Of a stretch of 64,000 bases of DNA, positions 1 to 64,000 are shown piece by piece. The translations under genes and the position numbers were made by a program. The notes beneath the pieces are model-generated. The model had not been told where the DNA came from. It worked only from the letters and a program-made list of their open reading frames with translations, and ran no database searches. Positions within the stretch are counted from its first letter, which is position 1, and the number at the start of each line of letters is the position of its first letter. Location of the stretch: NCBI GenBank assembly GCA_023667225.1, contig JAMPAN010000004.1:1-64000 (forward strand), in the 5' to 3' direction. This DNA comes from Oxalobacter formigenes. Lineage in GTDB: Bacteria > Pseudomonadota > Gammaproteobacteria > Burkholderiales > Burkholderiaceae_D.

Positions 1-171
1 TGATGATGGATTTTTAGAAGGAACTTTCTTTTGCACTGGCTGCAAGGTTTTTGCAATGCTGTTTCACTTTGTACCGGCTTGTCCCATCTTTTCCCGCCAT
101 TTATCGCGCGTCTCTCTTTTGTTTATCTCTCTTGGGTTCAACATGCAGCCGTTTTTTTTATGGCGGAGGAA
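1..171. other. Window edge, no gene seen
   Basis: I see no convincing gene here. The open frames crossing this stretch read antisense into bioB and have no family resemblance. It is the region downstream of the leftward biotin operon and of whatever gene lies left of the window. Confidence 0.4.
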
Positions 172-205
172 AAAGACCGGCGTGGAAGACGCCGGCCGGG
201 TGCGA
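172..205 (-). terminator. Rho-independent terminator after bioB
   Basis: On the minus strand a GC-rich inverted repeat (arms CCGGCGT and ACGCCGG around a short loop) is followed by a run of T. It starts about 20 bases past the bioB stop, so it probably ends the biotin operon transcript. Confidence 0.7.
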
Positions 206-222
206 AAAAGCAAACAGCCAGC

Positions 223-1263
223 TTAATGGCTGTGGTCGTGGTGATGCTCTGGCAGGCCGGGCATACGCGCTTTGATTTCGCTGGAATGCTTGGTTTTCAG
301 GCCCAGTTTTTCCAGAAGGAGGCGGTCTTCTTCGGCTTCGGCATTTTCTGTTGTCAGCAGTTTGTCGCCGTAAAAAATGGAGTTGGCGCCTGCCATGAAA
401 CACAGGGCCTGGACGGCTTCGCCCAGTTCCCGCCGGCCGGCAGACATGCGCACGCGCGCCTGGGGCATGACGATGCGCGCAACGGCAATGGTGCGGACGA
501 ATTCCAGCGGATCCAGCGGTTCTGCGCCGTGCAGGGGGGTGCCTTCAATTGGAACCAGGTGATTGATGGGGACAGACTCCGGGTAGGGGTTCAGGTTGGC
601 GAGCTGGGAGATCAGCTCTGCCCGCTGCCGGCGGGATTCGCCCATGCCGATGATGCCGCCGCAGCAGACTTTCAGGCCGGCTTTCCTGACGCGGCCCAGG
701 GTATCCAGGCGGTCCTGGTAGGTATGGGAGGTGGTTACCCGCGTGTAATGGGTAGGCGAGGTGTCCAGGTTGTGGTTGTAATAATCCAGCCCCGCTTCTT
801 TCAGGCGCCGGGCCTGTTCTTCCTGGAGCATACCGAGTGTGGTGCAGGTTTCCAGGCCAAGCGCTTTGACAGCCCGGATGATTTCTTCATATTTTTCCAT
901 GTCGCGGTCGTTGGGCGCGCGGCCTGAAGCGCCCATGCAAAAACGCGTTGCGCCGTTGGCTTTGGCTTCTTTGGCGGCTGCCAGGACGGTTTCCAGTGAC
1001 AGCATTTTGCTGGCTTTGACGCTGGTCTCATGATGCACGGATTGCGAGCAGTAACCGCAGTCTTCTGCACAGCCGCCGGTTTTAAGCGATATCAGGGTTG
1101 CCAGTTCAATGTCTCTTGCAGGGAAGTTGGCGCGGAGGGTTTCCTGCGCGCGAAAAATCAGTTCGTTGAAAGGAAGGTCAAACAGGGCGAGTACTTCGTC
1201 CACCGGCCAGGTGGCAGGCGGTTCGCCGGAGGGTTTTTTGTGGAAAGTGATTGGTTGTGACAT
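223..1263 (-). CDS. bioB: Biotin synthase BioB
   Basis: Radical-SAM enzyme that inserts sulfur into dethiobiotin, the last step of biotin synthesis. The radical-SAM cluster motif CxxxCxxC is seen in [13 protein letters not shown], near residue 65. Further family motifs include YYNHNLDTS and [10 protein letters not shown]. The length of 346 residues is normal for BioB. I placed the start at MSQPIT because the extra upstream codons have no family resemblance. It is the last gene of ychJ-bioA-bioD-bioB and lies 41 bases after bioD. The His-rich C-terminal end (PEHHHDHSH) is a small oddity. Confidence 0.97.
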
Positions 1264-1304
1264 TTTCAGTATCCTTCGTATGGGAGAAAGCCGCAACGGC
1301 TGCC

Positions 1305-1985
1305 CTAAAGCAGCGGCGACAGGTCAAGACAGTTTGCCGCTTCACGGGCAGAGATGTTCCGGATATAGGGAATAGTGGCCAGCCGCGGAGCCGGAATGCG
1401 CCGTTCAAGCAGGACGATATTTTCTGTCCCGTGCTGCATGGCCGGGTCAATGCAATTGGCTACCCAGCCGGCCAGGCGAAGGTTTCGGGACAGGATGGAC
1501 TCGGCAGTCAGCAGCGCATGGTTAAGGCAACCCAGCCGCAGGCCGACGACAAGTATTACCGGCAGCCCGAATTGTACCGCAAGTTCGGCTACGGTGTTAT
1601 GTTCGGAAAGCGGAGCCATGAATCCGCCCACGCCTTCTACGATGACGGCATCGGCCTGCCGGCTGATTTCGGTGTAACAGTCGCGGATGCGAGGCCAGCT
1701 GACGGGTGTTTTTTCCATCTGTGCCGAGATATGGGGGGAGGCGGCTTCCCGCAGGAGGCAGGGGGTTATTTTCTCCGGCGGCAGGGAAATGCTGGCGGCG
1801 CGGAGGATGGCGTCGGTATCTTCGTTGTGCCACCGGCCGTTGTGCAGTATGGCGCCGGCCGCGACCGGTTTCATGCCGGCAACGGCAAGGCCTTGCCGGG
1901 CCAGCCGGCAGATCAGGGCGCAGGTTGTCAGGGTTTTGCCAATGCCGGTATCGGTTCCGGTCACAAAGCAGGAAAAGCGGCTCAT
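1305..1985 (-). CDS. bioD: Dethiobiotin synthetase BioD
   Basis: ATP-dependent carboxylase that closes the ureido ring of 7,8-diaminopelargonate to give dethiobiotin. The P-loop GTDTGIGKT sits at residues 10-18, and the family motif [11 protein letters not shown] follows around residue 115. At 226 residues the length is typical. Its start codon overlaps the bioA stop by four bases (ATGA), so the two are probably translationally coupled. The product feeds BioB, encoded just downstream. Confidence 0.96.
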
Positions 1986-3313
1986 GCAGACAGCACCTTT
2001 TCAAGCGCTGCCAGGGTTCTGGATGCCAGCAGCGCGGTTTCTTCTTCGTCCAGGATGTAAGGGGGCATGAGATAGAGGGTGTTGCCGATGGGACGCAGCA
2101 GGATGCCTTCGCTTAAGCCGGCAGCAAACATGTTTTTGGGAAAGGCTGCCAGCTGCGCTTCATCAGGGAGCGCAATGTCGCAGGCCCAGATCATGCCGCG
2201 ATGCCGGAAGTGGTGAACATTTTGATGGGCTGCCAGGGGCTTGAGTGCCTGGTTCAGTTTTTTGGCCTGTTCCCGGTTTTTTCCCAGGATGGCTTCATCC
2301 CTGAAAATATCCAGAACGGCAAGGGCTGCGCGGCAGGCCAGCGGGTTGCCGGTGTAGGAATGGGAGTGCAGGAATCCGCGGGTATAGGCCTCGCTGTAAA
2401 AGAGCTGGTAAATGGCATCGGTTGTCATGACCAGCGAAAGGGGCAGGTAGCCGCCGCTGATGCCTTTGGACAGGGTGAGGAAGTCGGGCCAGATGCCGGC
2501 CTGCTCACAGGCGAAGAAGGTGCCGGTCCGGCCGCAGCCGACGGCGATTTCATCGGCAATGAGGTGTACCTGGAAACGGTCGCACAAGGTGCGGATGGTT
2601 TTCAGGTAGGTCGGGTCGTACATGGCAAATCCGGCGGCGCACTGGATGAGCGGTTCAACGATGATGGCGGCAATATGGCCGGCACGTTTTTCCAGGAGTT
2701 TTTCCAGCTCGCGGGCGGCAAAGGCGGCCCTGTCTTTGGCTGTCTGGCCGTTTCCTGCTTTTCTGGCATCCGGGGAGGGCGCCAGGTGGACCTGGCGTAG
2801 AAGCGGCGCATAGGCCTGGCGGAAAAGCGGCACATCGGTAACAGACAAGGCGCCCAGGGTTTCGCCGTGGTAGCTTCCCTCAAGGCAGATAAATTCCTGT
2901 TTGCCGGGCAAGCCCTGGTTTTGCCAGGCGTGAAAGCTCATTTTCAGCGCGATTTCGACAGCGGAAGCGCCGTCGGACGCATAGAAACAGTGCCCCAGCC
3001 TGCCGCCTGTGAGCGAGGAGAGGCGTTCCGAGAGTTCCACGACCGGCTGGTGGGTGCAGCCTGCCAGCAGGGTGTGTTCCAGGGTTTCCATCTGGTCTTT
3101 TACGGCAGCGTTGATGCGGGGATTGGCGTGGCCGAAAAGGTTGGTCCACCAGGAGCTGATGGCGTCGAGGTAGCGGCGGTTATCCTGGTCAAACAGCCAG
3201 GGGCCTTTTCCTCGTGCCAGCGCGACAAGCGGGAAGTGTTCGTGGTGCTGCATCTGTGTGCAGGGATGCCAGACGCTTTTCAGGCTGCGCGAGACAAGAT
3301 CAGGTTGTTTCAT
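1982..3313 (-). CDS. bioA: Adenosylmethionine-8-amino-7-oxononanoate aminotransferase BioA
   Basis: PLP-dependent class III aminotransferase that makes 7,8-diaminopelargonate with S-adenosylmethionine as amino donor. The N-terminal motif SVWHPCTQM, the family YASDGASAVEIALK stretch and the PLP lysine in TLSKGISGGYLPLS are all visible. I chose the start MKQPDLVSRS, which gives 443 residues. The longer reading adds 59 codons that overlap ychJ. The chosen ATG overlaps the ychJ stop by four bases, another coupled junction. Confidence 0.96.
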   Translation of the reverse strand: MKQPDLVSRSLKSVWHPCTQMQHHEHFPLVALARGKGPWLFDQDNRRYLDAISSWWTNLFGHANPRINAAVKDQMETLEHTLLAGCTHQPVVELSERLSSLTGGRLGHCFYASDGASAVEIALKMSFHAWQNQGLPGKQEFICLEGSYHGETLGALSVTDVPLFRQAYAPLLRQVHLAPSPDARKAGNGQTAKDRAAFAARELEKLLEKRAGHIAAIIVEPLIQCAAGFAMYDPTYLKTIRTLCDRFQVHLIADEIAVGCGRTGTFFACEQAGIWPDFLTLSKGISGGYLPLSLVMTTDAIYQLFYSEAYTRGFLHSHSYTGNPLACRAALAVLDIFRDEAILGKNREQAKKLNQALKPLAAHQNVHHFRHRGMIWACDIALPDEAQLAAFPKNMFAAGLSEGILLRPIGNTLYLMPPYILDEEETALLASRTLAALEKVLSA

Positions 3314-3714
3314 AGGGAAGCGGGTTTGTTGAAAATGCCATCCAGATAATACCATTGTCCGTTTTCTTTCAGAAAGCGGCTGGTTTCGTGCATTTTCTGT
3401 GCACGGCCATTGATTTTGCAGTGGGCGATAAATTCTACCAGCCCGTCGTTTTGGCTTATTTGGTGGCGGATGATTTCCAAGCGTATCCATTTGATGGCGG
3501 GATCAATGTGTATGACGCCTTCAGGCCGTGAGCCGGGATACCAGGTTTGCCCGATGTAGCAGCTATTATGGCAGGTATAGGCGGTATAGCGGGAACGCAT
3601 CAGTTCAAGGGGCGTCTGGGGCAAAGATTCTCCGGCAAGGAAGCGGCGGCAGCAAAGGGCAAAAGAAGCCCCGCTGCCACAGGGGCAGGCCTGCATTTTG
3701 TCCGTTTTTGTCAT
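3310..3714 (-). CDS. ychJ: YchJ-family SEC-C motif protein
   Basis: Small protein of the UPF0225/YchJ family. An N-terminal zinc-binding SEC-C motif reads CPCGSGASFALCC (residues about 10-22). It is followed by the family region LMRSRYTAYTCHNSCYIGQTW and the C-terminal HETSRFLKENGQWYYLDG. The length of 134 residues fits. The molecular role of the family is not established. It overlaps bioA by four bases and so is probably co-transcribed with the biotin genes, which may only reflect operon accretion. Confidence 0.88.
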   Translation of the reverse strand: MTKTDKMQACPCGSGASFALCCRRFLAGESLPQTPLELMRSRYTAYTCHNSCYIGQTWYPGSRPEGVIHIDPAIKWIRLEIIRHQISQNDGLVEFIAHCKINGRAQKMHETSRFLKENGQWYYLDGIFNKPASL

Positions 3715-3738
3715 GCCGGGAAGCTGCCGTATTTTGGG

Positions 3739-5016
3739 TCAGTTTTTTCCCATGCCGGTGAAGGTAAAGGCAATGTCGGGTTTTTTGCCGGAAACGATGT
3801 CGGCGATCAGGCGGCCGGAACCGCATCCCATTGTCCATCCCAGTGTGCCGTGGCCGGTGTTGAGAAAGAGGTTGCCATAACCGGTTTTGCCGATGTAGGG
3901 TATGTTGGAGGGCGTCATGGGGCGCAGGCCGCTCCAGTAGCGCGGCTGGCTGTAGTCGCAGGCTTCGGGAAAGAGTTCCCTTGTTCTTTTTGTGAGCGCT
4001 TCACAGCGGGCAGTGTTGAGTTCTCTGCCGTAGCCGTTCATTTCTGCTGTGCCGCCGACGCGGAGCCGGTTGCCCAGCCGGGAAAAGACGAGTTTGTGTT
4101 CCGCATCAATGAGGGAAACGAACGGCGCGGCGTTTTCATTGATGATGGGGTAGGTGGCAGAGTAGCCTTTGGCCGGGTAAATCATCAGATGAATGCCAAG
4201 CGGTTTGAGGAAGGGGGCCGAGAAGCTGCCCAGGCAAACCACAAAGGCGTCTGCTTTGAAGGTTTCATATTCGCCGTGCGAATTGATGGCTTCCAGGCCG
4301 GCAATCCGGGATGCGGCACCGGCGCCTTCGGTCAAAAAGCGCACGGCGGTGGTGTTGAAGCGGAAGGTAACGCCCTGTTTTTCGGCTTCTTTTGCCAGGC
4401 CGATGGTGAACATGCGGGCATCGCCATGTTCGTCTCCCGGCGTGTAGTCGCCGCCGATCAGTTTGTCCCGGATGGATGCCAGGGCCGGTTCAATGCGGAT
4501 GACTTCATCCGGGTCAATGGAATTGCGCGGGCATCCCAGGGATGTCATGAGCTTTGCGCCGGGCTGGGAGGCCTCGAATTCTGCCTGGTTGGTATAAAAG
4601 TGCATGATGCCACGGGTTAAGTGGTCGTATTCAATGGGGGTTTTGGCACGCAGGGCGCGCAGGGTCTCCCGGCTGAAGGTCGCCAGCGTCAGGCATTGCC
4701 GGATGTTGTGGGCGGTGTGGGCCGGCAGGCACTGGGACAAGAAGCGTGCGCCCCATTCCCATTGCAGTTTTTCTGCGCGAAAGCGGTAGAGCAGCGGGGC
4801 ATCTTCTTTCCCCAGCCATTTCAGGATTTTGCCCGGCGCGGCCGGGTTGGCCCACGGTTCCGAATGGGAGACAGATATCTGGCACCCGTTTGCAAAGGTG
4901 GTTTCCTGGGCAGGGCCAGGCTGTCTTTCGATCACTGTGACTTCGTGACCGTCCTGCCGGATAAACCAGGCGGCGGCGGTACCGGTAATTCCTGAACCCA
5001 ATACGATGACTTTCAC
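3739..5016 (-). CDS. dadA: D-amino acid dehydrogenase DadA
   Basis: FAD-dependent dehydrogenase that oxidises D-amino acids to 2-oxo acids and passes electrons to the respiratory chain. The dinucleotide-binding motif GSGITGTAAAWF starts at residue 7. The C-terminal DAO-fold region contains YWSGLRPMTPSNIPYIG and NTGHGTLGWTMGCGSG, both typical of DadA. Its 425 residues match the family. It is 24 bases upstream of ychJ in the same direction. No alanine racemase gene is next to it. Confidence 0.93.
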   Translation of the reverse strand: MKVIVLGSGITGTAAAWFIRQDGHEVTVIERQPGPAQETTFANGCQISVSHSEPWANPAAPGKILKWLGKEDAPLLYRFRAEKLQWEWGARFLSQCLPAHTAHNIRQCLTLATFSRETLRALRAKTPIEYDHLTRGIMHFYTNQAEFEASQPGAKLMTSLGCPRNSIDPDEVIRIEPALASIRDKLIGGDYTPGDEHGDARMFTIGLAKEAEKQGVTFRFNTTAVRFLTEGAGAASRIAGLEAINSHGEYETFKADAFVVCLGSFSAPFLKPLGIHLMIYPAKGYSATYPIINENAAPFVSLIDAEHKLVFSRLGNRLRVGGTAEMNGYGRELNTARCEALTKRTRELFPEACDYSQPRYWSGLRPMTPSNIPYIGKTGYGNLFLNTGHGTLGWTMGCGSGRLIADIVSGKKPDIAFTFTGMGKN

Positions 5017-5080
5017 TTGTTCCCCACTGATGTGATAAACCGTTGGTGGATATATTAAAGGATAGGCGGGCGTATTCCAA

Positions 5081-5518
5081 TCATCTGTTAGGCGATGTCG
5101 GTGTTTCTTCCTGCGGCATTTTTCTTCTCAGCCGCTGTAATTCGGCGGAAATGGCATGGACAACAATGGCTTCCAGCGTTTTTTGCATATCGTTTCTGAC
5201 TTCTTCTGTCAGGAGGGCAACGGCTTTTTCCAGGAGTGTGGAAGTATGCCTGGCGATGCTGTCGTCCAGGACTACTTCCAGACGCCGGGTTACCTGTTGG
5301 TGAATGCGCCCGATCAGGCGTTCTTCCAGTTCCTGCCACGGCAGGGTTTCCAGTACCTGGGCAGCAGCCGGGATTTTTTTCTCTTCTTTGGGGAGGATGT
5401 CTGTCAGGACCGGGACAAGCGGTTCTTTGGCAAAAGAAGCAGGAGTGCCCGGCGCGGCTTTTTCTGTCAGAACCGGCGGCAGAGCGGTGCCGGGCAGGTT
5501 GTTTTTTTCTTCGTTCAC
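5081..5518 (-). CDS. Uncharacterised protein encoded next to holC (possibly DUF2486-like)
   Basis: I do not recognise a function. The product has 145 residues. The N-terminal half is rich in Pro, Ala and Lys with a PVLTDILP segment. The C-terminal half (residues about 55-135) is predicted helical and charged. Proteins with a short VLTD motif and a helical tail are found beside holC in Burkholderiales (DUF2486), and this could be one, but that is from memory of context only. Its start overlaps the holC stop by four bases, so the genes are likely co-translated. Confidence 0.6.
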   Translation of the reverse strand: MNEEKNNLPGTALPPVLTEKAAPGTPASFAKEPLVPVLTDILPKEEKKIPAAAQVLETLPWQELEERLIGRIHQQVTRRLEVVLDDSIARHTSTLLEKAVALLTEEVRNDMQKTLEAIVVHAISAELQRLRRKMPQEETPTSPNR

Positions 5519-5940
5519 CGGACAGCCTCATGGCGGAGTGTATAGCCGCGCTCGCGATAGTGTGCGTAACGCTGGCGTCCGGCCTGCGTATCGGTTTCAT
5601 CTGCTGAAACCAGTTCGATTAATCGCTCGAAGCGGGCAAAGCAGGCGGGAATTCTGCCGGAAAGGTTGACCAGGATCTGGCTGTGCGGCAGCTCGGCTGC
5701 GTCATTGTCGGTCAGAATGACGGGGGAATGTGCTGCCAGCGGGTCGCCGGCTGCGGCGTGGGGCAGGAAATCCTGGTCTGAAAAAATCCAGAGCGCTTCA
5801 TCAAGCCGGGCCAGCTGGGCACGGTCGCGGGTAAACAGGACAATGCCGGGAACCGGCGACAGGGAAAATGCCTTACGCACCCAGCGGCAGGTATAGGTTA
5901 TCTTGTCGGCAATGTCGGTTCTAAACTCGATTTGTGTCAT
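5515..5940 (-). CDS. holC: DNA polymerase III subunit chi
   Basis: Chi subunit of the replicative clamp loader, which contacts single-strand binding protein. The sequence from MTQIEFRTDIADK shows the family pattern: CRWVRKAF, then LDEALWIFSDQDFLPH near residues 48-64, then SPVILTDN, then the C-terminal RYAHYRERGY. The length of 141 residues fits. I rejected 34 upstream codons, which show no family similarity and overlap the end of prlC. Confidence 0.92.
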   Translation of the reverse strand: MTQIEFRTDIADKITYTCRWVRKAFSLSPVPGIVLFTRDRAQLARLDEALWIFSDQDFLPHAAAGDPLAAHSPVILTDNDAAELPHSQILVNLSGRIPACFARFERLIELVSADETDTQAGRQRYAHYRERGYTLRHEAVR

Positions 5941-6001
5941 ATTGTTTGCCGGGGAGGACTGGGGCAAGTTTAGCTGAAAAACGGACAGGAATACAGGGCT
6001 G

Positions 6002-8065
6002 TTATGCGGAGCCGGACAGGCCGTTGTGCCGCAGGAGTGCATCTATGGCCGGTTTTCTGCCCCGGAAGGCTTCAAAGGAGGCCATAGCCGGGCGGGAGCC
6101 GCCGACTGACAGGATTTCTTTGAGCAGCCGGCCGCCCATGACGGGGGAGAGGATGCCGGTTTCATCGGAACGGGTTTCCTCAAAGGCGCTGTACACGTCT
6201 GCCGAGAGGACTTCTGCCCATTTGTAGCTGTAGTAGCCGGCCGCATATCCGCCGGCAAAAATATGGCTGAACGCGTGTAAAAAGCGATTGAAAGCGGGCG
6301 GGATGGCAACGGAAAAATGCTGCCGGATATCATCCAGCACTTCCTGGGGCGTTTGGGCGCCGTCCGGGTCAAAATCATGGTGCAGGCGTATGTCGGCGAG
6401 GGAAAACTCGATTTGCCTTAGCATTTGCAGGCCGGAATGAAAATGCCGGGCGGCAAGCATTTTGTCAAAAAGGCTGCGCGGCAGGGGATTTCCTGTGATT
6501 TCATGTGCGGTCATGCGGCTGAGGACTTCCCATTCCCAGCAGAAGTTTTCCATGAACTGGGAGGGGAGTTCGACGGCGTCCCATTCCACACCGGCAATGC
6601 CAGAGACGGCAAGTTCATCTGCTTCGGTCAACAGGTGGTGCAGGCCGTGGCCGAATTCGTGGAAAAGGGTGGTGACTTCATCGTGAGTCAGGCAGGGCGG
6701 GATGCGTTTGCCTTCTTTTTCTGTTGGTTCGGTGAAATTGCAGGTGAGATAGGCGACAGGCGTCTGGATGCCGTTTGCTGTCTGGCGGCGGCTTCTGGCG
6801 TCGTCCATCCAGGCGCCGCCCCGTTTGCCGGGACGGGCATACAGATCGAGATAGAATTGCCCGATAAGCCGGCCGCTTTTTTCAATGCGGAAGAAGCGGA
6901 CATCGGGATGCCAGACCGGCGCGTTATCCGGCAGGATACGGATGCCAAAGAGGGTTTGCGCCAGCCTGAAAAGCCCCTGAAGCACCCTGGGTTCGGGGAA
7001 ATACTGTTTGACTTCCTGTTCGGAAAAGGCATACCGTTTTTCGCGCAGTTTTTCCGAGACGTAGGCAATGTCCCAGGCGCAGAGTTCTTCTATGCCGCAG
7101 GTTTCCAGGGCAAAGGCGCGCAGCTCTGCCATGTCTTTTTCGGCAAACGGCCTGGCCCTGGCAGCCAGGTTTTCCAGAAAGGCAATGACTTCTTCAGGCG
7201 TTTCGGCCATTTTGGGCACCAGGGAGACTTCTGCATAGCTACGGCAGCCCAAAAGGGCGGCTTCTTCCCGGCGCAGGCGCAGCAGTTCGAGGATGTTGCC
7301 GGAGTTATCCCATTTGGGATCGCTTCCAAGTTCGGAGGCTCTGGTAACGTAGGCGCGGTAGAGTTTTTCCCTGAGCGCCCGGTTATCGGCAAATTGCATG
7401 ACCGGGTAGTAGGAGGGGAAATGCAGGGTGAACTTGAAGCCGTTTTTGCCGTCGCGCCGGGCTGCCGCCGCAGCGGCCTGACGGGCATCGCCGGGCAGGC
7501 CGGAGATGGCTTCTTCCTCTTCCAGATAAAGGGCAAAGGTGTTGGTGGCGTCCAGCACGTTTTCTGAAAAACGGGTGGATAAGGCCGCCATTTTTTCCTG
7601 GATTTCGGCAAAGCGCGCTTTTTTGTCTTCGGGCAGTTCCGCGCCGCCAAGGCGGAAGTCGCGCAGGGCATGGTTGACGATGGTTTGGCGGACCGGGGAC
7701 AGTTCCCGGAAACGGGCGCTGTCGTGGAGCTGCCGGTATTTGCCGAAAAGCGCCGGGTTTTGGGAAAGCGCTGTCCAGAATGCCGTGATTTTCGGCAGGT
7801 TTTCGTTGTAGGCTGCCCGAAGTTCCGGCGTGTCAACAACGGCATTCAAGTGGCTGACGATGCCCCATGCCCTGCCGAGTTTTTCGGTGGCGTTTTCCAG
7901 CGGCACAATGAAATGTTCCCAGTCTATTTCTGGCGCCGGCGTTTCCAGCTGCGCGACAACCTGCCGGCATTGCGCCAGCAGGGTATTTATGGCCGGGGTG
8001 ACATGTTCGGGCAAAATGGCGTCGAATCGGGGCAGGCCGTCAAAGGCAAGGAGTGGGTTCGGCAT
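6002..8065 (-). CDS. prlC: Oligopeptidase A (M3 family zinc peptidase)
   Basis: Cytoplasmic zinc endopeptidase of the M3 thimet oligopeptidase family that degrades short peptides, including cleaved signal peptides. The zinc site HEFGH lies in TLFHEFGHGLHHLL around residue 470, and the downstream glutamate region includes WDAVELPSQFMENF. Further family blocks are ARPGKRGGAWMDD and YAAGYYSYKWAEVLSADVYSAF. At 687 residues it is full length. It is separated from folD by a clear terminator and is followed by holC. Confidence 0.95.
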   Translation of the reverse strand: MPNPLLAFDGLPRFDAILPEHVTPAINTLLAQCRQVVAQLETPAPEIDWEHFIVPLENATEKLGRAWGIVSHLNAVVDTPELRAAYNENLPKITAFWTALSQNPALFGKYRQLHDSARFRELSPVRQTIVNHALRDFRLGGAELPEDKKARFAEIQEKMAALSTRFSENVLDATNTFALYLEEEEAISGLPGDARQAAAAAARRDGKNGFKFTLHFPSYYPVMQFADNRALREKLYRAYVTRASELGSDPKWDNSGNILELLRLRREEAALLGCRSYAEVSLVPKMAETPEEVIAFLENLAARARPFAEKDMAELRAFALETCGIEELCAWDIAYVSEKLREKRYAFSEQEVKQYFPEPRVLQGLFRLAQTLFGIRILPDNAPVWHPDVRFFRIEKSGRLIGQFYLDLYARPGKRGGAWMDDARSRRQTANGIQTPVAYLTCNFTEPTEKEGKRIPPCLTHDEVTTLFHEFGHGLHHLLTEADELAVSGIAGVEWDAVELPSQFMENFCWEWEVLSRMTAHEITGNPLPRSLFDKMLAARHFHSGLQMLRQIEFSLADIRLHHDFDPDGAQTPQEVLDDIRQHFSVAIPPAFNRFLHAFSHIFAGGYAAGYYSYKWAEVLSADVYSAFEETRSDETGILSPVMGGRLLKEILSVGGSRPAMASFEAFRGRKPAIDALLRHNGLSGSA

Positions 8066-8085
8066 GTTGGCTCCGGAAAAGGGAG

Positions 8086-8121
8086 GGATAAAAAGAAAGG
8101 GGCGCTTTACGCGCGCCCTTG
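8086..8121 (-). terminator. Rho-independent terminator after folD
   Basis: On the minus strand a GC-rich hairpin (arms AAGGGCGCG and GCGCCCCTT) is followed by TTCTTTTT. It sits between the folD stop and the prlC start, so prlC needs its own promoter or relies on read-through. Confidence 0.8.
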
Positions 8122-8146
8122 TATTGTACTGCGCCGGCCAGGCGGG

Positions 8147-9019
8147 TTATTTTGACGCCTGTTGTTTTTCCCGCAGTTTTTTTTCTGCCGCTTCAATGGT
8201 GTTGACCATCAGCATGGTGATGGTCATGGGACCGACGCCGCCGGGCACAGGGGAGATATAGCCGGCAACTTCCTTGGCGTTCGGGAAATCCACGTCGCTC
8301 CAGAGCTTGCCGTTTTCATCGCGTTCCACACCGACATCAATGACCACAGCGCCGGGCTTGATCATGTCTGCCTTGATGAGGTTGCGTTGCCCGGTGGCGG
8401 CAATCAGGATGTCTGCCAGCCGGGTATGGTAGGCAAGATCGCGCGTTTTGGAATTGCAGATGGTAATGGTTGCGCCTGCCTGCAAAAGCATCATGGCCAT
8501 AGGTTTGCCGACGATATTGGATGCGCCGACGATGACGGCGTGCGCGCCGGTGATGGGATAGTTGATGGATTCGAGCATTTTCATGACGCCGTAGGGAGTG
8601 CAGGGGCGGATTTGTGGCCGGCCGGTCATGAGCATGCCTGCATTGACGACGTTAAAGCAATCGACGTCTTTTTCCGGCTTGATGGCGGCAATGACTTTGT
8701 GGGTGTCAATATGGGCAGGCAGCGGCAGCTGGACCAGGATGCCGTGAATGGCCGGATCTTCGTTTAGGGCGTGAATCCGCTCAAGGAGCGATGCTTCGCT
8801 GAAACCGGCATCATATTTTTCCAGAACAGAATAAATGCCCAGCGCGCTGGATGCTTTTTCCTTGTTCATTACATAAACCATGGAAGCAGCGTTGTCGCCT
8901 ACCAGAATGACAGCAAGTCCGGGTTTTTCGCCCTGTTCAGTCAGCTTTGCAGCACGGGCCGCAATGTCGGCGCGCAATTTTTGCGCCAGCAGGTTTCCAT
9001 TGATAATTTCGGCAGTCAT
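8147..9019 (-). CDS. folD: Bifunctional methylenetetrahydrofolate dehydrogenase/cyclohydrolase FolD
   Basis: Interconverts methylene-, methenyl- and formyl-tetrahydrofolate, supplying one-carbon units to purine synthesis and to Fmt. The active-site region Y52-V-x-x-K (here [14 protein letters not shown]), the block QLPLPAHID, the NADP-binding [18 protein letters not shown] and the C-terminal [16 protein letters not shown] are visible. The 290 residues match the family. It is transcribed alone, with a terminator after it. Confidence 0.97.
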
Positions 9020-9190
9020 GTTATTTGTTCAAAGAAAAGCGGTTGAAAAAAGAGAGGATTATATTTCCTGACGGGATAAATGGGCAATGCTGTTTTTCAG
9101 TGTATGTATTTTATGGCTTGCCTGAAACGGAAGATTTTTGGGACTCTTCGGTTTGTTTTGCTGTAAAACGACAGACATCCTGATAAATGA

Positions 9191-9216
9191 ACAGCCCCCG
9201 TGAAGACGGGGGCTGT
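9191..9216 (-). terminator. Terminator hairpin after the cold-shock gene
   Basis: A perfect inverted repeat with arms ACAGCCCCCG and CGGGGGCTGT and a six-base loop lies 18 bases past the cold-shock gene stop. The T-run on the minus strand is short (TCATTTA), so termination strength is uncertain. Confidence 0.65.
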
Positions 9217-9234
9217 TGCGGTGTCCGGAAGCGA

Positions 9235-9438
9235 TCAGACGGACTGAATATTGGAAGCCTGCTTGCCTTTGGGGCCCTGGGTTACTTCAAACTGAACTTT
9301 TTGCCCTTCTTTGAGGGTTTTGAATCCATTCATGTTGATGGCAGAAAAATGCGCAAATAAATCTTCTCCGCCATCTTCCGGCGTAATAAAGCCAAAGCCT
9401 TTTGCATCATTAAACCACTTGACTGTTCCTGTCGCCAT
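9235..9438 (-). CDS. Cold-shock domain protein (CspA family)
   Basis: A 67-residue single cold-shock domain that binds single-stranded nucleic acid. RNP1 ([11 protein letters not shown], residues 13-23) and RNP2-like (DLFAHFSAI) motifs are both present, followed by [22 protein letters not shown]. It is monocistronic with a hairpin after it. The family has several paralogues per genome, so I give no specific gene number. Confidence 0.96.
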
Positions 9439-9780
9439 AATAAAAGGGTCATCCTATAAAAATGCATTATACTTGCCGGACTTATTGAAAAACGTGTACA
9501 TTTTCCCCCAAGTCAGCCCTTTTGATATCATACAATTGACAATATATCGGGCAATTGCAGCTACCAATAAGTCATTGTTGGCGTAAAGAAATGCAAAGTC
9601 AAGCTTTTTCCCTGGAAAAGCGGGAAATATTGATTCATATTAAGGCAGTTTGCGGCAGGCAGCTGCAAGGGAGAGCATTTTTTTCCGCCCGCAGGCGGGA
9701 AAAGAGAAAATCGCGTAATATCCATTCTGCGTTTTGCGATCACGCACAGTATTAAAACCACAGGGATTTACACTGGCAAA
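9439..9780. other. Non-coding region between the cold-shock gene and clpS
   Basis: About 340 bases without a supported gene. It must hold the promoter and long 5' leader of the leftward cold-shock gene and the promoter of rightward clpS-clpA. It is visibly richer in A and T than the flanking genes. No repeat or family-like frame was found. Confidence 0.5.
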
Positions 9781-10089
9781 ATGGGAACACAGCAGGAAAA
9801 CGGCATATTGCTTGAACAGGAGACCTTGCAGGCTGATCCGCCGCCATTATATCGGGTTGTTCTCCTGAATGATGATTTTACGCCGATGGAATTTGTGATT
9901 ACGGTTCTTCAGAACTATTTTCACAAGGACCGGACAACGGCAACGCAGATTATGCTGCAGGTACATCATTCGGGGCGGGGAACCTGCGGGGTTTTCCCCA
10001 GGGATATTGCCAGTACCAAAGTTGATCTGGTATTGGGTTATGCCCGCAGCCACGGGCATCCGCTGCAATGCGTAATGGAGGAAGCATGA
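9781..10089 (+). CDS. clpS: ATP-dependent Clp protease adaptor ClpS
   Basis: Adaptor that binds N-degron substrates and hands them to ClpA for degradation by ClpAP. The conserved binding-pocket segment [16 protein letters not shown] (residues about 25-40) and the [10 protein letters not shown] block are present. At 102 residues the size is normal. It overlaps clpA by four bases, the standard clpS-clpA arrangement, so the adaptor and unfoldase are made together. Confidence 0.97.
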
Positions 10090-12404
10090 TTGCCCAGGAA
10101 CTGGAAGTCAGCCTGCATATGGCCTTTGTGGAGGCCCGGCAGGCCCGCTATGAGTTTATTACGGTCGAACATCTGCTTTTGGCTTTGCTGGATAATCCTT
10201 CGGCTTCGGAAGTGCTGAAGGCCTGCCATGCCAATCTGGAGGATCTCCGCAAGGTGCTGTCCAATTTTATCGGCGACAATACGCCGGTTGTGCCGGGGAC
10301 AGCCGAGGTGGATACCCAGCCGACACTGGGGTTTCAGCGTGTGATTCAGCGGGCTATTATGCATGTGCAGTCGGCATCCGGCGGCAAGAAGGAAGTGAAT
10401 GGCGCCAATGTGCTGGCAGCCATTTTTGGCGAAAAGGATTCTCATGCGGTCTATTATTTGCACCAGCAGGGAGTAACGCGCCTGGATGTGGTGAATTTTA
10501 TTTCCCACGGTATGCGCAAGGCGGCGCAGCAGGAGCCGCAGAAGGTAACGGAAAAGGCGGGAGAGGATAATGCCGGTGAGACAGCCGACAGGGAAACGGC
10601 GCTGGATCAATATACCCGGAATCTGAACAGCCAGGCGCTGTCCGGACGGATTGATCCGTTGATCGGCCGGGAAGAGGAGCTTGACAGGGTTATTCAGGTG
10701 TTATGCCGCCGCCGGAAGAATAATCCGCTTCTGGTGGGCGAGGCAGGCGTCGGCAAGACGGCGATTGCGGAAGGGCTGGCGTGGCGCATTACGCAGGGGG
10801 ATGTGCCGGAAATATTGCACAAGGCGGTGGTGTATGAGCTGGATATGGGCGCGCTTTTGGCGGGCACCAAGTACCGGGGCGATTTTGAGCAGCGCTTAAA
10901 GGCGGTGCTCAAACAGCTTGACGATAATCCCCATGCGATTCTTTTCATTGATGAAATCCATACCATTATTGGTGCGGGGTCGGCTTCGGGAGGAACGCTG
11001 GATGTTTCCAATCTGTTAAAGCCTGCCCTTTCCAGCGGCCAGATGAAATGTATTGGCGCGACGACGTTCAGCGAGTTTCGCGGGGTTTTCGAGAAGGATC
11101 ATGCACTGGCAAGGCGTTTTCAGAAGATTGATATTCATGAGCCGACGGTTGAACAGACGGTGCAGATTTTGCGCGGGCTGAAATCCCGGTTTGAGGATCA
11201 TCACAATGTCCGTTATTCCGCTTCGGCGCTGACGACGGCGGCGGAGCTTTCGGCAAGGTTTATCAATGACCGCCATTTGCCGGACAAGGCGATTGATGTG
11301 ATTGACGAGGCAGGCGCTGCCCAGCGCATTTTGCCGAAGTCGCGCCAGAAGAAAACGATTGGCAGGGCAGAGATTGAGGAAATTATTTCCAGGATTGCGC
11401 GGATTCCTCCCCAGACGGTCAGCCAGGATGACAGGAGCAAGCTGCAAAGCCTGGACAGGGATTTGAAGAATACGGTGTTCGGGCAGGATGATGCGATTGA
11501 TGCGCTGGCTGCCAGTATCAAGATGGCGCGGGCGGGGCTGGGCAAGACGGACAAGCCGATTGGCGCTTTTCTGTTTTCCGGCCCGACAGGTGTGGGCAAG
11601 ACGGAAGTGGCCCGGCAGCTGGCTTTTATTCTGGGGATTGACCTTGTCCGTTTTGATATGTCCGAATACATGGAACGCCATGCGGTAAGCCGCCTGATTG
11701 GCGCGCCGCCCGGTTATGTGGGTTTTGAGCAGGGCGGATTGCTGACGGAGACGATTACCAGGAAGCCGCATGCGGTGCTGCTTTTGGATGAAATTGAGAA
11801 GGCGCATCCGGATATTTTCAATGTGCTGCTCCAGGTGATGGATCATGGCAGCCTGACGGACAATAATGGCAGGAAGGCGGATTTCCGCAATACCATTATT
11901 ATCATGACGACCAATGCGGGAGCGGAAAGCCTGCAAAAATCCGGTATGGGCTTTACCAGCCAGAAGCAGCAAGGCGATGAAATGGCTGATATCAAGCGTA
12001 TGTTTACGCCGGAGTTCCGCAACCGGCTTGATGCGATTATCAGTTTCCGTGCGCTGGATGAGGAGATTATTCTCAGGGTGGTGGACAAGTTCCTGATTCA
12101 GCTGGAAGAGCAGCTCCGCGAAAAGAAAGTGGAGGCGGTTTTTACTGGCCGGTTAAAGCAGTATCTGGCAAGAAAAGGGTTTGATCCGCTGATGGGCGCA
12201 CGGCCGATGCTGCGCCTGATTCAGGATTTGATTCGCCGTGCCCTGGCAGATGAGCTGCTTTTCGGCAGGCTGGTTGCAGGCGGCGCGGTTGTGGTGGATC
12301 TGGATGACAAGGATGCTATCCGGCTTGACTTTCCAGCGGTTCCGGATGGCCGGAAATCCCGCGTGGTTCAGGAAAATGAGGCGGATTTGGCTGAAATAGG
12401 CTGA
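10086..12404 (+). CDS. clpA: ATP-dependent Clp protease ATP-binding subunit ClpA
   Basis: AAA+ unfoldase of the ClpAP protease. It has an N-terminal Clp-N double repeat (residues 1-145), a first AAA module with Walker A GEAGVGKT and Walker B LFIDEIHT, and a second with GPTGVGKT and [12 protein letters not shown]. The C-terminal D2-small domain includes [11 protein letters not shown]. The start [14 protein letters not shown] overlaps the clpS stop, giving 772 residues. No clpP is adjacent, which is usual. Confidence 0.97.
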
Positions 12405-12412
12405 GCTGTTTT

Positions 12413-13675
12413 TTAGAAATAAAGCCCGGCAGCAGTCCACGCGGCAGCCAGCCCACAGGGAGCGATGCTGTAAAGGAGCATGGCGGGTTTTGCGTTTTGC
12501 CTGTTTCCCCGGCGGATAAGCTGCCACCCCAGCCAGAGTGAGTACACCAGCGATGCTGTCAGAAACGGAAGCTGGCACAGTAGTATTTTTTCCTGCCGGA
12601 TTGCCGGGAAGGCAGACGTTATGGCTGATGAGGCCGGCCCCAGAAAGAGCAGGACACCGGCAAGCGGGATCAGCCCCAAAGACAGGTGTTTCCAGGAAAG
12701 GGCGGCGCAGGAGAGTGCGCGGCAGGCCAGCCGGATAAAAGACCAGGCGAAGGCGCCGGACAGCAGCATTCCGGCGGCAAGCAGGCCAAGCCGGGCAGGC
12801 AGGCTTGTGATGGGGAGGGCGTTTTCTGTGAGCCGTTCCAGGAAAAGAGCGGCTACACTAAGCCCTGGCATACTGAACAGCAAGGTGAAGGCTTCGGCAT
12901 TGGTTATGGCAGGGGAGGAAGCGGACAGGATTTCGGCTCCCGGTTTACGGACAGCAAGATCCACGGCTTCCCGGTAACCGCTGCACCGGCCGCAGGCATG
13001 GCAGGCAGCGGCGCTTTTCATTTGTTTGACAGGAATGAGCGGCGCGCAGAGGGGATGTTCGGACGGCGGGGGGGCGGCTTGCCATTGATGTTGATCTACC
13101 CGGAAATGAAGGAGGGCGAGCCGGGCAGAAAAACGGAAGGCGGCGTTGGCAGGACACAGGTACATGCACCATATTCGCCGGCCGTTTCCGTATAGAAAGC
13201 CGGCAAGCATGGCCGCCAGCGTGATGATGCCCAGTATGACGGCGGTTGCGTTGTAGTTGCGCGCCGCGCCGGACAGAGCCAGTGACAGGCTGTAAAAAAG
13301 CCACATCAGGGCGGGCCATTTTGGCCAGCGTATCCAGCGGGGAATTAGGCGGTGCTGCCCATACCGGCTGAGGGTTTCTGTCAGTGCGCCTTCGGGGCAG
13401 CATATGCCGCACCAAAAACGGCCAAACAGCATGCTGGAGAGCATGATAAGCGGCCAGCCGATTCCCCAGAAGACTAAAACAGAAAGGGCTGGCAGGCTAT
13501 TGGGGTGAAAGCTGCCTGTGCTTTCCGGGGAAAAACAGGCAGGGGCAAGCAGCAGGAACAGGTAGAGTATTATCATGCCCCGCTGGATGGCGGTAATGAT
13601 GTGCTGATGCGTTTTCATTGCCCGGCCAAGGCGTGCAGGAAGGGAAAGCGGCAAAGCGCCTTGTTTATGCGGCAT
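12413..13675 (-). CDS. Membrane 4Fe-4S binding protein (NapH/YccM-like)
   Basis: A polytopic membrane protein with about seven to eight hydrophobic segments and cysteine motifs of the NapH/YccM/CcoG type: FGRFWCGICCPEGALTE and RRIWCMYLCPANAAF. A later C-x2-C-x2-C group (ACHACGRC) lacks the usual fourth cysteine. It is probably an electron-transfer or assembly factor; the exact role is unknown. The start is uncertain: ATGs at 13741, 13675 and 13618 are in frame and none has a good ribosome site. It converges on clpA with eight bases between stops. Confidence 0.72.
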   Translation of the reverse strand: MPHKQGALPLSLPARLGRAMKTHQHIITAIQRGMIILYLFLLLAPACFSPESTGSFHPNSLPALSVLVFWGIGWPLIMLSSMLFGRFWCGICCPEGALTETLSRYGQHRLIPRWIRWPKWPALMWLFYSLSLALSGAARNYNATAVILGIITLAAMLAGFLYGNGRRIWCMYLCPANAAFRFSARLALLHFRVDQHQWQAAPPPSEHPLCAPLIPVKQMKSAAACHACGRCSGYREAVDLAVRKPGAEILSASSPAITNAEAFTLLFSMPGLSVAALFLERLTENALPITSLPARLGLLAAGMLLSGAFAWSFIRLACRALSCAALSWKHLSLGLIPLAGVLLFLGPASSAITSAFPAIRQEKILLCQLPFLTASLVYSLWLGWQLIRRGNRQNAKPAMLLYSIAPCGLAAAWTAAGLYF

Positions 13676-13778
13676 CGGTTGTTTTCCAATGTCTGCCGTC
13701 TGGCGGGACTGTTCCCTGTTTTTCCCGGAGAAACGCAGCATTTGGGCCTGGGGCCATATCAGGTTTTAACAGATGGGG

Positions 13779-14246
13779 TTATCCGCCGAAGCGGCCCTGT
13801 GCGGCCATCTCGCGAATAAGGCGAATGGTGTCAATATCGGCTTCTTTCCAGGCTTTGCGGCGGAAGCCGTGGTAGAACGCATCGGGCCCTTCTTCCGGCG
13901 CGGTATCTTCATAGGTGAAGCGGACGAACAGCCGTTCGGGTCGCGGTTCTTCAATGGTTATTTCCAGTGTGGAAGCGAGAATATCCGGCTGTTCGGGAAT
14001 CTGGATGTGTATCCGGTTAAGCGGGATATAGTGGGCATGGTCGTGGACGGTGAGGCCGCCAAATTTCAGGCGGCGCGATACGGTGTTGGTTGAGCGCGCC
14101 ACAATTGTGCAGGAATCCAGGTGCGGAATGAAAAGCGCCGGTTCTTCTGTGCGCAGAACCAGGCCGAGCCACAGCTGCTCACGGGTCAGCGGTTCGATAC
14201 GGGGATCCGCCGGGTTGTTGATTTCGATTAGGTGTTCAAATTTCAT
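13779..14246 (-). CDS. SRPBCC-fold protein, DUF1857 family
   Basis: A 155-residue protein whose N terminus (KFEHLIEINNPADP) and C-terminal half (ITIEEPRPERLFVRFTYED, then DAFYHGFRRKAWKEADIDT) match my memory of the AtaL-like/DUF1857 branch of the START/SRPBCC fold. These are usually hydrophobic-ligand-binding proteins with no assigned role in bacteria. The length might suggest ApaG at first sight, but the ApaG glycine motif is absent. It lies 12 bases after fmt in the same direction. Confidence 0.75.
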   Translation of the reverse strand: MKFEHLIEINNPADPRIEPLTREQLWLGLVLRTEEPALFIPHLDSCTIVARSTNTVSRRLKFGGLTVHDHAHYIPLNRIHIQIPEQPDILASTLEITIEEPRPERLFVRFTYEDTAPEEGPDAFYHGFRRKAWKEADIDTIRLIREMAAQGRFGG

Positions 14247-14258
14247 TGGGCATACCGG

Positions 14259-15212
14259 TCAGGAAAATTGGCCGTTTTCCAGGGGAAATCCCCGGATAAA
14301 TTCGTGGGCAGGCAGGCGCTTTCCGCCAGGTTTTTGGAGTTCTGTTATCCGCAACAGGCTGCCCTGGCAAGCAACCAGCACGCCTTCGTTTGCATTGGCT
14401 GCAATGATTTTGCCTGCGGCAAACGGAGCGGTTGCCGGCAGCGGCTCGGCATTCCATATTTTCAGCAGGGTATTGCCAAAGGCGGCTTGTGCGCCGGGAA
14501 AAGGGTTTAAAGCGCGGATTTTGCCGGCGATGACAGCGGCCGGCTGTGAAAAATCCAGGCGGGCCTCGTTTTTCATGATTTTGGCTGCGTAACTGGCCCG
14601 GCTATGATCCTGGGGATGCGGATGCAGGCTGTTTTTCTTTAGCGCCTCCAGCGCGCGGCAGATCATTTCCCCGCCCAGGGAAGCGAGTTTATCGTGCAGT
14701 GTCGAGGCGGTGTCGTCCGGTGCGATTGCAAATGCCTGCTGCATCAGGACAGGGCCGGTATCCAGGCCTTCTTCCATTTGCATGATGGAGATGCCGGTTT
14801 CTGTATCGCCTGCTTCAATGGCCCTTTGTATGGGGGCGGCGCCCCGCCATTTGGGCAGGAGGGAAGCGTGGATGTTGACGCAGCCCAGGCGGGGAAGAGC
14901 CAGTATCCGGGGAGGTAAAATCAATCCGTATGCAGCCACAACCATGATGTCCGGCTTAAGGTGTTCAAGCTGGCGGCAGGCTGCCAGGGCGGCTTCCTGG
15001 TGCGGGCCGTCCAGGCGAAGCGAGGGCGGCTGCAAGACGGGGATATGGCGGGTTTGCGCCAGTTGTTTGACGGCTGACGCCTGCATTTGCATGCCACGGC
15101 CTTTCGGCTGGTCGGGCCGGGTAAGTACCAGCGGGATGTCGAACCCGGCTTCAAGGAGGGCTGCCAGTGCTGTGGCGGCAAATTCAGGGGTGCCTGCAAA
15201 AATGGTTTTCAT
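14259..15212 (-). CDS. fmt: Methionyl-tRNA formyltransferase
   Basis: Transfers a formyl group from 10-formyl-tetrahydrofolate to Met-tRNA(fMet), making the initiator tRNA. The N terminus KTIFAGTPEFAATALAALL and the active-site region with VVAAYGLILP, NIHASLLPKWRGAAPIQRAI and QMEEGLDTGPVL are textbook. The 317 residues fit the family. It overlaps def by four bases, so formylation and deformylation genes are coupled. Confidence 0.97.
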   Translation of the reverse strand: MKTIFAGTPEFAATALAALLEAGFDIPLVLTRPDQPKGRGMQMQASAVKQLAQTRHIPVLQPPSLRLDGPHQEAALAACRQLEHLKPDIMVVAAYGLILPPRILALPRLGCVNIHASLLPKWRGAAPIQRAIEAGDTETGISIMQMEEGLDTGPVLMQQAFAIAPDDTASTLHDKLASLGGEMICRALEALKKNSLHPHPQDHSRASYAAKIMKNEARLDFSQPAAVIAGKIRALNPFPGAQAAFGNTLLKIWNAEPLPATAPFAAGKIIAANANEGVLVACQGSLLRITELQKPGGKRLPAHEFIRGFPLENGQFS

Positions 15213-15736
15213 CGTTTTTTCCCCGCTTTTTTGGCTTGCTCCCGTTTTTCCTTGAGCATCCGGGTTTTGATGCGGTTGCGTTTTAACGGGGAAAGGTAGT
15301 CCACAAAGAGGGCGCCGTTGAGATGGTCTATTTCATGCTGCAGGCAGACGGCCATCAGCCCTTCGGCCTGGGTATCAAAAAACCGGCCGGTGATATCCTG
15401 GGCGCGGACGGTGATGCGCGCCGGTCTTTCTATCGATTCATACACGCCCGGAACGGAGAGGCAGCCTTCTTCATGGAAGGCTTTTTCGCCGCTGGCAGAG
15501 AGAATCACCGGATTGATGAAAGTTTGCAGGGAATGGCGTTCTTCCGAGATGTCAATGATAATGATTTGTTCGTGAACATTGACTTGCGGCGCGGCCAGGC
15601 CGATTCCGGGCGCTTCGTACATGGTTTGCGCCATGTCGTCAACCAGGGTTTTCAGGCGCGCGTCAAAGACGGTGACCGGGCGGCAGGCTTGTTGCAGCCT
15701 CTGGTCGGGATAGCGCAGGATAGGTAAACGCGACAT
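15209..15736 (-). CDS. def: Peptide deformylase
   Basis: Metalloenzyme that removes the N-formyl group from nascent proteins. All three family motifs are visible: GIGLAAPQVN (residues about 45-54), EEGCLSVPG (about 90) and the metal-binding QHEIDHLNG (about 133-141). The 175 residues are normal. It is the first gene of def-fmt and faces dprA across 174 bases that must hold divergent promoters. Confidence 0.97.
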   Translation of the reverse strand: MSRLPILRYPDQRLQQACRPVTVFDARLKTLVDDMAQTMYEAPGIGLAAPQVNVHEQIIIIDISEERHSLQTFINPVILSASGEKAFHEEGCLSVPGVYESIERPARITVRAQDITGRFFDTQAEGLMAVCLQHEIDHLNGALFVDYLSPLKRNRIKTRMLKEKREQAKKAGKKR

Positions 15737-15910
15737 GCTTTTTTGTCAGGTTGCCGGCAGATTTTTGTAGCCTGTCCTGTCCCGCTGCCGAAAACAGGAA
15801 AGCTCTGTGGCATGGGCTGGCGCAGGTTACCGGCATTGCTCTTTTGTTTATACAGGGAAAAAGTGTAGCATACCTGCTTTTGACCTGCTTATACAGGGCG
15901 GTTTGCCGGT

Positions 15911-17071
15911 ATGTTTGCTGACGGACTGACGGGGAACGGGAGGGAATGGATGGGGCAGACTGCCTTGCCTAATGAGGAGTTGCCGGCCTGGGTGCGCCTT
16001 TTGGCGACAGAAGGGGTGGGATCAGGCACGGCAAGGAATTTGCTTGCCGCTTTCGGGTTGCCGCAGGAAATTTTTTCCGCTTCGTTTTCCCGTCTTGAAA
16101 AGGTTGTGCCGGAAAAGGTGGCGAGGCGCCTGTTGTCGCCGCCAACGGATGCTGTTTTACGGCAGATTGAGAAGACATGCGAATGGGCGGACAAGGACGG
16201 CAACCGGATTCTGACGCTGGCGGATGCGGCGTATCCCGCCGCTTTGCTTGAGACGCCGGATCCGCCGGTTATGCTGTATGTGAAGGGGCGGGTGACGCTG
16301 CTTTCACAGCCTGCCCTTGCGATTGTCGGCAGCCGGAACGCTACCCGGCAGGGATGCCGTGATGCGGAAAGTTTTGCCAGGGCGCTGGGGCAGGCAGGCT
16401 GGACGATTGTTTCCGGCATGGCGTGGGGGATTGATGCCGCAGCCCATGTGGGCGGACTGGCTTCGCCTGCATCCACGATTGCCGTTATCGGCACCGGAGC
16501 GGATATTATTTATCCTTCCCGCAACGAGGCGTTGGCCCGGCGTATTGCGGAGGAAGGATGTATGGTAAGCGAGTATCCGCTTGGAGCGGCGGCGCTGGCG
16601 GCCAATTTCCCCCGGCGTAACCGTATTATCAGCGGATTGTCGCGGGGGGTGCTGGTGATTGAGGCGGCCGCCCGTTCGGGTTCGCTGATTACGGCGCATG
16701 TGGCGGCAGAGCAGGGCAGGGAGGTATTTGCGGTTCCCGGCTCGATTCATTCTCCTCTGTCGAGAGGATGCCACCGGCTGATCAGGGAGGGGGCCAAGCT
16801 GGTGGAAACGGCCCAGGATATTCTGGAGGAATTGCCTTGCACGGCCCCGGCTTTTGGCGGGAAGCCGGAAGCAGGGACCGCAGAGGAGGCGCCGGTTGAC
16901 GGGGAAAAAGCCAGGATATTGGCGGCGCTTGGGTTTTCTCCGGCAGATCCGGACAGTTTGTCTGAACAGCTGAATATGGATGTGGCCGGTTTGTCCGGCG
17001 CTTTGCTGGAAATGGAGATGGACGGGCTGGTTGAACGCCTGCCCGGCGGACAGTACAGCAGGCTGCTTTAG
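15911..17071 (+). CDS. dprA: DNA-processing protein DprA
   Basis: Loads RecA onto incoming single-stranded DNA during natural transformation. The Rossmann-like DprA core shows IVGSRNATRQG, SGMAWGIDAAAH, FPRRNRIISGLSRGVLVIEAAARSGSLITA and VFAVPGSIHSPLSRGCHRLI. A C-terminal winged-helix segment follows (residues about 320-386). At 386 residues it is full length. Starts at 15911 and a few codons inside are both possible. It is divergent from def and upstream of topB. Confidence 0.95.
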   Translation: MFADGLTGNGREWMGQTALPNEELPAWVRLLATEGVGSGTARNLLAAFGLPQEIFSASFSRLEKVVPEKVARRLLSPPTDAVLRQIEKTCEWADKDGNRILTLADAAYPAALLETPDPPVMLYVKGRVTLLSQPALAIVGSRNATRQGCRDAESFARALGQAGWTIVSGMAWGIDAAAHVGGLASPASTIAVIGTGADIIYPSRNEALARRIAEEGCMVSEYPLGAAALAANFPRRNRIISGLSRGVLVIEAAARSGSLITAHVAAEQGREVFAVPGSIHSPLSRGCHRLIREGAKLVETAQDILEELPCTAPAFGGKPEAGTAEEAPVDGEKARILAALGFSPADPDSLSEQLNMDVAGLSGALLEMEMDGLVERLPGGQYSRLL

Positions 17072-17264
17072 GAGAAAATTTTTTGATGGCGTTCCCAAAA
17101 AGGACGGGACTGTGTTTCAATACCGGCAGATGGCAAAAGGCCGGCAAGCCCGGTTATGGCCGTCCGGTATGATTTTTTTTAAGCGGGAAACGTTTTTTTG
17201 CCTGTCATACCCAAACAGCCGGGAAGGCCGGGCGGGATAAGTTGATAATGTTGAATTGGTTTTT

Positions 17265-19853
17265 ATGGGAAAAACACTTGTCATTGCCGAGAAACCTTCG
17301 GTCGCAAACGATATTGCCAAGAGTCTGGGCGGGTTTACCAGGCACGATGATTATTTTGAATCTGATGAATATGTGCTGACTTCGGCGGTGGGGCATTTGG
17401 TTGAGATTGCCGCGCCACAGGAATATGAGGTCAAGCGGGGAAAATGGAGTTTTGCCCATCTGCCGGTTATTCCGCCTCAGTTTGATTTGCATCCTATTGC
17501 CAGGACGGAGCCTCGGCTGAAGCTGCTGCACCGCCTGATCCGGCGAAAGGATGTGACCGGCCTTATCAATGCCTGTGACGCGGGGCGGGAAGGGGAGCTG
17601 ATTTTCCGGCTGATTACGCAATATACCAGGGCCAGGCAGCCTATACAGCGCCTGTGGCTGCAATCCATGACGCCCGCAGCTATCCGGGAGGGGTTCCGCC
17701 ATTTGCGCAGCGATGAGGATATGCAGCCGCTTGCCCAGGCGGCGCGGAGCCGTTCGGAGGCGGACTGGCTGATTGGCATCAATGGCACGCGGGCCATGAC
17801 GGCGTTCAATTCGCAGGAGGGCGGTTTTTTCCTGACGACGGTTGGCCGGGTGCAGACGCCGACGCTCTCTATTGTGGTGCAGCGCGAGGAAAAGATCAGG
17901 CGTTTTGTTTCGCAGGATTACTGGGAGGTTCATGCGGCGTTTGCCTGTGCGGGCGGTATGTATGAGGGGCGGTGGTTTGACCCTGACTTCAGGAAAAGCG
18001 GGCAAAATCCAGAGTATCGCGCAGAGCGGCTGTGGAAGCGGGAGGAAGCCGAGGCTGTTGCCGCTGCCTGCCGGGGGCAGGCGGGTACGGTGACGGAAGA
18101 GTCGCGGCCGACGACTTCGCTTTCACCGGCGCTTTTTGATTTGACCAGTTTGCAGCGCGAGGCCAATGTCCGCTTCGGTTTTTCGGCGAGAAATACGCTG
18201 GCTGTGGCACAGGCGCTGTATGAGCGGCACAAGGTGCTGACTTATCCCCGAACGGATTCGCGGCATTTGCCGGAGGATTATATGCCGATGGCAGGCCAGA
18301 TTTTGGGCAGCCTGTCTGAAAGCGGCGCATGGGGGCCTTATGCTTCCCGGATTCTGGAAAATGGCTGGATTAAGCCGAATAAGCGGATTTTTGACAACCG
18401 AAAAATTTCGGATCACTTTGCCATTATTCCGACGACCCAGATGCCCAGGAGCCTGCCGGAGGCGGAAAAGCGCCTGTATGACCTGGTGGTGCGCCGGTTT
18501 ATGGCTGTTTTTTATCCGGCGGCGGAATTTCTGGTGACAACCCGCTTGACGGAGGTGGCCGGCTATCATTTCCGCAGTGAAGGCCGCGTGATGACGAATC
18601 CGGGATGGCTGGCGCTTTATGGCAAGGAGATGCCGGACGCTGATAAAGATGGGGAAAAAAGCCGGATACTGGTTCCGGTTTCTCCAGGGGAAACGGTGCG
18701 TACCGACAGTGCGCAGGCGGAATCGCTCGCTACCCGGCCGCCTGCCCGCTATACCGAAGCTACGCTGCTTTCGGCTATGGAAGGCGCGGGCAAGCTCCTG
18801 GATGACGAGCTGCGGGAGGCTATGACAGGAAAGGGGCTGGGTACGCCGGCGACAAGGGCCGCTATCATTGAGGGGCTGTTGACCGAGAAATACCTGTTGA
18901 GGGAGGGAAGGGAGCTGATGCCGACGCCCAAGGCGTTTCAGCTGATGACGCTGCTGCATGGGCTGGGGATTCAGGAACTGACCAAGCCCGAACTGACTGG
19001 CGAATGGGAATACAAGCTGGCCCGGATGGAAAAGGGGGAGATCAGCCGGGAAGCCTTTATGCAGGAAATTGCCGAGATGACAGAAGCGATTGTCCGGCGG
19101 GCCAGGGAGTATGACGAAGAGACGATTCCGGGGGACTATGCCACGCTTGCTTCACCCTGCCCGCAGTGCGGCCGCCAGATCAGGGAAAATTACCGCCGTT
19201 TTGCCTGCACGCATTGCAGTTTTTCTATCAGCAAGACGCCGGGCAGCCGGCAGTTTGCGGTTGAGGAGGTGGAGGAATTGCTGCAAAAAGGCGAAATTGG
19301 CCCGCTTCAGGGGTTCCGTTCCAAGATGGGGCGGCCTTTTAACGCGATTCTCAAAATTGTCCGCGATGAGGAGGGACAGTATAAGCTGGAGTTTGATTTT
19401 GGCCAGCCGCGCGAGGAGGAAGGGGAGGCCGCTGTTGATTTCAGCGAAAAGACGGCATTGGGTGTGTGCCCGAAGTGCGGGGGCGGCGTTTTTGAGCTGC
19501 CGTTGTCGTATGTTTGTGAAAAGTCGGTAACGAAGCCAAAGGCCTGCGATTTCCGCAGCGGAAGGATTATTCTCCAGCAAGAGGTGGTTCCCGGTCAGAT
19601 GACCAAGCTGCTCAAGGAGGGGACGACGGATTTGCTGCCCGGTTTTGTTTCCCGGCGGACACGCCGTCCTTTCAAGGCTTACCTGGTGCTGGGAAAGAGC
19701 GGCAAGATTGAGTTTAAGTTTGAGGAAAAGAAAACGGCTTCTGCCGGGAAAGCAAAGGCGGAAGCTGCAGAGAAAGCGGCGGCAGGAAAGACTGCGGCAA
19801 AAAAACAGCCGGCTAAAAAGGCGGTGACGAGAAAAGCCCGTTCTGCTTCCTGA
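17265..19853 (+). CDS. topB: DNA topoisomerase III (type IA)
   Basis: Type IA topoisomerase that decatenates DNA through a single-strand passage. The Toprim domain opens with KTLVIAEKPSVANDIA and holds the acidic DAGREGELIFR. The catalytic tyrosine lies in VLTYPRTDSRHLP, around residue 320. Cysteine pairs (CPQCG...CTHC, CPKCG) follow at residues about 625-740. The last 35 residues are a Lys/Ala-rich tail resembling histone H1 tails. The start at MGKTL is preferred to one three codons upstream. The Toprim spacing supports TopB rather than TopA. Confidence 0.94.
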   Translation: MGKTLVIAEKPSVANDIAKSLGGFTRHDDYFESDEYVLTSAVGHLVEIAAPQEYEVKRGKWSFAHLPVIPPQFDLHPIARTEPRLKLLHRLIRRKDVTGLINACDAGREGELIFRLITQYTRARQPIQRLWLQSMTPAAIREGFRHLRSDEDMQPLAQAARSRSEADWLIGINGTRAMTAFNSQEGGFFLTTVGRVQTPTLSIVVQREEKIRRFVSQDYWEVHAAFACAGGMYEGRWFDPDFRKSGQNPEYRAERLWKREEAEAVAAACRGQAGTVTEESRPTTSLSPALFDLTSLQREANVRFGFSARNTLAVAQALYERHKVLTYPRTDSRHLPEDYMPMAGQILGSLSESGAWGPYASRILENGWIKPNKRIFDNRKISDHFAIIPTTQMPRSLPEAEKRLYDLVVRRFMAVFYPAAEFLVTTRLTEVAGYHFRSEGRVMTNPGWLALYGKEMPDADKDGEKSRILVPVSPGETVRTDSAQAESLATRPPARYTEATLLSAMEGAGKLLDDELREAMTGKGLGTPATRAAIIEGLLTEKYLLREGRELMPTPKAFQLMTLLHGLGIQELTKPELTGEWEYKLARMEKGEISREAFMQEIAEMTEAIVRRAREYDEETIPGDYATLASPCPQCGRQIRENYRRFACTHCSFSISKTPGSRQFAVEEVEELLQKGEIGPLQGFRSKMGRPFNAILKIVRDEEGQYKLEFDFGQPREEEGEAAVDFSEKTALGVCPKCGGGVFELPLSYVCEKSVTKPKACDFRSGRIILQQEVVPGQMTKLLKEGTTDLLPGFVSRRTRRPFKAYLVLGKSGKIEFKFEEKKTASAGKAKAEAAEKAAAGKTAAKKQPAKKAVTRKARSAS

Positions 19854-20446
19854 TACTTGAGCATACCCGCACCATAAGCCCTTTTATTGCGCGCGGGGCC
19901 AATAACCGCTTGCCGGGATGAGATGCGCTTTTGATTCCCGGCCGCGCTGTCCGCTTATCTTTAACCTTTCCGCCTTGCGGGGTTTGCTGAAAATCCCGGC
20001 TACGGCCTGAAAAGACTTAACCGTTGCCAGGCTGCCGCCGGATACCCATGCCCGTTGATGTTGTTTCAACAGTCAATACGCACCTTTTTCTTTTCTTCTG
20101 TCTTTTTTTGGCAACAGGGCGCGGGGCGCCGGATGGGGAAGGGAAGGAAGAGATGGCGCTTTTTAGGCAGGGCTGGCGTCCCTGCCCTTGCAGATACAGA
20201 AGAAATAACGGGTTTTCCCGGCGTTCCGATAAAACCGCTTTTTGCCTTTTCCGGGCAGGAAGCGGTTTTTTTTGTTTGGGGTTTTACCCCTTGTTTTCCT
20301 GCACTTCGCCGCAGGTTGGTGAGGTGTATTTTCGGGGGGTAGCTTCTGAAGGGGTCAGCTCGTTGCGCATGAGATTCTGCAATGTTTTCCGTACAGGGGA
20401 TATGATGGTTTTTTCTATATACCGTCCCCATTTTATATTTTTCTAT
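19854..20446. other. Non-coding accessory region with a possible HigB-like scar
   Basis: About 590 bases with no intact gene. Around 20096-20125 the plus strand can be read as VFFWQQG, close to the region before the conserved C terminus of HigB-type toxins, and 21 of 22 bases match the higB remnant near 22075. A terminator hairpin lies at 20231-20273. Nothing else in this stretch resembles a family known to me. Confidence 0.35.
20231..20273. terminator. Bidirectional hairpin terminator
   Basis: A ten-base perfect inverted repeat (AAAACCGCTT and AAGCGGTTTT) is followed by a T-run on the plus strand and, by symmetry, a shorter T-run on the minus strand. It is about 175 bases past the stop of the leftward XRE gene and 380 past topB, so it could serve either. 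Confidence 0.7.
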
Positions 20447-20857
20447 TCAGTGCATCGTTGAGTATTGTGCCGGTAAGGTTTCTGTCATGCTTTGCAGTTG
20501 GGAGATCAGCTGATTCCGGTTCTGTGTGGGTAATTGTTTCCAAAGCAAAAGTAACGCTGCCGTCTCCGCAAGCTCTGTTTGTGTCAAATGGCCAAATTCG
20601 AGAATTATCGTTGCAAGCTGGTCGTCTTCCGCAAACAGGTACGCCAACGGTACTTTCAATACTTTTGCCAGTCTGGAGGCTGTTTTCACATCCGGCTCAT
20701 GGACGCCTTGTTCATACCGGTTGATTCGGGTGCTTGCCACAAATTCATCAATGCCCGCAGCAATTCCCAACCGTTTTTGAGACAGCCCTGCTTTTTGCCG
20801 GGCCTCTTTCAGGCGGCGGGAAAATATGTTTTTTGAAGCCTTGCTTTTCTGCGACAT
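20447..20857 (-). CDS. XRE-family transcriptional regulator
   Basis: A 136-residue DNA-binding protein with an N-terminal Cro/C1-type helix-turn-helix (residues about 12-66: FSRRLKEARQKAGLSQKRLG, then ASTRINRYEQG, then ASRLAKVLKVPLAYLFAED). A short helical C-terminal region of unknown role follows. It is divergent from the methyltransferase gene and two palindromes lie between them, so it probably regulates itself and that gene. It is chromosomal-accessory in look rather than a phage CI, having no peptidase domain. Confidence 0.9.
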   Translation of the reverse strand: MSQKSKASKNIFSRRLKEARQKAGLSQKRLGIAAGIDEFVASTRINRYEQGVHEPDVKTASRLAKVLKVPLAYLFAEDDQLATIILEFGHLTQTELAETAALLLLWKQLPTQNRNQLISQLQSMTETLPAQYSTMH

Positions 20858-20879
20858 CGTGGCTCACTTTCTGTAGCGT

Positions 20880-20892
20880 TACGATGTTCGTA
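20880..20892. promoter_or_regulatory. Operator-like palindrome 1
   Basis: TACGATGTTCGTA is a perfect dyad (arms TACGA and TCGTA around TGT), located 23 bases upstream of the XRE start codon. It shares the ACG/CGTA half-site with the second palindrome, so it is probably a binding site of the XRE product. Confidence 0.55.
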
Positions 20893-20910
20893 GTTTTTTC
20901 TTGCTTCAAA

Positions 20911-20929
20911 TACTACGTTTATCGTAGTA
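20911..20929. promoter_or_regulatory. Operator-like palindrome 2
   Basis: TACTACG and CGTAGTA form a perfect seven-base dyad around TTTAT. Its centre is 34 bases from the centre of the first palindrome, roughly three helical turns, which would let two dimers bind on one face between the divergent genes. Confidence 0.6.
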
Positions 20930-21029
20930 TTTGCTGGTGCCGTAAATGGCGGCGAAGGAATTTTGTCAAAACGACAGCCTCGAAGAGGGAAGGGATAACT
21001 GCGGGCTGAATTGCCTGCATAAAATAACA

Positions 21030-21785
21030 ATGATGATATATAGTGAAAAGTTTTATAAAAAACAAATGACTGGCTCGCGCCTGTCTGCTGGTGTTATCGT
21101 CCCAATTGTGATGGATATTTTTAAACCGGGCAGTGTCATAGATATTGGTTGCGGCACAGGAACCTGGTTATCAGTGTTTGAAGCGTATGGCTGCAAAATA
21201 TTGGGTATGGATGGTGATTATGTAAACAGGAATATGCTGCATGTAAATCCGGATTTTTTTATTCCGGGAGATTTATCACATGAGATTCATGCCAGTGAAA
21301 AATTTGATCTGGCCGTATCTCTGGAAGTTGCTGAACATTTGCCGGAAACAAGGGCAAAGTCGTTTGTAAAAGAATTGACAAATTTGTCTTCTGTCGTGCT
21401 TTTTTCTGCCGCGATTCCGTTTCAGGGAGGAAAGAATCATGTCAATGAACAATGGCAGGACTATTGGGTAAAGTTGTTTAAGGCGCAGGGTTATTATGCT
21501 TTTGATGTAATCCGCCCAAAGATACAAGATGAGCAGCATGTTGCTGTATGGTATAAAAGCAATATGCTTATTTACTGTAATGAGGATGCTTTAAGCCGTT
21601 ATCCGGAATTATTGCAGTACAAAAACAATGCAGAAAGTGATGCTTCTTTTAATATGGTTCATCCTGACCTATACCTGTGGCGTTCAGGCAAACGCAGGAC
21701 GTATAAAAAGATAATTAATGCACTTGCTGTATTCAGCACGGTGTTGCTTCTGGCGCTGATGGGGGTCTTGTTTTGCCAGAGTTAA
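21030..21785 (+). CDS. SAM-dependent methyltransferase with C-terminal membrane anchor
   Basis: Class I methyltransferase of about 251 residues. Motif I is VIDIGCGTGTWLSVF near residue 35, the acidic GMDGDYVN end of strand 2 follows, and FDLAVSLEVAEHLPE is the post-motif II region. The final 23 residues, after a basic RRTYKK stretch, are strongly hydrophobic (ALAVFSTVLLLALMGVLF), predicting a tail anchor with the enzyme in the cytoplasm. The substrate is unknown. The gene is clearly more AT-rich than its neighbours, a sign of transfer. The start is uncertain: ATGs at 20946, 21030 and 21033 all lack a good ribosome site. Confidence 0.8.
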   Translation: MMIYSEKFYKKQMTGSRLSAGVIVPIVMDIFKPGSVIDIGCGTGTWLSVFEAYGCKILGMDGDYVNRNMLHVNPDFFIPGDLSHEIHASEKFDLAVSLEVAEHLPETRAKSFVKELTNLSSVVLFSAAIPFQGGKNHVNEQWQDYWVKLFKAQGYYAFDVIRPKIQDEQHVAVWYKSNMLIYCNEDALSRYPELLQYKNNAESDASFNMVHPDLYLWRSGKRRTYKKIINALAVFSTVLLLALMGVLFCQS

Positions 21786-21866
21786 AAAGTATTTTCATCA
21801 TGGATTCTTTTTCTTGGTATGCTGCCGCATACTCACTGAAATGGCGGCCGGATTTTGAGCCGGGAG

Positions 21867-21890
21867 TGCCAAAATCCGTTGGCATTTTTT
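21867..21890 (+). terminator. Terminator after the methyltransferase gene
   Basis: TGCCAA and TTGGCA form a six-base stem with a six-base loop, directly followed by TTTTTT. It lies about 80 bases past the methyltransferase stop. Confidence 0.7.
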
Positions 21891-22069
21891 GTTTGTTTTT
21901 CATTGGAAGCGGCTGCCCCATAAAATCTGCGCTTTGTTAACGTCCGCACGCTTTTGACTCTGCTTTGTGACGCAGACGCCCGTTGTATTCCATGCTGCCT
22001 TGTCAATTTTGTTCATACATGTCCTTTCAGGAAGGTACCGGCGATACGTAACGGCCGCTGGAGGTGCGC

Positions 22070-22149
22070 TTGTCTGTCTCTTTTTGGCAACAGGAACGGG
22101 CGTGGCGCGTAATGTTCACATAGCCGATTACCACCAGGGAGGGGAATAA
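22070..22149 (+). pseudogene. HigB-type toxin remnant (C-terminal end)
   Basis: The last 15 codons before the stop read GVARNVHIADYHQGG. This resembles the conserved HigB/RelE-superfamily C terminus (VEIxDYH) that normally ends just before higA. Directly upstream, another frame gives SFWQQ, which suits the preceding strand, so at least one frameshift separates them. The N-terminal two-thirds of the toxin could not be found. It sits two bases before the higA remnant, the normal toxin-antitoxin order. Confidence 0.55.
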
Positions 22150-22150
22150 C

Positions 22151-22275
22151 ATGAGCAAACAAACCAACGGAATGCACCCCATCCATTCGGACGAAATATT
22201 CCGCGAAGAATTATGATGCCGCTTGCGCTGGATTAGGCCTTGCCTGTGCTGCCGCCCCGGATGAACGGTATCGCA
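22151..22275 (+). pseudogene. HigA-type antitoxin remnant
   Basis: An ATG with a good ribosome site (GGGAGGGG) opens MHPIHSDEIFREEL, matching the N terminus of HigA antitoxins (HPGEILREEL). Translation stops at 22214. Shifting frame by one base continues MMPLALD, then a TAG, then ALPVLPPRMNGIAL, which suits the HigA recognition helix region (VPPxRINxI). So the gene carries a frameshift, a stop and a likely small deletion, and it ends early. It is not functional as an antitoxin. Confidence 0.6.
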
Positions 22276-22379
22276 TTGAACTACGCTTTGGATGAGCGGG
22301 ATTTTCTGCCAGGCGCACGGGACGGCCGGCAGGTAAAGGTGCAGGGGTTTTGGCCGGGCATGATCAGTCCGCCGCAGCT

Positions 22380-22862
22380 GAGCGTGTCGATATGCGTGCC
22401 GGAAATAGTTTTTTGCGATTGTATGCCGAAGGGTTGATTCCGCAGCATGGCCATGACTTTCTGCGGGGCGGCGCGCTGGTTTCCGCTGTCTATACGGGTG
22501 AAGGTATTTTCCGGTTTGCCGAAACAGACAGGTTTTGTGTCGCACGGCGGGAGGTGGGAAGCAAGGATATTTTTGCCGCCGATTTCGTAGCGGCGGGGAG
22601 TGGCAAACAGGGGGATGTTGAATTTTCCGGAGCGCAGCGCGCTGAAGAAATCCTGTTTGGGTTTTTCGATGTTGCCTGTGCCGGTAATTTCAAATGCCCG
22701 GCCTGATTGCCTGATGCCAAGCACAATCTATCCGCCAGGGCAGTTTGAAAAAGCGCTGACGGTTTCCCAAATATTTTTGGGCAGGCCGGATTTGGCTGTC
22801 TTGACTTCGAAGTTGTTCCATTCGACGCTGCGCAGTTTCCTGGGAAGTTCCTCTTTTGTCAT
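22380..22862 (-). pseudogene. AlbA_2 (Schlafen-like) DNA-binding domain gene, disrupted
   Basis: From MTKEELPRKLRSVEWNNFEV the reading resembles the N-terminal AlbA_2 domain of Schlafen/RecG-like putative transcriptional regulators. An in-frame TAG at 22728-22730 stands where family members have Trp (GGWIVLGI). The frame then continues LGIRQSGRAFEITG and on to NTFTRIDSGNQRA and FGIQSQKTI before resemblance is lost near 22380. The usual C-terminal parts are missing, so it is both nonsense-mutated and truncated. It begins 34 bases past the stop of the SNF2 helicase gene. Confidence 0.75.
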
Positions 22863-22896
22863 GCGCGGCGGTGGTATCATGGCGGTACTGCTTTCC

Positions 22897-25800
22897 CTAT
22901 TGGGGCGAAGAGGCCGGACGCCCGCCTGTGCGGGGGAGGGCTTCGTCTTCGGTGTCGGCCAGCGGCTCGAAGATGGCTTGCAGGTCTTCCGGGGTGATTT
23001 GCACGCCCTGGACTTCGCCGGTGGAGAGGATGGCGCCGGCAAGATCCGCTTTTTTGTGCTGCAATTCCTGGATTTTTTCTTCGAGGGTGCCGCGGGCAAT
23101 GAGTTTATAGACGAAGACGGGTTTGTCTTGCCCGATGCGCCAGGCGCGGTCGGTGGCCTGGTTTTCCACGGCGGGGTTCCACCAGGGGTCGTAGTGGATG
23201 ACGGTGTCTGCCGCTGTGAGGTTGAGCCCCACGCCGCCGGCTTTTAGGCTGATGAGAAAAAGCGGTACTTTGCCTTCCTGGAAGGCGCAGATGGCGCCTG
23301 CCCTGTCGGTGGTGTCGCCGGTCAAGACGGTGTAGGGGATGTTTCTGGCCTTGAGTTCGGTTTCGATTAAGGCCAGCATGCTGGTGAATTGGGAGAAGAT
23401 GAGGATGCGCCGTTTTTCGAGCATCAGTTCATCGACCATTTCCATTAAGGCGGCCAGTTTGGCGGAGGCGGCGGCTTTGCGGTTGGCGCCGCCGCGCAAA
23501 AGGCGGGGATCGCAGCAGACCTGGCGCAGTTTCAGGAGGGCGTCCAGGATCATGATCTGGCTTTTTGTCACGCCTTTTTTGGCGATTTCGTCCCGTATTT
23601 TTTTGTCCATGGACAGACGGACGGTTTCATAGATGTCGCGCTGGATGGAGGTTAAGTCCACATGGCGGATCATTTCGGTTTTTGGCGGCAGCTCGTTGGC
23701 GACTTTGTCTTTGGTGCGCCGCAACAGGAAGGGACGGATGCGCCGTGTCAGCAGGGCTTTGCGGTTGTCGTCGGCCAGTTTTTCGATGGGGTGGCGAAAT
23801 TCGCTGTTGAAGATTTTTTCGTTGCCCAGGAGGCCGGGCAGCAGGAAATGGAATTGTGACCAGAGTTCGCCCAGGTGGTTTTCCAGCGGGGTGCCGGTGA
23901 GGCACAGGCGGTGGCGGGCGCGCAGGGTGGTGGCGATTTGCGCGGCCTTGGAACGGATGTTTTTGATGTACTGGGATTCATCCAGGATGAGCAGGTGGTA
24001 TTCATGCTCCTGGAGGGCTTGTTCGTCCCTGGGCAGGAGGGCGTAGGTGGTGAGCACCAGGTCGTATTGTTCGATGTGACCGAAGAGTTTCATGCGGTCT
24101 TTGCCTTGCAGGAGCAGGACTTTGAGTTCCGGCGCAAAGCGGGCGGCTTCTTCCTGCCAGCTGCTCATGAGGCTGGTGGGGGCAACAACGAGCGCGGGTT
24201 TGGTGAGGCGGCCCGCTTCTTTTTCCAGCAGGATGTGCGAGATGGTCTGGAGGGTTTTGCCCAGCCCCATGTCGTCGGCCAGGATGCCGGCTAACCCGTA
24301 TTCCCGCAGGAACTGCATCCAGGAGAGGCCTTCGATTTGGTAGTCGCGAAGGAAAGCGCGAAGGGTTTTGGGCGGCGTGACTTTGGCAACTCCGTCAAAT
24401 TCGGCCAGCCGTGCGCCCATTTCGAGCAGGCGAGAGCCGTTTAGCCAGTGAAGGGGCAGTTCCCTGGTGAGTTCGGCCAGGCGGGGCGAATCCAGTGTAT
24501 GCAGGCGGATGGCGGCTTCGTTTCCGGTGCGCCCGGCAAAGTACAGTTCGCCCAGGGTGCGCAGGATGGGTTTGATTCTTCCCCAGGGGAGCGCTACCCG
24601 CACTCCGCCGGGCAGGACGGTCAAGAAGGCTTCTTCATCCGGTTTTTCGGCCAGTTTTTGGGGGTCGAATTCTTCGGGTGCGGTGCGGATTAAGGCAACC
24701 AGAAGCGGCAGGAGGGAGATGCGTTTTTTGTTGACGACGATGCCCAGTTCCAGGCTGAACCAGTCTTTTGCCGCTTCTTTTTTATCTTCGCTGATGCTGG
24801 CGTACCAGTCTTCGATTTCGGCGATGTCGTAGCGGTATTCCGGCATTTTTTCGGTTTTCCAGCCCTGTTTTTCCAGTTCGGGCAGGATGGCGGAGGTAAA
24901 GCGTATCCAGTCTGCCTGCGAGGGAAGGTAAAGGGTTTCCGGTGTCTGGTGCGGGTGGGCAGGTGTTGTTTTCCGGATGAAGCCGGCGCCGGTCAAGGTA
25001 TTGAAGAAGGCGGTTTCTTTTTTGGTGTCGCGCTCGATTTGTTCAACGCCGGCGCCGTGCAGGCGCATGACGGGAACGGGCGAGCCGTGAAAGACTTGCT
25101 GCCCGTCGTAGTCAAAGAGGAGCTGGATGTAGTCGTTCCAGACAGGCTGGGCGGTTTCTCCCGCTATCCGGTGGGCAATGCTGCCCAGCCGCAAGACGGG
25201 AACGGGGCTGATATCGGTGCGCACGGTTTTCCTGACGGGTTCCGGCGGCGGGATGAGGCCAGCCAGGCCCTGCACGAGCAAAAGGCGCGATACGGCGGCT
25301 TTGTCTCTGGCGGGGACGGGCGGGGCCTGGGCAATGAGTTCCTGCACATCCCTGGCGGCCATGCCGGTGCTGCCGCCGGGCAGGAGGAGTTCGCCGCAGG
25401 TGAGGTTATCCATGTACCAGGGCGGATCAGTAGGCAGGATGTAGTCGATACGTTGTTTTCTTGCCCTTTTCCGGTTTTCCGTTTCTTCCGGCAGCGGTGC
25501 AAATTCCCAGGCCAGGCGGAGGGTCTGGCCGGTTTCCTGCCAGATCAGGCGGGCTTCTCTTGCCGGAGCGGCGCGCAGGGGAAAGATGAGGCCTTTGCCG
25601 ATGTGGTCTATGGCGTTGGTCCACATCAGCTGTTTGCGGTCGATCAGGATGCGCAAGAGCTGCGCGCCGATCGGCCCGCGCGGTTCGGCCAGGTGTTGTC
25701 CGGGCAGGCTGTTGCCGCCCCGCATGGCGATAAAAAGCCGGATGGAATCGCTGTCTTCCGGCCGGAGGTAGTGAGGCGGATCGGCTAAAAGTGCCTGGGG

Positions 25801-26307
25801 ATCGGCGATGGCGGCAGCGGTGATTTGGCCGCCGGGTTTGCAGCGCGCACGGCATATACCGAGGAAGGTGCGCTTGTCGGAAGCATCCGGTGAGAGGAGG
25901 TAGAGCAGTTTTTCATCGGGTTCTTCCGGTTGTTCGGCCAGGCCGGCTGGCGCTGCCTGGCCGAAGAGGGCTCCTTTGACGCGTTGCAGCCAGGAGGCCA
26001 CAGGGGCGGAAACGGCCTGGGCGGTTGTTTTTTTCCGGCGCAGGACGGTGAGCAGCACGGCGGCGACATGCTGGCAGTTGGTGTGGGCTTCGCAGGTGCA
26101 GGTGCCCTGGAAAAGCAGGCCGCGGACGGTGGATTTCAGGAAGATGTTTTGCTGGAATATCTGGTTTCCAGGACCCCTGACTTGTGAACGGATGAGGTTG
26201 GCGGCCAGCTGGATTTGTTTGACCTGGTCTGCGCGCGCGCTTTGTTCGCCTGCCTGGTAGGCGGCTTTGTCAAATTGTTTCTGGATATCTTCCTGGGTGA
26301 AGTTCAT
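22897..26307 (-). CDS. SNF2-family helicase with SWIM zinc finger
   Basis: Large ATP-dependent DNA translocase of 1136 residues. An N-terminal SWIM zinc finger reads [17 protein letters not shown] around residue 85. The SNF2 ATPase core has Walker [11 protein letters not shown] near residue 685, [12 protein letters not shown] (DExx box), [17 protein letters not shown] and the C-terminal helicase motifs [30 protein letters not shown] and DRAWRIGQ. These proteins probably remodel DNA-protein complexes; the exact role is unknown. The start [10 protein letters not shown] removes 74 implausible upstream codons that overlap the tex region. Confidence 0.93.
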
Positions 26308-26476
26308 ACGGGTGCTGCGTTTTTGGCGCCGGGTTTTCTTCTCAAGTAAAAATATTATCGGCCATAAATGCCAAAAAGGGGAGAGCGTTTCCTTTGGGGG
26401 AAGCCTGCGGCCGGCAGGGCTGGAAAATTTTGCCGGATTCCGTATCATGGCGCTTTTCTTTTTAATTTGCCTACTT

Positions 26477-28837
26477 ATGTTGCCTTCTATTGAACAACGG
26501 ATTGCCGCTTTGCTGGCGGTGAATGTCAAGCAGGTTGAAGCGGCGGCAGCGCTCCTTGACGGGGGCGCGACGGTGCCGTTTATTGCCCGTTACCGCAAGG
26601 AGGTAACGGGCGGCCTGGATGATGCGATGCTCCGCACGCTGGAAGAACGCCTGTCTTATCTGCGGGAGCTGGAAGAGCGGCGGGCGGCGATATTGAAAAG
26701 TATTGCCGGACAGGGAAAGCTGACGCCGGCGTTAAAGGCGGCGGTGCAGATGGCAGAAGACAGGGTGACGCTGGAGGATTTGTATTTGCCTTACCGGCCG
26801 AAGCGCCGGACAAAAGCGCAGATAGCGGTGGAGGCGGGGCTTTTGCCGCTGGCCGAGGCGCTTTTGTCTGATCCGATGCTGGCACCGGAAACGGAGGCGG
26901 CCAAGTATGTGCGCACGGCGTTTTCAACGGAGAATAGCGATAATCCCGGTGTGCCTGACGCGGCGGCAGCGCTGGAGGGCGCGCGCCAGATTCTGATGGA
27001 GCGCTTTGCGGAGGAGGCTTCGCTGCTTGGGGATTTGCGCGCTTATTTGTATGCGCATGGCGTGCTCCAGTCGGGTGCGGCGGAAGGCAAGGAAGAGGAG
27101 GGTATCCGCTTTTCGGATTATTTTGATTATGAGGAGCCGTTGGCGGCGATCCCTTCGCATCGGGCACTGGCGCTTTTCAGGGGACGCCGCGAGGGGTTTT
27201 TGGCGGTTCGCCTGAGGCTGGATTCGGAGGCAGAGCGACCGAAGTGGGATGCGCCGTTTAATCCCTGCGAGAGCCGCATTGCGGCCTGTTTCGGCATTGC
27301 CAACAAGGGGCGTCCGGCTGACCGCTGGCTGACGGATACGGTGCGCTGGGCGTGGAGGGTGCGGATTTTTACGCATCTGGAGGGCGGGCTGATGAATGCG
27401 CTGCGCGAGAAGGCCGAAACGGAGGCGATGGAGATTTTTGCGCAGAATCTGAAGGCGCTGCTTTTGGCTGCGCCTGCCGGGCACCGTGTGACGATGGGGC
27501 TGGACCCTGGCTTGCGCACGGGCGTGAAGGTGGCGGTGGTGGATGAGACGGGCAAGGTGCTGGATACGGCAACGGTTTATCCGCACCCGCCGAAGAGTGA
27601 CTGGCAGGGGGCGCTGGGTACGCTAAAGAAGATGGCCGCACAGTATGGCGTGAGCCTGATTGCGGTGGGAAACGGCACGGCTTCGCGGGAGACGGATAAG
27701 CTGGCGCAGGCGCTTCTTGGCTGTTTTTCCGGCAGGCAGATGGCGAAGGTGATGGTTTCGGAGGCGGGGGCTTCGGTTTATTCTGCTTCGGCATACGCTT
27801 CGGAGGAGCTGCCGGAGCTGGATGTGACGCTGCGCGGGGCGGTTTCGATTGCGCGGCGTTTGCAGGACCCGCTGGCAGAGCTGGTGAAGATTGATCCCCG
27901 CTCTATCGGGGTGGGGCAGTATCAGCATGATGTGTCGCAGCCGGGGCTGGCGAGAACGCTGGATGCGGTGGTGGAGGATTGCGTGAATGCGGTGGGGGTG
28001 GATGTGAATACGGCTTCTGTGCCGCTTCTGGCGCGGGTTTCCGGCATCGGGCAGACGGTGGCGGGCAATATTGTGGCTTATCGCGATTTGCACGGCCGTT
28101 TTGCTTCCCGCGAGGCGTTGAAGGCGGTTCCGCGCCTGGGGGAGAAGACGTTTGAGCAGGCTGCCGGTTTTTTGCGCATTCCGGGCGGGGATAATCCGCT
28201 GGATGCTTCGGCGGTGCATCCGGAATCGTATCCGGTGGTGGAAAGGATTCTGGCGGATGTGAAGAAGGGGATTGGCGCGGTAATTGGGGATACGGCGCTT
28301 TTGAGTTCGCTTTTGCCGGAAAGGTATGCCGATGATCGTTTTGGTGTGCCGACGGTGACGGATATTCTGGCGGAGCTGGAAAAGCCGGGCCGCGACCCCC
28401 GTCCGGCTTTTGTGAGCGCTGCCTTCAAGGAAGGGGTGGAGACGATAGATGACCTTGAGCCGGATATGGTGCTGGAAGGGACGGTGACGAATGTGACGGC
28501 GTTTGGCGCGTTTGTGGATATTGGCGTGCATCAGGACGGGCTGGTGCATATTTCTGCCTTGTCTGACCGTTTTGTGAAGAACCCGCACCAGGTGGTGAGC
28601 GCCGGGCAGATTGTGAAGGTGAAGGTGATGGAGGTGGATAAAAAGCGCAGCCGGATTGCGCTTTCGATGCGGCTTTCCGACAGCGCTGCTGCCAGGGCAG
28701 GGGAAAGGGGCGCACGGGGCGGATCTGCGAAGGAAGGGGAAAATATGCGCAAAACGCATAAAAATATGCGAAATACGCATAAACCGGAGGCGGCAACGGC
28801 GATGGCGGATGCGTTTGCCCGCCTGAAGCGGCAGTGA
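26477..28837 (+). CDS. tex: Tex-family RNA-binding protein
   Basis: Conserved RNA-binding, transcription-associated protein. It shows the N-terminal helical region with [15 protein letters not shown], a YqgF-type domain ([17 protein letters not shown]), helix-hairpin-helix segments ([33 protein letters not shown]) and a C-terminal S1 domain ([27 protein letters not shown]). The start [13 protein letters not shown] gives 786 residues. The linker after S1 contains [13 protein letters not shown], which is encoded by two copies of the ATGCG-N5-CGCAT dyad. The coding sequence seems to have accepted these repeats in frame. Confidence 0.95.
28745..28759. repeat. ATGCG-N5-CGCAT dyad, copy 1 (inside tex)
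   Basis: ATGCGCAAAACGCAT, an exact five-base dyad with a five-base centre, in frame in the tex linker. It contributes the residues MRKTH. One further flanking base pair (T/A) is complementary. Confidence 0.75.
28766..28780. repeat. ATGCG-N5-CGCAT dyad, copy 2 (inside tex)
   Basis: ATGCGAAATACGCAT starts exactly 21 bases after the first copy, that is two helical turns, and encodes MRNTH in the same tex linker. Confidence 0.75.
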
Positions 28838-28877
28838 CAGGAACCGGCACGGGGAGTGGCTGGGGAGAATGAAAATA

Positions 28878-28892
28878 ATGCGTAAAACGCAT
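28878..28892. repeat. ATGCG-N5-CGCAT dyad, copy 3 (tex/permease junction)
   Basis: ATGCGTAAAACGCAT with symmetric flanks (AATA before, TATT after), so the dyad arms extend to ten bases. It lies between convergent tex and the AI-2E permease gene and could act as a two-way terminator. Confidence 0.75.
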
Positions 28893-28963
28893 TATTGAAT
28901 CTGGTACGGCGGTGGCGTGCGTTTGCCCAGGATAGGCAGCGCCCTGGGAGTGGCGGCGGGCGG

Positions 28964-30031
28964 TTATGTTTGGGGTGTATCGGTTTTTTTGGCGCTGGCG
29001 TCTGAAAAGAGGTTCCACGCGGTGATGAAGAGCGCGGCGATGACGGGGCCGATGACAAAGCCGTTTAGGCCGAAGAGGCTTAGGCCGCTTAGGGTGGAAA
29101 GCAGCACGAGGTAATCGGGCATGCGGGTGTCTTTGCCGACGAGGAGGGGGCGCAGGAGGTTATCGGCCAGGCCGATGACGACGGCGCAAAAGGCAAAGAG
29201 GATGACGCCTTTGAGGATGGCTCCGGTGAAAAAGAGGTAAAGGGCGGCAGGCAGCCAGATGATGCCTGCGCCGGCGGGGAAGAGGGAAAGGAAGGCCATG
29301 ACGGCTCCCCACAGGACGGGGGCCTGGATATTGATCAGCCAGAAGATGAGCCCGCCCAGTGCGCCTTGCAGGAGGGCGACGATGAGGTTGCCTTTGACGG
29401 CGGCGCGGATGACGGCGGTGAAGCGCTCAAGAAGGGCGGTTTTCCGGTTTTCGTTTAGGGGGATGGCCCGGCGGATGGCGGCAGCCAGTTTTCGGCCGTC
29501 GCGCAAGAAGAAGAAAAGCAGGTACAGCATGACGGCAAAGGCGGCGGCGAACCCGAAGAGGTTTTGGCCGATGAAGAGGGCTTTGCCGGCGATGAAGCGG
29601 CTGGCTTCGATGAGGCTGGCGGTGAGTTTTTGCTGGATGTCGCCGATGTTGCCGAGGCCGAGTGTTTCGAGCAGGGCGGCGGCCCATTCGGGCAGGCTGG
29701 CGTGGATTTCGGCAAAGAGGCGGCTGAAGTCGATTTCCCCGGCGAGGATTTTTTTGCAGAGTATTTCGCCTTCTTCCAGGAGGGAGATCCCGATGAGGAT
29801 GAGCGGAAGGATGGCAATGAGAAGGCAGGCGGCGAGGGTGAGAAGGGCGGCCAGGGTGTTTTTGCCGTGCAGTTTTTCCCGGATGCGGTCAAAAAGCGGT
29901 GAGAAGAGGAGGGCAAGGATGAATGCCCAGAGGATGGCGCCGGAAAAGGGCAAAAGCAGCCAGAAGAAGGCCAGGGTGATGAGGGCCAATAGCGAAAGGA
30001 AGATTTTTTCCTGGAGGCGGGGGTGGTTCAT
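28964..30031 (-). CDS. AI-2E family transporter (YdiK/PerM-like membrane protein)
   Basis: Polytopic membrane protein of 355 residues in the AI-2E/PerM exporter family. It has about seven to eight hydrophobic helices, the first pair being LSLLALITLAFFWLLLPFSG and AILWAFILALLFSPLFDRI. The C-terminal family region reads GALGGLIFWLINI, GAGIIWLPAALYLFFTGA and LADNLLRPLLVGKDTRMPDYLVLLSTLGG-like sequence. The substrate is unknown: the family name comes from one member. The start MNHPRLQEK removes 146 implausible upstream codons. It is convergent with tex. Confidence 0.9.
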   Translation of the reverse strand: MNHPRLQEKIFLSLLALITLAFFWLLLPFSGAILWAFILALLFSPLFDRIREKLHGKNTLAALLTLAACLLIAILPLILIGISLLEEGEILCKKILAGEIDFSRLFAEIHASLPEWAAALLETLGLGNIGDIQQKLTASLIEASRFIAGKALFIGQNLFGFAAAFAVMLYLLFFFLRDGRKLAAAIRRAIPLNENRKTALLERFTAVIRAAVKGNLIVALLQGALGGLIFWLINIQAPVLWGAVMAFLSLFPAGAGIIWLPAALYLFFTGAILKGVILFAFCAVVIGLADNLLRPLLVGKDTRMPDYLVLLSTLSGLSLFGLNGFVIGPVIAALFITAWNLFSDASAKKTDTPQT

Positions 30032-30250
30032 GGGCGCGTCTCTGGCTGGGGTGGCAGCCTGGCATTGTAGGGGGAAAGCGGTTTTCCGGGAAGGCGGCGC
30101 GTTTGTTTTGCCGCAAGGAATGTCTGCCTGCGGAGCGGGGATTAAAAGGAGGGACGGTTTTTTTTGATGCGCGCCAAGGGGCTCTGGGTTAAACGCCGAC
30201 AACATGGACAGGTATTTTCGGCTGTTTCGTGATGCCGTAAAGGAGAAAGC

Positions 30251-30451
30251 ATGAATACGGAAAGACGATTGCACGGAGTGAAGCGACCGAAACCGAAGAG
30301 GGTGCGCGAAGAGGAGTTTGTGGACAGTTTTGATGCGGAAACGATGGAGGAATATGACGAGATGTTTTCCGCAGACGAGATGCCGTTTTACGATGTGTGC
30401 CGCCAAATGGAGCGGGAGCGCTCGCTGGGGCGCGACGAATGCTGTGACTAG
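30251..30451 (+). CDS. Small acidic protein of unknown function
   Basis: A 66-residue frame with a good ribosome site (AGGAG, eight bases before ATG). The first 23 residues are basic (RRLHGVKRPKPKRVRE). The rest is very acidic (EEEFVDSFDAETMEEYDEMF), with a Cys pair near the end. I do not recognise it. It lies alone between a leftward permease gene and leftward ddh, so it needs its own promoter. The charge split and ribosome site support a real gene. Confidence 0.55.
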   Translation: MNTERRLHGVKRPKPKRVREEEFVDSFDAETMEEYDEMFSADEMPFYDVCRQMERERSLGRDECCD

Positions 30452-30480
30452 CGCGCCGCGCCCCGGCAAGCGGGGCGGTG

Positions 30481-31404
30481 TTATACCAGCCGGGCGATGT
30501 GGTCCATGCGTTCGCCGGGCAAAAGCAGTACCGGCGGGATATCAATTAGGGTATGGCATCCCGGTTTCATGCGGGTGACGGCCCTGGCGCAGGAGACCAG
30601 CACTTGCGAGGTGAGCGCGGGGTTGTCGATGCGCATGTCGAAGGTGAGGTGCTGGTTGGAGGTGGAGCCGGATGCGCCGACTCTTTCCATGAGCACGCCG
30701 TGGGAGTTGTCTGCCACGGCAGCCATTTCGGCCGGGGTGGCGACTTGCCGCACATCCAGCGGGTCGCTGCTGAAGTAGGGGTCGGCGGCGAGAAGGGTTT
30801 TGATGCGTTCGAAGGAGGCGCCGGGTTCGGGCAGGATATAGACCAGGCGGGAATGGCGTCCGCCGCCGATGGGGATGGTGATGGAGGTGGCGTCTGCTAC
30901 GCCTTCGATAGCGCGGGCGGCAACGGAGTGGCCCATTGAGCGGCCGCGGCCGAAGTTGGTGAAGGTGACGCCGACGGGGGCCATCGCTTCAAAAAGAACG
31001 CGCAAAAGCGAATCGGTGCCGGGATCCCACCCGGCGGCGGTGATGGCGGCGCTGCCGTTTTTGACGGCGATTTCATCAAGCGAGCGGACCAGTTCGGGGA
31101 TGCGGTCGTGGATGTCGAAGCTGTCCACGGTGCAGATGCCTTTGGCGAGGTACTGGCGGGCATCTTCGGGGACGGAGCGGGAAGGGCCGCACAGGATGAC
31201 GACATCGGGTTTGCCGCGGCTCAGGATAAGTTCGTCGATGGAGGCGAAGTCGGGCAGGTTTTGCCTTTCCAGCGGCTGGGTGCCCAGCGATTGCACGCGG
31301 CGGACGATGCCCAGGCATTCAAAATCGGGCGCATGCAGCAGGCAGTCGATGACGTGCTTGCCGATGTTGCCCAGGGAATGTACAGCGGCTTTGATGGGTT
31401 TCAT
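30481..31404 (-). CDS. ddh: meso-Diaminopimelate D-dehydrogenase
   Basis: NADP-dependent enzyme that interconverts meso-2,6-diaminopimelate and tetrahydrodipicolinate, giving a one-step route to the lysine/peptidoglycan precursor. Visible are the N-terminal Rossmann region (AAVHSLGNIGKHVIDCLL), the block ITAAGWDPGTDSLLRVLFE and the substrate-binding GRGRSMGHSVAARAI. The 307 residues are close to family length. The dihydrodipicolinate-reductase family is excluded by these blocks. Upstream is a 211-base divergent promoter region shared with the symporter gene. Confidence 0.88.
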   Translation of the reverse strand: MKPIKAAVHSLGNIGKHVIDCLLHAPDFECLGIVRRVQSLGTQPLERQNLPDFASIDELILSRGKPDVVILCGPSRSVPEDARQYLAKGICTVDSFDIHDRIPELVRSLDEIAVKNGSAAITAAGWDPGTDSLLRVLFEAMAPVGVTFTNFGRGRSMGHSVAARAIEGVADATSITIPIGGGRHSRLVYILPEPGASFERIKTLLAADPYFSSDPLDVRQVATPAEMAAVADNSHGVLMERVGASGSTSNQHLTFDMRIDNPALTSQVLVSCARAVTRMKPGCHTLIDIPPVLLLPGERMDHIARLV

Positions 31405-31615
31405 GAAAAGGGTTCCTTTCTGTCTTAATTATGGCGGGCGTCGGGAGACGGACACGCGGCAGTATAGGCACAGAGTTTGCGCAATATCAAGCCTGTTTTT
31501 TCCGGGAGGGGGTTTCTTTTCCCGTTTGTGCGGTTTTGGCCTCTGCCGGAGGGTGTTTTTCCTTTATGATGTGGGCTTTAAAACAGGGGCTGCGGCCTTT
31601 TTTCGGGGATGGGAT

Positions 31616-32940
31616 ATGGCGCGGGCCGCATGGGGTTCTCGTTTGGGGTTTATTCTGGCTGCCGCCGGTTCGGCTATCGGCCTGGGCGCGATATGGAAGT
31701 TTCCTTATGTGACGGCGCGAAATGGCGGCGGCTCGTTTTTGCTGCTTTTTCTGGTGATGGTGTTTACGCTGGGTTTTGCCGTGATGATTGCGGAGATGGC
31801 GGCCGGGCAGATTGCCAGGAAGGGACCGGTGGGCGCTTACCGCCATTTCGGCGGCAGGCGCTGGGCGGCGGCGGGGTATGCCGGGATTTTTTGCGGGTTC
31901 CTGATTCTTTCTTTTTACAGTGTGGTGGGCGGCTGGACGCTGTTTTATGTGGTGAAATCGGCCGGCGGCGGCCTGGTGACGCCGGATGCGGGAGCGCTGA
32001 AAGCGGTGTTTGATTCGTTTGTTTCGCACCCGGTTGAACCGGTGGGATACCATGCCCTTTTTATGGCGCTGACGGCGGGGGTGGTGCTGGGCGGCGTGCA
32101 GAAGGGGATTGAGCGGGTGAGCAAGTGGCTGATGACGATGCTGTTTGTGCTGATTCTGGTACTGATGGCGCGCAGCCTGACGCTGCCAGGGGCCTGGGAG
32201 GGCGTGGTGTATTTTTTGAAGCCGGATTTTTCCCGGATGAGCGCGGAAATGGTGCTGGAGGCGATGGGGCTGGCGTTTTTTCGCTTTCGCTGGGGATGGG
32301 CTGCATGATGACTTATGGCTCGTATGTTTCGGATGAGACGGATATTGCTTCTTCGGCAGCGTGGATTATCGGGCTGACGACGGCGGTTTGTTTTCTGGTG
32401 GGGCTGATGATTTTGCCGACGGTTTTTGTGTTTGGGCTGGACCCGGCGGAGGGTTCGGGACTGACGTTTATTATTATGCCGGCGGTGTTTTCCCATCTTG
32501 CGGGGGGCGGTTTTTTTGCGGTGCTGTTTTTCTTTTTGCTGTTTGTGGCGGCGCTGACTTCCTCTGTTTCGCTGATGGAGGTGGTGGTGAGTTTTTTGAT
32601 GGATGAGTTTGGTTTTTCCCGCCCGGTTTCGGCAGTGGTGATGGCGGTGTTGATGTTTGTGCTGGGGATTGCGGCTTCGCTCTCTTTCGGGGTGTGGAAG
32701 GCGCCGGTTTTTTTCGGCATGAACCTGTTTGCTTTTCTGGATTATGTGACGTCGCATGTGATGATGCCGTTTGGCGGGATTATGGTTTGCCTGCTGGCAG
32801 GCTGGGCGGCCTGGGAGGCGGTGGCCGCGCGGCTTTTGGCGGCAGGCAGGTTTTCTCCCCGCTGGCTGGGGTTGTTAAAGCCGTTTTGCCGTTATGCTGC
32901 GCCGCTGCTGATTTTGATGGTGTTGCTGCAAAATTTGTGA
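31616..32940 (+). pseudogene. Neurotransmitter:sodium symporter (NSS family), frameshifted
   Basis: The first part from MARAAWGSRLGFILAAAGSAIGLGAIWKFPY is a typical NSS transporter N terminus with the sodium-site GSAIGLGAIWKFPY. The frame breaks in a six-T run at 32276-32281: after LEAMGLAFF it reads RFRWGWAA and stops at 32308. Adding one T restores AFFSLSLGMGCMMTYGSYVSDETD and the rest to 32940. The whole gene would encode about 441 residues. It could be a true pseudogene, a slippage-switched gene or a sequencing error in a homopolymer. The substrate is probably an amino acid. Confidence 0.85.
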
Positions 32941-32960
32941 GGGCGGGCAGCTGCGTGCCC

Positions 32961-33875
32961 TCAGGCTGTGTGGGTGGTGAAGCCGGGGGAGGCAGTGACG
33001 GTGCCGTCTGACCCCATGATGAAGCCGGTGACGGGATGGCGGCTGTTGATGCGCTGCATTTTTTTCAGGAAGCTTTCGGGGGTTTCGTTGAAGAGTCCGG
33101 TGGTGAGGATGTCGCCGGTTAAGGCGTTTTCGGAAAGGATGCCGGTTAAGCGGTTGGGCGAAGGGCAGCCGGTTTTGGGGTTTAGGATGTGGCCGTAGCG
33201 TTTGCCGTTGATGTCAACGAAAGCGGTTGTCTGGCTGGAGGTGGAATAGGCGGCGTTGTCAAGGTTGAGGGTAAATAGCGCGGCGCCGCCTTCCGGGGCA
33301 TCGACGCTGACGGGCCAGGGATCGCCTGCGGGGTTTATGGCAAAGATGGTGCTGCCGCCGGCGTTGATGATGGCGTTGCCGATGCCTTTTTCCCGCATGG
33401 CGGCAACGAGCCGGTCTGTGGCGTAGGCTTTGATGAAGGAGCCGGTGATGATTTCCTGCTCTGGGCCGATGCGGACGCGGTTGCCTTTGATTTCGATTTG
33501 TTGGTAGTTGACTTTGCGGCAGGCGGCGGCAATTTCTTCGGGAGAGGGCACGCGCCGTTTTTCGTTTTTGTAGAATCCCCACAGGCGGATTAAGGGCATG
33601 ATGGTGATGTCGTATGCGCCGTCAAAGAGATCAGAAAGGGCGATGACCTGTTTCAGGAGGCTGACGGTTTCGTTATCGACTTCAACGAAGCGCCCGGCGT
33701 TGCGGTTGATTTGGTCGATGGTGGAACCGGCGCGGTAGGAGTTGTATTTTTTATCCACTTCCTCCAGCACGGCGTACAGGCTGTCAAAGGCGGTATCCGG
33801 CCAGGCGGCCGGGATTTTGATGCGGATGTGCGCGTGAAAGAGGAAGCGTTCCTGGACTTTGTAGAGGAGTTCCAT
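32961..33875 (-). CDS. apbE: FAD:protein FMN transferase (ApbE family)
   Basis: Attaches FMN covalently to Thr of flavoproteins such as Na+-NQR or Rnf subunits. Visible are YNSYRAGSTIDQINRNAG near residue 45, the GSFIKAYATDRL segment (family GGIAKGYAVD), NAIINAGGSTIFA and the C-terminal metal-site region TGDILTTGLF. The 304 residues have no signal peptide, unlike many ApbE lipoproteins, so it may act in the cytoplasm or be a divergent member. The Gly-rich G(I/S)xKGYA has changes (SFIKAYA). It lies six bases after a gene for a small exported protein. Confidence 0.88.
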   Translation of the reverse strand: MELLYKVQERFLFHAHIRIKIPAAWPDTAFDSLYAVLEEVDKKYNSYRAGSTIDQINRNAGRFVEVDNETVSLLKQVIALSDLFDGAYDITIMPLIRLWGFYKNEKRRVPSPEEIAAACRKVNYQQIEIKGNRVRIGPEQEIITGSFIKAYATDRLVAAMREKGIGNAIINAGGSTIFAINPAGDPWPVSVDAPEGGAALFTLNLDNAAYSTSSQTTAFVDINGKRYGHILNPKTGCPSPNRLTGILSENALTGDILTTGLFNETPESFLKKMQRINSRHPVTGFIMGSDGTVTASPGFTTHTA

Positions 33876-33881
33876 GCCGGT

Positions 33882-34139
33882 TTATTTGGAACCGGAGGCG
33901 CGTTCGGGGCGTTTTTTCTCCAGGCCGGTTTTGTTTTTGTGTTTCTTTTTTCCGGCTTTTTTACCATCTTTTTTTGCGCTGTTTGCGGTTTTTTCCGGAT
34001 GCGGCGCTGCTGCGGCTGCTTCGGGGCTGGCGGCAGCCTGTTCGCTGGCTGAACCGGCCTGTGCGGGCAGGGTGGCCAGAAGAAGGCTGCCGGCGGCGGC
34101 AAGGCTGGTTGTTTTCAGCAGGGCGGCAAGTTTTTTCAC
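33882..34139 (-). CDS. Small exported Lys/Ala-rich protein upstream of apbE
   Basis: An 85-residue product starting at GTG with a good AAGGA site six bases upstream. Residues 1-28 form a signal peptide ending in LPAQA. The mature part is an Ala-rich segment followed by a very basic Lys-rich tail (KKDGKKAGKKKHKNKTGLEKK). I do not recognise it. It is six bases upstream of apbE in the same direction and so is likely co-transcribed. No ApbE flavinylation motif (SGAT) is seen, so it is not an obvious FMN acceptor. Confidence 0.7.
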   Translation of the reverse strand: MKKLAALLKTTSLAAAGSLLLATLPAQAGSASEQAAASPEAAAAAPHPEKTANSAKKDGKKAGKKKHKNKTGLEKKRPERASGSK

Positions 34140-34277
34140 GGGAGTTCCTTTTTGTTCAGGTGGATGAAGGGATTGTACCGGATGGGGGAATTGTGCTGGC
34201 CGGATTTTTTTGCACGGATGTTTGCGGTATGGCAAGGAGAAGGGGATGCCGGGCCGGTATGGGCGGCATATTGGTGG

Positions 34278-34283
34278 TATAAT
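34278..34283 (+). promoter_or_regulatory. -10 box of ssrA
   Basis: A perfect TATAAT lies 26 bases before the mature tmRNA 5' end. The distance leaves room for a short leader removed by RNase P, as is usual for tmRNA precursors. Confidence 0.55.
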
Positions 34284-34309
34284 AGTTGTTCTCTGGTATT
34301 GGAACTTCC

Positions 34310-34668
34310 GGGGGCGACTTGGATTCGACAGGGGTTGCAAAGCAGCACAGGGCATACCGAGCATCTGGGTATCTCGTAAATCTGTCCAGAATGAAGTAAA
34401 CGCTAACGATAAAAGTTACGCAGTAGCCGCTTAATCCCGGCTATCCCTGCACCGTCTTGTTCCTGGGGCGGGCCTTCGGGCGGCAGGGTCATTGACAGGA
34501 AACCGCTTTTGGCCGGGTTGCCGGGCCTGAAGTTAAATTTTTGGCAGCTCGTCTTTTCGCAGCGTGTTCGTCCGCGGCGGAGGGATTAAACCAAAAGGCG
34601 CAACTAAGTATGTAGATCTGTCTGTAGAGGGCTTCTGGACGCGGGTTCGAAACCCGCCGCCTCCACCA
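34310..34668 (+). ncRNA. ssrA: Transfer-messenger RNA (tmRNA)
   Basis: Rescues stalled ribosomes and tags their products for proteolysis. The 5' end GGGGGCGACTTGGATTCGAC and the 3' end with GGTTCGAAACC and CGCCTCCACCA form the tRNA-like half with a seven-pair acceptor stem. The tag frame at 34402-34434 reads ANDKSYAVAA then TAA, preceded by the AGTAAAC-type upstream element. The 359-base one-piece form fits betaproteobacteria. The tag's LAA-like end (VAA) should be recognised by ClpXP with SspB, which is also encoded in this window. Confidence 0.96.
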
Positions 34669-34895
34669 TCTGTATTTTTTGCCGCCTGGCGGCGTTCAAT
34701 TGATTACTCGTGTGAAACGTGATGTTTGCACGGATTTTTTTGTTTTTATGCCTCTATTTGATGGCGATGGAAAGAGGCGGTTCAAAAAATTACCCCGGAT
34801 TTTTGGAAGTTAAAGGCATTTTCTTCCGCAAGCAGAAGGAATTTTAATCATGCCATACCGGCGGGTTTTTATGGGGCATATCTGTTTTTGATGTT
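34669..34895. other. Non-coding stretch downstream of ssrA
   Basis: About 230 AT-leaning bases between tmRNA and the broken deaminase gene. There is no gene or clear terminator. The 3' end of ssrA is a common integration site, but I found no integrase and no second copy of the ssrA 3' end in the window. Confidence 0.4.
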
Positions 34896-35400
34896 TTACG
34901 GCCGTTTTTTTTTGTGACTGTCCGTTTGTTTTCCTGCGGGGTTGTAAATTTCTTTTCCGTTGTTCACGTGGTCGCGCAGTACTTTTTTTCCGGCTTCGGT
35001 TTCACTGTTTCCATAAATTCTGATGCCGCGTTTTCCAAATTCGTTAATCCAGCCGGGTTTGTATCCTTCATCGAATCCGGTTATTTTTTCCCACCTCGCC
35101 GGATGGCACGCAGGAATAAATGGTTGTAACGCCTGACCACATGATGGCGTCCGAGCACATTATGCAAGGTCCTGCATTGATATAGGCCGTTAAATTTTCA
35201 GGGGCAAGGTTATCGGTTCCCTATTTTTCATGGGCTTTTCTCAGTGCGTTGATTTCCGCGTGACAAATGGAATTGTTTTCTTCGATGATGCTGTTGGAAG
35301 CGCCAGGGATAAAGTTGCCGTTTTTTGGTGAATCCGGCGCAGGATTTTTTCCGTTTTGTTGTTTTGATACATCATTGCCGCGATTTGCCGGAGCTGTGCT
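34896..35400 (-). pseudogene. Nucleoside/cytidine deaminase-like gene, disrupted
   Basis: On the minus strand one can read NSICHAEINALRKAHEK with the zinc-binding HAE, then a TAG stop at 35221-35223, then in the same frame NLAPENLTAYINAGPCIMC with the second zinc motif PCxxC, then DAIMWSGVTTIYSC. A one-base shift at a six-A run near 35084-35089 leads into ITGFDEGYKPGWINEFGKRG and on to a TAA at 34896. Motif order and spacing fit CMP/dCMP-type deaminases. The N terminus is unclear and probably also shifted. The gene is not translatable as one protein. Confidence 0.75.
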
Positions 35401-35765
35401 GTGCCCATCAGGAAAATGACCGCGCGGTGATGCAGGCGTATGGCTTTGACGTGAAAAATACGACCGAGGCAGGCTGTGCGGCGGAATTGATGCGGCTGTA
35501 TCAGGCCATGACTGCAACGGCAAGGGGTGAAGGGGAAGAGGAAGGCCCCGGTAAATTGACAAGCCGGAGGAAGGCCAAAAAATCAGGGGGAAGCTGAGAA
35601 CGGCAAGTTGTTTGGGCAGGCGGCGGTTTCCGGGAAAGCGGTTGCAAAGTATGATATTGGTATGCCAAATTTTCTGCGTTGGTGTCAGATGCGCAGGAGG
35701 GTGTTTTCGGGGTTTTTCAGCGGTATTGAAGGGATGGTTGTTTTTTGTCAGGAAGGGGAGTGGAG
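35401..35765. other. Non-coding stretch before the SmpA-like lipoprotein gene
   Basis: About 360 bases with no supported gene. It may contain the decayed 5' end of the deaminase gene at its left edge and the promoter of the downstream lipoprotein at its right. The short open frames here have no ribosome sites or family likeness. Confidence 0.4.
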
Positions 35766-36179
35766 ATGAGGAAGCTTTTTGGCGTTTTGGGATTGGCGGC
35801 TATGGTGTTTGCCGCAGGATGTGCTTCAACGGGGGTGGAGGTGACGAGTGCGGATATTGACCGGTTGAAGCCGGGGATTACGACGAAAGCGGAGGTGATC
35901 GGGCGCTTTGGGCAGCCGACGAGCACGCGGGCGCTGCCGGATGGGGGCGAGGTGTTGTTTTACACGCATACGGAGACATCAATTAAACCTTATCAGGTGC
36001 TGCCGGTGGTGTTTGTGTTAACAGGCGGCCCGGATGCGACGGTGACGGCGGCGGAGCTGGATTTTGACAGCCAGCAGCTTTATTTGCGCCACCGCCTGAT
36101 CAGGGGGCAGGAGGCCGAGGCGTTGAAGAGGAGCGAGGAGGCGGCGCAGGAGGAGAAGGCGCAGGCTGTGACGCAATAG
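35766..36179 (+). CDS. Outer-membrane-assembly-type (SmpA/OmlA-like) lipoprotein
   Basis: A 137-residue predicted lipoprotein with a signal peptide and lipobox FAAGC (lipidated Cys at about residue 19). The following segment, SADIDRLKPGITTKAEVIGRFGQPTSTR, is the pattern of the SmpA/OmlA (BamE-like) fold. The hydrophobic strand YQVLPVVFVLTGG and a charged C-terminal helix rich in Glu and Ala follow. It is probably a periplasmic-face lipoprotein; the role is unknown. The start at ATGAGGAAG has a GGAG site. A strong terminator follows at 36241. Confidence 0.8.
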   Translation: MRKLFGVLGLAAMVFAAGCASTGVEVTSADIDRLKPGITTKAEVIGRFGQPTSTRALPDGGEVLFYTHTETSIKPYQVLPVVFVLTGGPDATVTAAELDFDSQQLYLRHRLIRGQEAEALKRSEEAAQEEKAQAVTQ

Positions 36180-36240
36180 GCGGCGAGGGAGCGCATTGCC
36201 GCTGATGGGGCGGCGATGCTGCAAGGAAGGCTGGGGAAAA

Positions 36241-36276
36241 AGCCCGCCGTGCGGATTGCCGGCGGGTTTTGTTTTT
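36241..36276 (+). terminator. Terminator after the SmpA-like lipoprotein gene
   Basis: CCCGCCG and CGGCGGG form a seven-base stem around a ten-base loop, followed by TTTTGTTTTTG. Confidence 0.8.
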
Positions 36277-36451
36277 GTGGGGGGTACAAGGCGGGGTTGC
36301 GGCGGTGTTTGTTTATGCAGATATATTTAGGGATATGGTCAATATCTGTCTGACTCAAGGGGAAACTCAAAAGATTAACAATGGGGCGGAGAAGAGAATA
36401 TGTTTCCCGGAAAAACAGGAAGGAACACAAGCAAGAAAGTGACAATTCGTT

Positions 36452-37150
36452 TTACTTGAACAGGTCTTCTTCCTCAATTAATTTTCCTTGCTGTTCATAT
36501 ATTTCAACATCTATATCTCCGTGCGTATCGGTTGCCATACGCTTTTGCAACACTAAAAGCAGAGCGGGCAAGGCGGCTCTGAAATCATTGGTTTTACTTA
36601 AGGTTGATGATGATATCTGCCATGTTTTTTTGGTAACTTTGAGTTCCGGCTTTGAGAAAGCGTATGCCGTTACGGATAATAAATGGATATAAAAGGTCTT
36701 TGTTGTTTGATAATGGTTATAGCCGACTGTCCCATATATCGGGGTGGTGTAGGTGTGAGGAACTGCGCCATAGGGGCCATAGGTGTATGTTGTATGGGTG
36801 GTTGTGCCTGTTTGCCCGATTATTGGCGTGGAATGATTGATGGTGCGTTTGCGCGGTTCGCTGACGGTAAAGTTGATAAATGCAACATAGCCGGCATCAT
36901 ATATATTCTCAACAAGGTGATAGCCATTCTTTTTGAATATGCCTGTTACACTGTCGTGGACAAGTTGGTAATCGAAGTCATCTTTGTTTTTTTCATGATC
37001 AAATATAATTTTATATTTGTCACTGTTTTTTTTATTTTGTTCATATTCCTGTGAGGTTCTTCCATTTACAAGAACATTAAAATTCGGAGAACTGCAAGCA
37101 CAGCATAGAAAAGCAAGCATTATCAACAATAAGTTTATTCTCTTCCCCAT
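36452..37150 (-). CDS. AT-rich predicted lipoprotein of unknown function
   Basis: A 232-residue protein with a signal peptide and lipobox LCCACSS (residues about 14-20). The N-terminal half contains LVNGRTSQEYEQNKKNSDKY. A Tyr/Thr/Pro-rich low-complexity loop follows (TTTHTTYTYGPYG, then HTYTTPIYGTVGYNHYQTT, residues about 115-150). The arrangement recalls DUF4136-type lipoproteins, but I cannot confirm this. Base composition is much more AT-rich than the neighbours, suggesting acquisition. It is monocistronic and divergent from the metE riboswitch. Confidence 0.7.
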   Translation of the reverse strand: MGKRINLLLIMLAFLCCACSSPNFNVLVNGRTSQEYEQNKKNSDKYKIIFDHEKNKDDFDYQLVHDSVTGIFKKNGYHLVENIYDAGYVAFINFTVSEPRKRTINHSTPIIGQTGTTTHTTYTYGPYGAVPHTYTTPIYGTVGYNHYQTTKTFYIHLLSVTAYAFSKPELKVTKKTWQISSSTLSKTNDFRAALPALLLVLQKRMATDTHGDIDVEIYEQQGKLIEEEDLFK

Positions 37151-37394
37151 TTTTTTTGACCCGTTTTGTTATGGTTTTCTGCTGGACGCAAAGGAGTATG
37201 GAAATCTTTGCGGAATTATTTTTCAGATGGCGGCTTGCCCTGCAAACAAATTTATTGTTATAGATTTTAATCATACCTTGTTTTCTTTTTTTTGTGCTTG
37301 GCAGGGTGTGGTTTTGCCATGTTGTTTATATTTTCGGAGGGGTGCCGGGGAGGTAATCCGGTTTTTGCCGGTAAATGGTGTTATAGTTTTGCCC

Positions 37395-37567
37395 TTGGCG
37401 GTATGGATGCCGCCAAATGATGGCCTGGGAAACGGAAACCGGTGCAAGTCCGGTACAGGCGCGCTGCCGTAAGCGGGGGTTTTTTCCTGTATTCACTGGG
37501 GGTTCCCGGGAAGGATGCAGGAGGTTTTGAGTTGTAACCCGTAAGTCGGAAGACGTCCCGGCCTTTT
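37395..37567 (+). promoter_or_regulatory. Cobalamin riboswitch upstream of metE
   Basis: The conserved cobalamin-riboswitch string order is present: CCTGGGAAACGGAA, then CCGGTGCAAGTCCGGTACAG, GCTGCCGTAAGCGGG, CACTGGGG, GGGAAGGATGCAGGAG, and a B12-box-like AAGTCGGAAGACGTCCC. It ends about 120 bases before the metE start. Because MetE is the B12-independent methionine synthase, the switch should shut off metE when cobalamin is present, which implies the cell can also use a B12-dependent route. That second route is outside the window. Confidence 0.88.
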
Positions 37568-37687
37568 TTCGTTGATACCGCGCGGACCGGATTTCGACTT
37601 GACCCGCTTGACGGGTTTTCGATTGTTGCCAGCCAGGCGGCTGGTGTCTTGACGCGCGTGTGTTCATCACTTTTTCAAGGAGATAAC

Positions 37688-39988
37688 ATGCGTACACATA
37701 TTTTGGGTTTTCCGAGGATTGGCGGAAACCGCGAGCAAAAGAACCTGGTAGAGAGTTACTGGAAGTCGGCTCTTTCTTTGGAGGAGCTGGCTGAAGGCGG
37801 GCGGCAGCTGCGCCTGAAGCATTGGGCGATGCAGGCGGAAGCGGGTATTGATCTGGTGCCGGTGGGAGATTTTTCCTGTTATGACCATATTCTGGATATG
37901 GCGCTGATGCTGGGGGTTGTGCCGCCGCGTTTTGCGGGGGATGCGCCGGGGATTGACCGGATGTTTCGGATGGCGCGCGGCGCAGACGGGGAAAAGGCGG
38001 TTGCCCCGCTGGAGATGACGAAGTGGTTTGATACGAATTATCACTATCTGGTGCCGGAGCTGCAGGCGGATACGGTGTTTTCGCCGGATGTGTCTTCGCT
38101 GCTCTCGCAGGTGGACGAGGCGGTGGCGGCCGGTTTTACGCCGAAGGCGGTGATTCCCGGCCCGGTTTCGTTTTTGTGGCTTTCAAAAACAACGGATGGC
38201 AGCGACAAGTGGCGGCATCTGGATGCGTTGACAGGGGCTTATACGGCGATGCTGGCGGCGCTGGGGTCGCGCTGTTCTTATATTCAGCTGGATGAACCGG
38301 TGCTGGCGCTGGATTTGCCTGATAATGTCCGGGCGATGTTTCCGGGGGTATATGCCAGGTTGCGGGATGCAACGGGGGCAGCGCTGATTTTGGCGAGTTA
38401 TTTCGGGGGGTATGAGGATAATTTGCCGGTGGCTATGGCGCTTCCGGTGGATGTGCTGCATCTGGATTTGGTGCGTGCGCCGCAGGAGCTGGATGCGGCG
38501 CTTTCGCTGATTGCTTCGGGCAGAGCGGCGAAGGATCTGGCGCTTTCGCTGGGCCTGGTGAATGGCCGCAATGTGTGGCGGGTGGATGCGGATGAGGCGG
38601 CAAAGGCGGCCAAAAAGGCAGTGGCGGCACTGGGGGAGAAGCGGGTATGGATTGGTTCTTCCTGTTCGTTGCTGCATTGCCCGGTTGATCTGGATGCGGA
38701 GAGGAGTTTGCCGGAAGAGGTGAGGCCGTGGCTGGCGTTTGCGAAGCAGAAGTGTGCAGAGGTTGCCCTGGTTGCGGAGATGGCAGGGGGCAATTTGTCT
38801 GAAAAGGGCCTGCTGGCGTTAGAGGAGAACCGAAAGGCGCAGTTTTCCCGCAAAATGAGTCCGCTTTTGCATGATGCGGCGGTAGAGAAGCGCCTTTCGG
38901 CGGTGACGGAGGCGATGCTGCACCGCGAGAAGGGGTATGAGGAGCGGATTGGGGAGCAGCGGGCTTTTATCGGCCTGGGACTCTTGCCGACGACGACGAT
39001 TGGTTCTTTCCCGCAGACGGATCAGATTCGCCGCGCCCGCAGCCAGTTCAGGGCCGGGAAGCTGGATAAGGCAGCGTATGAGGCGGCGATGAAGGCGGCT
39101 ATTGAGACGGCGGTTCGTGAGCAGGAGGCGCTGGGCCTGGATGTGCTGGTGCACGGGGAGGCGGAACGCAATGATATGGTGGAATATTTTGGCGAGCAGC
39201 TGGCCGGGTTCTGTTTTACGGCGAATGGCTGGGTGCAGAGTTATGGCACGCGCTGTGTGAAGCCGCCGGTTTTGTATGGGGATGTTTCCCGGCCGCATGC
39301 GATGACGGTGGAGTGGATGCGTTATGCGCAGTCTTTGACGGATAAGCCTGTGAAGGGGATGTTGACGGGGCCGGTGACGATTGCCTGCTGGAGTTTTGTG
39401 CGGGATGATGTGCCGCAGGAGACGGTGTTTGGGCAGCTGGCGCTGGCGGTTCGTGATGAGGCGGCAGATCTGGAGGCGGCCGGTATCAAGGTGATTCAGG
39501 TGGATGAACCGGCTTTGCGGGAGGGACTGCCTTTGCGAAGGGCGCATCAGGCGGATTATCTTCGCCGGGCGGTTGCAGCTTTCCGGCTGGCGACGAGCGG
39601 TGTTGCAAGCCGTACCCAGGTGCATACGCATATGTGTTATTGCGATTATCACGAGATTATGGACGCGATTGCGGATATGGATGCGGATGTGATCAGCCTG
39701 GAGGCGAGCCGGAGCGGAATGACGCTTCTGGATGCGTTTGCAGATAAGACTTATCCGAATGAGGTGGGCCCTGGTGTGTATGATATCCATAGTCCCCGTG
39801 TGCCTTCGGCCGGCGAGATGGAGACGCTGCTGGAAAAGGCGGTGAAGACGATGCCGTTTGAGCGGGTGTGGGTGAATCCGGATTGCGGCCTGAAGACGCG
39901 GGGCTGGGAGGAAACCCGTCTCTCGCTGAGGAATATGGTGGAGGCGGCAAGGCGGGTACGGGCGCGGCATCAGGCGCCTTCTGCCTGA
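37688..39988 (+). CDS. metE: Cobalamin-independent methionine synthase MetE
   Basis: Transfers a methyl group from methyl-tetrahydropteroyl-triglutamate to homocysteine. It has the N-terminal HILGFPRIGGNREQKNLVESYWK, the zinc-site region VLVHGEAERNDMVEYFGEQL (His and Cys ligands, residues about 490-510), PVKGMLTGPVTI and the C-terminal HTHMCYCDYHEIM and WVNPDCGLKTRGWEE. With 766 residues it is full length. The ATG follows a strong AAGGAG site. A cobalamin riboswitch lies upstream. Confidence 0.97.
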   Translation: MRTHILGFPRIGGNREQKNLVESYWKSALSLEELAEGGRQLRLKHWAMQAEAGIDLVPVGDFSCYDHILDMALMLGVVPPRFAGDAPGIDRMFRMARGADGEKAVAPLEMTKWFDTNYHYLVPELQADTVFSPDVSSLLSQVDEAVAAGFTPKAVIPGPVSFLWLSKTTDGSDKWRHLDALTGAYTAMLAALGSRCSYIQLDEPVLALDLPDNVRAMFPGVYARLRDATGAALILASYFGGYEDNLPVAMALPVDVLHLDLVRAPQELDAALSLIASGRAAKDLALSLGLVNGRNVWRVDADEAAKAAKKAVAALGEKRVWIGSSCSLLHCPVDLDAERSLPEEVRPWLAFAKQKCAEVALVAEMAGGNLSEKGLLALEENRKAQFSRKMSPLLHDAAVEKRLSAVTEAMLHREKGYEERIGEQRAFIGLGLLPTTTIGSFPQTDQIRRARSQFRAGKLDKAAYEAAMKAAIETAVREQEALGLDVLVHGEAERNDMVEYFGEQLAGFCFTANGWVQSYGTRCVKPPVLYGDVSRPHAMTVEWMRYAQSLTDKPVKGMLTGPVTIACWSFVRDDVPQETVFGQLALAVRDEAADLEAAGIKVIQVDEPALREGLPLRRAHQADYLRRAVAAFRLATSGVASRTQVHTHMCYCDYHEIMDAIADMDADVISLEASRSGMTLLDAFADKTYPNEVGPGVYDIHSPRVPSAGEMETLLEKAVKTMPFERVWVNPDCGLKTRGWEETRLSLRNMVEAARRVRARHQAPSA

Positions 39989-40041
39989 TTTTTTGCCGCA
40001 GGGCCATGCAGCGGCATGGCTGTTTTGATGGCGCTGTGTTC

Positions 40042-40076
40042 CTGCCGGGGCTGCCCGGCAGGGATGCGGCGCTTTT
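40042..40076 (+). terminator. Terminator after metE
   Basis: CTGCCGGG and CCCGGCAG form a perfect eight-base stem with a four-base loop; a T-run (CTTTTTTG) follows after about nine bases. A weaker hairpin (GCCATGC/GCATGGC at 40003-40020) and the dyad at 40096 followed by CTTTTTGTTTTT stand in series, so metE transcripts meet three stops. Confidence 0.6.
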
Positions 40077-40095
40077 TTGTTGCGGGTGTGTGATT

Positions 40096-40110
40096 ATGCG
40101 TGTTACGCAT
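40096..40110. repeat. ATGCG-N5-CGCAT dyad, copy 4 (after metE)
   Basis: ATGCGTGTTACGCAT with flanks GATT and AATC, so the dyad arms reach ten bases around three bases. A T-rich run follows, so as RNA it would look like a terminator for metE. Confidence 0.75.
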
Positions 40111-40123
40111 AATCTTTTTGTTT

Positions 40124-40543
40124 TTATGCGTATGCAGCATGATTCATCAGGGTGCCGCAGGGGCAGATTTTGCCGGACAAAGCAGCGTTTTCTGCGTCCA
40201 GTTCTTCTTGCCGTTTGAGTTCCCTGGCGGTTTCGTTTTCGATATAGCAGGTTTGCGCTTTTTCGAAGATGTGATGGAGAAGGTGTCCGGTGTCGCTGTA
40301 TTCATGGCGTATGGCGCCCAGAAGGAGGGTTTCAATGCTGCCGCCGGGGATATGGTCGCAGATGGTTTCGATGGTTTTCAGGGCGGCTGGCCGGTTTTCG
40401 CCCAGGAGGATGCGCCGGGTGGTGCTGCGGATTGCTGCGGCGATGGCTTCACGGCGTTCCTGGCGGGCTTCCTGTCTGGCTTCTTCGGCCAGGAAGCGGT
40501 TCAGTTCGGCTATGACGGGGCAGTTTTGCATGATGTTCTCCAT
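40124..40543 (-). CDS. Uncharacterised protein, probably under phage-type repressor control
   Basis: A 139-residue protein that I do not recognise. The N-terminal third is a charged helix (LAEEARQEARQERREAIAAAI, residues about 18-38), likely coiled coil. The middle (SIETLLLGAIRHEYSDTGHLLHHIF) is helical with several His. The end holds a CPCG pair and is supplied by the dyad repeat. Upstream are a nine-base perfect palindrome and a 14-base element shared with the S24 repressor promoter, so it is probably part of that regulon. Confidence 0.6.
   Translation of the reverse strand: MENIMQNCPVIAELNRFLAEEARQEARQERREAIAAAIRSTTRRILLGENRPAALKTIETICDHIPGGSIETLLLGAIRHEYSDTGHLLHHIFEKAQTCYIENETARELKRQEELDAENAALSGKICPCGTLMNHAAYA
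40126..40140. repeat. Degenerate dyad copy 5 (end of the 139-residue gene)
   Basis: ATGCGTATGCAGCAT differs from the dyad by one base in the right arm. It overlaps the last codons and lies two bases from the stop of the leftward gene, so the repeat supplies the C terminus (NHAAYA) of that protein. Confidence 0.55.
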
Positions 40544-40559
40544 TGGTTGATGATGGAGA

Positions 40560-40573
40560 AATTCTACATTTGC
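40560..40573. promoter_or_regulatory. Shared 14-base promoter element, copy A
   Basis: GCAAATGTAGAATT read on the minus strand, 17 bases upstream of the 139-residue gene. The same 14 bases occur on the plus strand at 41537-41550, between the phage repressor and the replication gene. The flanks also match partly (TTC before and a T or A after). Confidence 0.6.
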
Positions 40574-40578
40574 GGAAT

Positions 40579-40598
40579 TACAAAAGTCAACTTTTGTA
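40579..40598. promoter_or_regulatory. Operator-like palindrome upstream of the 139-residue gene
   Basis: TACAAAAGT and ACTTTTGTA form a perfect nine-base dyad with a two-base centre, directly upstream of the shared 14-base element. Related half-sites (TACAGGTGT, TACAAGTGT) appear at the repressor promoter near 41489-41523, which supports binding by the S24 repressor. Confidence 0.6.
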
Positions 40599-40630
40599 GA
40601 TTATTTGCGCTGCAATGGTGTAAATTTTTT

Positions 40631-40645
40631 ATGCGTGATACGCAT
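40631..40645. repeat. ATGCG-N5-CGCAT dyad, copy 6
   Basis: ATGCGTGATACGCAT flanked by T-runs on both sides, in the region between the 139-residue gene and the repressor gene. As plus-strand RNA it would be a short stem followed by six U. Confidence 0.75.
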
Positions 40646-40825
40646 TTTTTGGCGGGCGGCGCTATGCCTGTGTGCGGGTTCGGCGTGAAAGGCAGGAGGC
40701 CGGTTTTTCTTTAAGGGGAGGCGCGCCGCTGTCATGGCGCTGCCGGCGGGCGCCGTATCGGTATCCGGTGGGTGTGCCGGGGGTGAGGCGGTGCTGCCGG
40801 TGTGTTTTTCAGGGCGGGCAGGGGT

Positions 40826-41476
40826 TTATTCTTCTGTCCACTTGCCGATGACGACGCCGCAGATGGTGGCGTTTCCGTTGATTTCGATGAATTTCTCTGG
40901 CCATGAAGGGTTGAGGGCCATGAGGTATTTTTTTTCGCCTTCGATGACAAGTTGCTTGAAGGTGGCTTCTTTGCTGTCTTCAAGGCGGACGACGACGCGG
41001 GCGCCGTTGATGGCTTCTTTTTCGGGATCGACAAAGATGATGTCGCCGTCGGAGTAGGTGTGTTTGCCCATAGGGTTGTACATGCTCATGCCTTTAACGC
41101 GCAGGGCAAAGGTGCGGCCGGTATGTTTTTTGATGCAGGGGAGCCATTCATCGGCGACGCCGGGTTCGTAGATGTCGATGACTTCGGCCCATTTGCCGGC
41201 GGTGACCCATGAGATGACGGGAACTTGTCCCTGGATGTCTGGCGCGGGTTCGATGTTGTGCTGGTTTTGTTCGAGCCAGTTTGACGGTTCGTCCAGGAGT
41301 TGTTCAAGGGTAAGGCCGAAGGCGGCGGCGAGTGCCGGGGCAAAGCTGGAACGGGTGCTGTCGCGCATTTCCAGGGCGCTGATGGTGCCTTTGGGGACGC
41401 CTGATTTTTCTTCAAGCTGTTCCAGTGTCCAGCCGAGGTGAAGGCGGTATTTTCTGATTTGTTTTCCGAGTGCCAT
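40826..41476 (-). CDS. Phage-type repressor with S24 (LexA-like) peptidase domain
   Basis: A CI/LexA-type repressor of 216 residues. The N-terminal helix-turn-helix spans residues about 1-62 (IRKYRLHLGWTLEQLEEKSG, then ALAAAFGLTLEQLL). The C-terminal S24 domain holds the nucleophile Ser in LRVKGMSMYNP and the Lys in GARVVVRLEDSKEATFKQL. An AG-type cleavage site (SWVTAGKWAE) lies near residue 92. It should be cleaved in a RecA-dependent way during DNA damage. It is divergent from the replication gene, the usual immunity-region layout. Confidence 0.92.
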   Translation of the reverse strand: MALGKQIRKYRLHLGWTLEQLEEKSGVPKGTISALEMRDSTRSSFAPALAAAFGLTLEQLLDEPSNWLEQNQHNIEPAPDIQGQVPVISWVTAGKWAEVIDIYEPGVADEWLPCIKKHTGRTFALRVKGMSMYNPMGKHTYSDGDIIFVDPEKEAINGARVVVRLEDSKEATFKQLVIEGEKKYLMALNPSWPEKFIEINGNATICGVVIGKWTEE

Positions 41477-41488
41477 TTCCTGACTTTA

Positions 41489-41523
41489 TACAGGTGTGGA
41501 AAAAATGACAAATACAAGTGTTG
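41489..41523. promoter_or_regulatory. Operator-like half-sites at the repressor promoter
   Basis: Two direct motifs, TACAGGTGTGGA and TACAAGTGTTGA, lie 13-50 bases upstream of the repressor start. They resemble the palindrome arm TACAAAAGT at 40579. I take them as repressor sites on this basis only. Confidence 0.4.
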
Positions 41524-41536
41524 AAATATGATTTCT

Positions 41537-41550
41537 GCAAATGTAGAATT
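41537..41550. promoter_or_regulatory. Shared 14-base promoter element, copy B
   Basis: GCAAATGTAGAATT on the plus strand, about 60 bases upstream of the repressor start and 205 before the replication gene. It is identical to the element upstream of the 139-residue gene. It could be an operator or part of a common promoter. Confidence 0.6.
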
Positions 41551-41666
41551 ACGGCATGGATGTACTGGTTTTTTGTGCAGTGATGGAGCGCTTTAAAAGG
41601 ATAAGCGGGGATGCCGGAAGGCCGGTTGGCCGGGGGAAAGCGGGGCGCTGGCCGGGCAGGCAAAAT

Positions 41667-41681
41667 ATGCGTTTTACGCAT
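41667..41681. repeat. ATGCG-N5-CGCAT dyad, copy 7
   Basis: ATGCGTTTTACGCAT with flanks AAAAT and ATTTT, giving eleven-base perfect arms around TTT. This is the longest dyad of the set. It lies 74 bases upstream of the phage replication gene start. Confidence 0.8.
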
Positions 41682-41754
41682 ATTTTGAGCAAGGGGTTCA
41701 GCCGGGCGGGGTGGTTGACGGCAGGGATGGCGGGGCAAGGAAAGGAATCTGGCG

Positions 41755-42567
41755 ATGAGTATTCAGGCGATGACATGGGCTTATGGGCAGCGGATGAAGT
41801 CTTCGGTGAAGTTTGTGTTGGTGACGCTGTGCAATTATGCCGATGCGGAATGCCGTTTGTGGCCTTCTGTTGCTGATTTGGTGGAAAAGACCTGTCTGGA
41901 CAGGAAGACGGTGATAGCGGCTGTCGGCGCGCTGGAGGCGGGCGGGTTTTTGGTGGATACGGGGGAAAGGAAGGGCAAGACGCGGCAGATCAAGGTTTAC
42001 CGGATTGTGCCGGACGGCGGGGAGGGCGAAGGGGGAAAAGCGGCCCTGAAGCGGGATGCTCCCGGAGGTGGAACGGTTCCGTTTTCTTCTCCAAAGGATG
42101 CCGCTTTTGCCGTGGAAGGGTTCCCGGTTTCCGGTGAAAGGAGGCCAAAAACGGGACAGGGAATCTTTAATGAATCATTAAATGAATTGTCAGGGAATTG
42201 TCAATATGCGTATGACGCATATTTTGGGGCCGGGAAGGCGGGGAAGGCGGAAAGGTTTGTGCCGCTGGGGTATTTGGCGTTGCAGGGGGTTGATGCCGGT
42301 GTTGCCCTGGATTGGCTGGCGATGAGGAAGGCCAGGAAGGCGCAGCCAACGAAAACGGCGATAGATGGCATAGCGGGTGAGGCGGCAAAGGCGGGCATGA
42401 GTCTTGAGGAGGCTCTGAAGATTTGCTGTGCCAATGGCTGGCAGGGTTTCAGGGCGGACTGGATTCGGAAGCGGGAAAGGGCCCCGGCGGGCAGGAGCCT
42501 TTATGAACAAAACATGGAAGCGGTTGCGCGGGCAAAGAAGCTGATTTTGGGAGGGCAGGATGCGTGA
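41755..42567 (+). CDS. Phage-type replication initiator with winged-helix domain (O-like)
   Basis: A 270-residue protein. The N-terminal winged helix (residues about 1-85) reads SSVKFVLVTLCNYADAECRLWPS, then KTCLDRKTVIAAVGALEAGGFLVDTGE, as in phage O-like or DnaT-like initiators. A linker of about 80 residues includes YAYDAY, encoded by dyad copy 8. The C-terminal region has the W-x-GF-x-A-x-W pattern (NGWQGFRADWI) common in phage replication proteins. Its stop overlaps the next start by eight bases, so the pair is coupled like lambda O and P. Confidence 0.8.
   Translation: MSIQAMTWAYGQRMKSSVKFVLVTLCNYADAECRLWPSVADLVEKTCLDRKTVIAAVGALEAGGFLVDTGERKGKTRQIKVYRIVPDGGEGEGGKAALKRDAPGGGTVPFSSPKDAAFAVEGFPVSGERRPKTGQGIFNESLNELSGNCQYAYDAYFGAGKAGKAERFVPLGYLALQGVDAGVALDWLAMRKARKAQPTKTAIDGIAGEAAKAGMSLEEALKICCANGWQGFRADWIRKRERAPAGRSLYEQNMEAVARAKKLILGGQDA
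42206..42220. repeat. ATGCG-N5-CGCAT dyad, copy 8 (inside the replication gene)
   Basis: ATGCGTATGACGCAT with complementary flanks AAT and ATT, so the arms reach nine bases. It lies in the linker of the replication protein and is translated as YAYDAY, in a different frame from the tex copies. Confidence 0.75.
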
Positions 42568-43354
42568 GGCGGAGATAGGGCGTTTCGGCCAGATGATGGC
42601 GGCGGCTTATGATTTGTATGGCAGGCAGTTTTCGGAGTATGCGTTGTCTCTCTGGTGGAATGCTTTGAAACCCTATGACCTGAAAGTTGTTTCAGAAGCG
42701 CTGTCGGGGTTTATTACCAATCCTGACAACGGGCAGTATCTGCCCAAACCGGCCGATGTTGTTCGCATGATCGGCGGCACCACTACTGACCGGGCTTTGC
42801 TTGCCTGGGAGAAGGTGGACAGGGCGGTGCGGCACCTGGGGGTTTACAAGGATGTTGTTTTTGACGACCCGCTTATTCACCGCGTATTGCAGGATATGGG
42901 CGGGTGGATAAGGCTGGGGGAAAAAAAGGAAAGCGAATGGCCCTTTGCGGCCAGGGAGTTTGAGACGCGTTACCGGGGGTATGCGTATCAGAATGCGGAG
43001 CCGCCTTATTTGCCGGTGATGACGGGGTTGGCCAATGCGGAGAACAGGCGGAACGGCTATCCCGTTGATATGCCTGCTCTCATCGGGGAAGAGGCAAAGG
43101 CCAGGCGGGTGATGGCGTTGGGGAAGGGGCAGGCGGCGGTGTTGCCGAGCCTTTTGTTTCGGGATGAAGCGAAGGAGGCGGCACCGGAGATTTTCAGGAC
43201 GCCGACAGGACGGTTGTCGGTAACGGGATCTTCTATTTCGCCTTCCCAGAGTTTCAGGTTGAGCGAGCCTGCCGCCCCTGCCTTGAGGGACTCGGCTGCC
43301 TTGAATACTTTTTTGCCTTTTTTGGGCAGGGAATCGCCGGAACGGACCAGATAA
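42560..43354 (+). CDS. Phage replication-partner protein (DUF6475-like), 3' end chimeric
   Basis: Residues about 1-207 resemble prophage proteins coded after O-like initiators (I recall DUF6475): IGRFGQMMAAAYDLYGRQF, a YLPKPADVVRMIGG block and WPFAAREFETRYRGYAYQNAE. From about base 43184 the frame runs antisense to the Hsp70 gene, and the last 57 residues (from IFRTPTGRLSV) have no family character. So the phage gene was cut at or near its end and the stop at 43354 is accidental. Whether the product works is unknown. It overlaps the upstream gene by eight bases. Confidence 0.65.
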   Translation: MREAEIGRFGQMMAAAYDLYGRQFSEYALSLWWNALKPYDLKVVSEALSGFITNPDNGQYLPKPADVVRMIGGTTTDRALLAWEKVDRAVRHLGVYKDVVFDDPLIHRVLQDMGGWIRLGEKKESEWPFAAREFETRYRGYAYQNAEPPYLPVMTGLANAENRRNGYPVDMPALIGEEAKARRVMALGKGQAAVLPSLLFRDEAKEAAPEIFRTPTGRLSVTGSSISPSQSFRLSEPAAPALRDSAALNTFLPFLGRESPERTR

Positions 43355-44868
43355 TCCAGCGTGGGGCGGCCGCCGAGTTTTTCCAGCACTTCGATGCCAA
43401 CGGAATGGGATGCCGGTATGGCGTCAACGGTGGCGGCTGTCCGGGTAATGGCGATTTTGTCCTGCTTTAGGGAAACAGGGGCGCCTGCGGCATCGAATAC
43501 AAATACCTTGAAAAGGTTGTCTCCGTTTTTTGTCAGGGCGACGTCAAGGGAGGCGTTTTGCCTGAGCGGCAGCCTGCCGGATGTCCAGCCGGTATCCATG
43601 CTGTCAATCTGAAATTCTGCGCCTTCTGCCGCTTCGCCGGCAAGCTGGAGCACAATTTTTGCTTTGGTATCCGGCGTGCGTGCCATGTAGTTGAAAGACA
43701 GCGCAAGGCTGCCGCCGGAAGTGATCCGGCCCCGGCTGTTTTTACGCGCCCGGTTTCGGGACTGCCAGTCGATGGATTCCGCAAAAAGGCTTGCCCCTTC
43801 TGCCACCGCTGTCATGGGGTTCACATCGGTATTGCCCGGAATGCCCAGCTCAAAGGCGACTTTGTCGCGCAGGGGTTTGTAGTTGGTCGGGCCGCCGATG
43901 AAGACGATACGTTCCAGGTCATGCGGGGACAGGCCGGCTTTCTCAAGGGTTTCCAGGGCGGATGCGATGGATTCGTCCACCCGTGCGGCGATGAGTTTGT
44001 TGTAGGTATCACGCTGCAAGGGAATATCAAGATAGATTTCATTGCCGCCAAGATCCCTTATCCGCGCTTCGGTCTCCGATAGGCTGATGACGGTGTCTTC
44101 CCTTGAGGAAAGTTCAATTTTTGCCCGTTCGGCAGCCCAGGCGGCCAGCCTGTTGATCTGCCTGAAGGCGGGGTTTACGGAAAAGTCTTCGGGAAGGTCA
44201 AAATTTTCCAGGAGCCAGGGATGGACAATGTTATCGACCAGTGTCCGGTCGAAATCCCGGCCGCCGCACATGGCAATGCCGCCGTGCGCCAGGAGGTTGA
44301 CCCGCTGGCCGATGCTTTCGGCAATGGCGATATCCAGGGTGCCGCCGCCCAGGTCGTAAATGAGGAACATGCCGTCGGTATTGCGGGCACGCATGACGCT
44401 CATGACGGCGGCAACCGGTTCCTGCATGAGTGCCACATTGCCGATGCCGGCCATATCGGCGGCCTGCATGGTGGCGTCTTTTTGCATCTGGTTGAATGCG
44501 GCAGGAACAGTGATGACGGTTCCGGTATCCGGATCATTCCGGATTTCTTCCGGCAGGTAGCCGAACAGGACTTTTAACACTTCGGCTGAGCATTCTTCTG
44601 GCGTTTTGGTCTGGTTGACGGCAGGAAGCGGAACCGGCGTGCTGGTTCCCATGAGCCGCTTGAACAGCATGGCTGCGTTGCCCGGACTGTGCGGCGCGGA
44701 ATCGTAGGCCCGCTTGCCGATGTATTTATTGCCCCGCCGGTCAATATAGATGGCGGAGGGGGTGACGTCATTTTGTTCCGGGCTTCTCCAGATGCGGATT
44801 TCGGCGCCGTCGTAGGAACAGATGGCGCTGTTTGTTGTGCCCAGATCAATGCCAATGAAATTTTTCAT
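43057..44868 (-). CDS. Hsp70-family chaperone, 3' end replaced
   Basis: An ATPase domain of the DnaK/HscC class is intact: IGIDLGTTNSAICS near residue 5, TVPAAFNQMQKDAT, IYDLGGGTLDIAI and IVFIGGPTNYKPLRD. A beta-rich substrate-binding region follows (residues about 385-555). After PVGVLKISG (about residue 561, base 43184) the sequence becomes the reverse complement of the phage gene and ends at 43057 with about 42 unrelated residues. The helical lid is missing. It is not canonical DnaK. Its start overlaps the stop of the GrpE-like gene by four bases. Confidence 0.85.
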   Translation of the reverse strand: MKNFIGIDLGTTNSAICSYDGAEIRIWRSPEQNDVTPSAIYIDRRGNKYIGKRAYDSAPHSPGNAAMLFKRLMGTSTPVPLPAVNQTKTPEECSAEVLKVLFGYLPEEIRNDPDTGTVITVPAAFNQMQKDATMQAADMAGIGNVALMQEPVAAVMSVMRARNTDGMFLIYDLGGGTLDIAIAESIGQRVNLLAHGGIAMCGGRDFDRTLVDNIVHPWLLENFDLPEDFSVNPAFRQINRLAAWAAERAKIELSSREDTVISLSETEARIRDLGGNEIYLDIPLQRDTYNKLIAARVDESIASALETLEKAGLSPHDLERIVFIGGPTNYKPLRDKVAFELGIPGNTDVNPMTAVAEGASLFAESIDWQSRNRARKNSRGRITSGGSLALSFNYMARTPDTKAKIVLQLAGEAAEGAEFQIDSMDTGWTSGRLPLRQNASLDVALTKNGDNLFKVFVFDAAGAPVSLKQDKIAITRTAATVDAIPASHSVGIEVLEKLGGRPTLDYLVRSGDSLPKKGKKVFKAAESLKAGAAGSLNLKLWEGEIEDPVTDNRPVGVLKISGAASFASSRNKRLGNTAACPFPNAITRLAFASSPMRAGISTG

Positions 44869-45242
44869 TGTCCCGCCTTTTTCAATATGATGGTTCCTGT
44901 TTTGGCCAAACCGCTTTTTCCCATGATGACCGGTTCCAGCATCTGGTCGATTATCAATTTGTCCTGCGCGTCGAATTCTTCAATATTTAGCGGAGTGGCG
45001 GCCATGCCGGGATCGAAAGGCTGTCCCTCGATATTGACTATTCTCAAATCTGCCTGTTCAAGCGCTTCTTCCATTTTTTTGATGAACCAGCGGAACTGGC
45101 TTTTATACCGGTTTTGTTCCCCGGCATCCAGTTTTGAGAGCAGGCGGCCGAATACTCGTGCAAAGCGCCAGGATTCGACTGCCATGCTGATTAGCGCTTT
45201 TCTTTCTGCCCCGGAGGCGGCTGTTTGCGCGGAATCTGCCAT
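44865..45242 (-). CDS. GrpE-like small partner of the Hsp70-family protein
   Basis: A 125-residue protein. The N-terminal helical region (residues about 12-65) has ESWRFARVFGRLLSKLDAGE, then YKSQFRWFIKKMEEALEQ. The C-terminal beta region ends in MLEPVIMGKSGLAKTGTIILKKA, which recalls the GrpE wing (RVLRPAMV). I infer a nucleotide-exchange factor for the adjacent Hsp70, since the genes overlap by four bases. This is inference, not a confirmed match. The start at MADSAQTAAS is chosen over an upstream ATG 41 codons earlier. Confidence 0.6.
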   Translation of the reverse strand: MADSAQTAASGAERKALISMAVESWRFARVFGRLLSKLDAGEQNRYKSQFRWFIKKMEEALEQADLRIVNIEGQPFDPGMAATPLNIEEFDAQDKLIIDQMLEPVIMGKSGLAKTGTIILKKAGQ

Positions 45243-45558
45243 GTTTTTCTTTCTTGGATATGCAAAATAACGGCGGTATGTTTTGTCCTCGTTATCATAG
45301 GCTGTTTTTGTTCTGCAAAACAATGGGGAAGGGGTCTGCTGGGCATTTTTCATTGCTGCTTTCATCAGAAGGCAGCTGAGAGGCCGGACTTTGTCTGATG
45401 CGCTTTTTGCCTGGGTGCGGCGCGAATATGGTCTGCATTCCTGTTTTCAGGAAAATTTTTCAAAGCATTGGCAGACTTCCCTGAGGGATATGCCGTGTTT
45501 TTTGCCAGGTTTTGCCTGGATGGGAGAGAAAGGGGAAGGAAGAAAAAAAGCAGTGAAA

Positions 45559-45634
45559 TGGTGCCAGCTGCAGGACTTGAACCCGCCACCCCCTGATTAC
45601 AAATCAGGTGCTCTACCTGATGAGCTAAGCTGGC
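45559..45634 (-). tRNA. tRNA-Thr (anticodon TGT)
   Basis: A 76-base cloverleaf read on the minus strand: acceptor stem GCCAGCT pairs with AGCTGGC, then A-CCA is encoded. The anticodon loop TTTGTAA gives TGT (reads ACA and related Thr codons). The T arm has GGCGGGTTCAAGTCC. It lies 25 bases past the sspB stop and upstream of the GrpE-like gene. Confidence 0.95.
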
Positions 45635-45659
45635 ACGTTGGAAAAGCTGTTATTTTACC

Positions 45660-46055
45660 CTATTTCACGCGTGTGAAGGTAGGCGGCGTGTTTTTTGGGG
45701 GCGGTGCCGGATCATCTTTAGGCGGGGTGGGTTCCCCTGCTTTTTTTCTTTTTACGTCAAAGGCCATGCCGTGGCCGTTTTCTTTGGCATAGATGGCCAT
45801 GACGTTGTTGACGGGAATGCTGATGTCGTGGGGGACGCCGGCGAACCTGGCCTTGAAGCGGATGGTTTCGTTATCAATGACAAGCCCGCTGGTGGCTTCA
45901 TAGCTGATATCCAGCACGATTTTCCCTTCCCGGACGAATTGCATGGGAAGCCGGATACCGGCATCGACATCCACCGCGATGTAGGGGGTAAAACCGTTGT
46001 CGGTGCACCATTCGTGGATGGCGCGGACGAGATAGGGTTTGGTGGCGTTTTCCAT
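45660..46055 (-). CDS. sspB: ClpXP protease adaptor SspB
   Basis: Adaptor that delivers tmRNA-tagged proteins to ClpXP. Residues about 5-105 form the folded tag-binding domain (PYLVRAIHEWCTDNGFTPYIAVDV, IVLDISYEATSGL, DISIPVNNVMAIYAKENGHGMAF). An unstructured Pro-rich tail ends in TRVK, like the ClpX-binding tail of SspB. The 131 residues fit. It lies 20 bases after sspA, the usual order, and the tmRNA encoded at 34.3 kb supplies its tagged substrates. Confidence 0.93.
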   Translation of the reverse strand: MENATKPYLVRAIHEWCTDNGFTPYIAVDVDAGIRLPMQFVREGKIVLDISYEATSGLVIDNETIRFKARFAGVPHDISIPVNNVMAIYAKENGHGMAFDVKRKKAGEPTPPKDDPAPPPKNTPPTFTRVK

Positions 46056-46075
46056 ATTTTTCCCTATGTGTTGTT

Positions 46076-46687
46076 TCAGCGGCGCATGACTTTTTCCGGC
46101 GGGGTGAGCGCTTCAATATAGGCCGGACGGGAAAAGATGCGTTCGGCATATTTCATGATGGGGGCGGCGCTTCGGGGCAGCTCGATGCCGTAGTAGTCCA
46201 GCCGCCAGAGGAGGGGGGCGATGGCAACATCAAGCATGGAAAATTCTTCGCCCAGCATGTGTTTGTTTTTCTGGAAAAGGGGGGAAAGCGCGGTGAGATA
46301 GTCCCTGATTTGGGCGCGGGCTTTTTCATGGTTGATTTGCGCGTTTTCGGATTTGTCGTTTTCCAGGGTGTTGACGTGGACGAAGAGTTCTTTTTCGCAG
46401 GTAAAGAGCATGAGCCGTGCGCGGGCCCGCATGAGCGGATCGGCAGGCATGAGCTGGGGGTGCGGGAAACGTTCGTCTATGTATTCGTTGATGATGTTGG
46501 ATTCGTAGAGGATGAGGTCTCTTTCAACGAGGATGGGCACCTGGCCGTAGGGGTTCATGGCTGTGATTTCCTCGGGTTTATTGAAGAGGTCGATATCCCG
46601 GATTTCAAAGTCCATGCCTTTTTCAAACAGGACAAGGCGGCAGCGTTGCGAGAAGGGGCAGGTGGTGCCTGAATAAAGAACCATCAT
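46076..46687 (-). CDS. sspA: Stringent starvation protein A
   Basis: A glutathione-S-transferase-fold protein that binds RNA polymerase. The thioredoxin-like N domain (VLYSGTTCPFSQRCRLVLFEKGMDFEI) and the helical C domain (YFIDERFPHP-like YIDERFPHPQLMP, MLDVAIAPLLWRLDYYGIELP) are both clear. At 203 residues it is standard. I chose MMVLYSG as start; the 37 upstream codons have no family sequence. No cytochrome bc1 genes precede it, unlike many Burkholderiales. Confidence 0.95.
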   Translation of the reverse strand: MMVLYSGTTCPFSQRCRLVLFEKGMDFEIRDIDLFNKPEEITAMNPYGQVPILVERDLILYESNIINEYIDERFPHPQLMPADPLMRARARLMLFTCEKELFVHVNTLENDKSENAQINHEKARAQIRDYLTALSPLFQKNKHMLGEEFSMLDVAIAPLLWRLDYYGIELPRSAAPIMKYAERIFSRPAYIEALTPPEKVMRR

Positions 46688-46949
46688 GATGTTTGTTCCT
46701 TTATGCCAGTGAAAGCGGGAATGGACTGCGGTTTCGGGCGGGGCTGTGTTTGCCGCGCCTGGAATGGAAGCGGCCGGGCAGGGAAAAGACTTGCGCATGA
46801 GGCGTTATCGCCGGGAGATGCGCAGTTTGCCTTGTTGTTGCCGGCAGGATTGCCCAGGCAGGAAAACGAACCCAATCCAACACCAATCTTTTATTATAAG
46901 GAATCCCTGCGGTTTTTTGAAGGGCAGTCAAGGCAGGAAGAAGACGGGG
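46688..46949. other. Non-coding gap between nif3 and sspA
   Basis: About 260 bases with no supported gene. It should hold the sspA-sspB promoter on the minus strand. A short Ala/Arg-rich frame on the other strand has no ribosome site. Confidence 0.4.
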
Positions 46950-47717
46950 TTATGCAGGGTTGCCGATATCAATGAACTGGTGGCGGATGCCGAATTGTCT
47001 GGCAAGCAGTTCGCCTAATGCCTTGATGCCGTAGCGTTCGGTGGCATGGTGGCCGCAGGCAAGGTAGGCTACGCCGTATTCCCGCGCTTCGTGGACGGTT
47101 TGTTCGGCGATTTCGCCGCTTAGGTAAACGGCAGCGCCGGCCTGGGCAGCTGCCGCCAGCAGGTTGTGCGCTGCGCCGGAACACCAGCCGATGCGGCCTA
47201 AGGGCATGGCGGGATCGCCGATTAGGAGCGGTTTTCTTTCGAGGCGTTTTTCGATGAGCCGGGCCAGCTGGCCGACGGTTTTAACGGCGGGGTCTTGCAT
47301 GGCGCCGAGCCAGCCGATGTCATTTTCGCCAAAGTGGCCCTGGCAGAGGAGGCCGAGCTGTTTGGCGAGCATGGCGTTGTTGCCGAGGCGTTCGTGTTTG
47401 TCCAGGGGAAGGTGATAGGCGTAGAGGTTGAGGTTGTTTTCCAGCAGGCGCTTGATGCGGGTTTGTTTTGGCCCGGTAAGGCAGGGGTTTTCGCCCCGCC
47501 AGAAGTAGCCGTGGTGGACAAAAAGGGCGTCTGCTTTGGCGGCAATGGCAGCTTCGATTAACGCCAGGCTGGCGGTGACGCCGGAAACGATGGAGTTCAG
47601 GTGAATTTTTCCTTCCACTTGCAGGCCATTTGGACAATAATCAGAAATTTGGGAAATATTGAGTTCGCAGGCCAAAAATCTGGTAATTTCATCTCTGTGC
47701 ACCGTTTTTTCATTCAT
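46950..47717 (-). CDS. Nif3/YbgI-like dinuclear metal-centre protein
   Basis: Member of the NIF3/YbgI family of 255 residues. The metal-binding motif VHHGYFWRGENP is near residue 75, then YAYHLPLDKHERLGNN. The C-terminal motif ACGHHATERYGIKALGE is also typical. The role is not firmly known (linked to hydrolase or GTP cyclohydrolase-like activity). It is divergent from the degS-like gene, with the two start codons only 26 bases apart. Confidence 0.93.
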   Translation of the reverse strand: MNEKTVHRDEITRFLACELNISQISDYCPNGLQVEGKIHLNSIVSGVTASLALIEAAIAAKADALFVHHGYFWRGENPCLTGPKQTRIKRLLENNLNLYAYHLPLDKHERLGNNAMLAKQLGLLCQGHFGENDIGWLGAMQDPAVKTVGQLARLIEKRLERKPLLIGDPAMPLGRIGWCSGAAHNLLAAAAQAGAAVYLSGEIAEQTVHEAREYGVAYLACGHHATERYGIKALGELLARQFGIRHQFIDIGNPA

Positions 47718-47743
47718 TTTCCGGGTTTTCCATTATGGTTAAT

Positions 47744-48916
47744 ATGAAGCGACTCTGGTTGCTGTTTGCCCAGATTGTAACAGCAGGGCTGGCTGTCTGG
47801 TTTGTGGTGGCAGCGGTCAAGCCGGAGTGGGTATCGGGCGAGGGCTCGCTGAAAAAAACGCTGACTTCAACGGTGACGGTACAGGAAGCGCCGGCGGGTG
47901 CTGCGCCTCTTCAGGCTTCGTATCGCGAGGCGGTGGTGCGCGCGATGCCTTCGGTGGTGAATATTTATACGATGAAGGCGGTGCGCCAGCCGCAGAGCCC
48001 GCTTTTGGATGATCCGTTTTTCAGGCGGTTTTTCGGCGAGCGGTTTGACAGTGAGGAAAAGCTGACGAATCTGGGTTCCGGCGTGGTGATCAGCCCGGAA
48101 GGGTATATTGTGACGAATAACCATGTGGTTGAGACGGCAGACCAGATTGAGGTGGCGTTTGAGGGAGGCAGGAAGGCGCCGGCCAGGCTGGTGGGCGCTG
48201 ACCCGGAGACGGACCTGGCGGTGGTAAAGGTGGATTTGCCGGATTTGCCGGCGATGACGCTGGGCCATATTGAGGAAGCGCGGGTAGGCGATGTGGTGCT
48301 GGCGATAGGTAATCCTTTCGGTGTGGGGCGGACGGTGACAATGGGGATTATTTCCGCGCTGGGCCGCAGCCAGCTGGGGATTAATATTTACGAGAATTTT
48401 ATCCAGACGGATGCCGCGATTAATCCGGGCAATTCGGGCGGCGCGTTGATTGATGTGAACGGCAATCTTTTGGGGATCAATTCGGCGATTTATTCGCGAA
48501 CGGGCGGTTCGCTGGGCATTGGGTTTGCTATTCCGGTTTCAACGGTGAAAACGGTGATGGAATCCATTATCAGCAAGGGGCAGGTTGTCAGGGGCTGGAT
48601 TGGCGTGGAGCCGAGGGATATTACGCCGGAGCTGGCAGATAATCTGGGATTGAGCCAGAAGGAAGGGGTGATTATTGCCGGTATTCTGAAAAACGGCCCG
48701 GCAGACAAGGCCGGGATGAAGCCTGGGGATGTGCTTTTGACGGTAAAGGACAAGCCGGTTTCCAGCATGACGGAGATGTTTAACCTGATTGCGCTCCTGG
48801 AGCCGGGAAGCCAGGTTGAGATTACGGTTTCGCGGGGCGGCAAGGAGGTGCCGCTGGAAGTGACGGTTGGAAAGCGCCCTTCCCGCAGGCGGGTGGAGGA
48901 GCAGGCGGGCGGATAG
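47744..48916 (+). CDS. DegS/AlgW-type membrane-anchored serine protease
   Basis: HtrA-family protease with one PDZ domain. An N-terminal anchor (LFAQIVTAGLAVWFVVAAV, residues about 6-24) is followed by a trypsin-like domain with His in VTNNHVVE, Asp in ETDLAVVK and Ser in NPGNSGGALI. A PDZ domain begins near residue 285 (GVIIAGILKNGPADKAGMKPGDV). With 390 residues and a single PDZ it fits DegS/AlgW more than DegP. It may start the sigma-E cascade, but no rseA is here. A start nine bases upstream is also possible. Confidence 0.9.
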   Translation: MKRLWLLFAQIVTAGLAVWFVVAAVKPEWVSGEGSLKKTLTSTVTVQEAPAGAAPLQASYREAVVRAMPSVVNIYTMKAVRQPQSPLLDDPFFRRFFGERFDSEEKLTNLGSGVVISPEGYIVTNNHVVETADQIEVAFEGGRKAPARLVGADPETDLAVVKVDLPDLPAMTLGHIEEARVGDVVLAIGNPFGVGRTVTMGIISALGRSQLGINIYENFIQTDAAINPGNSGGALIDVNGNLLGINSAIYSRTGGSLGIGFAIPVSTVKTVMESIISKGQVVRGWIGVEPRDITPELADNLGLSQKEGVIIAGILKNGPADKAGMKPGDVLLTVKDKPVSSMTEMFNLIALLEPGSQVEITVSRGGKEVPLEVTVGKRPSRRRVEEQAGG

Positions 48917-48973
48917 GAGCGAAAAGGCTGCCTTTATCCGCCCGGACGGGAAGGGAATGCCGCCCTGGACCGG

Positions 48974-49345
48974 TTATTTGTTGTCTTTCCAGGGACGGGG
49001 GCCGCCGAGAAGGTGGATGTGCAGGTGATAGACTTCCTGCCTGCCGTCCGGCCCGGCATTGATGATGATGCGGTAGCCGCCGCTGCGGGTTTCCGGGGTG
49101 CTGCCGACTACGCCGATTTTGAGCTGGTCTGCGATCCTCGGCACAACGGCCAGCATTTCGCCCAGGATGCCGGCATGGCCTTCATGGCAGTCCGACAGGG
49201 TGGGAATGTGTTGTTTGGGGACGATCAGCAGGTGAACCGGCGCGGCCGGGTGGATATCCTTGAAAACCAGGATGCGGTCGTTTTCATACACAATATCTGC
49301 CGGCAGGCGTCTTGCGGCGATTTTGCAGAAAGGACAGTTTTCCAT
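48974..49345 (-). CDS. hinT: HIT-family nucleotide hydrolase (HinT)
   Basis: Small purine-nucleoside phosphoramidase of 123 residues. The histidine triad reads HLHIHLLGG near the C terminus (residues about 107-115), with FCKIAARRLPADIVYEND at the start. A CPFC pair at the N terminus may bind zinc. It follows hisE by four bases, the common end of the betaproteobacterial his cluster. Confidence 0.93.
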   Translation of the reverse strand: MENCPFCKIAARRLPADIVYENDRILVFKDIHPAAPVHLLIVPKQHIPTLSDCHEGHAGILGEMLAVVPRIADQLKIGVVGSTPETRSGGYRIIINAGPDGRQEVYHLHIHLLGGPRPWKDNK

Positions 49346-49348
49346 GGG

Positions 49349-49729
49349 TTATTTCCTTTCGTTGTAGGTGTTTGGGTTGACGGCCCGCAGCGGATCCGTG
49401 CGGGAAGCTTTTTCTTCAATGCCCGATATGCCTTCCCTTCTGGCGAGTTCGTTTAGCACGTCGCCGGGCGTTAAGCCGAACCGGGCCAGCAGGACAAGGG
49501 AATGGAACCACAGGTCGGCGCATTCATACACAAGTTTGCTTTTTTCCCCGCCGTTTCCGGCGTCTTTTGCCGCCATGACGGTTTCGGTGGCTTCTTCGCC
49601 GATTTTTTTCAGGATGGCGTCGTCGCCTTTGGTCATGAGGCGAGCCACATAGGATTTTTCCGGGTCGCCGCCGTTGGCGGGTTTGCGGGATTCAATGGTG
49701 GCGGCAAGGCGTTCGAGGATGTTTTTCAT
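49349..49729 (-). CDS. hisE: Phosphoribosyl-ATP pyrophosphatase
   Basis: Hydrolyses phosphoribosyl-ATP to phosphoribosyl-AMP, step two of histidine synthesis. The MazG-like helical core with [16 protein letters not shown] and [17 protein letters not shown] is clear. The start [10 protein letters not shown] gives 126 residues; the longer frame has unrelated N-terminal codons. It overlaps the hisI stop by four bases. Separate hisE and hisI genes are the rule in this group. Confidence 0.96.
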
Positions 49730-50124
49730 CGGTATATGTCCTGGGGGTCTTTGAGAACCGGATCGACAGCGAGCCACCGGCCGGCGGCGCTGTTGCCCGA
49801 AAAGCGGCGGAAGAAGCAGGATTGCCGCCCGGTGTGGCAGGCGATGCCGCCGGTTTGCTGAACGCGCAGCAGGAGGACGTCTTCATCACAGTCTATCCGC
49901 ATTTCCACGATTTTCTGGGTATGGCCGGATTCTTCGCCTTTGTGCCAGAGGCGGTTTCTGGAGCGGCTCCAGTAAACGGCTTCGCCGGTTTGCACGGTTT
50001 GCAGGAGAGCTTCGCGGTTCATCCAGGCAAACATGAGGATAACGCCGGTTGCCGCATCCTGGGCAATGGCGGGGATGAGGCCTTTTTCGTCCCATTTGAT
50101 TTGTTTGAGCCATTCGGGGGTCAT
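49726..50124 (-). CDS. hisI: Phosphoribosyl-AMP cyclohydrolase
   Basis: Opens the purine ring of phosphoribosyl-AMP, step three of histidine synthesis. Motifs are [35 protein letters not shown] and the metal site [14 protein letters not shown]. It has 132 residues. It overlaps both neighbours by four bases. Confidence 0.96.
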
Positions 50125-50882
50125 GTGAGCCTCACTTCGATTCCGCGGGCGGCCATGAAGTGCTTGGCCTGCTGCACGGTGTATTCGCCGTAGTGGAAGA
50201 TGCTGGCGGCCAAAACGGCATCGGCATGGCCTTTGGTGATGCCGTCTGCCAGGTGTTCGAGGCTGCCGACGCCGCCGGAGGCAATGAGCGGGATGGAGAC
50301 GGCATCGGAAACGGCGCGGGTCAGGTCCAGGTCAAAACCGCTTTTGGTGCCGTCTTTGTCCATGCTGGTCAAAAGGATTTCGCCTGCGCCGAGCTGCGCC
50401 ATTTTTTCCGCCCATTCGATGGCATTAAGCCCGGTGGGGTTGCGTCCGCCGTGGGTGAAAACTTCCCAGCGGCCCGGTGCGGTCTGTTTGGCGTCGATGG
50501 CAACGACGATGCACTGGGAGCCGTAGCGGGAGGCGGCATCGGCCACCAGCTGCGGATTGGTGACAGCAGAGGTGTTGATGCTGATTTTGTCCGCGCCGGC
50601 ATTGAGCAGCCGGCGCACGTCTTCGACGCTGCGCACGCCGCCGCCGACGGTGAGCGGGATGAAAACCTGCGCCGAGACGGCTTCGACGATATGCAGGATG
50701 ATGTCGCGCTGGTCGCTGGAGGCGGTGATGTCCAAAAAGGTGAGTTCATCGGCGCCCTGCTCGTTGTAGCGGCGGGCAATTTCAACCGGGTCGCCTGCGT
50801 CGCGCAGGCCGACGAAGTTGACTCCTTTGACAACCCGGCCTGCGGTGACGTCCAGGCAGGGGATGATTCTTTTCGCCAGCAT
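50121..50882 (-). CDS. hisF: Imidazole glycerol phosphate synthase subunit HisF
   Basis: Cyclase half of IGP synthase, a (beta/alpha)8 barrel. It opens with [21 protein letters not shown] (catalytic Asp). [17 protein letters not shown], the second Asp region [16 protein letters not shown] and [12 protein letters not shown] are all present. The 253 residues are normal. It partners HisH, which supplies ammonia through a tunnel. Confidence 0.97.
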
Positions 50883-50960
50883 GGGGCGGTTCCTGTCTTA
50901 AAACGGGGTTAGAGGTATTTGCCTGTGATTGTATATGAAAAGCGGCTTTTGGGCGGCAGA

Positions 50961-51728
50961 CTAGGCTTCGGTGAGTTCGTCTGCCCGTTTCTGCGCGGTT
51001 TCCAGGTCAAGGGTGCCTTCATAGAGGGCGCGGCCGCAAATGACGGCTTCCACGCCTTCGTGCCGGATGTTGCAGAGGGCTTCCACATCGCGGATGTCAT
51101 GCACGCCGCCGGAGGCAATGACGGGTATGCGGACAGACTGCGCCAGTTTGACGGTGGCGTCAATATTGACGCCGGAGAGCATACCGTCACGCCCGATATC
51201 GGTATAGACAATGGCTTCTACGCCGTAGTCTTCGTATTTCTGCGCCAGCTCAATGACATGGTGCCGGGAGAGTTTGCTCCAGCCGTCTGTGGCGACTTTG
51301 CCCTCTTTGGCGTCGAGACCAACGATGATGTGGCCGGAGAACGCGCCGCAGGCGTCTTGCAAAAAGCCAGGGTTCTTGACGGCGGCGGTGCCGACGATGA
51401 TGTAGGCAAGGCCGTTGTCCAGGAAGCGCTCGATGGTGTCCAGGTCTCTCACGCCGCCGCCCAGCTGGACGGGAATTTCATCCATGTCATGCTTTGCCGC
51501 GTAATCCTGCACGGTGCGGATAATGCTTTTGACGGCGGACTCGTTGACGGGTTTTCCGGCAAAAGCGCCGTTTAAGTCAACCAGGTGCAGGCGTCGTGCG
51601 CCTTTTTCGAGCCAGTGCAGGGCCATTTCGGCCGGGTCGTCGGAAAAAACGGTGGCCTGGTTCATGTCGCCTTGTTTGAGGCGGACGCAGCGGCCGTCTT
51701 TTAAGTCAATAGCAGGTATGAGCAGCAT
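50961..51728 (-). CDS. hisA: ProFAR isomerase HisA
   Basis: Isomerises ProFAR to PRFAR in a barrel related to HisF. It shows [58 protein letters not shown] (catalytic Asp) and [15 protein letters not shown]. It has 255 residues. The gap of 78 bases to hisF is longer than others in the cluster but holds no gene. Confidence 0.97.
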
Positions 51729-51772
51729 GGTAGGAAGCCAGAGACAGTATCAAAAATAAAAACAGAAAAAGG

Positions 51773-52411
51773 TTACGGGTTCCAGTGGATGAAGTTCCGG
51801 TAGAGTTGCAGCCCTGCCAGCGCGCTTTTTTCCGGATGGAATTGCGTGGCAAACAGGTTTTCATGGGCAACGGCGCTGCAAAAGGACAGGCCGTATGCAG
51901 TTTCTCCCGCCTGGTGGGCCGGATTGTCAGGCACGGCGTAGAAGCTGTGGACAAAGTAGAAATGGGTATTGTCCGGTATGTTTTTCCAGAGCGGATGCGC
52001 TTTTGTCTGGCGTACGCGGTTCCAGCCCATTTGCGGCACTTTGTATTGTGCGCCGCCGGGCTGCTGCTGGCCTTCCAGGCGGAAGCGGATGACTTTGCCG
52101 GGCAGAAGCCCCATGCCGGGGGTATCGCCTTCTTCGCTCCAGTCAAAGAGCATTTGCTCTCCGATGCAGATGCCGAAGACGGGTTTTTCCCGTGCGGCTT
52201 CAAGCACGGCTTCAAACAGGCCGGATTCGCGAAGGGAGCGCATGCAGTCCGGCATGGCGCCCTGGCCGGGCAAGACGAGTCTTTCGGCTTCCCGGACAAG
52301 GGCAGTTTCCCCGGAGATGCGCACGTCTGCTTCAGGGGCGGCAGCGCGCAAGGCCTGGGCGACGGAGCGCAGGTTGCCCATGCCATAGTCCACAACAACG
52401 ATTTTTTTCAT
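51773..52411 (-). CDS. hisH: Imidazole glycerol phosphate synthase subunit HisH
   Basis: Glutamine amidotransferase half of IGP synthase. The catalytic Cys is in [12 protein letters not shown] (around residue 82; the usual motif is GICLGMQ) and the His-Glu pair in ATQFHPEKS near residue 190. The N terminus [18 protein letters not shown] is typical. It has 212 residues. It lies between hisB and hisA; MarC, often present here in relatives, is absent. Confidence 0.96.
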
Positions 52412-52447
52412 AAGCGTAAACCGGGTTTTTGGGGCTTTTCCGCAATG

Positions 52448-53038
52448 TTACAGGACGCCTTTTGTGGAGGGAACCATGCTGGCGGCGCGGAGGTCTTCTG
52501 CTACTGCTGTGCGCAGGGCGCGGCCAAAGGCCTTGAACAGGGTTTCGCACTGGTGGTGGGCGTTTGCGCCGCGCAGGTTGTCAATGTGCAGGGCGACCCT
52601 GGCATGGTTGACGAAGCCCTGGAAGAATTCCCGGACGAGTTCCAGATCGAAATTGCCGATGGTCTGGCGGGTGAAGGGAACGTTGAAGGTGAGATGGGGG
52701 CGGCCGGAATAATCTATGACGACGCGCGAGAGGGTTTCATCCAGCGGGACGTAGGCGCAGCCATAGCGGACGATGCCGGCCCGGTTGTACATGGCCTGGT
52801 TGACGGCCATGCCAAGGGTGATGCCGATGTCTTCAACGGTATGGTGGGCGTCGATGTGTAGGTCGCCTTTGGCCTGGATGGAAAGGTCGATCATGCCGTG
52901 GCGGGCAACCTGATCCAACATGTGTTCCAGAAAGGGCAGGCCGGTTTTGGCCTGGAAATCGCCGTAGCCGTCAAGGTCTAGGATGATTTCAATGCTGGTT
53001 TCGCGGGTTTCGCGCAGGACTTTGGCTTTTCTGGGCAT
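52448..53038 (-). CDS. hisB: Imidazoleglycerol-phosphate dehydratase
   Basis: Monofunctional dehydratase of histidine synthesis. Motifs include [29 protein letters not shown] and a second metal-binding block [17 protein letters not shown], spaced as in the family. The start [13 protein letters not shown] gives 196 residues; the 59 upstream codons overlap hisC and are not real. The phosphatase half found in enterobacterial HisB is absent, as expected. Confidence 0.96.
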
Positions 53039-53057
53039 AGGAGGACTCTTTTGACAG

Positions 53058-54137
53058 TTAGCGAAGGCAGGCGGTAAAGGTTTGTATGAAGCGGCGGTTT
53101 TCTTCGGGTGTGCCGACGGTAATGCGCAGGCAGTTTTCAAGCAATGGGTGCATTTTACCGGGATTTTTGATGAGTATTTTCTCTTCCAGCAGTTTTTCAA
53201 AGACGGTGTCCGCATTTTTCAGGCGGATGAGGAGAAAGTTGGCGGCGGAAGGGAAAACGGTGACGCCGGGCAGGGCGGCCAGTTCGCGCGAGAGGGTTTC
53301 GCGCTCGCGGCGGATGGTATCAGCCTGTTTAAGGAAGACTTCGATATGTTCCAGGGCAAAAAGCGCGGCGGTTTCGGTCAGCACGTTGACGTTGTAGGGC
53401 ATGCGGACTTTTTCAAGTTCTTCCAGCAGTACCGGATGGGCGGAAAGGCAGCCTAACCGGATGCCGGCCAGGCCCAGCTTGGAGACGGTGCGCATGACAG
53501 CCAGGTTGGGATGCTGCGGGAGGTGGGGCATCATGCTGGTTTGGGCAAAGGGCTGGTAGGCTTCATCGCTGATGACGAGGCCAATGTCTTTCATGGCCTC
53601 AATTATGGCGAACATGTCGTCTGTATCGAAGCGGTTGCCGGTGGGGTTGTTGGGATAGGCAAGGTAAAGCACGGAAGGCCGGTGTTTTTGGATGGCGTCC
53701 AGCATGGCCTGCCGGTCGAGTGAAAAGTCGGGTTTTAATGGCACGCCGACAAATTCCATGCCGGCAAACCCGGCTGTCATGGCGTACATGACGAAGGCAG
53801 GGATGGGCGCCATGATTTTGGCGGGCCGGTCTTTTCGTGCTACTGCCGTGGCGATGAGAGTGATCAGTTCGTCCGAACCGTTGCCAACGATGACATCGTA
53901 ACCATCGGGGACCGCGAATTTTTCACAGAGGGCGGCTTTTAAGGCGGTATAGGAAGGAACGGGGTAACGGTTTAACGCCGCGCCGGAAAGCCGCTTGCCC
54001 AGTTCCTGCCGGAGGGCATCAGGCAGGGAATAGGGGTTTTCCATGGCGTCCAGCTTGAGGCAGCCTGCCGAATCCGGCACATGGTAGGGTTCCAGGGCGC
54101 GGATTTCCGGGCGGATGATGTTGTCAATGAAGGACAT
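53058..54137 (-). CDS. hisC: Histidinol-phosphate aminotransferase
   Basis: PLP-dependent class I/II aminotransferase. It has the HisC N-terminal [12 protein letters not shown], the block [32 protein letters not shown] and the PLP lysine in [14 protein letters not shown]. The C-terminal [15 protein letters not shown] is typical. It has 359 residues. It stands between hisD and hisB. Confidence 0.96.
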
Positions 54138-54169
54138 GGTTGTCTCCAGGGTGGGATGGCATGGGCGGC

Positions 54170-55489
54170 TCAGTTTTTGGGGATGCGGTAGGCGGCGCTT
54201 TTGGCGTGGGCTTCCAGGCTTTCCCCTTCGGCCAGTTCGACTGCGATTTCGCCCAGGATACGCGCGCCTTCTTCGCTGACGCGGATTAAGCTGGAGCGTT
54301 TCTGGAAGTCATAGACGCCCAAAGGCGAGGAAAAGCGGGCGGTGCGGGAGGTGGGCAGCACATGGTTTGGCCCGGCGCAGTAGTCGCCCAGGGCTTCGGA
54401 GGTGAATCGCCCCAGGAAGATGGCCCCGGCGTGGCGCAGAAGGGGCAGCCAGCTGTCGGGGTTTTCGGCGGAAATTTCCAGGTGTTCGGGGGCAATCCGG
54501 TTGGCAATGGCGCAGGCGTCTTCTTTGTCTTTGGCCAGAATGAAAGCGCCGCGGCCGGTAAGGGAGGCACGGATGATGTCCTGCCGGGAGCGCTTGGGCA
54601 GGAGTTTTTCCATGCCGGCCTGTACGGCGTCAAGGTAGGCGGCATCGGGGCAGATGAGGATGGATTGCGTCAGTTCATCGTGTTCTGCCTGGGAAAAGAG
54701 ATCCATTGCGACCCAGTCGGGGTTGGTTGAGCCGTCGCACAGGACGAGGATTTCGGAAGGACCGGCGATCATGTCGATGCCGACCTGACCGAAGACGCGC
54801 CGCTTGGCGGCAGCCACGAAGGCGTTGCCGGGGCCGACGATTTTATCGACTGCCGGGATGGTTTGGGTGCCGTAGGCCAAGGCGGCAACGGCTTGCGCGC
54901 CGCCGGCGGAAAAGATGCGGTCAACGCCTGCCAGGCGGGCGGCGGCCAGCACCAGTTCGTTGCGCTCGCCTTTGGGGGTGGGCACAACCATGATGATTTC
55001 CGGCACGCCGGCGACTTTGGCCGGGATGGCGTTCATCAGGACGGAGGAGGGGTAGGCGGCTTTTCCGCCCGGCACATAGATGCCGACACGGTCGATCGGG
55101 GTAATGCGCTGGCCCAAAAGCGAACCGTATTCATCGGTGTAGGTGTAGCCGCTGCCGCCGCAGGCTTCTCGTTGGCGGATGTGGTAGGCGCGGATTCTTT
55201 CTGCCGCCTGTTGCAGGGCTTTTTTCCGGGCAGGCGGCAGGTTTTCCAGTGCGGCCTCACAGGCTTTTTGCGGGATTTCGAGTGCGGCCGGTTCACGGAT
55301 GGACAGGCCGTCGAAACGGTTGGTGTATTCCAGCACGGCCATGTCGCCGCGTTTTCTGACGTCTGCGATGATATCGGCGGCAACCCGGTCAATCGAGGCG
55401 TCTTCTTTGGCGGTAAACGCCAGGACTTCTTTTAAGCGGGTATCAAAGTCGATCTGGCGGGTGTCTAATCGGGTGATCTTGAGGGGCAT
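54170..55489 (-). CDS. hisD: Histidinol dehydrogenase
   Basis: Zinc enzyme that oxidises histidinol to histidine in two NAD-dependent steps. Motifs are [45 protein letters not shown], the zinc region [11 protein letters not shown] and [26 protein letters not shown]. The start MPLKITRLD, 11 codons into the frame, gives 439 residues. It lies ten bases past hisG. Confidence 0.97.
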
Positions 55490-55499
55490 GTTCGGTTCC

Positions 55500-56213
55500 T
55501 CAGTACAGGTGGGGATTGGCAAATTCGTCAGTGGATTCGTCCAGCCGGACGGAGGCTTTTTTGAAAGCGTCCATGATGGGTTTCAACAGCGGCTGTTTGA
55601 GCTTGAGCGATGCCTGGTTGACGATGAGGCGGGAGGTAATGTCCTGTATTTTTTCCACTTCAACCAGATGGTTGGCTTTCAGGGTGTTGCCGGTGCTGAC
55701 CAGGTCAACGATGACGTCTGCCAGGCCGACAAGCGGGGCCAGCTCCATGGAGCCGTACAGTTTGATGAGATCGACATGCACGCCTTTTTTGGCGAAGTGT
55801 TCCCGCGCGGCCTGGACGTATTTGCTGGCAACGCGCAGGCGCGCGCCCTGCCGGATGGCGGCGGCATAGTCGAAATGCTCGCGCACGGCAACGGAAAGGC
55901 GGCATTTGGCAATGTGCAGGTCTATGGGCTGGTACAGGCCCGCGCCGCTGTGTTCCTGGAGCACGTCTTTGCCGGCAATGCCCAGGTCTGCCGCGCCGTA
56001 TTGCACATAGGTGGGCACATCGGAGGCGCGGACGATAATGACCCTGACGGACGGCTGGTTGGTGGGCAGGATGAGCTTGCGGGAGGTATCGGGGTCTTCC
56101 AGGACGCGGATGCCGGCTTCTTCAAGAAGGGGCAGGGTTTCGTCAAAGATCCGGCCTTTGGAAAGGGCAAGCACCAGTTCCTGTGAAGCCAGGGGACTTT
56201 CAGCGGTATTCAT
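55500..56213 (-). CDS. hisG: ATP phosphoribosyltransferase (HisG)
   Basis: First enzyme of histidine synthesis, joining ATP and PRPP. It opens with [22 protein letters not shown], then [29 protein letters not shown], then the PRPP loop [20 protein letters not shown]. At 237 residues it is longer than the short-form HisG that needs HisZ (about 210), mainly by the ends, but it lacks the long-form regulatory domain. So a hisZ elsewhere is expected. It overlaps murA by four bases. Confidence 0.96.
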
Positions 56214-57463
56214 TGTGCGACTCTTTGTATATGGGCGCCGACGGCGTTGAGTTTTTCTTCCATGCGTTCATAGCCTCGGTCCAGGTGGTAGATGCGGTTG
56301 ACATGGGTTTCGCCCTGGGCGGCCAGCCCGGCGATGACGAGGGAGGCGGAGGCGCGCAGGTCGGTTGCCATGACGGGCGCGCCGATCAGTTTATCCACAT
56401 TCCTGACAAAGGCAGTGTTGCCTTCGGTTTTGATTCTGGCGCCAAGCCGGTTTAATTCCTGTACGTGCATGAAACGGTTTTCAAAGATGGTTTCAACCGC
56501 ATGGCTGGCTGTGCTGGCAATGCAGTTGACTGCCATGAACTGGGCCTGCATATCTGTCGGAAAGCCAGGGTACTCGGTTGTCCGGAAGCTGACGCCTCTG
56601 GGGCGGCGGTCCATGCGGATGCGTATCCATGTATCGCCGCAGGTAATGTCTGCGCCGGTTTCCCTTATTTTATCAAGAACGGCGTCCAGGATATCATCCC
56701 GCGTGCGGGTGAGGGTGACATCGCCGCCGGCTGCCGCAACGGCGCACAGGAAGGTGCCGGTTTCGATGCGGTCGGCAATGACTTCATGGGAAGCGCCGTG
56801 CAGGCGGTCTGTACCATAGATAACCAGGCGGGCGGTGCCGATGCCTTCGATTTTTGCGCCCATTTTCACGAGCAGGCGGGCCAGGTCGGTGACTTCCGGT
56901 TCGCGCGCGGCGTTTTCCAGGATGGTTTCCCCTTCTGCCAGCGCAGCGGCCATCAGGAGGTTTTCTGTGCCGGTGACGGTGATCATGTCGGTGGTGATGC
57001 GCGCGCCTTGCAGGCGGCCGGCTTTGGCATGGATGTAGCCGCCGGATACCTCGATTTCCGCGCCCATGGCCCTTAGGCCCTTGATGTGCTGTTCAACGGG
57101 CCGCGAGCCGATGGCGCAGCCGCCGGGCAGGGAGACCTGGGCCTGCCCGAAACGGGCGAGCAGCGGGCCCAGCACCAGGATGGAGGCGCGCATGGTTTTG
57201 ACCAGCTCGTAGGGCGCGCAGAAGCGGTTGATACCGCTGCCGCTGATGGCCAGCGTTTCGCCTTCCTGTGCGGTAGTGACGCCGAGTTTTTCCAGAAGCC
57301 GCAGCATGGTTTGCACATCTTTGAGGTGCGGTACGTTGGAAAGGGAAAGGGTATCGGCGGTGAGGATGCCGGCGCACAGGATAGGCAGCGCTGCGTTTTT
57401 TGCGCCGGAAATCGGGATTTCCCCGGAAAGGCGGTTTCCGCCGGAAATAATCAGTTTGTCCAT
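56210..57463 (-). CDS. murA: UDP-N-acetylglucosamine 1-carboxyvinyltransferase
   Basis: First committed step of peptidoglycan synthesis, transferring enolpyruvate from PEP to UDP-GlcNAc. It opens with [27 protein letters not shown]. The active-site loop [18 protein letters not shown] carries the catalytic Cys near residue 116. [20 protein letters not shown] and [22 protein letters not shown] are also typical. It has 417 residues. The bolA gene often placed before murA in relatives is missing here. Confidence 0.97.
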
Positions 57464-57545
57464 TTCTGTTCGTTTTGGGGTAAGGCCGGATTCCCGCCGG
57501 ACGGTTTTCAGGCTGCCTGGCGGGAAAAAACAGTATTCTACGGCT

Positions 57546-58307
57546 TTAGCGGCGTAATTTATACCCGCTTTTCAGGATATGCAGGGTGACGGCGGCAAGA
57601 AAAAGGAAAAAGGCAGCGGCAATGGCAAGGCTGAAACAGGGGTTGACGTCGGATTGCCCTAAAAAGCCGTAGCGGAAGCCATCCACCATATAGAAGAAGG
57701 GATTGAACCGGGAGACGGTTTGCCAGGAGGGCGGCAGGGCGCAGATGGAGTAAAAAACGCCGGAGAGGAAGGTTGCCGGCATGATAAGGAAGTTCTGGAA
57801 GCTGGCGAGCTGGTCGAATTTGTCGGAGCAGATGCCGGCAATGATGCCCAGGCTGCCCAAAATGGCGGCAGACAGAAGGGCAAAGACGATGATCCAGCCG
57901 GGCGCGGCAAAGGGGAGGCGGGTAAACCAGCAGGTGACGAGGAAGACGCCCGTGCCGACAACCAGGCCGCGAAAGACGGCGGCAAGGAGGTAGGCGCCGA
58001 ACCATTCCAGGTAGGAAAGGGGCGCCAAGAGCACAAAGACCAGGCTGCCGTTGATTTTGGACTGGATGAGGGAGGATGAGGCGTTGGCAAAGGCATTTTG
58101 CAACAGGCTCATCATGATGAGGCCGGGAATGAGGAAGGCGGTATAGGAGATGCCTTCGTACACCTGGATGCGGTTTTCCAGGGCCTGGCCGAAGATGAGC
58201 AGATAAAGCAGCGAGGTGATAACCGGCGCGGCAATGGTTTGGGCTGCCACTTTCCAGAAGCGCCAGATTTCCTTGTAAAGCAGGGTCAGAAAGGGCGAGG
58301 CGGGCAT
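57546..58307 (-). CDS. ABC-2 type exporter permease (YadH-like)
   Basis: Membrane half of an exporter, 253 residues with six hydrophobic helices. ABC-2 family features include [33 protein letters not shown] (family core) and [38 protein letters not shown]. The start [19 protein letters not shown] was chosen because the 94 upstream codons are antisense-like and overlap the ATPase gene. Its ATPase partner lies one base upstream. The substrate is unknown. Confidence 0.92.
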
Positions 58308-58308
58308 A

Positions 58309-59223
58309 TCAGTTCCGGTGCTGCATGATCCGGACAAAGACTTCTTCCAGATCGGGTTGGTTGAGCTGCATGTCGGCAACAGTGAGGCCGGCTTCCCTGA
58401 GGGTGAAGAGGATGCGTTCGATATCGGCAGGCCCTTTGATGGCGAGTGTCCACACGCCGGAATCAGCGGCGGCTTTTTCCGTCTTGTAGCGGGTAAGGAG
58501 TGTTTCAGGCAGTTCGCCTGCGTCAAGCTGGATGACCAGCCGGGTATCGGCGGCCTGGTGGATAAGTGCTTCTGTGGTGTCCAGCGCAACGATGCTGCCC
58601 TGTTGCAGCATGGCGATCCGGCTGCACCATGTCTGGGCTTCTTCCAGGTAGTGGGTGGTCAGCACGACGGTATGTTTTTCTTTCCGGTTCAGGCGGCCGA
58701 TGAATTGCCAAAGGGTCTGGCGCAGTTCGACATCGACCCCGGCTGTCGGCTCATCCAGGACAATGACGGGCGGTTTGTGGACCAGCGCCTGCGCGACCAG
58801 CACCCGCCGTTTCATGCCCCCGGAGAGCGCGCGCATATTGGTGTTGGCCTTGTCTTTCAGGCCCAGGTTGTGCATGACTTCGTCAATCCAGTCGTCATTT
58901 TTTTTGAGCCCGAAGTAGCCGGATTGCAGTCTTAAGGTTTCCCTGACGGTAAAAAACGGGTCGAAAACCAGTTCCTGGGGAACGACGCCGATGTTTTTGC
59001 GGGCAGCCTGGAAGTGTGTGACGACATTATGCCCCATGATGCGCACGGTTCCGGCATCTGCCCCAGCGAGCCCCGCCATGATGGAGATAAGCGTGGTTTT
59101 TCCGGCCCCGTTCGGGCCGAGCAGGCCGAAAAATTCGCCTTCGCCAATGGAAAGGGAAATGTCTTTTAATGCTTGCAGGCTGCCGTAGCGTTTGCTGACG
59201 TTTTTGATTTCAATGGCTGTCAT
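58309..59223 (-). CDS. ABC exporter ATP-binding protein (YadG-like)
   Basis: ATPase of the ABC-2 exporter, 304 residues. Walker A is GLLGPNGAGKTTL near residue 40, the signature is LSGGMKRRVLVAQAL and Walker B is PPVIVLDEPTAGVD, with the switch His in VVLTTHYLEEAQ. A C-terminal extension (residues about 225-304) is typical for this group. The gene lies between mlaB and the permease. Confidence 0.94.
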   Translation of the reverse strand: MTAIEIKNVSKRYGSLQALKDISLSIGEGEFFGLLGPNGAGKTTLISIMAGLAGADAGTVRIMGHNVVTHFQAARKNIGVVPQELVFDPFFTVRETLRLQSGYFGLKKNDDWIDEVMHNLGLKDKANTNMRALSGGMKRRVLVAQALVHKPPVIVLDEPTAGVDVELRQTLWQFIGRLNRKEKHTVVLTTHYLEEAQTWCSRIAMLQQGSIVALDTTEALIHQAADTRLVIQLDAGELPETLLTRYKTEKAAADSGVWTLAIKGPADIERILFTLREAGLTVADMQLNQPDLEEVFVRIMQHRN

Positions 59224-59325
59224 GGCGGGAGGCGGCAGACGAGGCAGGCGGGAGCGGCAAGGGGCGGGAAAGCAGACACGGCGGGCAACAGGGTTGCAGT
59301 GTCATCTGCACGGGATGAAGCTGCG

Positions 59326-59607
59326 CTAGCGGGAAGCAGCAGGCGGGGGTAGCCCCAGGAGGGTTGTTACGCCATACAGGGAAGCCAGGCTCAGGATGTT
59401 GTCCGGGACATTGACGAAGGCCAGCGGCGCGCCTGTTGCTTTTGCCGCGCGCTGCCAGGCCAGCATGACGGCGATGCCGGAAGAATCGGCCTGGACAACG
59501 CCGCCCAGGTCGAAAGCGGCATGGCCGTTTTTGATGGCGTCAAGCCCGGTTTCCAGCGCTGTTTTGGCGCTGGAAAACGAGAGGCTGGTAATGGCGGTGA
59601 CAGACAT
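59326..59607 (-). CDS. mlaB: STAS-domain protein MlaB
   Basis: Cytoplasmic STAS protein that supports the MlaFEDB phospholipid ABC transporter. The 93 residues fit one STAS domain; the conserved serine loop reads VVQADSSGIAVMLAWQRAAK (near residues 38-57). It follows mlaC by 15 bases. In this cluster it lies at the downstream end, away from mlaF and mlaE. Confidence 0.85.
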   Translation of the reverse strand: MSVTAITSLSFSSAKTALETGLDAIKNGHAAFDLGGVVQADSSGIAVMLAWQRAAKATGAPLAFVNVPDNILSLASLYGVTTLLGLPPPAASR

Positions 59608-59622
59608 ACCGAAAGGTGCGGT

Positions 59623-60273
59623 TTATTTGGCCGGTTTCGTGTTTTTGGACAAGGCGGCGTTTTTTTCCTGGAGGGTCTTGATTAAGCCGTTAATCCCGGA
59701 ACGGGCGATTTCATTGGTAAAGGTGGTTTTGTAGGTTTCCACCAGCCAGGCGCCCAGGACGTTGATGTCGTAAATTTTCCAGCCGTTTTCCTGTTTTTCC
59801 AGGCGGTAGCCCAGCAGAATGGGTTCCGGGTTGCGGGGCAGGATGATGCGCGAGTTGACAATGACATCGGTCGCGTCCGCTTTGGCGCGCAGGGGCTGGA
59901 ATTGCAGTTTGCAGCCGTTTTCCACTTTGGAAATGGCGCTGGCGTAGGTATAGAACAGCAGATCGTGGAACTGTTTGGTCAGCTCTTCGCGCTGCTCTGG
60001 CGTGGCCTGGCGCCAGGCTTTGCCAACTGCCAGAGAAGTGGTTTTGCGGAAGTCAACATGCGGCATGACTTTTTCTTCAACCAGCCGGGAGATGCGCTGC
60101 ATATCGCCTTTTTTGATGTTTTTGTCCTGTTTGGCGGTGTTGAGCACTTCCAGGCTGACCCGTTTGACGAGGGCATCCGGCGTTTCCGGTGTTTCCTGGG
60201 CATGGGTTTGTACGGCAACGGCAATAATCAGCGAGGCCAGGCACCATACCAGCCAGTTTTTCATCGGGTTCAT
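59623..60273 (-). CDS. mlaC: Periplasmic phospholipid carrier MlaC
   Basis: Soluble carrier that shuttles phospholipids between MlaA in the outer membrane and MlaD in the inner membrane. A signal peptide (WLVWCLASLIIAVAVQTHA) is followed by the MlaC fold: VEEKVMPHVDFRKTTSLAVGKAWRQATPEQREELTKQF and YDINVLGAWLVETYKTTFTNEI. It has 216 residues. A start three codons later is also possible. Confidence 0.94.
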   Translation of the reverse strand: MNPMKNWLVWCLASLIIAVAVQTHAQETPETPDALVKRVSLEVLNTAKQDKNIKKGDMQRISRLVEEKVMPHVDFRKTTSLAVGKAWRQATPEQREELTKQFHDLLFYTYASAISKVENGCKLQFQPLRAKADATDVIVNSRIILPRNPEPILLGYRLEKQENGWKIYDINVLGAWLVETYKTTFTNEIARSGINGLIKTLQEKNAALSKNTKPAK

Positions 60274-60317
60274 TGGTTTTCTTCTTCAGTGAAAAGGTTG
60301 TTCAAAAAAGGGGTGTA

Positions 60318-61241
60318 TCAGTTAATTCGTGCAGCGGTTTCCGCCGCTGCCGAAGCGGTTTCCGATGTGCCTGCCGTTTCGCTGCGGGCGGCAGGCAGGG
60401 AACCGGCTGTCTGTGCCGGAACTGCTTCAGGTTCGGCCGCTGCCCTGACGGTTTCTTTGGCAGGCTGGTCTTCCGGCTGAAGCCCGCTGCTTGGCAGCCA
60501 GGGCTGGAATTCGGCTTCTTTTTTCTCTTCGGTTGCGTTTTCCCACTGGCTGTCGGCCAGGTCTTTGTCATGAACCATGCGCTGGCGGCGCTGTAGATAG
60601 GCATCGCGCAGGAATTCGTATTTGTCGATGGCCGCATCGTCTATGACAGTGGAAGCATCCAGGAGTTCCGCCCGTTTGCTGATGCCGCGCAGAGCGACCA
60701 TGCTCCACATGACGGTATCGTCATCAATGTAGGTGACAGGATCGCCGAACCAGTAGTCGGCAGGTGCGGCGACGGTGTCCCGGATGGTGGAGGGCCCCAG
60801 GATGGGGATGTAGAAGTACGGGCCGGCCGGTACGCCCCATACGCCCAGTGTTTGGCCGAAATCTTCATTGTGCTTGGGCAGGCCGGCGTCTGACGCAACG
60901 TCAATTAAGCCGCCGATGCCGGCAAAGGTGTTGACCATGACGCGCGAGACATCGGAGAAGCCTTCGTCTCCCCGGCCCTGGAGGAAGTTGTTAAAGGCGA
61001 TCCAGACATCGGCAAGGTTGCCGAAGAAGTTGCCGACCATAGTCTGGACAGCTTCGGGCAGCAGCTCATGGTAGCCGGTGGCAACCGGTTTGACCACAAC
61101 GGTATCCATAGCTTCGGTGAAATAGAAAGCCTGGCGGTTGTAGCCTTCCAGCGGATCGTTCGGGCTGTGTGCGCATCCGGCTGCCAGTGCAGCCAGGGAG
61201 AGGGCCGCGCCCAGTTTGGTCAATCGTGATGTGATGCTCAT
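60318..61241 (-). CDS. mlaA: Outer-membrane lipoprotein MlaA (VacJ)
   Basis: Extracts surface phospholipids from the outer membrane. It carries a lipobox (LAAGCAHSP, Cys about residue 23), then DPLEGYNRQAFYFTEAMDTVVVKPVATGY, the family block FGQTLGVWGVPAGPYFYIPILGPSTIRD and YEFLRDAYLQRRQRM. With 307 residues it has a long Ala/Glu/Pro-rich C-terminal tail beyond the usual domain. It overlaps mlaD by four bases. Confidence 0.95.
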   Translation of the reverse strand: MSITSRLTKLGAALSLAALAAGCAHSPNDPLEGYNRQAFYFTEAMDTVVVKPVATGYHELLPEAVQTMVGNFFGNLADVWIAFNNFLQGRGDEGFSDVSRVMVNTFAGIGGLIDVASDAGLPKHNEDFGQTLGVWGVPAGPYFYIPILGPSTIRDTVAAPADYWFGDPVTYIDDDTVMWSMVALRGISKRAELLDASTVIDDAAIDKYEFLRDAYLQRRQRMVHDKDLADSQWENATEEKKEAEFQPWLPSSGLQPEDQPAKETVRAAAEPEAVPAQTAGSLPAARSETAGTSETASAAAETAARIN

Positions 61242-61711
61242 TTCTCAGCGTCCTTTTCTTCTGTCGCCTTGCTGTAGATAAACTGGCTGATAAGGTTTTC
61301 CAGCACCATAGCGGACTGGGTCATGGTAATCTGGTCGCCGTTGGCGAGGTTTTTATCGTCCCCGCCTGGCTCGATACTGATATATTGTTCCCCCAGCAAA
61401 CCCGATGTCAATATTTTGGCGCTGCTGTCTTTGGGAAAGCGGTAGCGTTCTTCAATCTGGAGCATGACCTGGGCGCGAAATTCCTCATCGTCAAAGCTGA
61501 TGTCGCCGACGCGGCCGACGACCACCCCTGCGCTTTTGATGGGCGCACGGGGTTTCAGCCCGCCGATGTTGTCGAAGCGGGTGGTGACGGAATAGGTTTT
61601 CTCAAATGACAGGGAACTCATGTTGCCTGCCTTGAGCGCCAGGAACATCAGTCCCAGCGCGCCGATGATGACAAAGAACCCGACCCAGATATCCAGAGAT
61701 TTGCGTTGCAT
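61238..61711 (-). CDS. mlaD: MCE-domain protein MlaD
   Basis: Inner-membrane-anchored, hexamer-forming lipid-binding subunit of the Mla ABC transporter. A single helix (WVGFFVIIGALGLMFLALKAG, residues about 10-30) precedes one MCE domain with FDNIGGLKPRAPIKSAGVVVGRV and SGLLGEQYISIEPGG. It has 157 residues. A 129-base gap separates it from mlaE, longer than the other spacings. Confidence 0.95.
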   Translation of the reverse strand: MQRKSLDIWVGFFVIIGALGLMFLALKAGNMSSLSFEKTYSVTTRFDNIGGLKPRAPIKSAGVVVGRVGDISFDDEEFRAQVMLQIEERYRFPKDSSAKILTSGLLGEQYISIEPGGDDKNLANGDQITMTQSAMVLENLISQFIYSKATEEKDAEK

Positions 61712-61840
61712 AAAAAAATAATACCAGTTTGTTAATCGGCCGCCTGTTCCCGTTTGCCGGAAAAAGGCGGAAAACCCATAAAATGTCTCATATTTGACAC
61801 AGAAGCTTGGCAGGGCAAATTATTGGAAAATCCTGTTTTT

Positions 61841-62617
61841 TCAGTTAAACATCAGCGCGGTCATCAGGAAGTCCAGCCATAACACCAGAAGCGACGAGTA
61901 GACGACTGTCCGGGTGGTGGCAAGGGAAACGCCTTCCGGCGTCGGCCGGGCTTCGTAGCCCTGGAAAAGAGCCAGAAAGGTAACGGCAAAACCGAAAACC
62001 AGGCTTTTGACCAGCCCGTTGCCAATATCCATCCAGATATCCACGTTGCTTTGCATCTGCGACCAGAAAGCGCCGTCATCCACGCCGATGAGCAAAACGC
62101 CGACGATGTAGCCGCCCAGGATGCCGACGGAGCTGAAAAGGGTGGCCAGGAAGGGCATGGAGATGATGCCTGCCCAGAACCGGGGCGCCAGCACGCGGTC
62201 AAGGGGGTTGACCGCCATCATGTCCATAGCGGCCAGCTGCTCGCCGGCTTTCATGAGGCCGATTTCGGCTGTAAGCGAGGTGCCTGCCCTGCCGGCATAC
62301 AGGAGGGCGGTGATGACCGGACCCAGCTCGCGCAGCAGGGCCAGCGCAACCAGGGTGCCCAGCGCCTGTTCGGAGCCGTATTTGTTGAGGATGTAGTAGC
62401 CTTGCAGGCCGAGGACGAAGCCGACGAAAAGCCCGGCAACGGTAATGAGCAAAACGGAATGGTTGCCGATGAAATGGATCTGGTCGGTAATGAGGCGCGG
62501 CCGCCGGATGATGCGGAAGATGGCGCCGGTAAGTTTCAGGAACATCCGGAAGGCGTAGCCGATGCCGGCTATCAGCCGGCGGGTTTTAAGCCCCAGGAGA
62601 GCAATGTAACTGATCAT
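61841..62617 (-). CDS. mlaE: Mla transporter permease MlaE
   Basis: Permease of the MlaFEDB complex, 258 residues with about five membrane segments. The family motifs are ELGPVITALLYAGRAGTSLTAEIGLMKAGEQLAAMDMMAVNP and SMPFLATLFSSVGILGGYIVG. It overlaps mlaF by four bases. Confidence 0.95.
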   Translation of the reverse strand: MISYIALLGLKTRRLIAGIGYAFRMFLKLTGAIFRIIRRPRLITDQIHFIGNHSVLLITVAGLFVGFVLGLQGYYILNKYGSEQALGTLVALALLRELGPVITALLYAGRAGTSLTAEIGLMKAGEQLAAMDMMAVNPLDRVLAPRFWAGIISMPFLATLFSSVGILGGYIVGVLLIGVDDGAFWSQMQSNVDIWMDIGNGLVKSLVFGFAVTFLALFQGYEARPTPEGVSLATTRTVVYSSLLVLWLDFLMTALMFN

Positions 62618-63417
62618 GCGGATGCCTCCAGGTCCAGGTCTTCCGCCAGCGATTTGCCGGGGTAGTGGAAGGGAACCGGCCCGTCGGTTTCGGCGTGGAC
62701 GAATTGCCGGACGTAGGGTTCTTCCGATTCGCGCATTTCCTGCGGCGTGCCGTGCGCGACTATGCGCCCTTCGGAAAGGAAATAGACGTAATCGGCAATG
62801 GCAAAGGATTCTTCCACATCGTGGGAAACGATGATTGAGGTGGAATTCAAGGCGTCGTTCAAGCGGCGGATAAGGTTGGCGGTGACGCCCATTGAGATAG
62901 GGTCCAGCCCGGCGAACGGCTCGTCATACATGATGAGCTCCGGGTCCAGGGCAATGGTTCTGGCCAGCGCCACGCGGCGGGCCATGCCGCCCGATATTTC
63001 GGCCGGTTTCATCCAGGCGGCGTTTCTTAGGCCCACGGTATGCAGTTTCATCAGCACCAGGTCGTGGATCAGTTCTTCCGGCAGGCTGGTTTGTTCTCTT
63101 AAGGGGAAGGCAACGTTTTCAAAGACGGACAGGTCGGTAAACAGCGCGCCGTACTGAAACAGCATGCCCATTTTGCGGCGCAGGCGGTAGATGCCGGCAG
63201 TATCCTGGTCATGGATGGCTTCGCCATCAATCAGCACCTGGCCGGCCTGGGGGAAGATTTGCCCGCCGATGAGGCGCAGGATGGTGGTTTTCCCGGAGCC
63301 GGAGCCTCCCATGACGGCAATGACCTTGCCTTTGGGGAAGGTCATGTTCAGTTCCGACAGGATGGGCCGTTCCCCGTAACGGAAAGCCAGGTTGCGGATT
63401 TCAACAATATTGGACAC
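62614..63417 (-). CDS. mlaF: Mla transporter ATP-binding protein MlaF
   Basis: ATPase of the phospholipid transporter, 267 residues. Walker A is VMGGSGSGKTTILRLI, the signature region EISGGMARRVALARTI and Walker B PELIMYDEPFAGLDPISMG, with switch His in IIVSHDVEESF. It is the first gene of mlaFED-mlaA-mlaC-mlaB, directly downstream of ettA. Confidence 0.96.
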   Translation of the reverse strand: MSNIVEIRNLAFRYGERPILSELNMTFPKGKVIAVMGGSGSGKTTILRLIGGQIFPQAGQVLIDGEAIHDQDTAGIYRLRRKMGMLFQYGALFTDLSVFENVAFPLREQTSLPEELIHDLVLMKLHTVGLRNAAWMKPAEISGGMARRVALARTIALDPELIMYDEPFAGLDPISMGVTANLIRRLNDALNSTSIIVSHDVEESFAIADYVYFLSEGRIVAHGTPQEMRESEEPYVRQFVHAETDGPVPFHYPGKSLAEDLDLEASA

Positions 63418-63488
63418 GGTGTGTTCGGAGAGCCTCAGTGAAGGTTGGTATTGTAATGCAGGAGCAGTTTTTTACCTAATGTCCCGGC

Positions 63489-64000
63489 CTAGCGGGTAAC
63501 CGGCTTGTAGCGGAGGCGTTTGGGCCGCGCACCTTCTTCGCCCAGGCGCTTGCGTTTGTCTGCCTCGTATTCCTGGTAGTTGCCGGTAAAGAAGGCAACC
63601 TGCGAATCGCCCTCAAAGGCCAGGATATGGGTGGCGATGCGGTCCAAAAACCAGCGGTCATGGGAGATGACGATGACGCTGCCGGCAAATTCCAGGAGGG
63701 CGTCTTCCAGCGCACGGAGGGTTTCCACATCCAGGTCGTTGGAGGGTTCGTCCAAAAGCAGTACGTTGCCGCCCTGCATCAGGGTTTTGGCCAGGTGCAG
63801 CCTGCCGCGTTCGCCGCCGGAGAGGCTGCCGACTTTTTTCTGCTGGTCGGAACCCCTGAAGTTGAAGCGGCCCAGATAGGCGCGGGAGGGCATTTCAAAG
63901 CGGCCGACAGAGAGGATATCCGCGCCGTTGCTGATGTCTTCAAAGACGGTTTTGTTGTTGTCCAATGCTTCGCGGCTCTGGTCCACCAGGGAAATGCGGA
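63489..64000 (-). CDS. ettA: Energy-dependent translational throttle protein EttA (3' part)
   Basis: C-terminal part of an ABC-F ATPase that binds the ribosomal E site and gates translation by energy state; the gene runs off the right edge. The second cassette shows [27 protein letters not shown], Walker [12 protein letters not shown], and [19 protein letters not shown]. The tail [19 protein letters not shown] is EttA-like and separates it from Uup or YheS. About 170 residues are visible. Confidence 0.92.

Follow-up and report, generated by a model that had tools for sequence, protein, structure and literature searches.

The DNA analysed here (the window) is a stretch of 64,000 nucleotides from Oxalobacter formigenes, which forms part of contig C32 of the host genome (G000, 1.97 Mb). 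It carries the core gene tex, convergent with a gene for an AI-2E-type permease, and metE, preceded at 37387-37576 by a cobalamin riboswitch, as is expected for a B12-independent methionine synthase. Between metE and a DnaK-like gene stand, on their own, four phage-type genes (40127-43351), encoding a 139-residue ORF, a CI-like repressor, an O-like replication initiation protein (rep) and a DUF6475 protein. They make up a small prophage remnant, and no structural phage genes were seen in the stretch examined. The 139-residue ORF gave no match in Pfam or PHROGs. A covariance-model search of the window against Rfam returned, besides the riboswitch, only a tmRNA gene (34310-34668) and a tRNA (45562-45634, minus strand). 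The features discussed below are collected in Table 1.

Table 1. Genes, dyads and candidate operators in the window, and dyad loci of the host genome. Positions refer to the window unless a contig is named.
Feature	Position	Strand	Context or match
tex	26417..28837	+	Pfam Tex domains and S1; C-terminal linker with two dyads
Dyad ATGCG-CAAAA-CGCAT	28745..28759		In frame in the C-terminal linker of tex (MRKTH)
Dyad ATGCG-AAATA-CGCAT	28766..28780		In frame in tex (MRNTH)
Dyad ATGCGT-AAA-ACGCAT	28878..28892		Between the convergent tex and AI-2E-type permease genes
Dyad ATGCGT-GTT-ACGCAT	40096..40110		Between metE and the 139-residue ORF (convergent)
Degenerate dyad ATGCG-TATGC-AGCAT	40126..40140		Overlaps the end of the 139-residue ORF
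139-residue ORF	40127..40543	-	Dyads at both ends
Candidate operator ATTCTACATTTGCGGAA of the prophage's own repressor	40553..40577		At the promoter predicted for the 139-residue ORF
Dyad ATGCGT-GAT-ACGCAT	40631..40645		Between the CI-like gene and the 139-residue ORF
CI-like XRE-S24 repressor	40829..41476	-	Pfam HTH_3 and Peptidase_S24; phrog_4 transcriptional repressor
Second candidate CI operator TTCTGCAAATGTAGAAT	41533..41557		At the predicted rep promoter
Dyad ATGCGT-TTT-ACGCAT	41667..41681		Downstream of the promoter predicted for the rep operon, ahead of the rep start codon
O-like phage replication initiation protein (rep)	41755..42567	+	phrog_678
Dyad ATGCGT-ATG-ACGCAT	42206..42220		Inside the replication gene
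C22-type XRE-S24 regulator	G000:C22:106480-107118		Outside the window; Pfam HTH_3 and Peptidase_S24
Dyad locus 1, tex tail	28745, 28766, 28878
Dyad locus 2, prophage remnant	40.1-42.2 kb		Dyads at 40096, 40126, 40631, 41667, 42206
Dyad locus 3	G000:C4		Dyads near 10.2 and 13.0 kb
Dyad locus 4	G000:C22		Dyads near 106.4-107.2 kb

The tex tail and the prophage remnant share a short dyad of the form ATGCG-N5-CGCAT. All seven exact copies reported by the original prediction are present, as are the one-mismatch copy at 40126 and the five copies of the stricter form ATGCGT-N3-ACGCAT. The prediction had also correctly read the residues MRKTH and MRNTH of tex and YAYDAY of the replication protein as encoded by dyad copies, and the end of the 139-residue protein as supplied by one, namely that at 40126. 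The two copies within tex form a tandem repeat of 21 bp, i.e. seven residues. The copy at 40631 lies upstream of the promoter predicted for the 139-residue ORF, some 40 bp from its -35 element, and that at 41667 extends with its flanks to a perfect dyad of 27 bp, in a roadblock-like position.

Dinucleotide-preserving shuffles of the window rule out chance as the origin of these copies for both forms: the loose form was found 7 times against 0.27 expected, the strict form 5 times against 0.01, and none of 100 shuffles reached either count. The excess claimed earlier is thus real, while the chance estimate given with it (0.06) was somewhat low. The window holds 96 dyads with arms of five bases around a five-base centre, and ATGCG is the commonest arm (seven), followed by one that occurs four times.

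Genome-wide, as judged from pattern searches and selected stretches, the excess is local. The loose motif occurs 18 times in G000; 11 copies lie outside the window, in about 1.9 Mb, for which the shuffled rate of the window predicts about 8. With such a near-chance count, the loose motif as such is no genome-wide family. Five of the eight strict copies in the genome lie within the window, and the true signal is found at four loci (Table 1). This set leaves out copies within conserved coding sequence. The copy at C11:97098 was rejected as a coding coincidence of EQCVER type, conserved in homologues of G007, G010, G018 and G035 and shared across the order; that at C29:164, within an ORF, is probably of the same kind. 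G000 has four Peptidase_S24 genes, on C32, C4 and C22 and at C11:641432, the last presumably lexA. Genes for non-LexA XRE-S24 (CI-like) regulators stand at three of the four dyad loci, and there are only three such genes in the genome; the chance of so many loci lying that near them is about 3e-7 (order 1e-7 to 1e-6, for a test made post hoc). The dyad is a real, locally concentrated signal. A literature search on the dyad in Oxalobacter found no description of such an element, and in those papers with the words ATGCGT and ACGCAT that were read, they occurred only in unrelated sequences, e.g. primers.

Comparison with orthologues bears on the coding copies. In a sister species (G007), the tex region is 96% identical and both linker dyads are kept, as ATGCGTAAAACGCAT at the position of the 28745 copy and as ATGCGGGATGCGCAT at that of the 28766 copy, where the residues are changed (MRDAH) and the arms are not. 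Conservation of the residues without the dyad bases, which would have spoken against the dyad, is hence not what is seen. Downstream of tex, G007 carries two dyads that form a long inverted repeat, as against one dyad (28878) in the window. This repeat (L089, 8115-8151) is near-perfect, AACAATGCGTCTTGCGCA ... TGCGCAAGACGCATTGTT, and its flank bases differ on both sides together. On the other hand, the tex tails of G006, G001, G012 and more distant relatives have unrelated linkers without dyads, and the rep homologue of G007 (46% identity, the only full-length one in the genus) has none either. As the coding copies are absent from these other tex tails and from the G007 rep gene, they are recent gains at variable linkers and not residues kept for protein reasons.

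The locus on contig C22 offers a candidate for the protein that reads the dyad. Its XRE-S24 regulator gene is flanked in G000 by four dyads, U1 and U2 upstream and D1 and D2 downstream. All four are kept in G007 and, with a protein about 65% identical, in G001, and the same pairs occur at the corresponding locus of G012 (L027). Each of the four Oxalobacter genomes with this gene thus has dyads on either side of it. The 3' flank is largely unalignable between G000/G007 and G001 except for the dyads, which are kept with changed middles (ATGCG-TTTTT-CGCAT versus ATGCG-CATTG-CGCAT). The stretch upstream is conserved between G000 and G001, and an open reading frame runs through it. We considered that the upstream dyads might belong to an N-terminal extension of the protein and rejected this: all G000/G001 differences read in the alignment are nonsynonymous, for which reason the stretch looks constrained as DNA and not as protein. 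U2 overlaps a possible -35 element and spacer (TTGCGC ... CAGAAT, recognised by eye only); with the promoter so placed, sites at the regulator's own promoter are kept in G000, G007, G001 and G012.

The distribution of the regulator follows that of the dyads. Among 394 genomes of the family, 4 have the C22-type helix-turn-helix (HTH) domain; elsewhere in the family, proteins with a related S24 domain carry another HTH, and exact dyads are absent. A refined dyad pattern, WDTGCGYNWNRCGCAHW, gives 9, 6, 6 and 3 sites in the four carriers against 0-2 in nine other Oxalobacter genomes (exact one-sided rank test, p=0.0014), and the six refined sites of the non-carriers all lie within long ORFs. A DNA-binding protein with the same distribution as the dyads, as the original prediction had proposed to look for, can therefore be named in the C22-type regulator, which occurs in the same four genomes. 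However, the genomes are few and the four carriers may belong to a single clade, so that ancestry confounds the shared distribution; we take it as supportive, not decisive. G006, which is near the carriers by tex identity, has neither the gene nor the dyads, in a genome that is only 62% complete.

The C22-type protein combines its HTH with an S24 domain and matches lambda CI in the C-terminal domain. In the alignment the catalytic Ser is kept, an Arg stands at the position of the catalytic Lys192 of CI, and by sequence reading Thr-Glu is found where the Ala-Gly cleavage site would align. Self-cleavage of this protein is hence doubtful.

On these grounds we hypothesize that the dyads are operators of a dimeric HTH repressor whose likeliest reader is the C22-type regulator, a reading to which we would give about an even chance of being correct. 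Several observations speak against it. Some copies lie within genes or at 3' ends, which is unusual for simple operators, the downstream pair D1/D2 is not accounted for by autorepression alone, and the rep homologue of G007 lacks the dyad although G007 has the C22-type gene.

Alternatively, and in our view somewhat unlikely, the dyads could be operators of another dimeric protein, such as the CI-like repressor of the window, a different protein of the XRE type, or a factor of the nucleoid or of segregation, although none of our observations favours the last of these. The CI gene of the window does have dyads on both sides (40631, 41667), and XRE genes are numerous in G000, where a survey of the HTH_3 family gave 14 matches above the cut-off. 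However, the recognition helix of the window's CI differs from the C22-type HTH, and a separate dyad, ATTCTACATTTGCRGAA, which looks like its own operator, is found in the CI region at two predicted promoters, where the sites at 40553-40577 and 41533-41557 are inverted-repeat partners. Given its different HTH, this repressor is probably not the reader of the dyads. Moreover, G007 does not have this prophage and keeps the tex dyads, its nearest CI homologue being only 44% identical. The different helix, the separate operator and the G007 tex dyads together lead us to favour the C22-type protein. The prophage CI homologues of G003 (1.68 Mb) and G011 share 43-45% identity with the window's CI; no dyad lies within about 5 kb of them, and both genomes lack the C22 type. 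A further perfect dyad at 40579-40598, TACAAAAGT-ca-ACTTTTGTA, lies at the promoter predicted for the 139-residue ORF and is possibly a Cro- or CI-type site.

Whether the dyad acts as DNA or as a folded strand was approached through its two halves. We aligned 26 sites, split them into half-sites and tested complementarity by shuffling the right halves among sites. Each half follows the consensus AAAwT-ATGCGY-A. At position 6, T or C predominates on each side independently, with several non-pairing C..A combinations; positions 6 and 10 are complementary in 10 of 18 cases (9.0 expected), and at each flank position from 1 to 8 complementarity does not exceed that of shuffled partners. This rules out hairpin covariation as a general rule, and the selected hairpin of the original prediction is not supported. 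The complementary flanks noted there are present at 28878, 40096, 41667 and partly 42206 and absent at 28745, 28766, 40126 and 40631, and they follow from the preference of each half for A-rich DNA outside ATGCG; a dyad with AT-rich flanks can mimic a covarying hairpin. With complementarity between the two flanks no higher than among shuffled partners, the sequences support well a dimeric protein site and not a selected hairpin. Such a site had been proposed as the other possibility, and it agrees with independently varying half-sites, an AT-rich centre and flanks, and a distribution in common with one CI-like DNA-binding protein.

We consider it quite improbable, for the same reason, that the dyads are hairpins of RNA or single-stranded DNA, i.e. 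intrinsic or bidirectional terminators or mRNA stabilisers. One real co-change of arms, downstream of tex (AATA/TATT in G000, AACA/TGTT in G007), would suit hairpins, as would the position of the 28878 and 40096 copies between convergent genes and the segment 40092-40114, which runs into T-rich DNA and receives a terminator score. A GC-rich stem with a T run is present at 40096 and 40631 on the plus strand and at 28766 and 28878 on the minus strand; the other copies do not fit. Yet the arm sequence itself is fixed, not pairing alone, the cores fold weakly in half of the window copies (-5 to -6 kcal/mol), and Rfam gave no match at any dyad in the window. Stronger terminator-like hairpins of metE lie at 39969 and 40030, separate strong hairpins stand beside the dyads at the C22-type locus of G001, and several dyads are upstream of genes or inside them, as in tex and rep; the suggested general role as a minimal terminator is not supported.

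Highly improbable, finally, is the mobile or REP-like palindrome of the original prediction, inserted by a Y1 transposase or similar: the occurrence of copies as pairs, as a tandem of 21 bp in tex and within coding linkers, some between convergent genes as in RAYT-mobilised REP/REPIN elements, the gain in the G000/G007 lineage and one Y1_Tnp gene in G000 would fit it, but only about 12-15 copies are credible where REP/REPINs have high copy number and a flanking RAYT, they share no unit beyond half-sites that follow no hairpin logic, no REP-kind 5' tag or RAYT accompanies them, no dyad lies beside the sole Y1 gene, and orthologous C22-locus positions are kept across the about 65% protein identity mentioned above.

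If the dyads are operators of the C22-type regulator, a dimer of this protein would bind the two half-sites, whose centres are spaced by about 10 bp, one turn of the helix, on either side of an AT-rich middle. It would repress its own promoter via the two upstream dyads, and would also act on tex and on the immunity and replication regions of prophage remnants. Repression and roadblocking are suggested by position: a dimer bound downstream of predicted promoters or within genes could hinder elongation, candidates being the copies at 41667 (gap between predicted promoter and rep), 42206 (in rep), 40096/40126 (end of the 139-residue gene) and 28745-28892 (end of tex). Clusters of dyads could also act by looping, a known action of CI proteins.

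Such an arrangement resembles the CI-type operators of lambda and 434 in its short dyad, whose half-sites are spaced by about one turn of the helix and enclose an AT-rich centre, in the several sites per control region, including the regulator's own promoter, and in a candidate reader with HTH_3 and Peptidase_S24 domains whose C-terminal part matches lambda CI. It differs in that the Oxalobacter dyads are scattered over several chromosomal loci, within genes and at 3' ends, and in the Arg and Thr-Glu that the candidate reader has for Lys192 and Ala-Gly of lambda CI. The stoperators of mycobacteriophage L5 are likewise repressor sites found in large number outside promoters, at intergenic and transcribed positions; they are asymmetric 13-mers, bound by monomers, in fixed orientation with transcription, and hindrance of elongation was proposed for them (PMC9283540). 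The Oxalobacter dyads share the intergenic and transcribed positions outside promoters but are symmetric, and any block of elongation by them is putative.

Most likely, then, the dyads are the operators of a CI-like regulator; as a set they are ordinary in kind and new in their sequence and odd placement. We consider unlikely, yet worth stating, a wider model in which a resident regulator of CI-like type, which probably does not undergo cleavage and may be a domesticated phage protein, silences prophage remnants and reaches the core gene tex via dispersed symmetric sites, partly by elongation block, with operators gained in coding linkers. If the operator reading is right, it would provide, for the oxalate-degrading gut bacterium Oxalobacter, an operator sequence not characterised before together with the protein that likely reads it, and a small and easily testable example in which a chromosomal CI-like regulator acts on several loci of phage origin and on a core gene. 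As a minor observation, an ORF of G001 that starts with many KQAS repeats (L138, 7401-9602) adjoins a dyad-like site at 9728.

What the first reader, a model, noticed from the sequence alone, without database searches (positions are those of the whole stretch)
43057..45242. Two-gene Hsp70 / GrpE-like system without a J-protein
A divergent Hsp70 overlaps a 125-residue gene whose C-terminal pattern EPVIMG...GTIIL resembles the GrpE wing. No DnaJ-like gene is present. Such a self-contained chaperone/exchange-factor pair, next to a prophage remnant and a tRNA, could be an accessory stress or defence module. The function is unknown to me.
Basis: inference. Interest (0 to 1): 0.55.

Follow-up and report, generated by a model that had tools for sequence, protein, structure and literature searches.

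The report
Truncated remnant of Hsp70–GrpE chaperone operon
The two genes are a real Hsp70 chaperone and a miniature GrpE-like partner, but in this genome they are the broken front end of a longer mobile gene cluster, found intact in a sister genome, that also carries a AAA motor and an unusual adaptor protein.

Summary
The pair is real: a 125-aa gene (44865-45242, -) overlaps an Hsp70 gene by 4 bp. The GrpE guess holds for the fold: the AlphaFold model (pLDDT 92) has GrpE structures in Foldseek ranks 1-12 (best E 8.6e-4) and VIA-align Z 10.2 over 113 residues. 'Two-gene, self-contained, no J-protein' does not hold. The window Hsp70 is truncated: about 564 genuine codons, then about 39 antisense to a phage gene; the sister genome G007 has 831 aa. 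There, and in most relatives, the pair continues into a AAA ATPase and a ~550-aa protein (JL: J-like helix order without HPD, then PH-like domains). Of 80 loci found by the small gene, Hsp70 follows in 77 of 77 with room, AAA in 55 of 60, JL in 46 of 46. In 80 family Hsp70s compared, five ATPase residues are invariant, but the DnaK arginine that meets HPD is gone (Ala 78, Gly 1, Ser 1) and no LLLDV-type linker was found. Best reading: decayed remnant of a rare, mobile Hsp70/GrpE-like/AAA/JL machine with non-canonical coupling. Defence or stress role is unresolved: a PADLOC count of neighbours did not differ from a control.

The parts
44865..45242 (-). 125-aa GrpE-like protein gene (two helices and a beta wing)
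   Evidence: AlphaFold; fold search; profile; 93% identical in G007
43176..44868 (-). genuine part of the Hsp70 gene, about 564 codons: nucleotide-binding domain and part of the following region
   Evidence: Pfam HSP70; ends where similarity to G007 ends; intact relatives about 830 aa
43057..43175 (-). tail of the Hsp70 ORF, about 39 codons plus stop, antisense to the phage DUF6475 gene; not Hsp70 sequence
43175..43176 (.). junction between operon and phage sequence (accurate to a few bases)
   Evidence: end of blastn alignment with G007
42560..43354 (+). phage DUF6475 gene; its last ~59 codons run antisense through the Hsp70 remnant, so its own 3' end may be lost too
   Evidence: Pfam DUF6475 E 6.4e-35; homologue in G007 ends differently
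41755..42567 (+). phage-type HTH_36 gene of the remnant
   Evidence: E 4.8e-08
40826..41476 (-). phage-type repressor (HTH_3 + Peptidase_S24)
45559..45634 (-). tRNA-Thr (TGT) upstream of the module; same neighbour in G007

Best explanation
The two genes are the surviving 5' end of a horizontally moving operon for a dedicated Hsp70 machine: a minimal GrpE-like exchange factor, an ATPase-competent but divergent Hsp70, a classical AAA ATPase and an adaptor (JL) with a short J-like helical N-terminus and C-terminal PH-like domains. A deletion probably joined the inside of the Hsp70 gene to the inside of a prophage and removed the rest of the operon. Inferred mechanism of intact copies: the GrpE-like protein resets the Hsp70 by nucleotide exchange; JL delivers or tethers substrate in place of a classical J-protein (HPD, the DnaK arginine that meets it and the LLLDV-type linker are all missing); the AAA ATPase then acts on the delivered substrate, as in Hsp70-AAA partnerships. 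Shown: truncation, GrpE-like fold, conserved gene order, conserved ATPase residues, joint absence of the canonical J-coupling features. Inferred: the deletion event, nucleotide exchange, JL as J substitute, joint action with AAA, biological role. The window copy is most likely not functional as a system.
For: Truncation against an 831-aa intact gene in G007; missing 4.6 kb found in 1 of 13 genus genomes, G007, and not in the own genome. GrpE-like fold and profile score 30.5 against a null maximum of 22.4 in 60 permutations. Operon in 80 loci from many phyla. ATPase residues invariant in 80 of 80 Hsp70s compared, R167 equivalent lost in 80 of 80, no LLLDV-type linker in 80; no HPD in 62 of 62 JL. 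Plasmids and Tn7-like elements; 4 of 369 genomes of the class sample.
Against: Pfam GrpE cut-off not met (16.0 against 25.8 bits); hhalign probability only 46% over 59 columns; the PDB sequence search with the same profile found no GrpE. The J-like reading of JL is not supported by profile comparison (13.1, null maximum 15.5) and Pfam DnaJ matched 1 of 58 at E 0.11. AAA is absent downstream in 5 of 60 loci. dN/dS against G007 looks like that of neighbouring genes, so the fragment may still do something. No experiment supports the proposed division of labour.
Confidence: 0.6

Rival explanations
1. One reading: a self-contained two-gene Hsp70/GrpE-like module that works as it stands, perhaps with the cell's own DnaJ.
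For: Both reading frames are open up to the junction; dN/dS 0.05-0.21 for the retained parts.
Against: About 267 C-terminal residues are gone relative to G007; JL is present in 46 of 46 and AAA in 55 of 60 loci with room; the arginine by which DnaK meets DnaJ is Ala here.
Confidence: 0.08
2. Intact copies are an anti-phage defence system: the chaperone machine senses or disarms phage proteins.
For: Polaromonas copy lies near ZorA-type genes; flanking proteins include HamA, type I restriction, SoFic, ZorD, DrmMI and TniQ matches; published conflict systems with Hsp70 (passages of PMC7159879 and PMC11090510); DnaJ is needed for phage sensing by bNACHT25 (passages of PMC12169576).
Against: 54 PADLOC models matched in 120 flanking proteins against 50 in 101 control proteins (25 of each list shown); no PADLOC model fits the operon beyond a generic AAA match to IetA/TRIP13.
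Confidence: 0.35
3. Intact copies are an accessory protein quality control (stress) cargo, like known mobile disaggregase islands.
For: Hsp70 plus exchange factor plus AAA is the layout of a disaggregation machine (general knowledge); carried on plasmids and Tn7-like elements, one beside mercury resistance genes.
Against: The AAA gene is of the PAN/FtsH/CDC48 type, not recognised as ClpB; no stress regulation was tested.
Confidence: 0.35
4. The truncation is an assembly misjoin; the real gene is intact.
For: Draft genome in 37 contigs.
Against: The missing 4.6 kb has no match in the genome, whose estimated completeness is 99.98%; the phage segment matches once in it, so no repeat invites a misjoin.
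Confidence: 0.07

Closest known systems
DnaK-GrpE-DnaJ machine (own copy on contig C37)
   Same: Hsp70 ATPase domain with the five catalytic residues checked; GrpE-like fold of the partner; lobe II loop kept in the window and the four family rows shown.
   Different: Small protein below the Pfam GrpE cut-off; Hsp70 far below the DnaK cut-off (193.7 against 648 bits); no R167 equivalent, no LLLDV-type linker; no J-domain with HPD in the operon proteins examined; extra AAA gene.
GAP1-N2 GTPase conflict systems with HSP70, GrpE and a DnaJ-FNIII protein (Kaur et al. 2020, PMC7159879; passages read)
   Same: Predicted conflict operons that pair Hsp70 with GrpE and a J-containing protein.
   Different: The paper ties that theme to a GAP1-N2 GTPase, mainly in actinobacteria and firmicutes; the four downstream G007 operon proteins show HSP70 and AAA and no GTPase family.
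CoCoNuT type III systems with CnuD Hsp70-like proteins (PMC11090510; passages read)
   Same: Hsp70-like NBD/SBD protein in a candidate defence operon.
   Different: Those Hsp70-like domains are described as having degenerate ATPase motifs and belonging to McrBC-type GTPase systems; here ATPase residues are invariant in 80 of 80 and no McrB-type gene was seen in the G007 operon. The paper's text has no occurrence of GrpE.
IetAS (AAA ATPase IetA)
   Same: The AAA gene matches IetA models (PADLOC E 7e-25; NCBIfam E 1.6e-23).
   Different: 83.5 bits against a cut-off of 510: a shared AAA domain, not membership; no protease gene was identified among the operon proteins scanned.

Membership tests
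GrpE | score above Pfam PF01025 gathering cut-off | tested here: not met
   window protein 16.0 bits, cut-off 25.8; 23 of 62 relatives match at E <= 0.1, best 0.0031
GrpE | GrpE fold (long helices and beta wing) | tested here: met
   Foldseek ranks 1-12 GrpE/GrpEL1, two at E <= 0.001; VIA Z 10.2, 113 residues, 4.2 A to 1dkg_B; first non-GrpE row Z 7.9 over the helices; Thermus GrpE only 5.7
GrpE | sequence-profile relation to GrpE | tested here: met
   hhalign 30.5 against at most 22.4 in 60 column permutations, probability 46%, helices and start of wing only
GrpE | dimer that binds lobe II and releases nucleotide | not testable with these tools
   needs complex prediction or biochemistry
Hsp70 superfamily | Hsp70 nucleotide-binding domain with catalytic residues | tested here: met
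   Pfam HSP70 E 3.6e-50; D8, K70, E171, T199, D201 equivalents in 80 of 80 (numbering recalled)
DnaK (equivalog) | NCBIfam DnaK cut-off and LLLDV-type linker | tested here: not met
   193.7 against 648 bits; linker pattern in 0 of 80
J-domain protein (JL) | HPD motif | tested here: not met
   0 of 62 within the first 260 residues
J-domain protein (JL) | profile match to J-domains | tested here: not met
   hhalign 13.1, null maximum 15.5 in 60 permutations; Pfam DnaJ 1 of 58 at E 0.11
J-domain protein (JL) | four-helix J fold | tested here: inconclusive
   helix order 12-15, 24-34, 40-51, 53-61 in the model; N-terminus barely tested in fold searches
GAP1-N2 or CoCoNuT conflict systems | GAP1-N2 or McrB-like GTPase gene in the operon | tested here: not met
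   Pfam on the four downstream G007 operon proteins; other loci not checked one by one
PADLOC-DB 2.0.0 systems | model match of the operon proteins | tested here: not met
   eight proteins scanned at E <= 0.1: only the AAA gene gives strong matches (IetA, TRIP13); weak ones elsewhere are 0.004 or worse

The most novel reading that the evidence does not exclude
A mobile Hsp70 machine that kept the GrpE half of the classical cycle but replaced the J half: HPD, the arginine that it meets and the interdomain linker are missing together, and a PH-domain adaptor with a degenerate J-like head plus a dedicated AAA ATPase took over, possibly as an immune sensor that inspects phage or misfolded proteins.
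Probability: 0.3. Interest if true: 0.75.

Novelty: new variant of a known kind. Interest (0 to 1): 0.5.

Why it matters
If intact copies work as proposed, they show an Hsp70 cycle with a GrpE-type exchange factor but without HPD-driven stimulation, which makes it directly testable how an Hsp70 can be coupled to its substrate without a classical J-protein. It would also add a widespread but rare mobile chaperone operon to the candidate defence or stress cargo of bacteria. The window itself matters mainly as a warning: the apparent two-gene minimal system is a truncation.

Tried and rejected
Without result: viral contigs with the small protein, 6 pattern matches and no relative; phage records with the Hsp70 C-terminal region, no match; a second copy of the tRNA 3' end as attachment site, only the tRNA itself matched with up to 3 mismatches; PDB sequences with the small-protein profile, three matches at E 0.41 or worse, none GrpE, and with the JL N-terminus, three at E 7.6 or worse. 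Fold search of whole JL: no match at E <= 0.001; VIA-align rows cover residues 223-350 and 364-444, so the N-terminal part was barely tested and no J-domain chain was listed. In one search the letter-by-letter comparison at the junction found no exact anchor and printed nothing; only its DUF6475 comparison is used.

Rejected or not established: tRNA linkage as a family trait (7 of the 60 loci scanned, of 80 held, have any tRNA, the sister locus among them). Defence enrichment as a statistic: 54 models matched in 120 flanking proteins against 50 in 101 control proteins, with only the first 25 of each list shown. The control list is swollen by one protein that matches many PD-T4-6 models, and the test list holds more defence-specific names, but that is judgement. 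The test proteins are 120 of 377 flanking ORFs of 180 aa or more (up to two nearest on each side, 125 chosen under a size limit that ended at L090, five with open ends dropped). The control ORFs come from 20 stretches of other genomes, not the same ones.

Rows dropped: A4 holds 62 of 87 small proteins (below 93% identity 67 remain, five plasmid-record rows left out because the structure tool may not take them). A5 holds 52 of 62 JL (seven plasmid-record rows, L054 with an open end, and L055 and L087 by omission). A6 holds 58 of 62 (L009, L013, L105, L108 out). The 80 Hsp70s are those scoring over 800 bits to the family profile, plasmid rows included; L013 and short fragments are out, and some are cut by contig ends. 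The 11 canonical rows are 11 of 16 found, hold repeats of the same DnaK, and mix DnaK-like and HscA-like proteins. The small gene of Pseudomonas hygromyciniae (L013) was not found by the family profile and rests on position, size and a multiple alignment.

Full report
Observation. The window holds an Hsp70 ORF (43057-44868, -) and a 125-aa ORF (44865-45242, -) that overlap by 4 bp. Pfam finds HSP70 in residues 5-363 (E 3.6e-50) and only a sub-threshold GrpE match in the small protein (16.0 bits against 25.8). The genome has its canonical dnaK, grpE and dnaJ together on contig C37, so this pair is extra.

The Hsp70 gene is broken. Among 12 other genomes of the genus only G007 has the small gene (93% identical) and the closely related Hsp70 (98%). 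Window and G007 are 94.3% identical from 45408 down to 43176 and then part. In G007 the gene runs on to 831 aa and is followed by a AAA ATPase (480 aa), a 550-aa protein (here JL) and a 241-aa protein. In the window about 564 genuine codons are followed by about 39 that are antisense to a phage DUF6475 gene, which may lose its own end there. The missing 4.6 kb is found in 1 of 13 genus genomes, G007, and not in the window's own. The simplest account, an inference, is a deletion that fused the operon to a neighbouring prophage and left repressor, HTH_36 and DUF6475 genes.

The pair elsewhere. A genome scan with the small protein gave 86 relatives, 80 kept as loci L031-L110, with record titles from Pseudomonadota, Desulfobacterota-type, Verrucomicrobia-type, Chlorobium, Nitrospira, cyanobacteria, planctomycetes and Poribacteria (grouping recalled). 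Hsp70 is next to the small gene in 77 of 77 loci with more than 300 bases beyond it; the 4-bp overlap is kept in 67 of 78; AAA lies downstream in 55 of 60 loci with more than 4.5 kb, JL in 46 of 46 with more than 9 kb. In the Sinorhizobium and Aminobacter plasmids a JL-like gene lies upstream instead. The loci were collected with the small gene, so the converse was tested with the Hsp70 C-terminal region: 4 of 369 genomes of the class matched, own included, and all four carry the small gene. The plasmid collection has 14 records with this Hsp70 region. I opened seven; each has a gene of the right size directly upstream, the most divergent by alignment only. The system is rare and mobile: Shewanella and Aeromonas copies lie next to Tn7-like transposition genes and the Polaromonas copy near zorA. 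The Aeromonas Hsp70 is itself split in two ORFs.

The small protein is GrpE-like. AlphaFold with 62 sequences gives pLDDT 92.3, with helices 2-36 and 40-63 and a beta wing. Foldseek against the PDB puts GrpE or GrpEL1 in ranks 1-12 (best E 8.6e-4, two at E <= 0.001, first unrelated E 0.81). VIA-align gives Z 10.2 with 113 residues at 4.2 A to GrpE of the DnaK complex 1dkg; the first unrelated row has Z 7.9 over the helices alone. Profile comparison with 31 GrpE sequences scores 30.5 against at most 22.4 in 60 column permutations, at 46% probability. It fails the Pfam cut-off, so 'GrpE-like' is the right word.

The Hsp70 and its coupling. In 80 family members (over 800 bits to the family profile) the equivalents of D8, K70, E171, T199 and D201 are invariant, so it should hydrolyse ATP. 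The arginine four residues before E171 (R167 of E. coli DnaK; numbering and its contact with HPD are recalled) is Ala in 78, Gly in 1 and Ser in 1, against Arg in 11 of 11 canonical rows, which include repeats. None of the 80 has LLLDV, or a pattern like it at residues 350-440. The lobe II loop is kept: 46 residues in the window and the four family rows shown, 42 in the own DnaK, 37 in one HscA-like row.

JL. Its N-terminus has the helix order of a J-domain in a confident model (pLDDT 93.1; helices 12-15, 24-34, 40-51, 53-61) and by eye its consensus recalls one. But HPD is absent in 62 of 62, profile comparison is within the null (13.1 against a maximum of 15.5), and Pfam DnaJ appears once in 58 at E 0.11. 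I treat JL as a candidate J substitute, not a J-protein. Residues 366-444 match FERM-F3/PH domains with Z near 10 over 79 residues. The AAA gene is a classical AAA ATPase nearest to PAN, FtsH, CDC48 and IetA models, far below their cut-offs.

Function. The combination suggests ATP-driven handling of a protein substrate: JL binds or tethers, Hsp70 holds and releases under control of the GrpE-like factor, AAA acts on the substrate. Published Hsp70-containing conflict systems (PMC7159879 and PMC11090510, passages read) and the need for DnaJ in phage sensing by bNACHT25 (PMC12169576, passages read) make a defence role plausible. My neighbour count does not establish it: 54 PADLOC models in 120 flanking proteins against 50 in 101 control proteins. 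I hold defence and protein quality control equally likely.

State of the window copy. dN/dS against G007 is 0.20 (small gene), 0.05 (residues 1-380) and 0.21 (381-563); four neighbouring genes give 0.08-0.15. This reflects selection before or since the break and cannot show that the fragment works.

Novelty. Nine library searches (open-licence PMC papers only; listings read, three papers opened for passages) returned no paper that I recognised as describing this operon; the nearest are named above. I call it a new variant of a known kind, of which the window holds only a remnant.

Noticed in passing
window 40095-40111, 40630-40646, 41666-41682, 42205-42221; also 28744-28760, 28765-28781, 28877-28893: A palindrome TATGCGTNNNACGCATA occurs 7 times with up to 2 mismatches against a mean of 0.08 expected in shuffles. 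Four copies lie in and around the prophage-remnant genes, between and inside ORFs; it could be an operator or another recognition site.
   Followed up: partly
L014 8074-8412 (G007, between tRNA-Thr and the small gene): G007 has about 1.2 kb here, with a 112-aa ORF that looks like a ribbon-helix-helix protein by eye; the window lacks this stretch.
   Followed up: no
L031: The public record behind G007's contig is titled Alistipes senegalensis, yet it is 94-96% identical to this window over long stretches and sits in the same genus group; the title looks like a mislabelled MAG.
   Followed up: no
L107 56-131 and 816-1205: A betaproteobacterial MAG also has tRNA-Thr (TGT) shortly before the small gene, as in the window and G007; possibly a shared landing site.
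   Followed up: no
L009 11995-14492; L073 10333-12844; L032; L063: Other copies have a split or short Hsp70 ORF inside longer contigs, so decay of this gene may recur; sequencing errors were not excluded.
   Followed up: no
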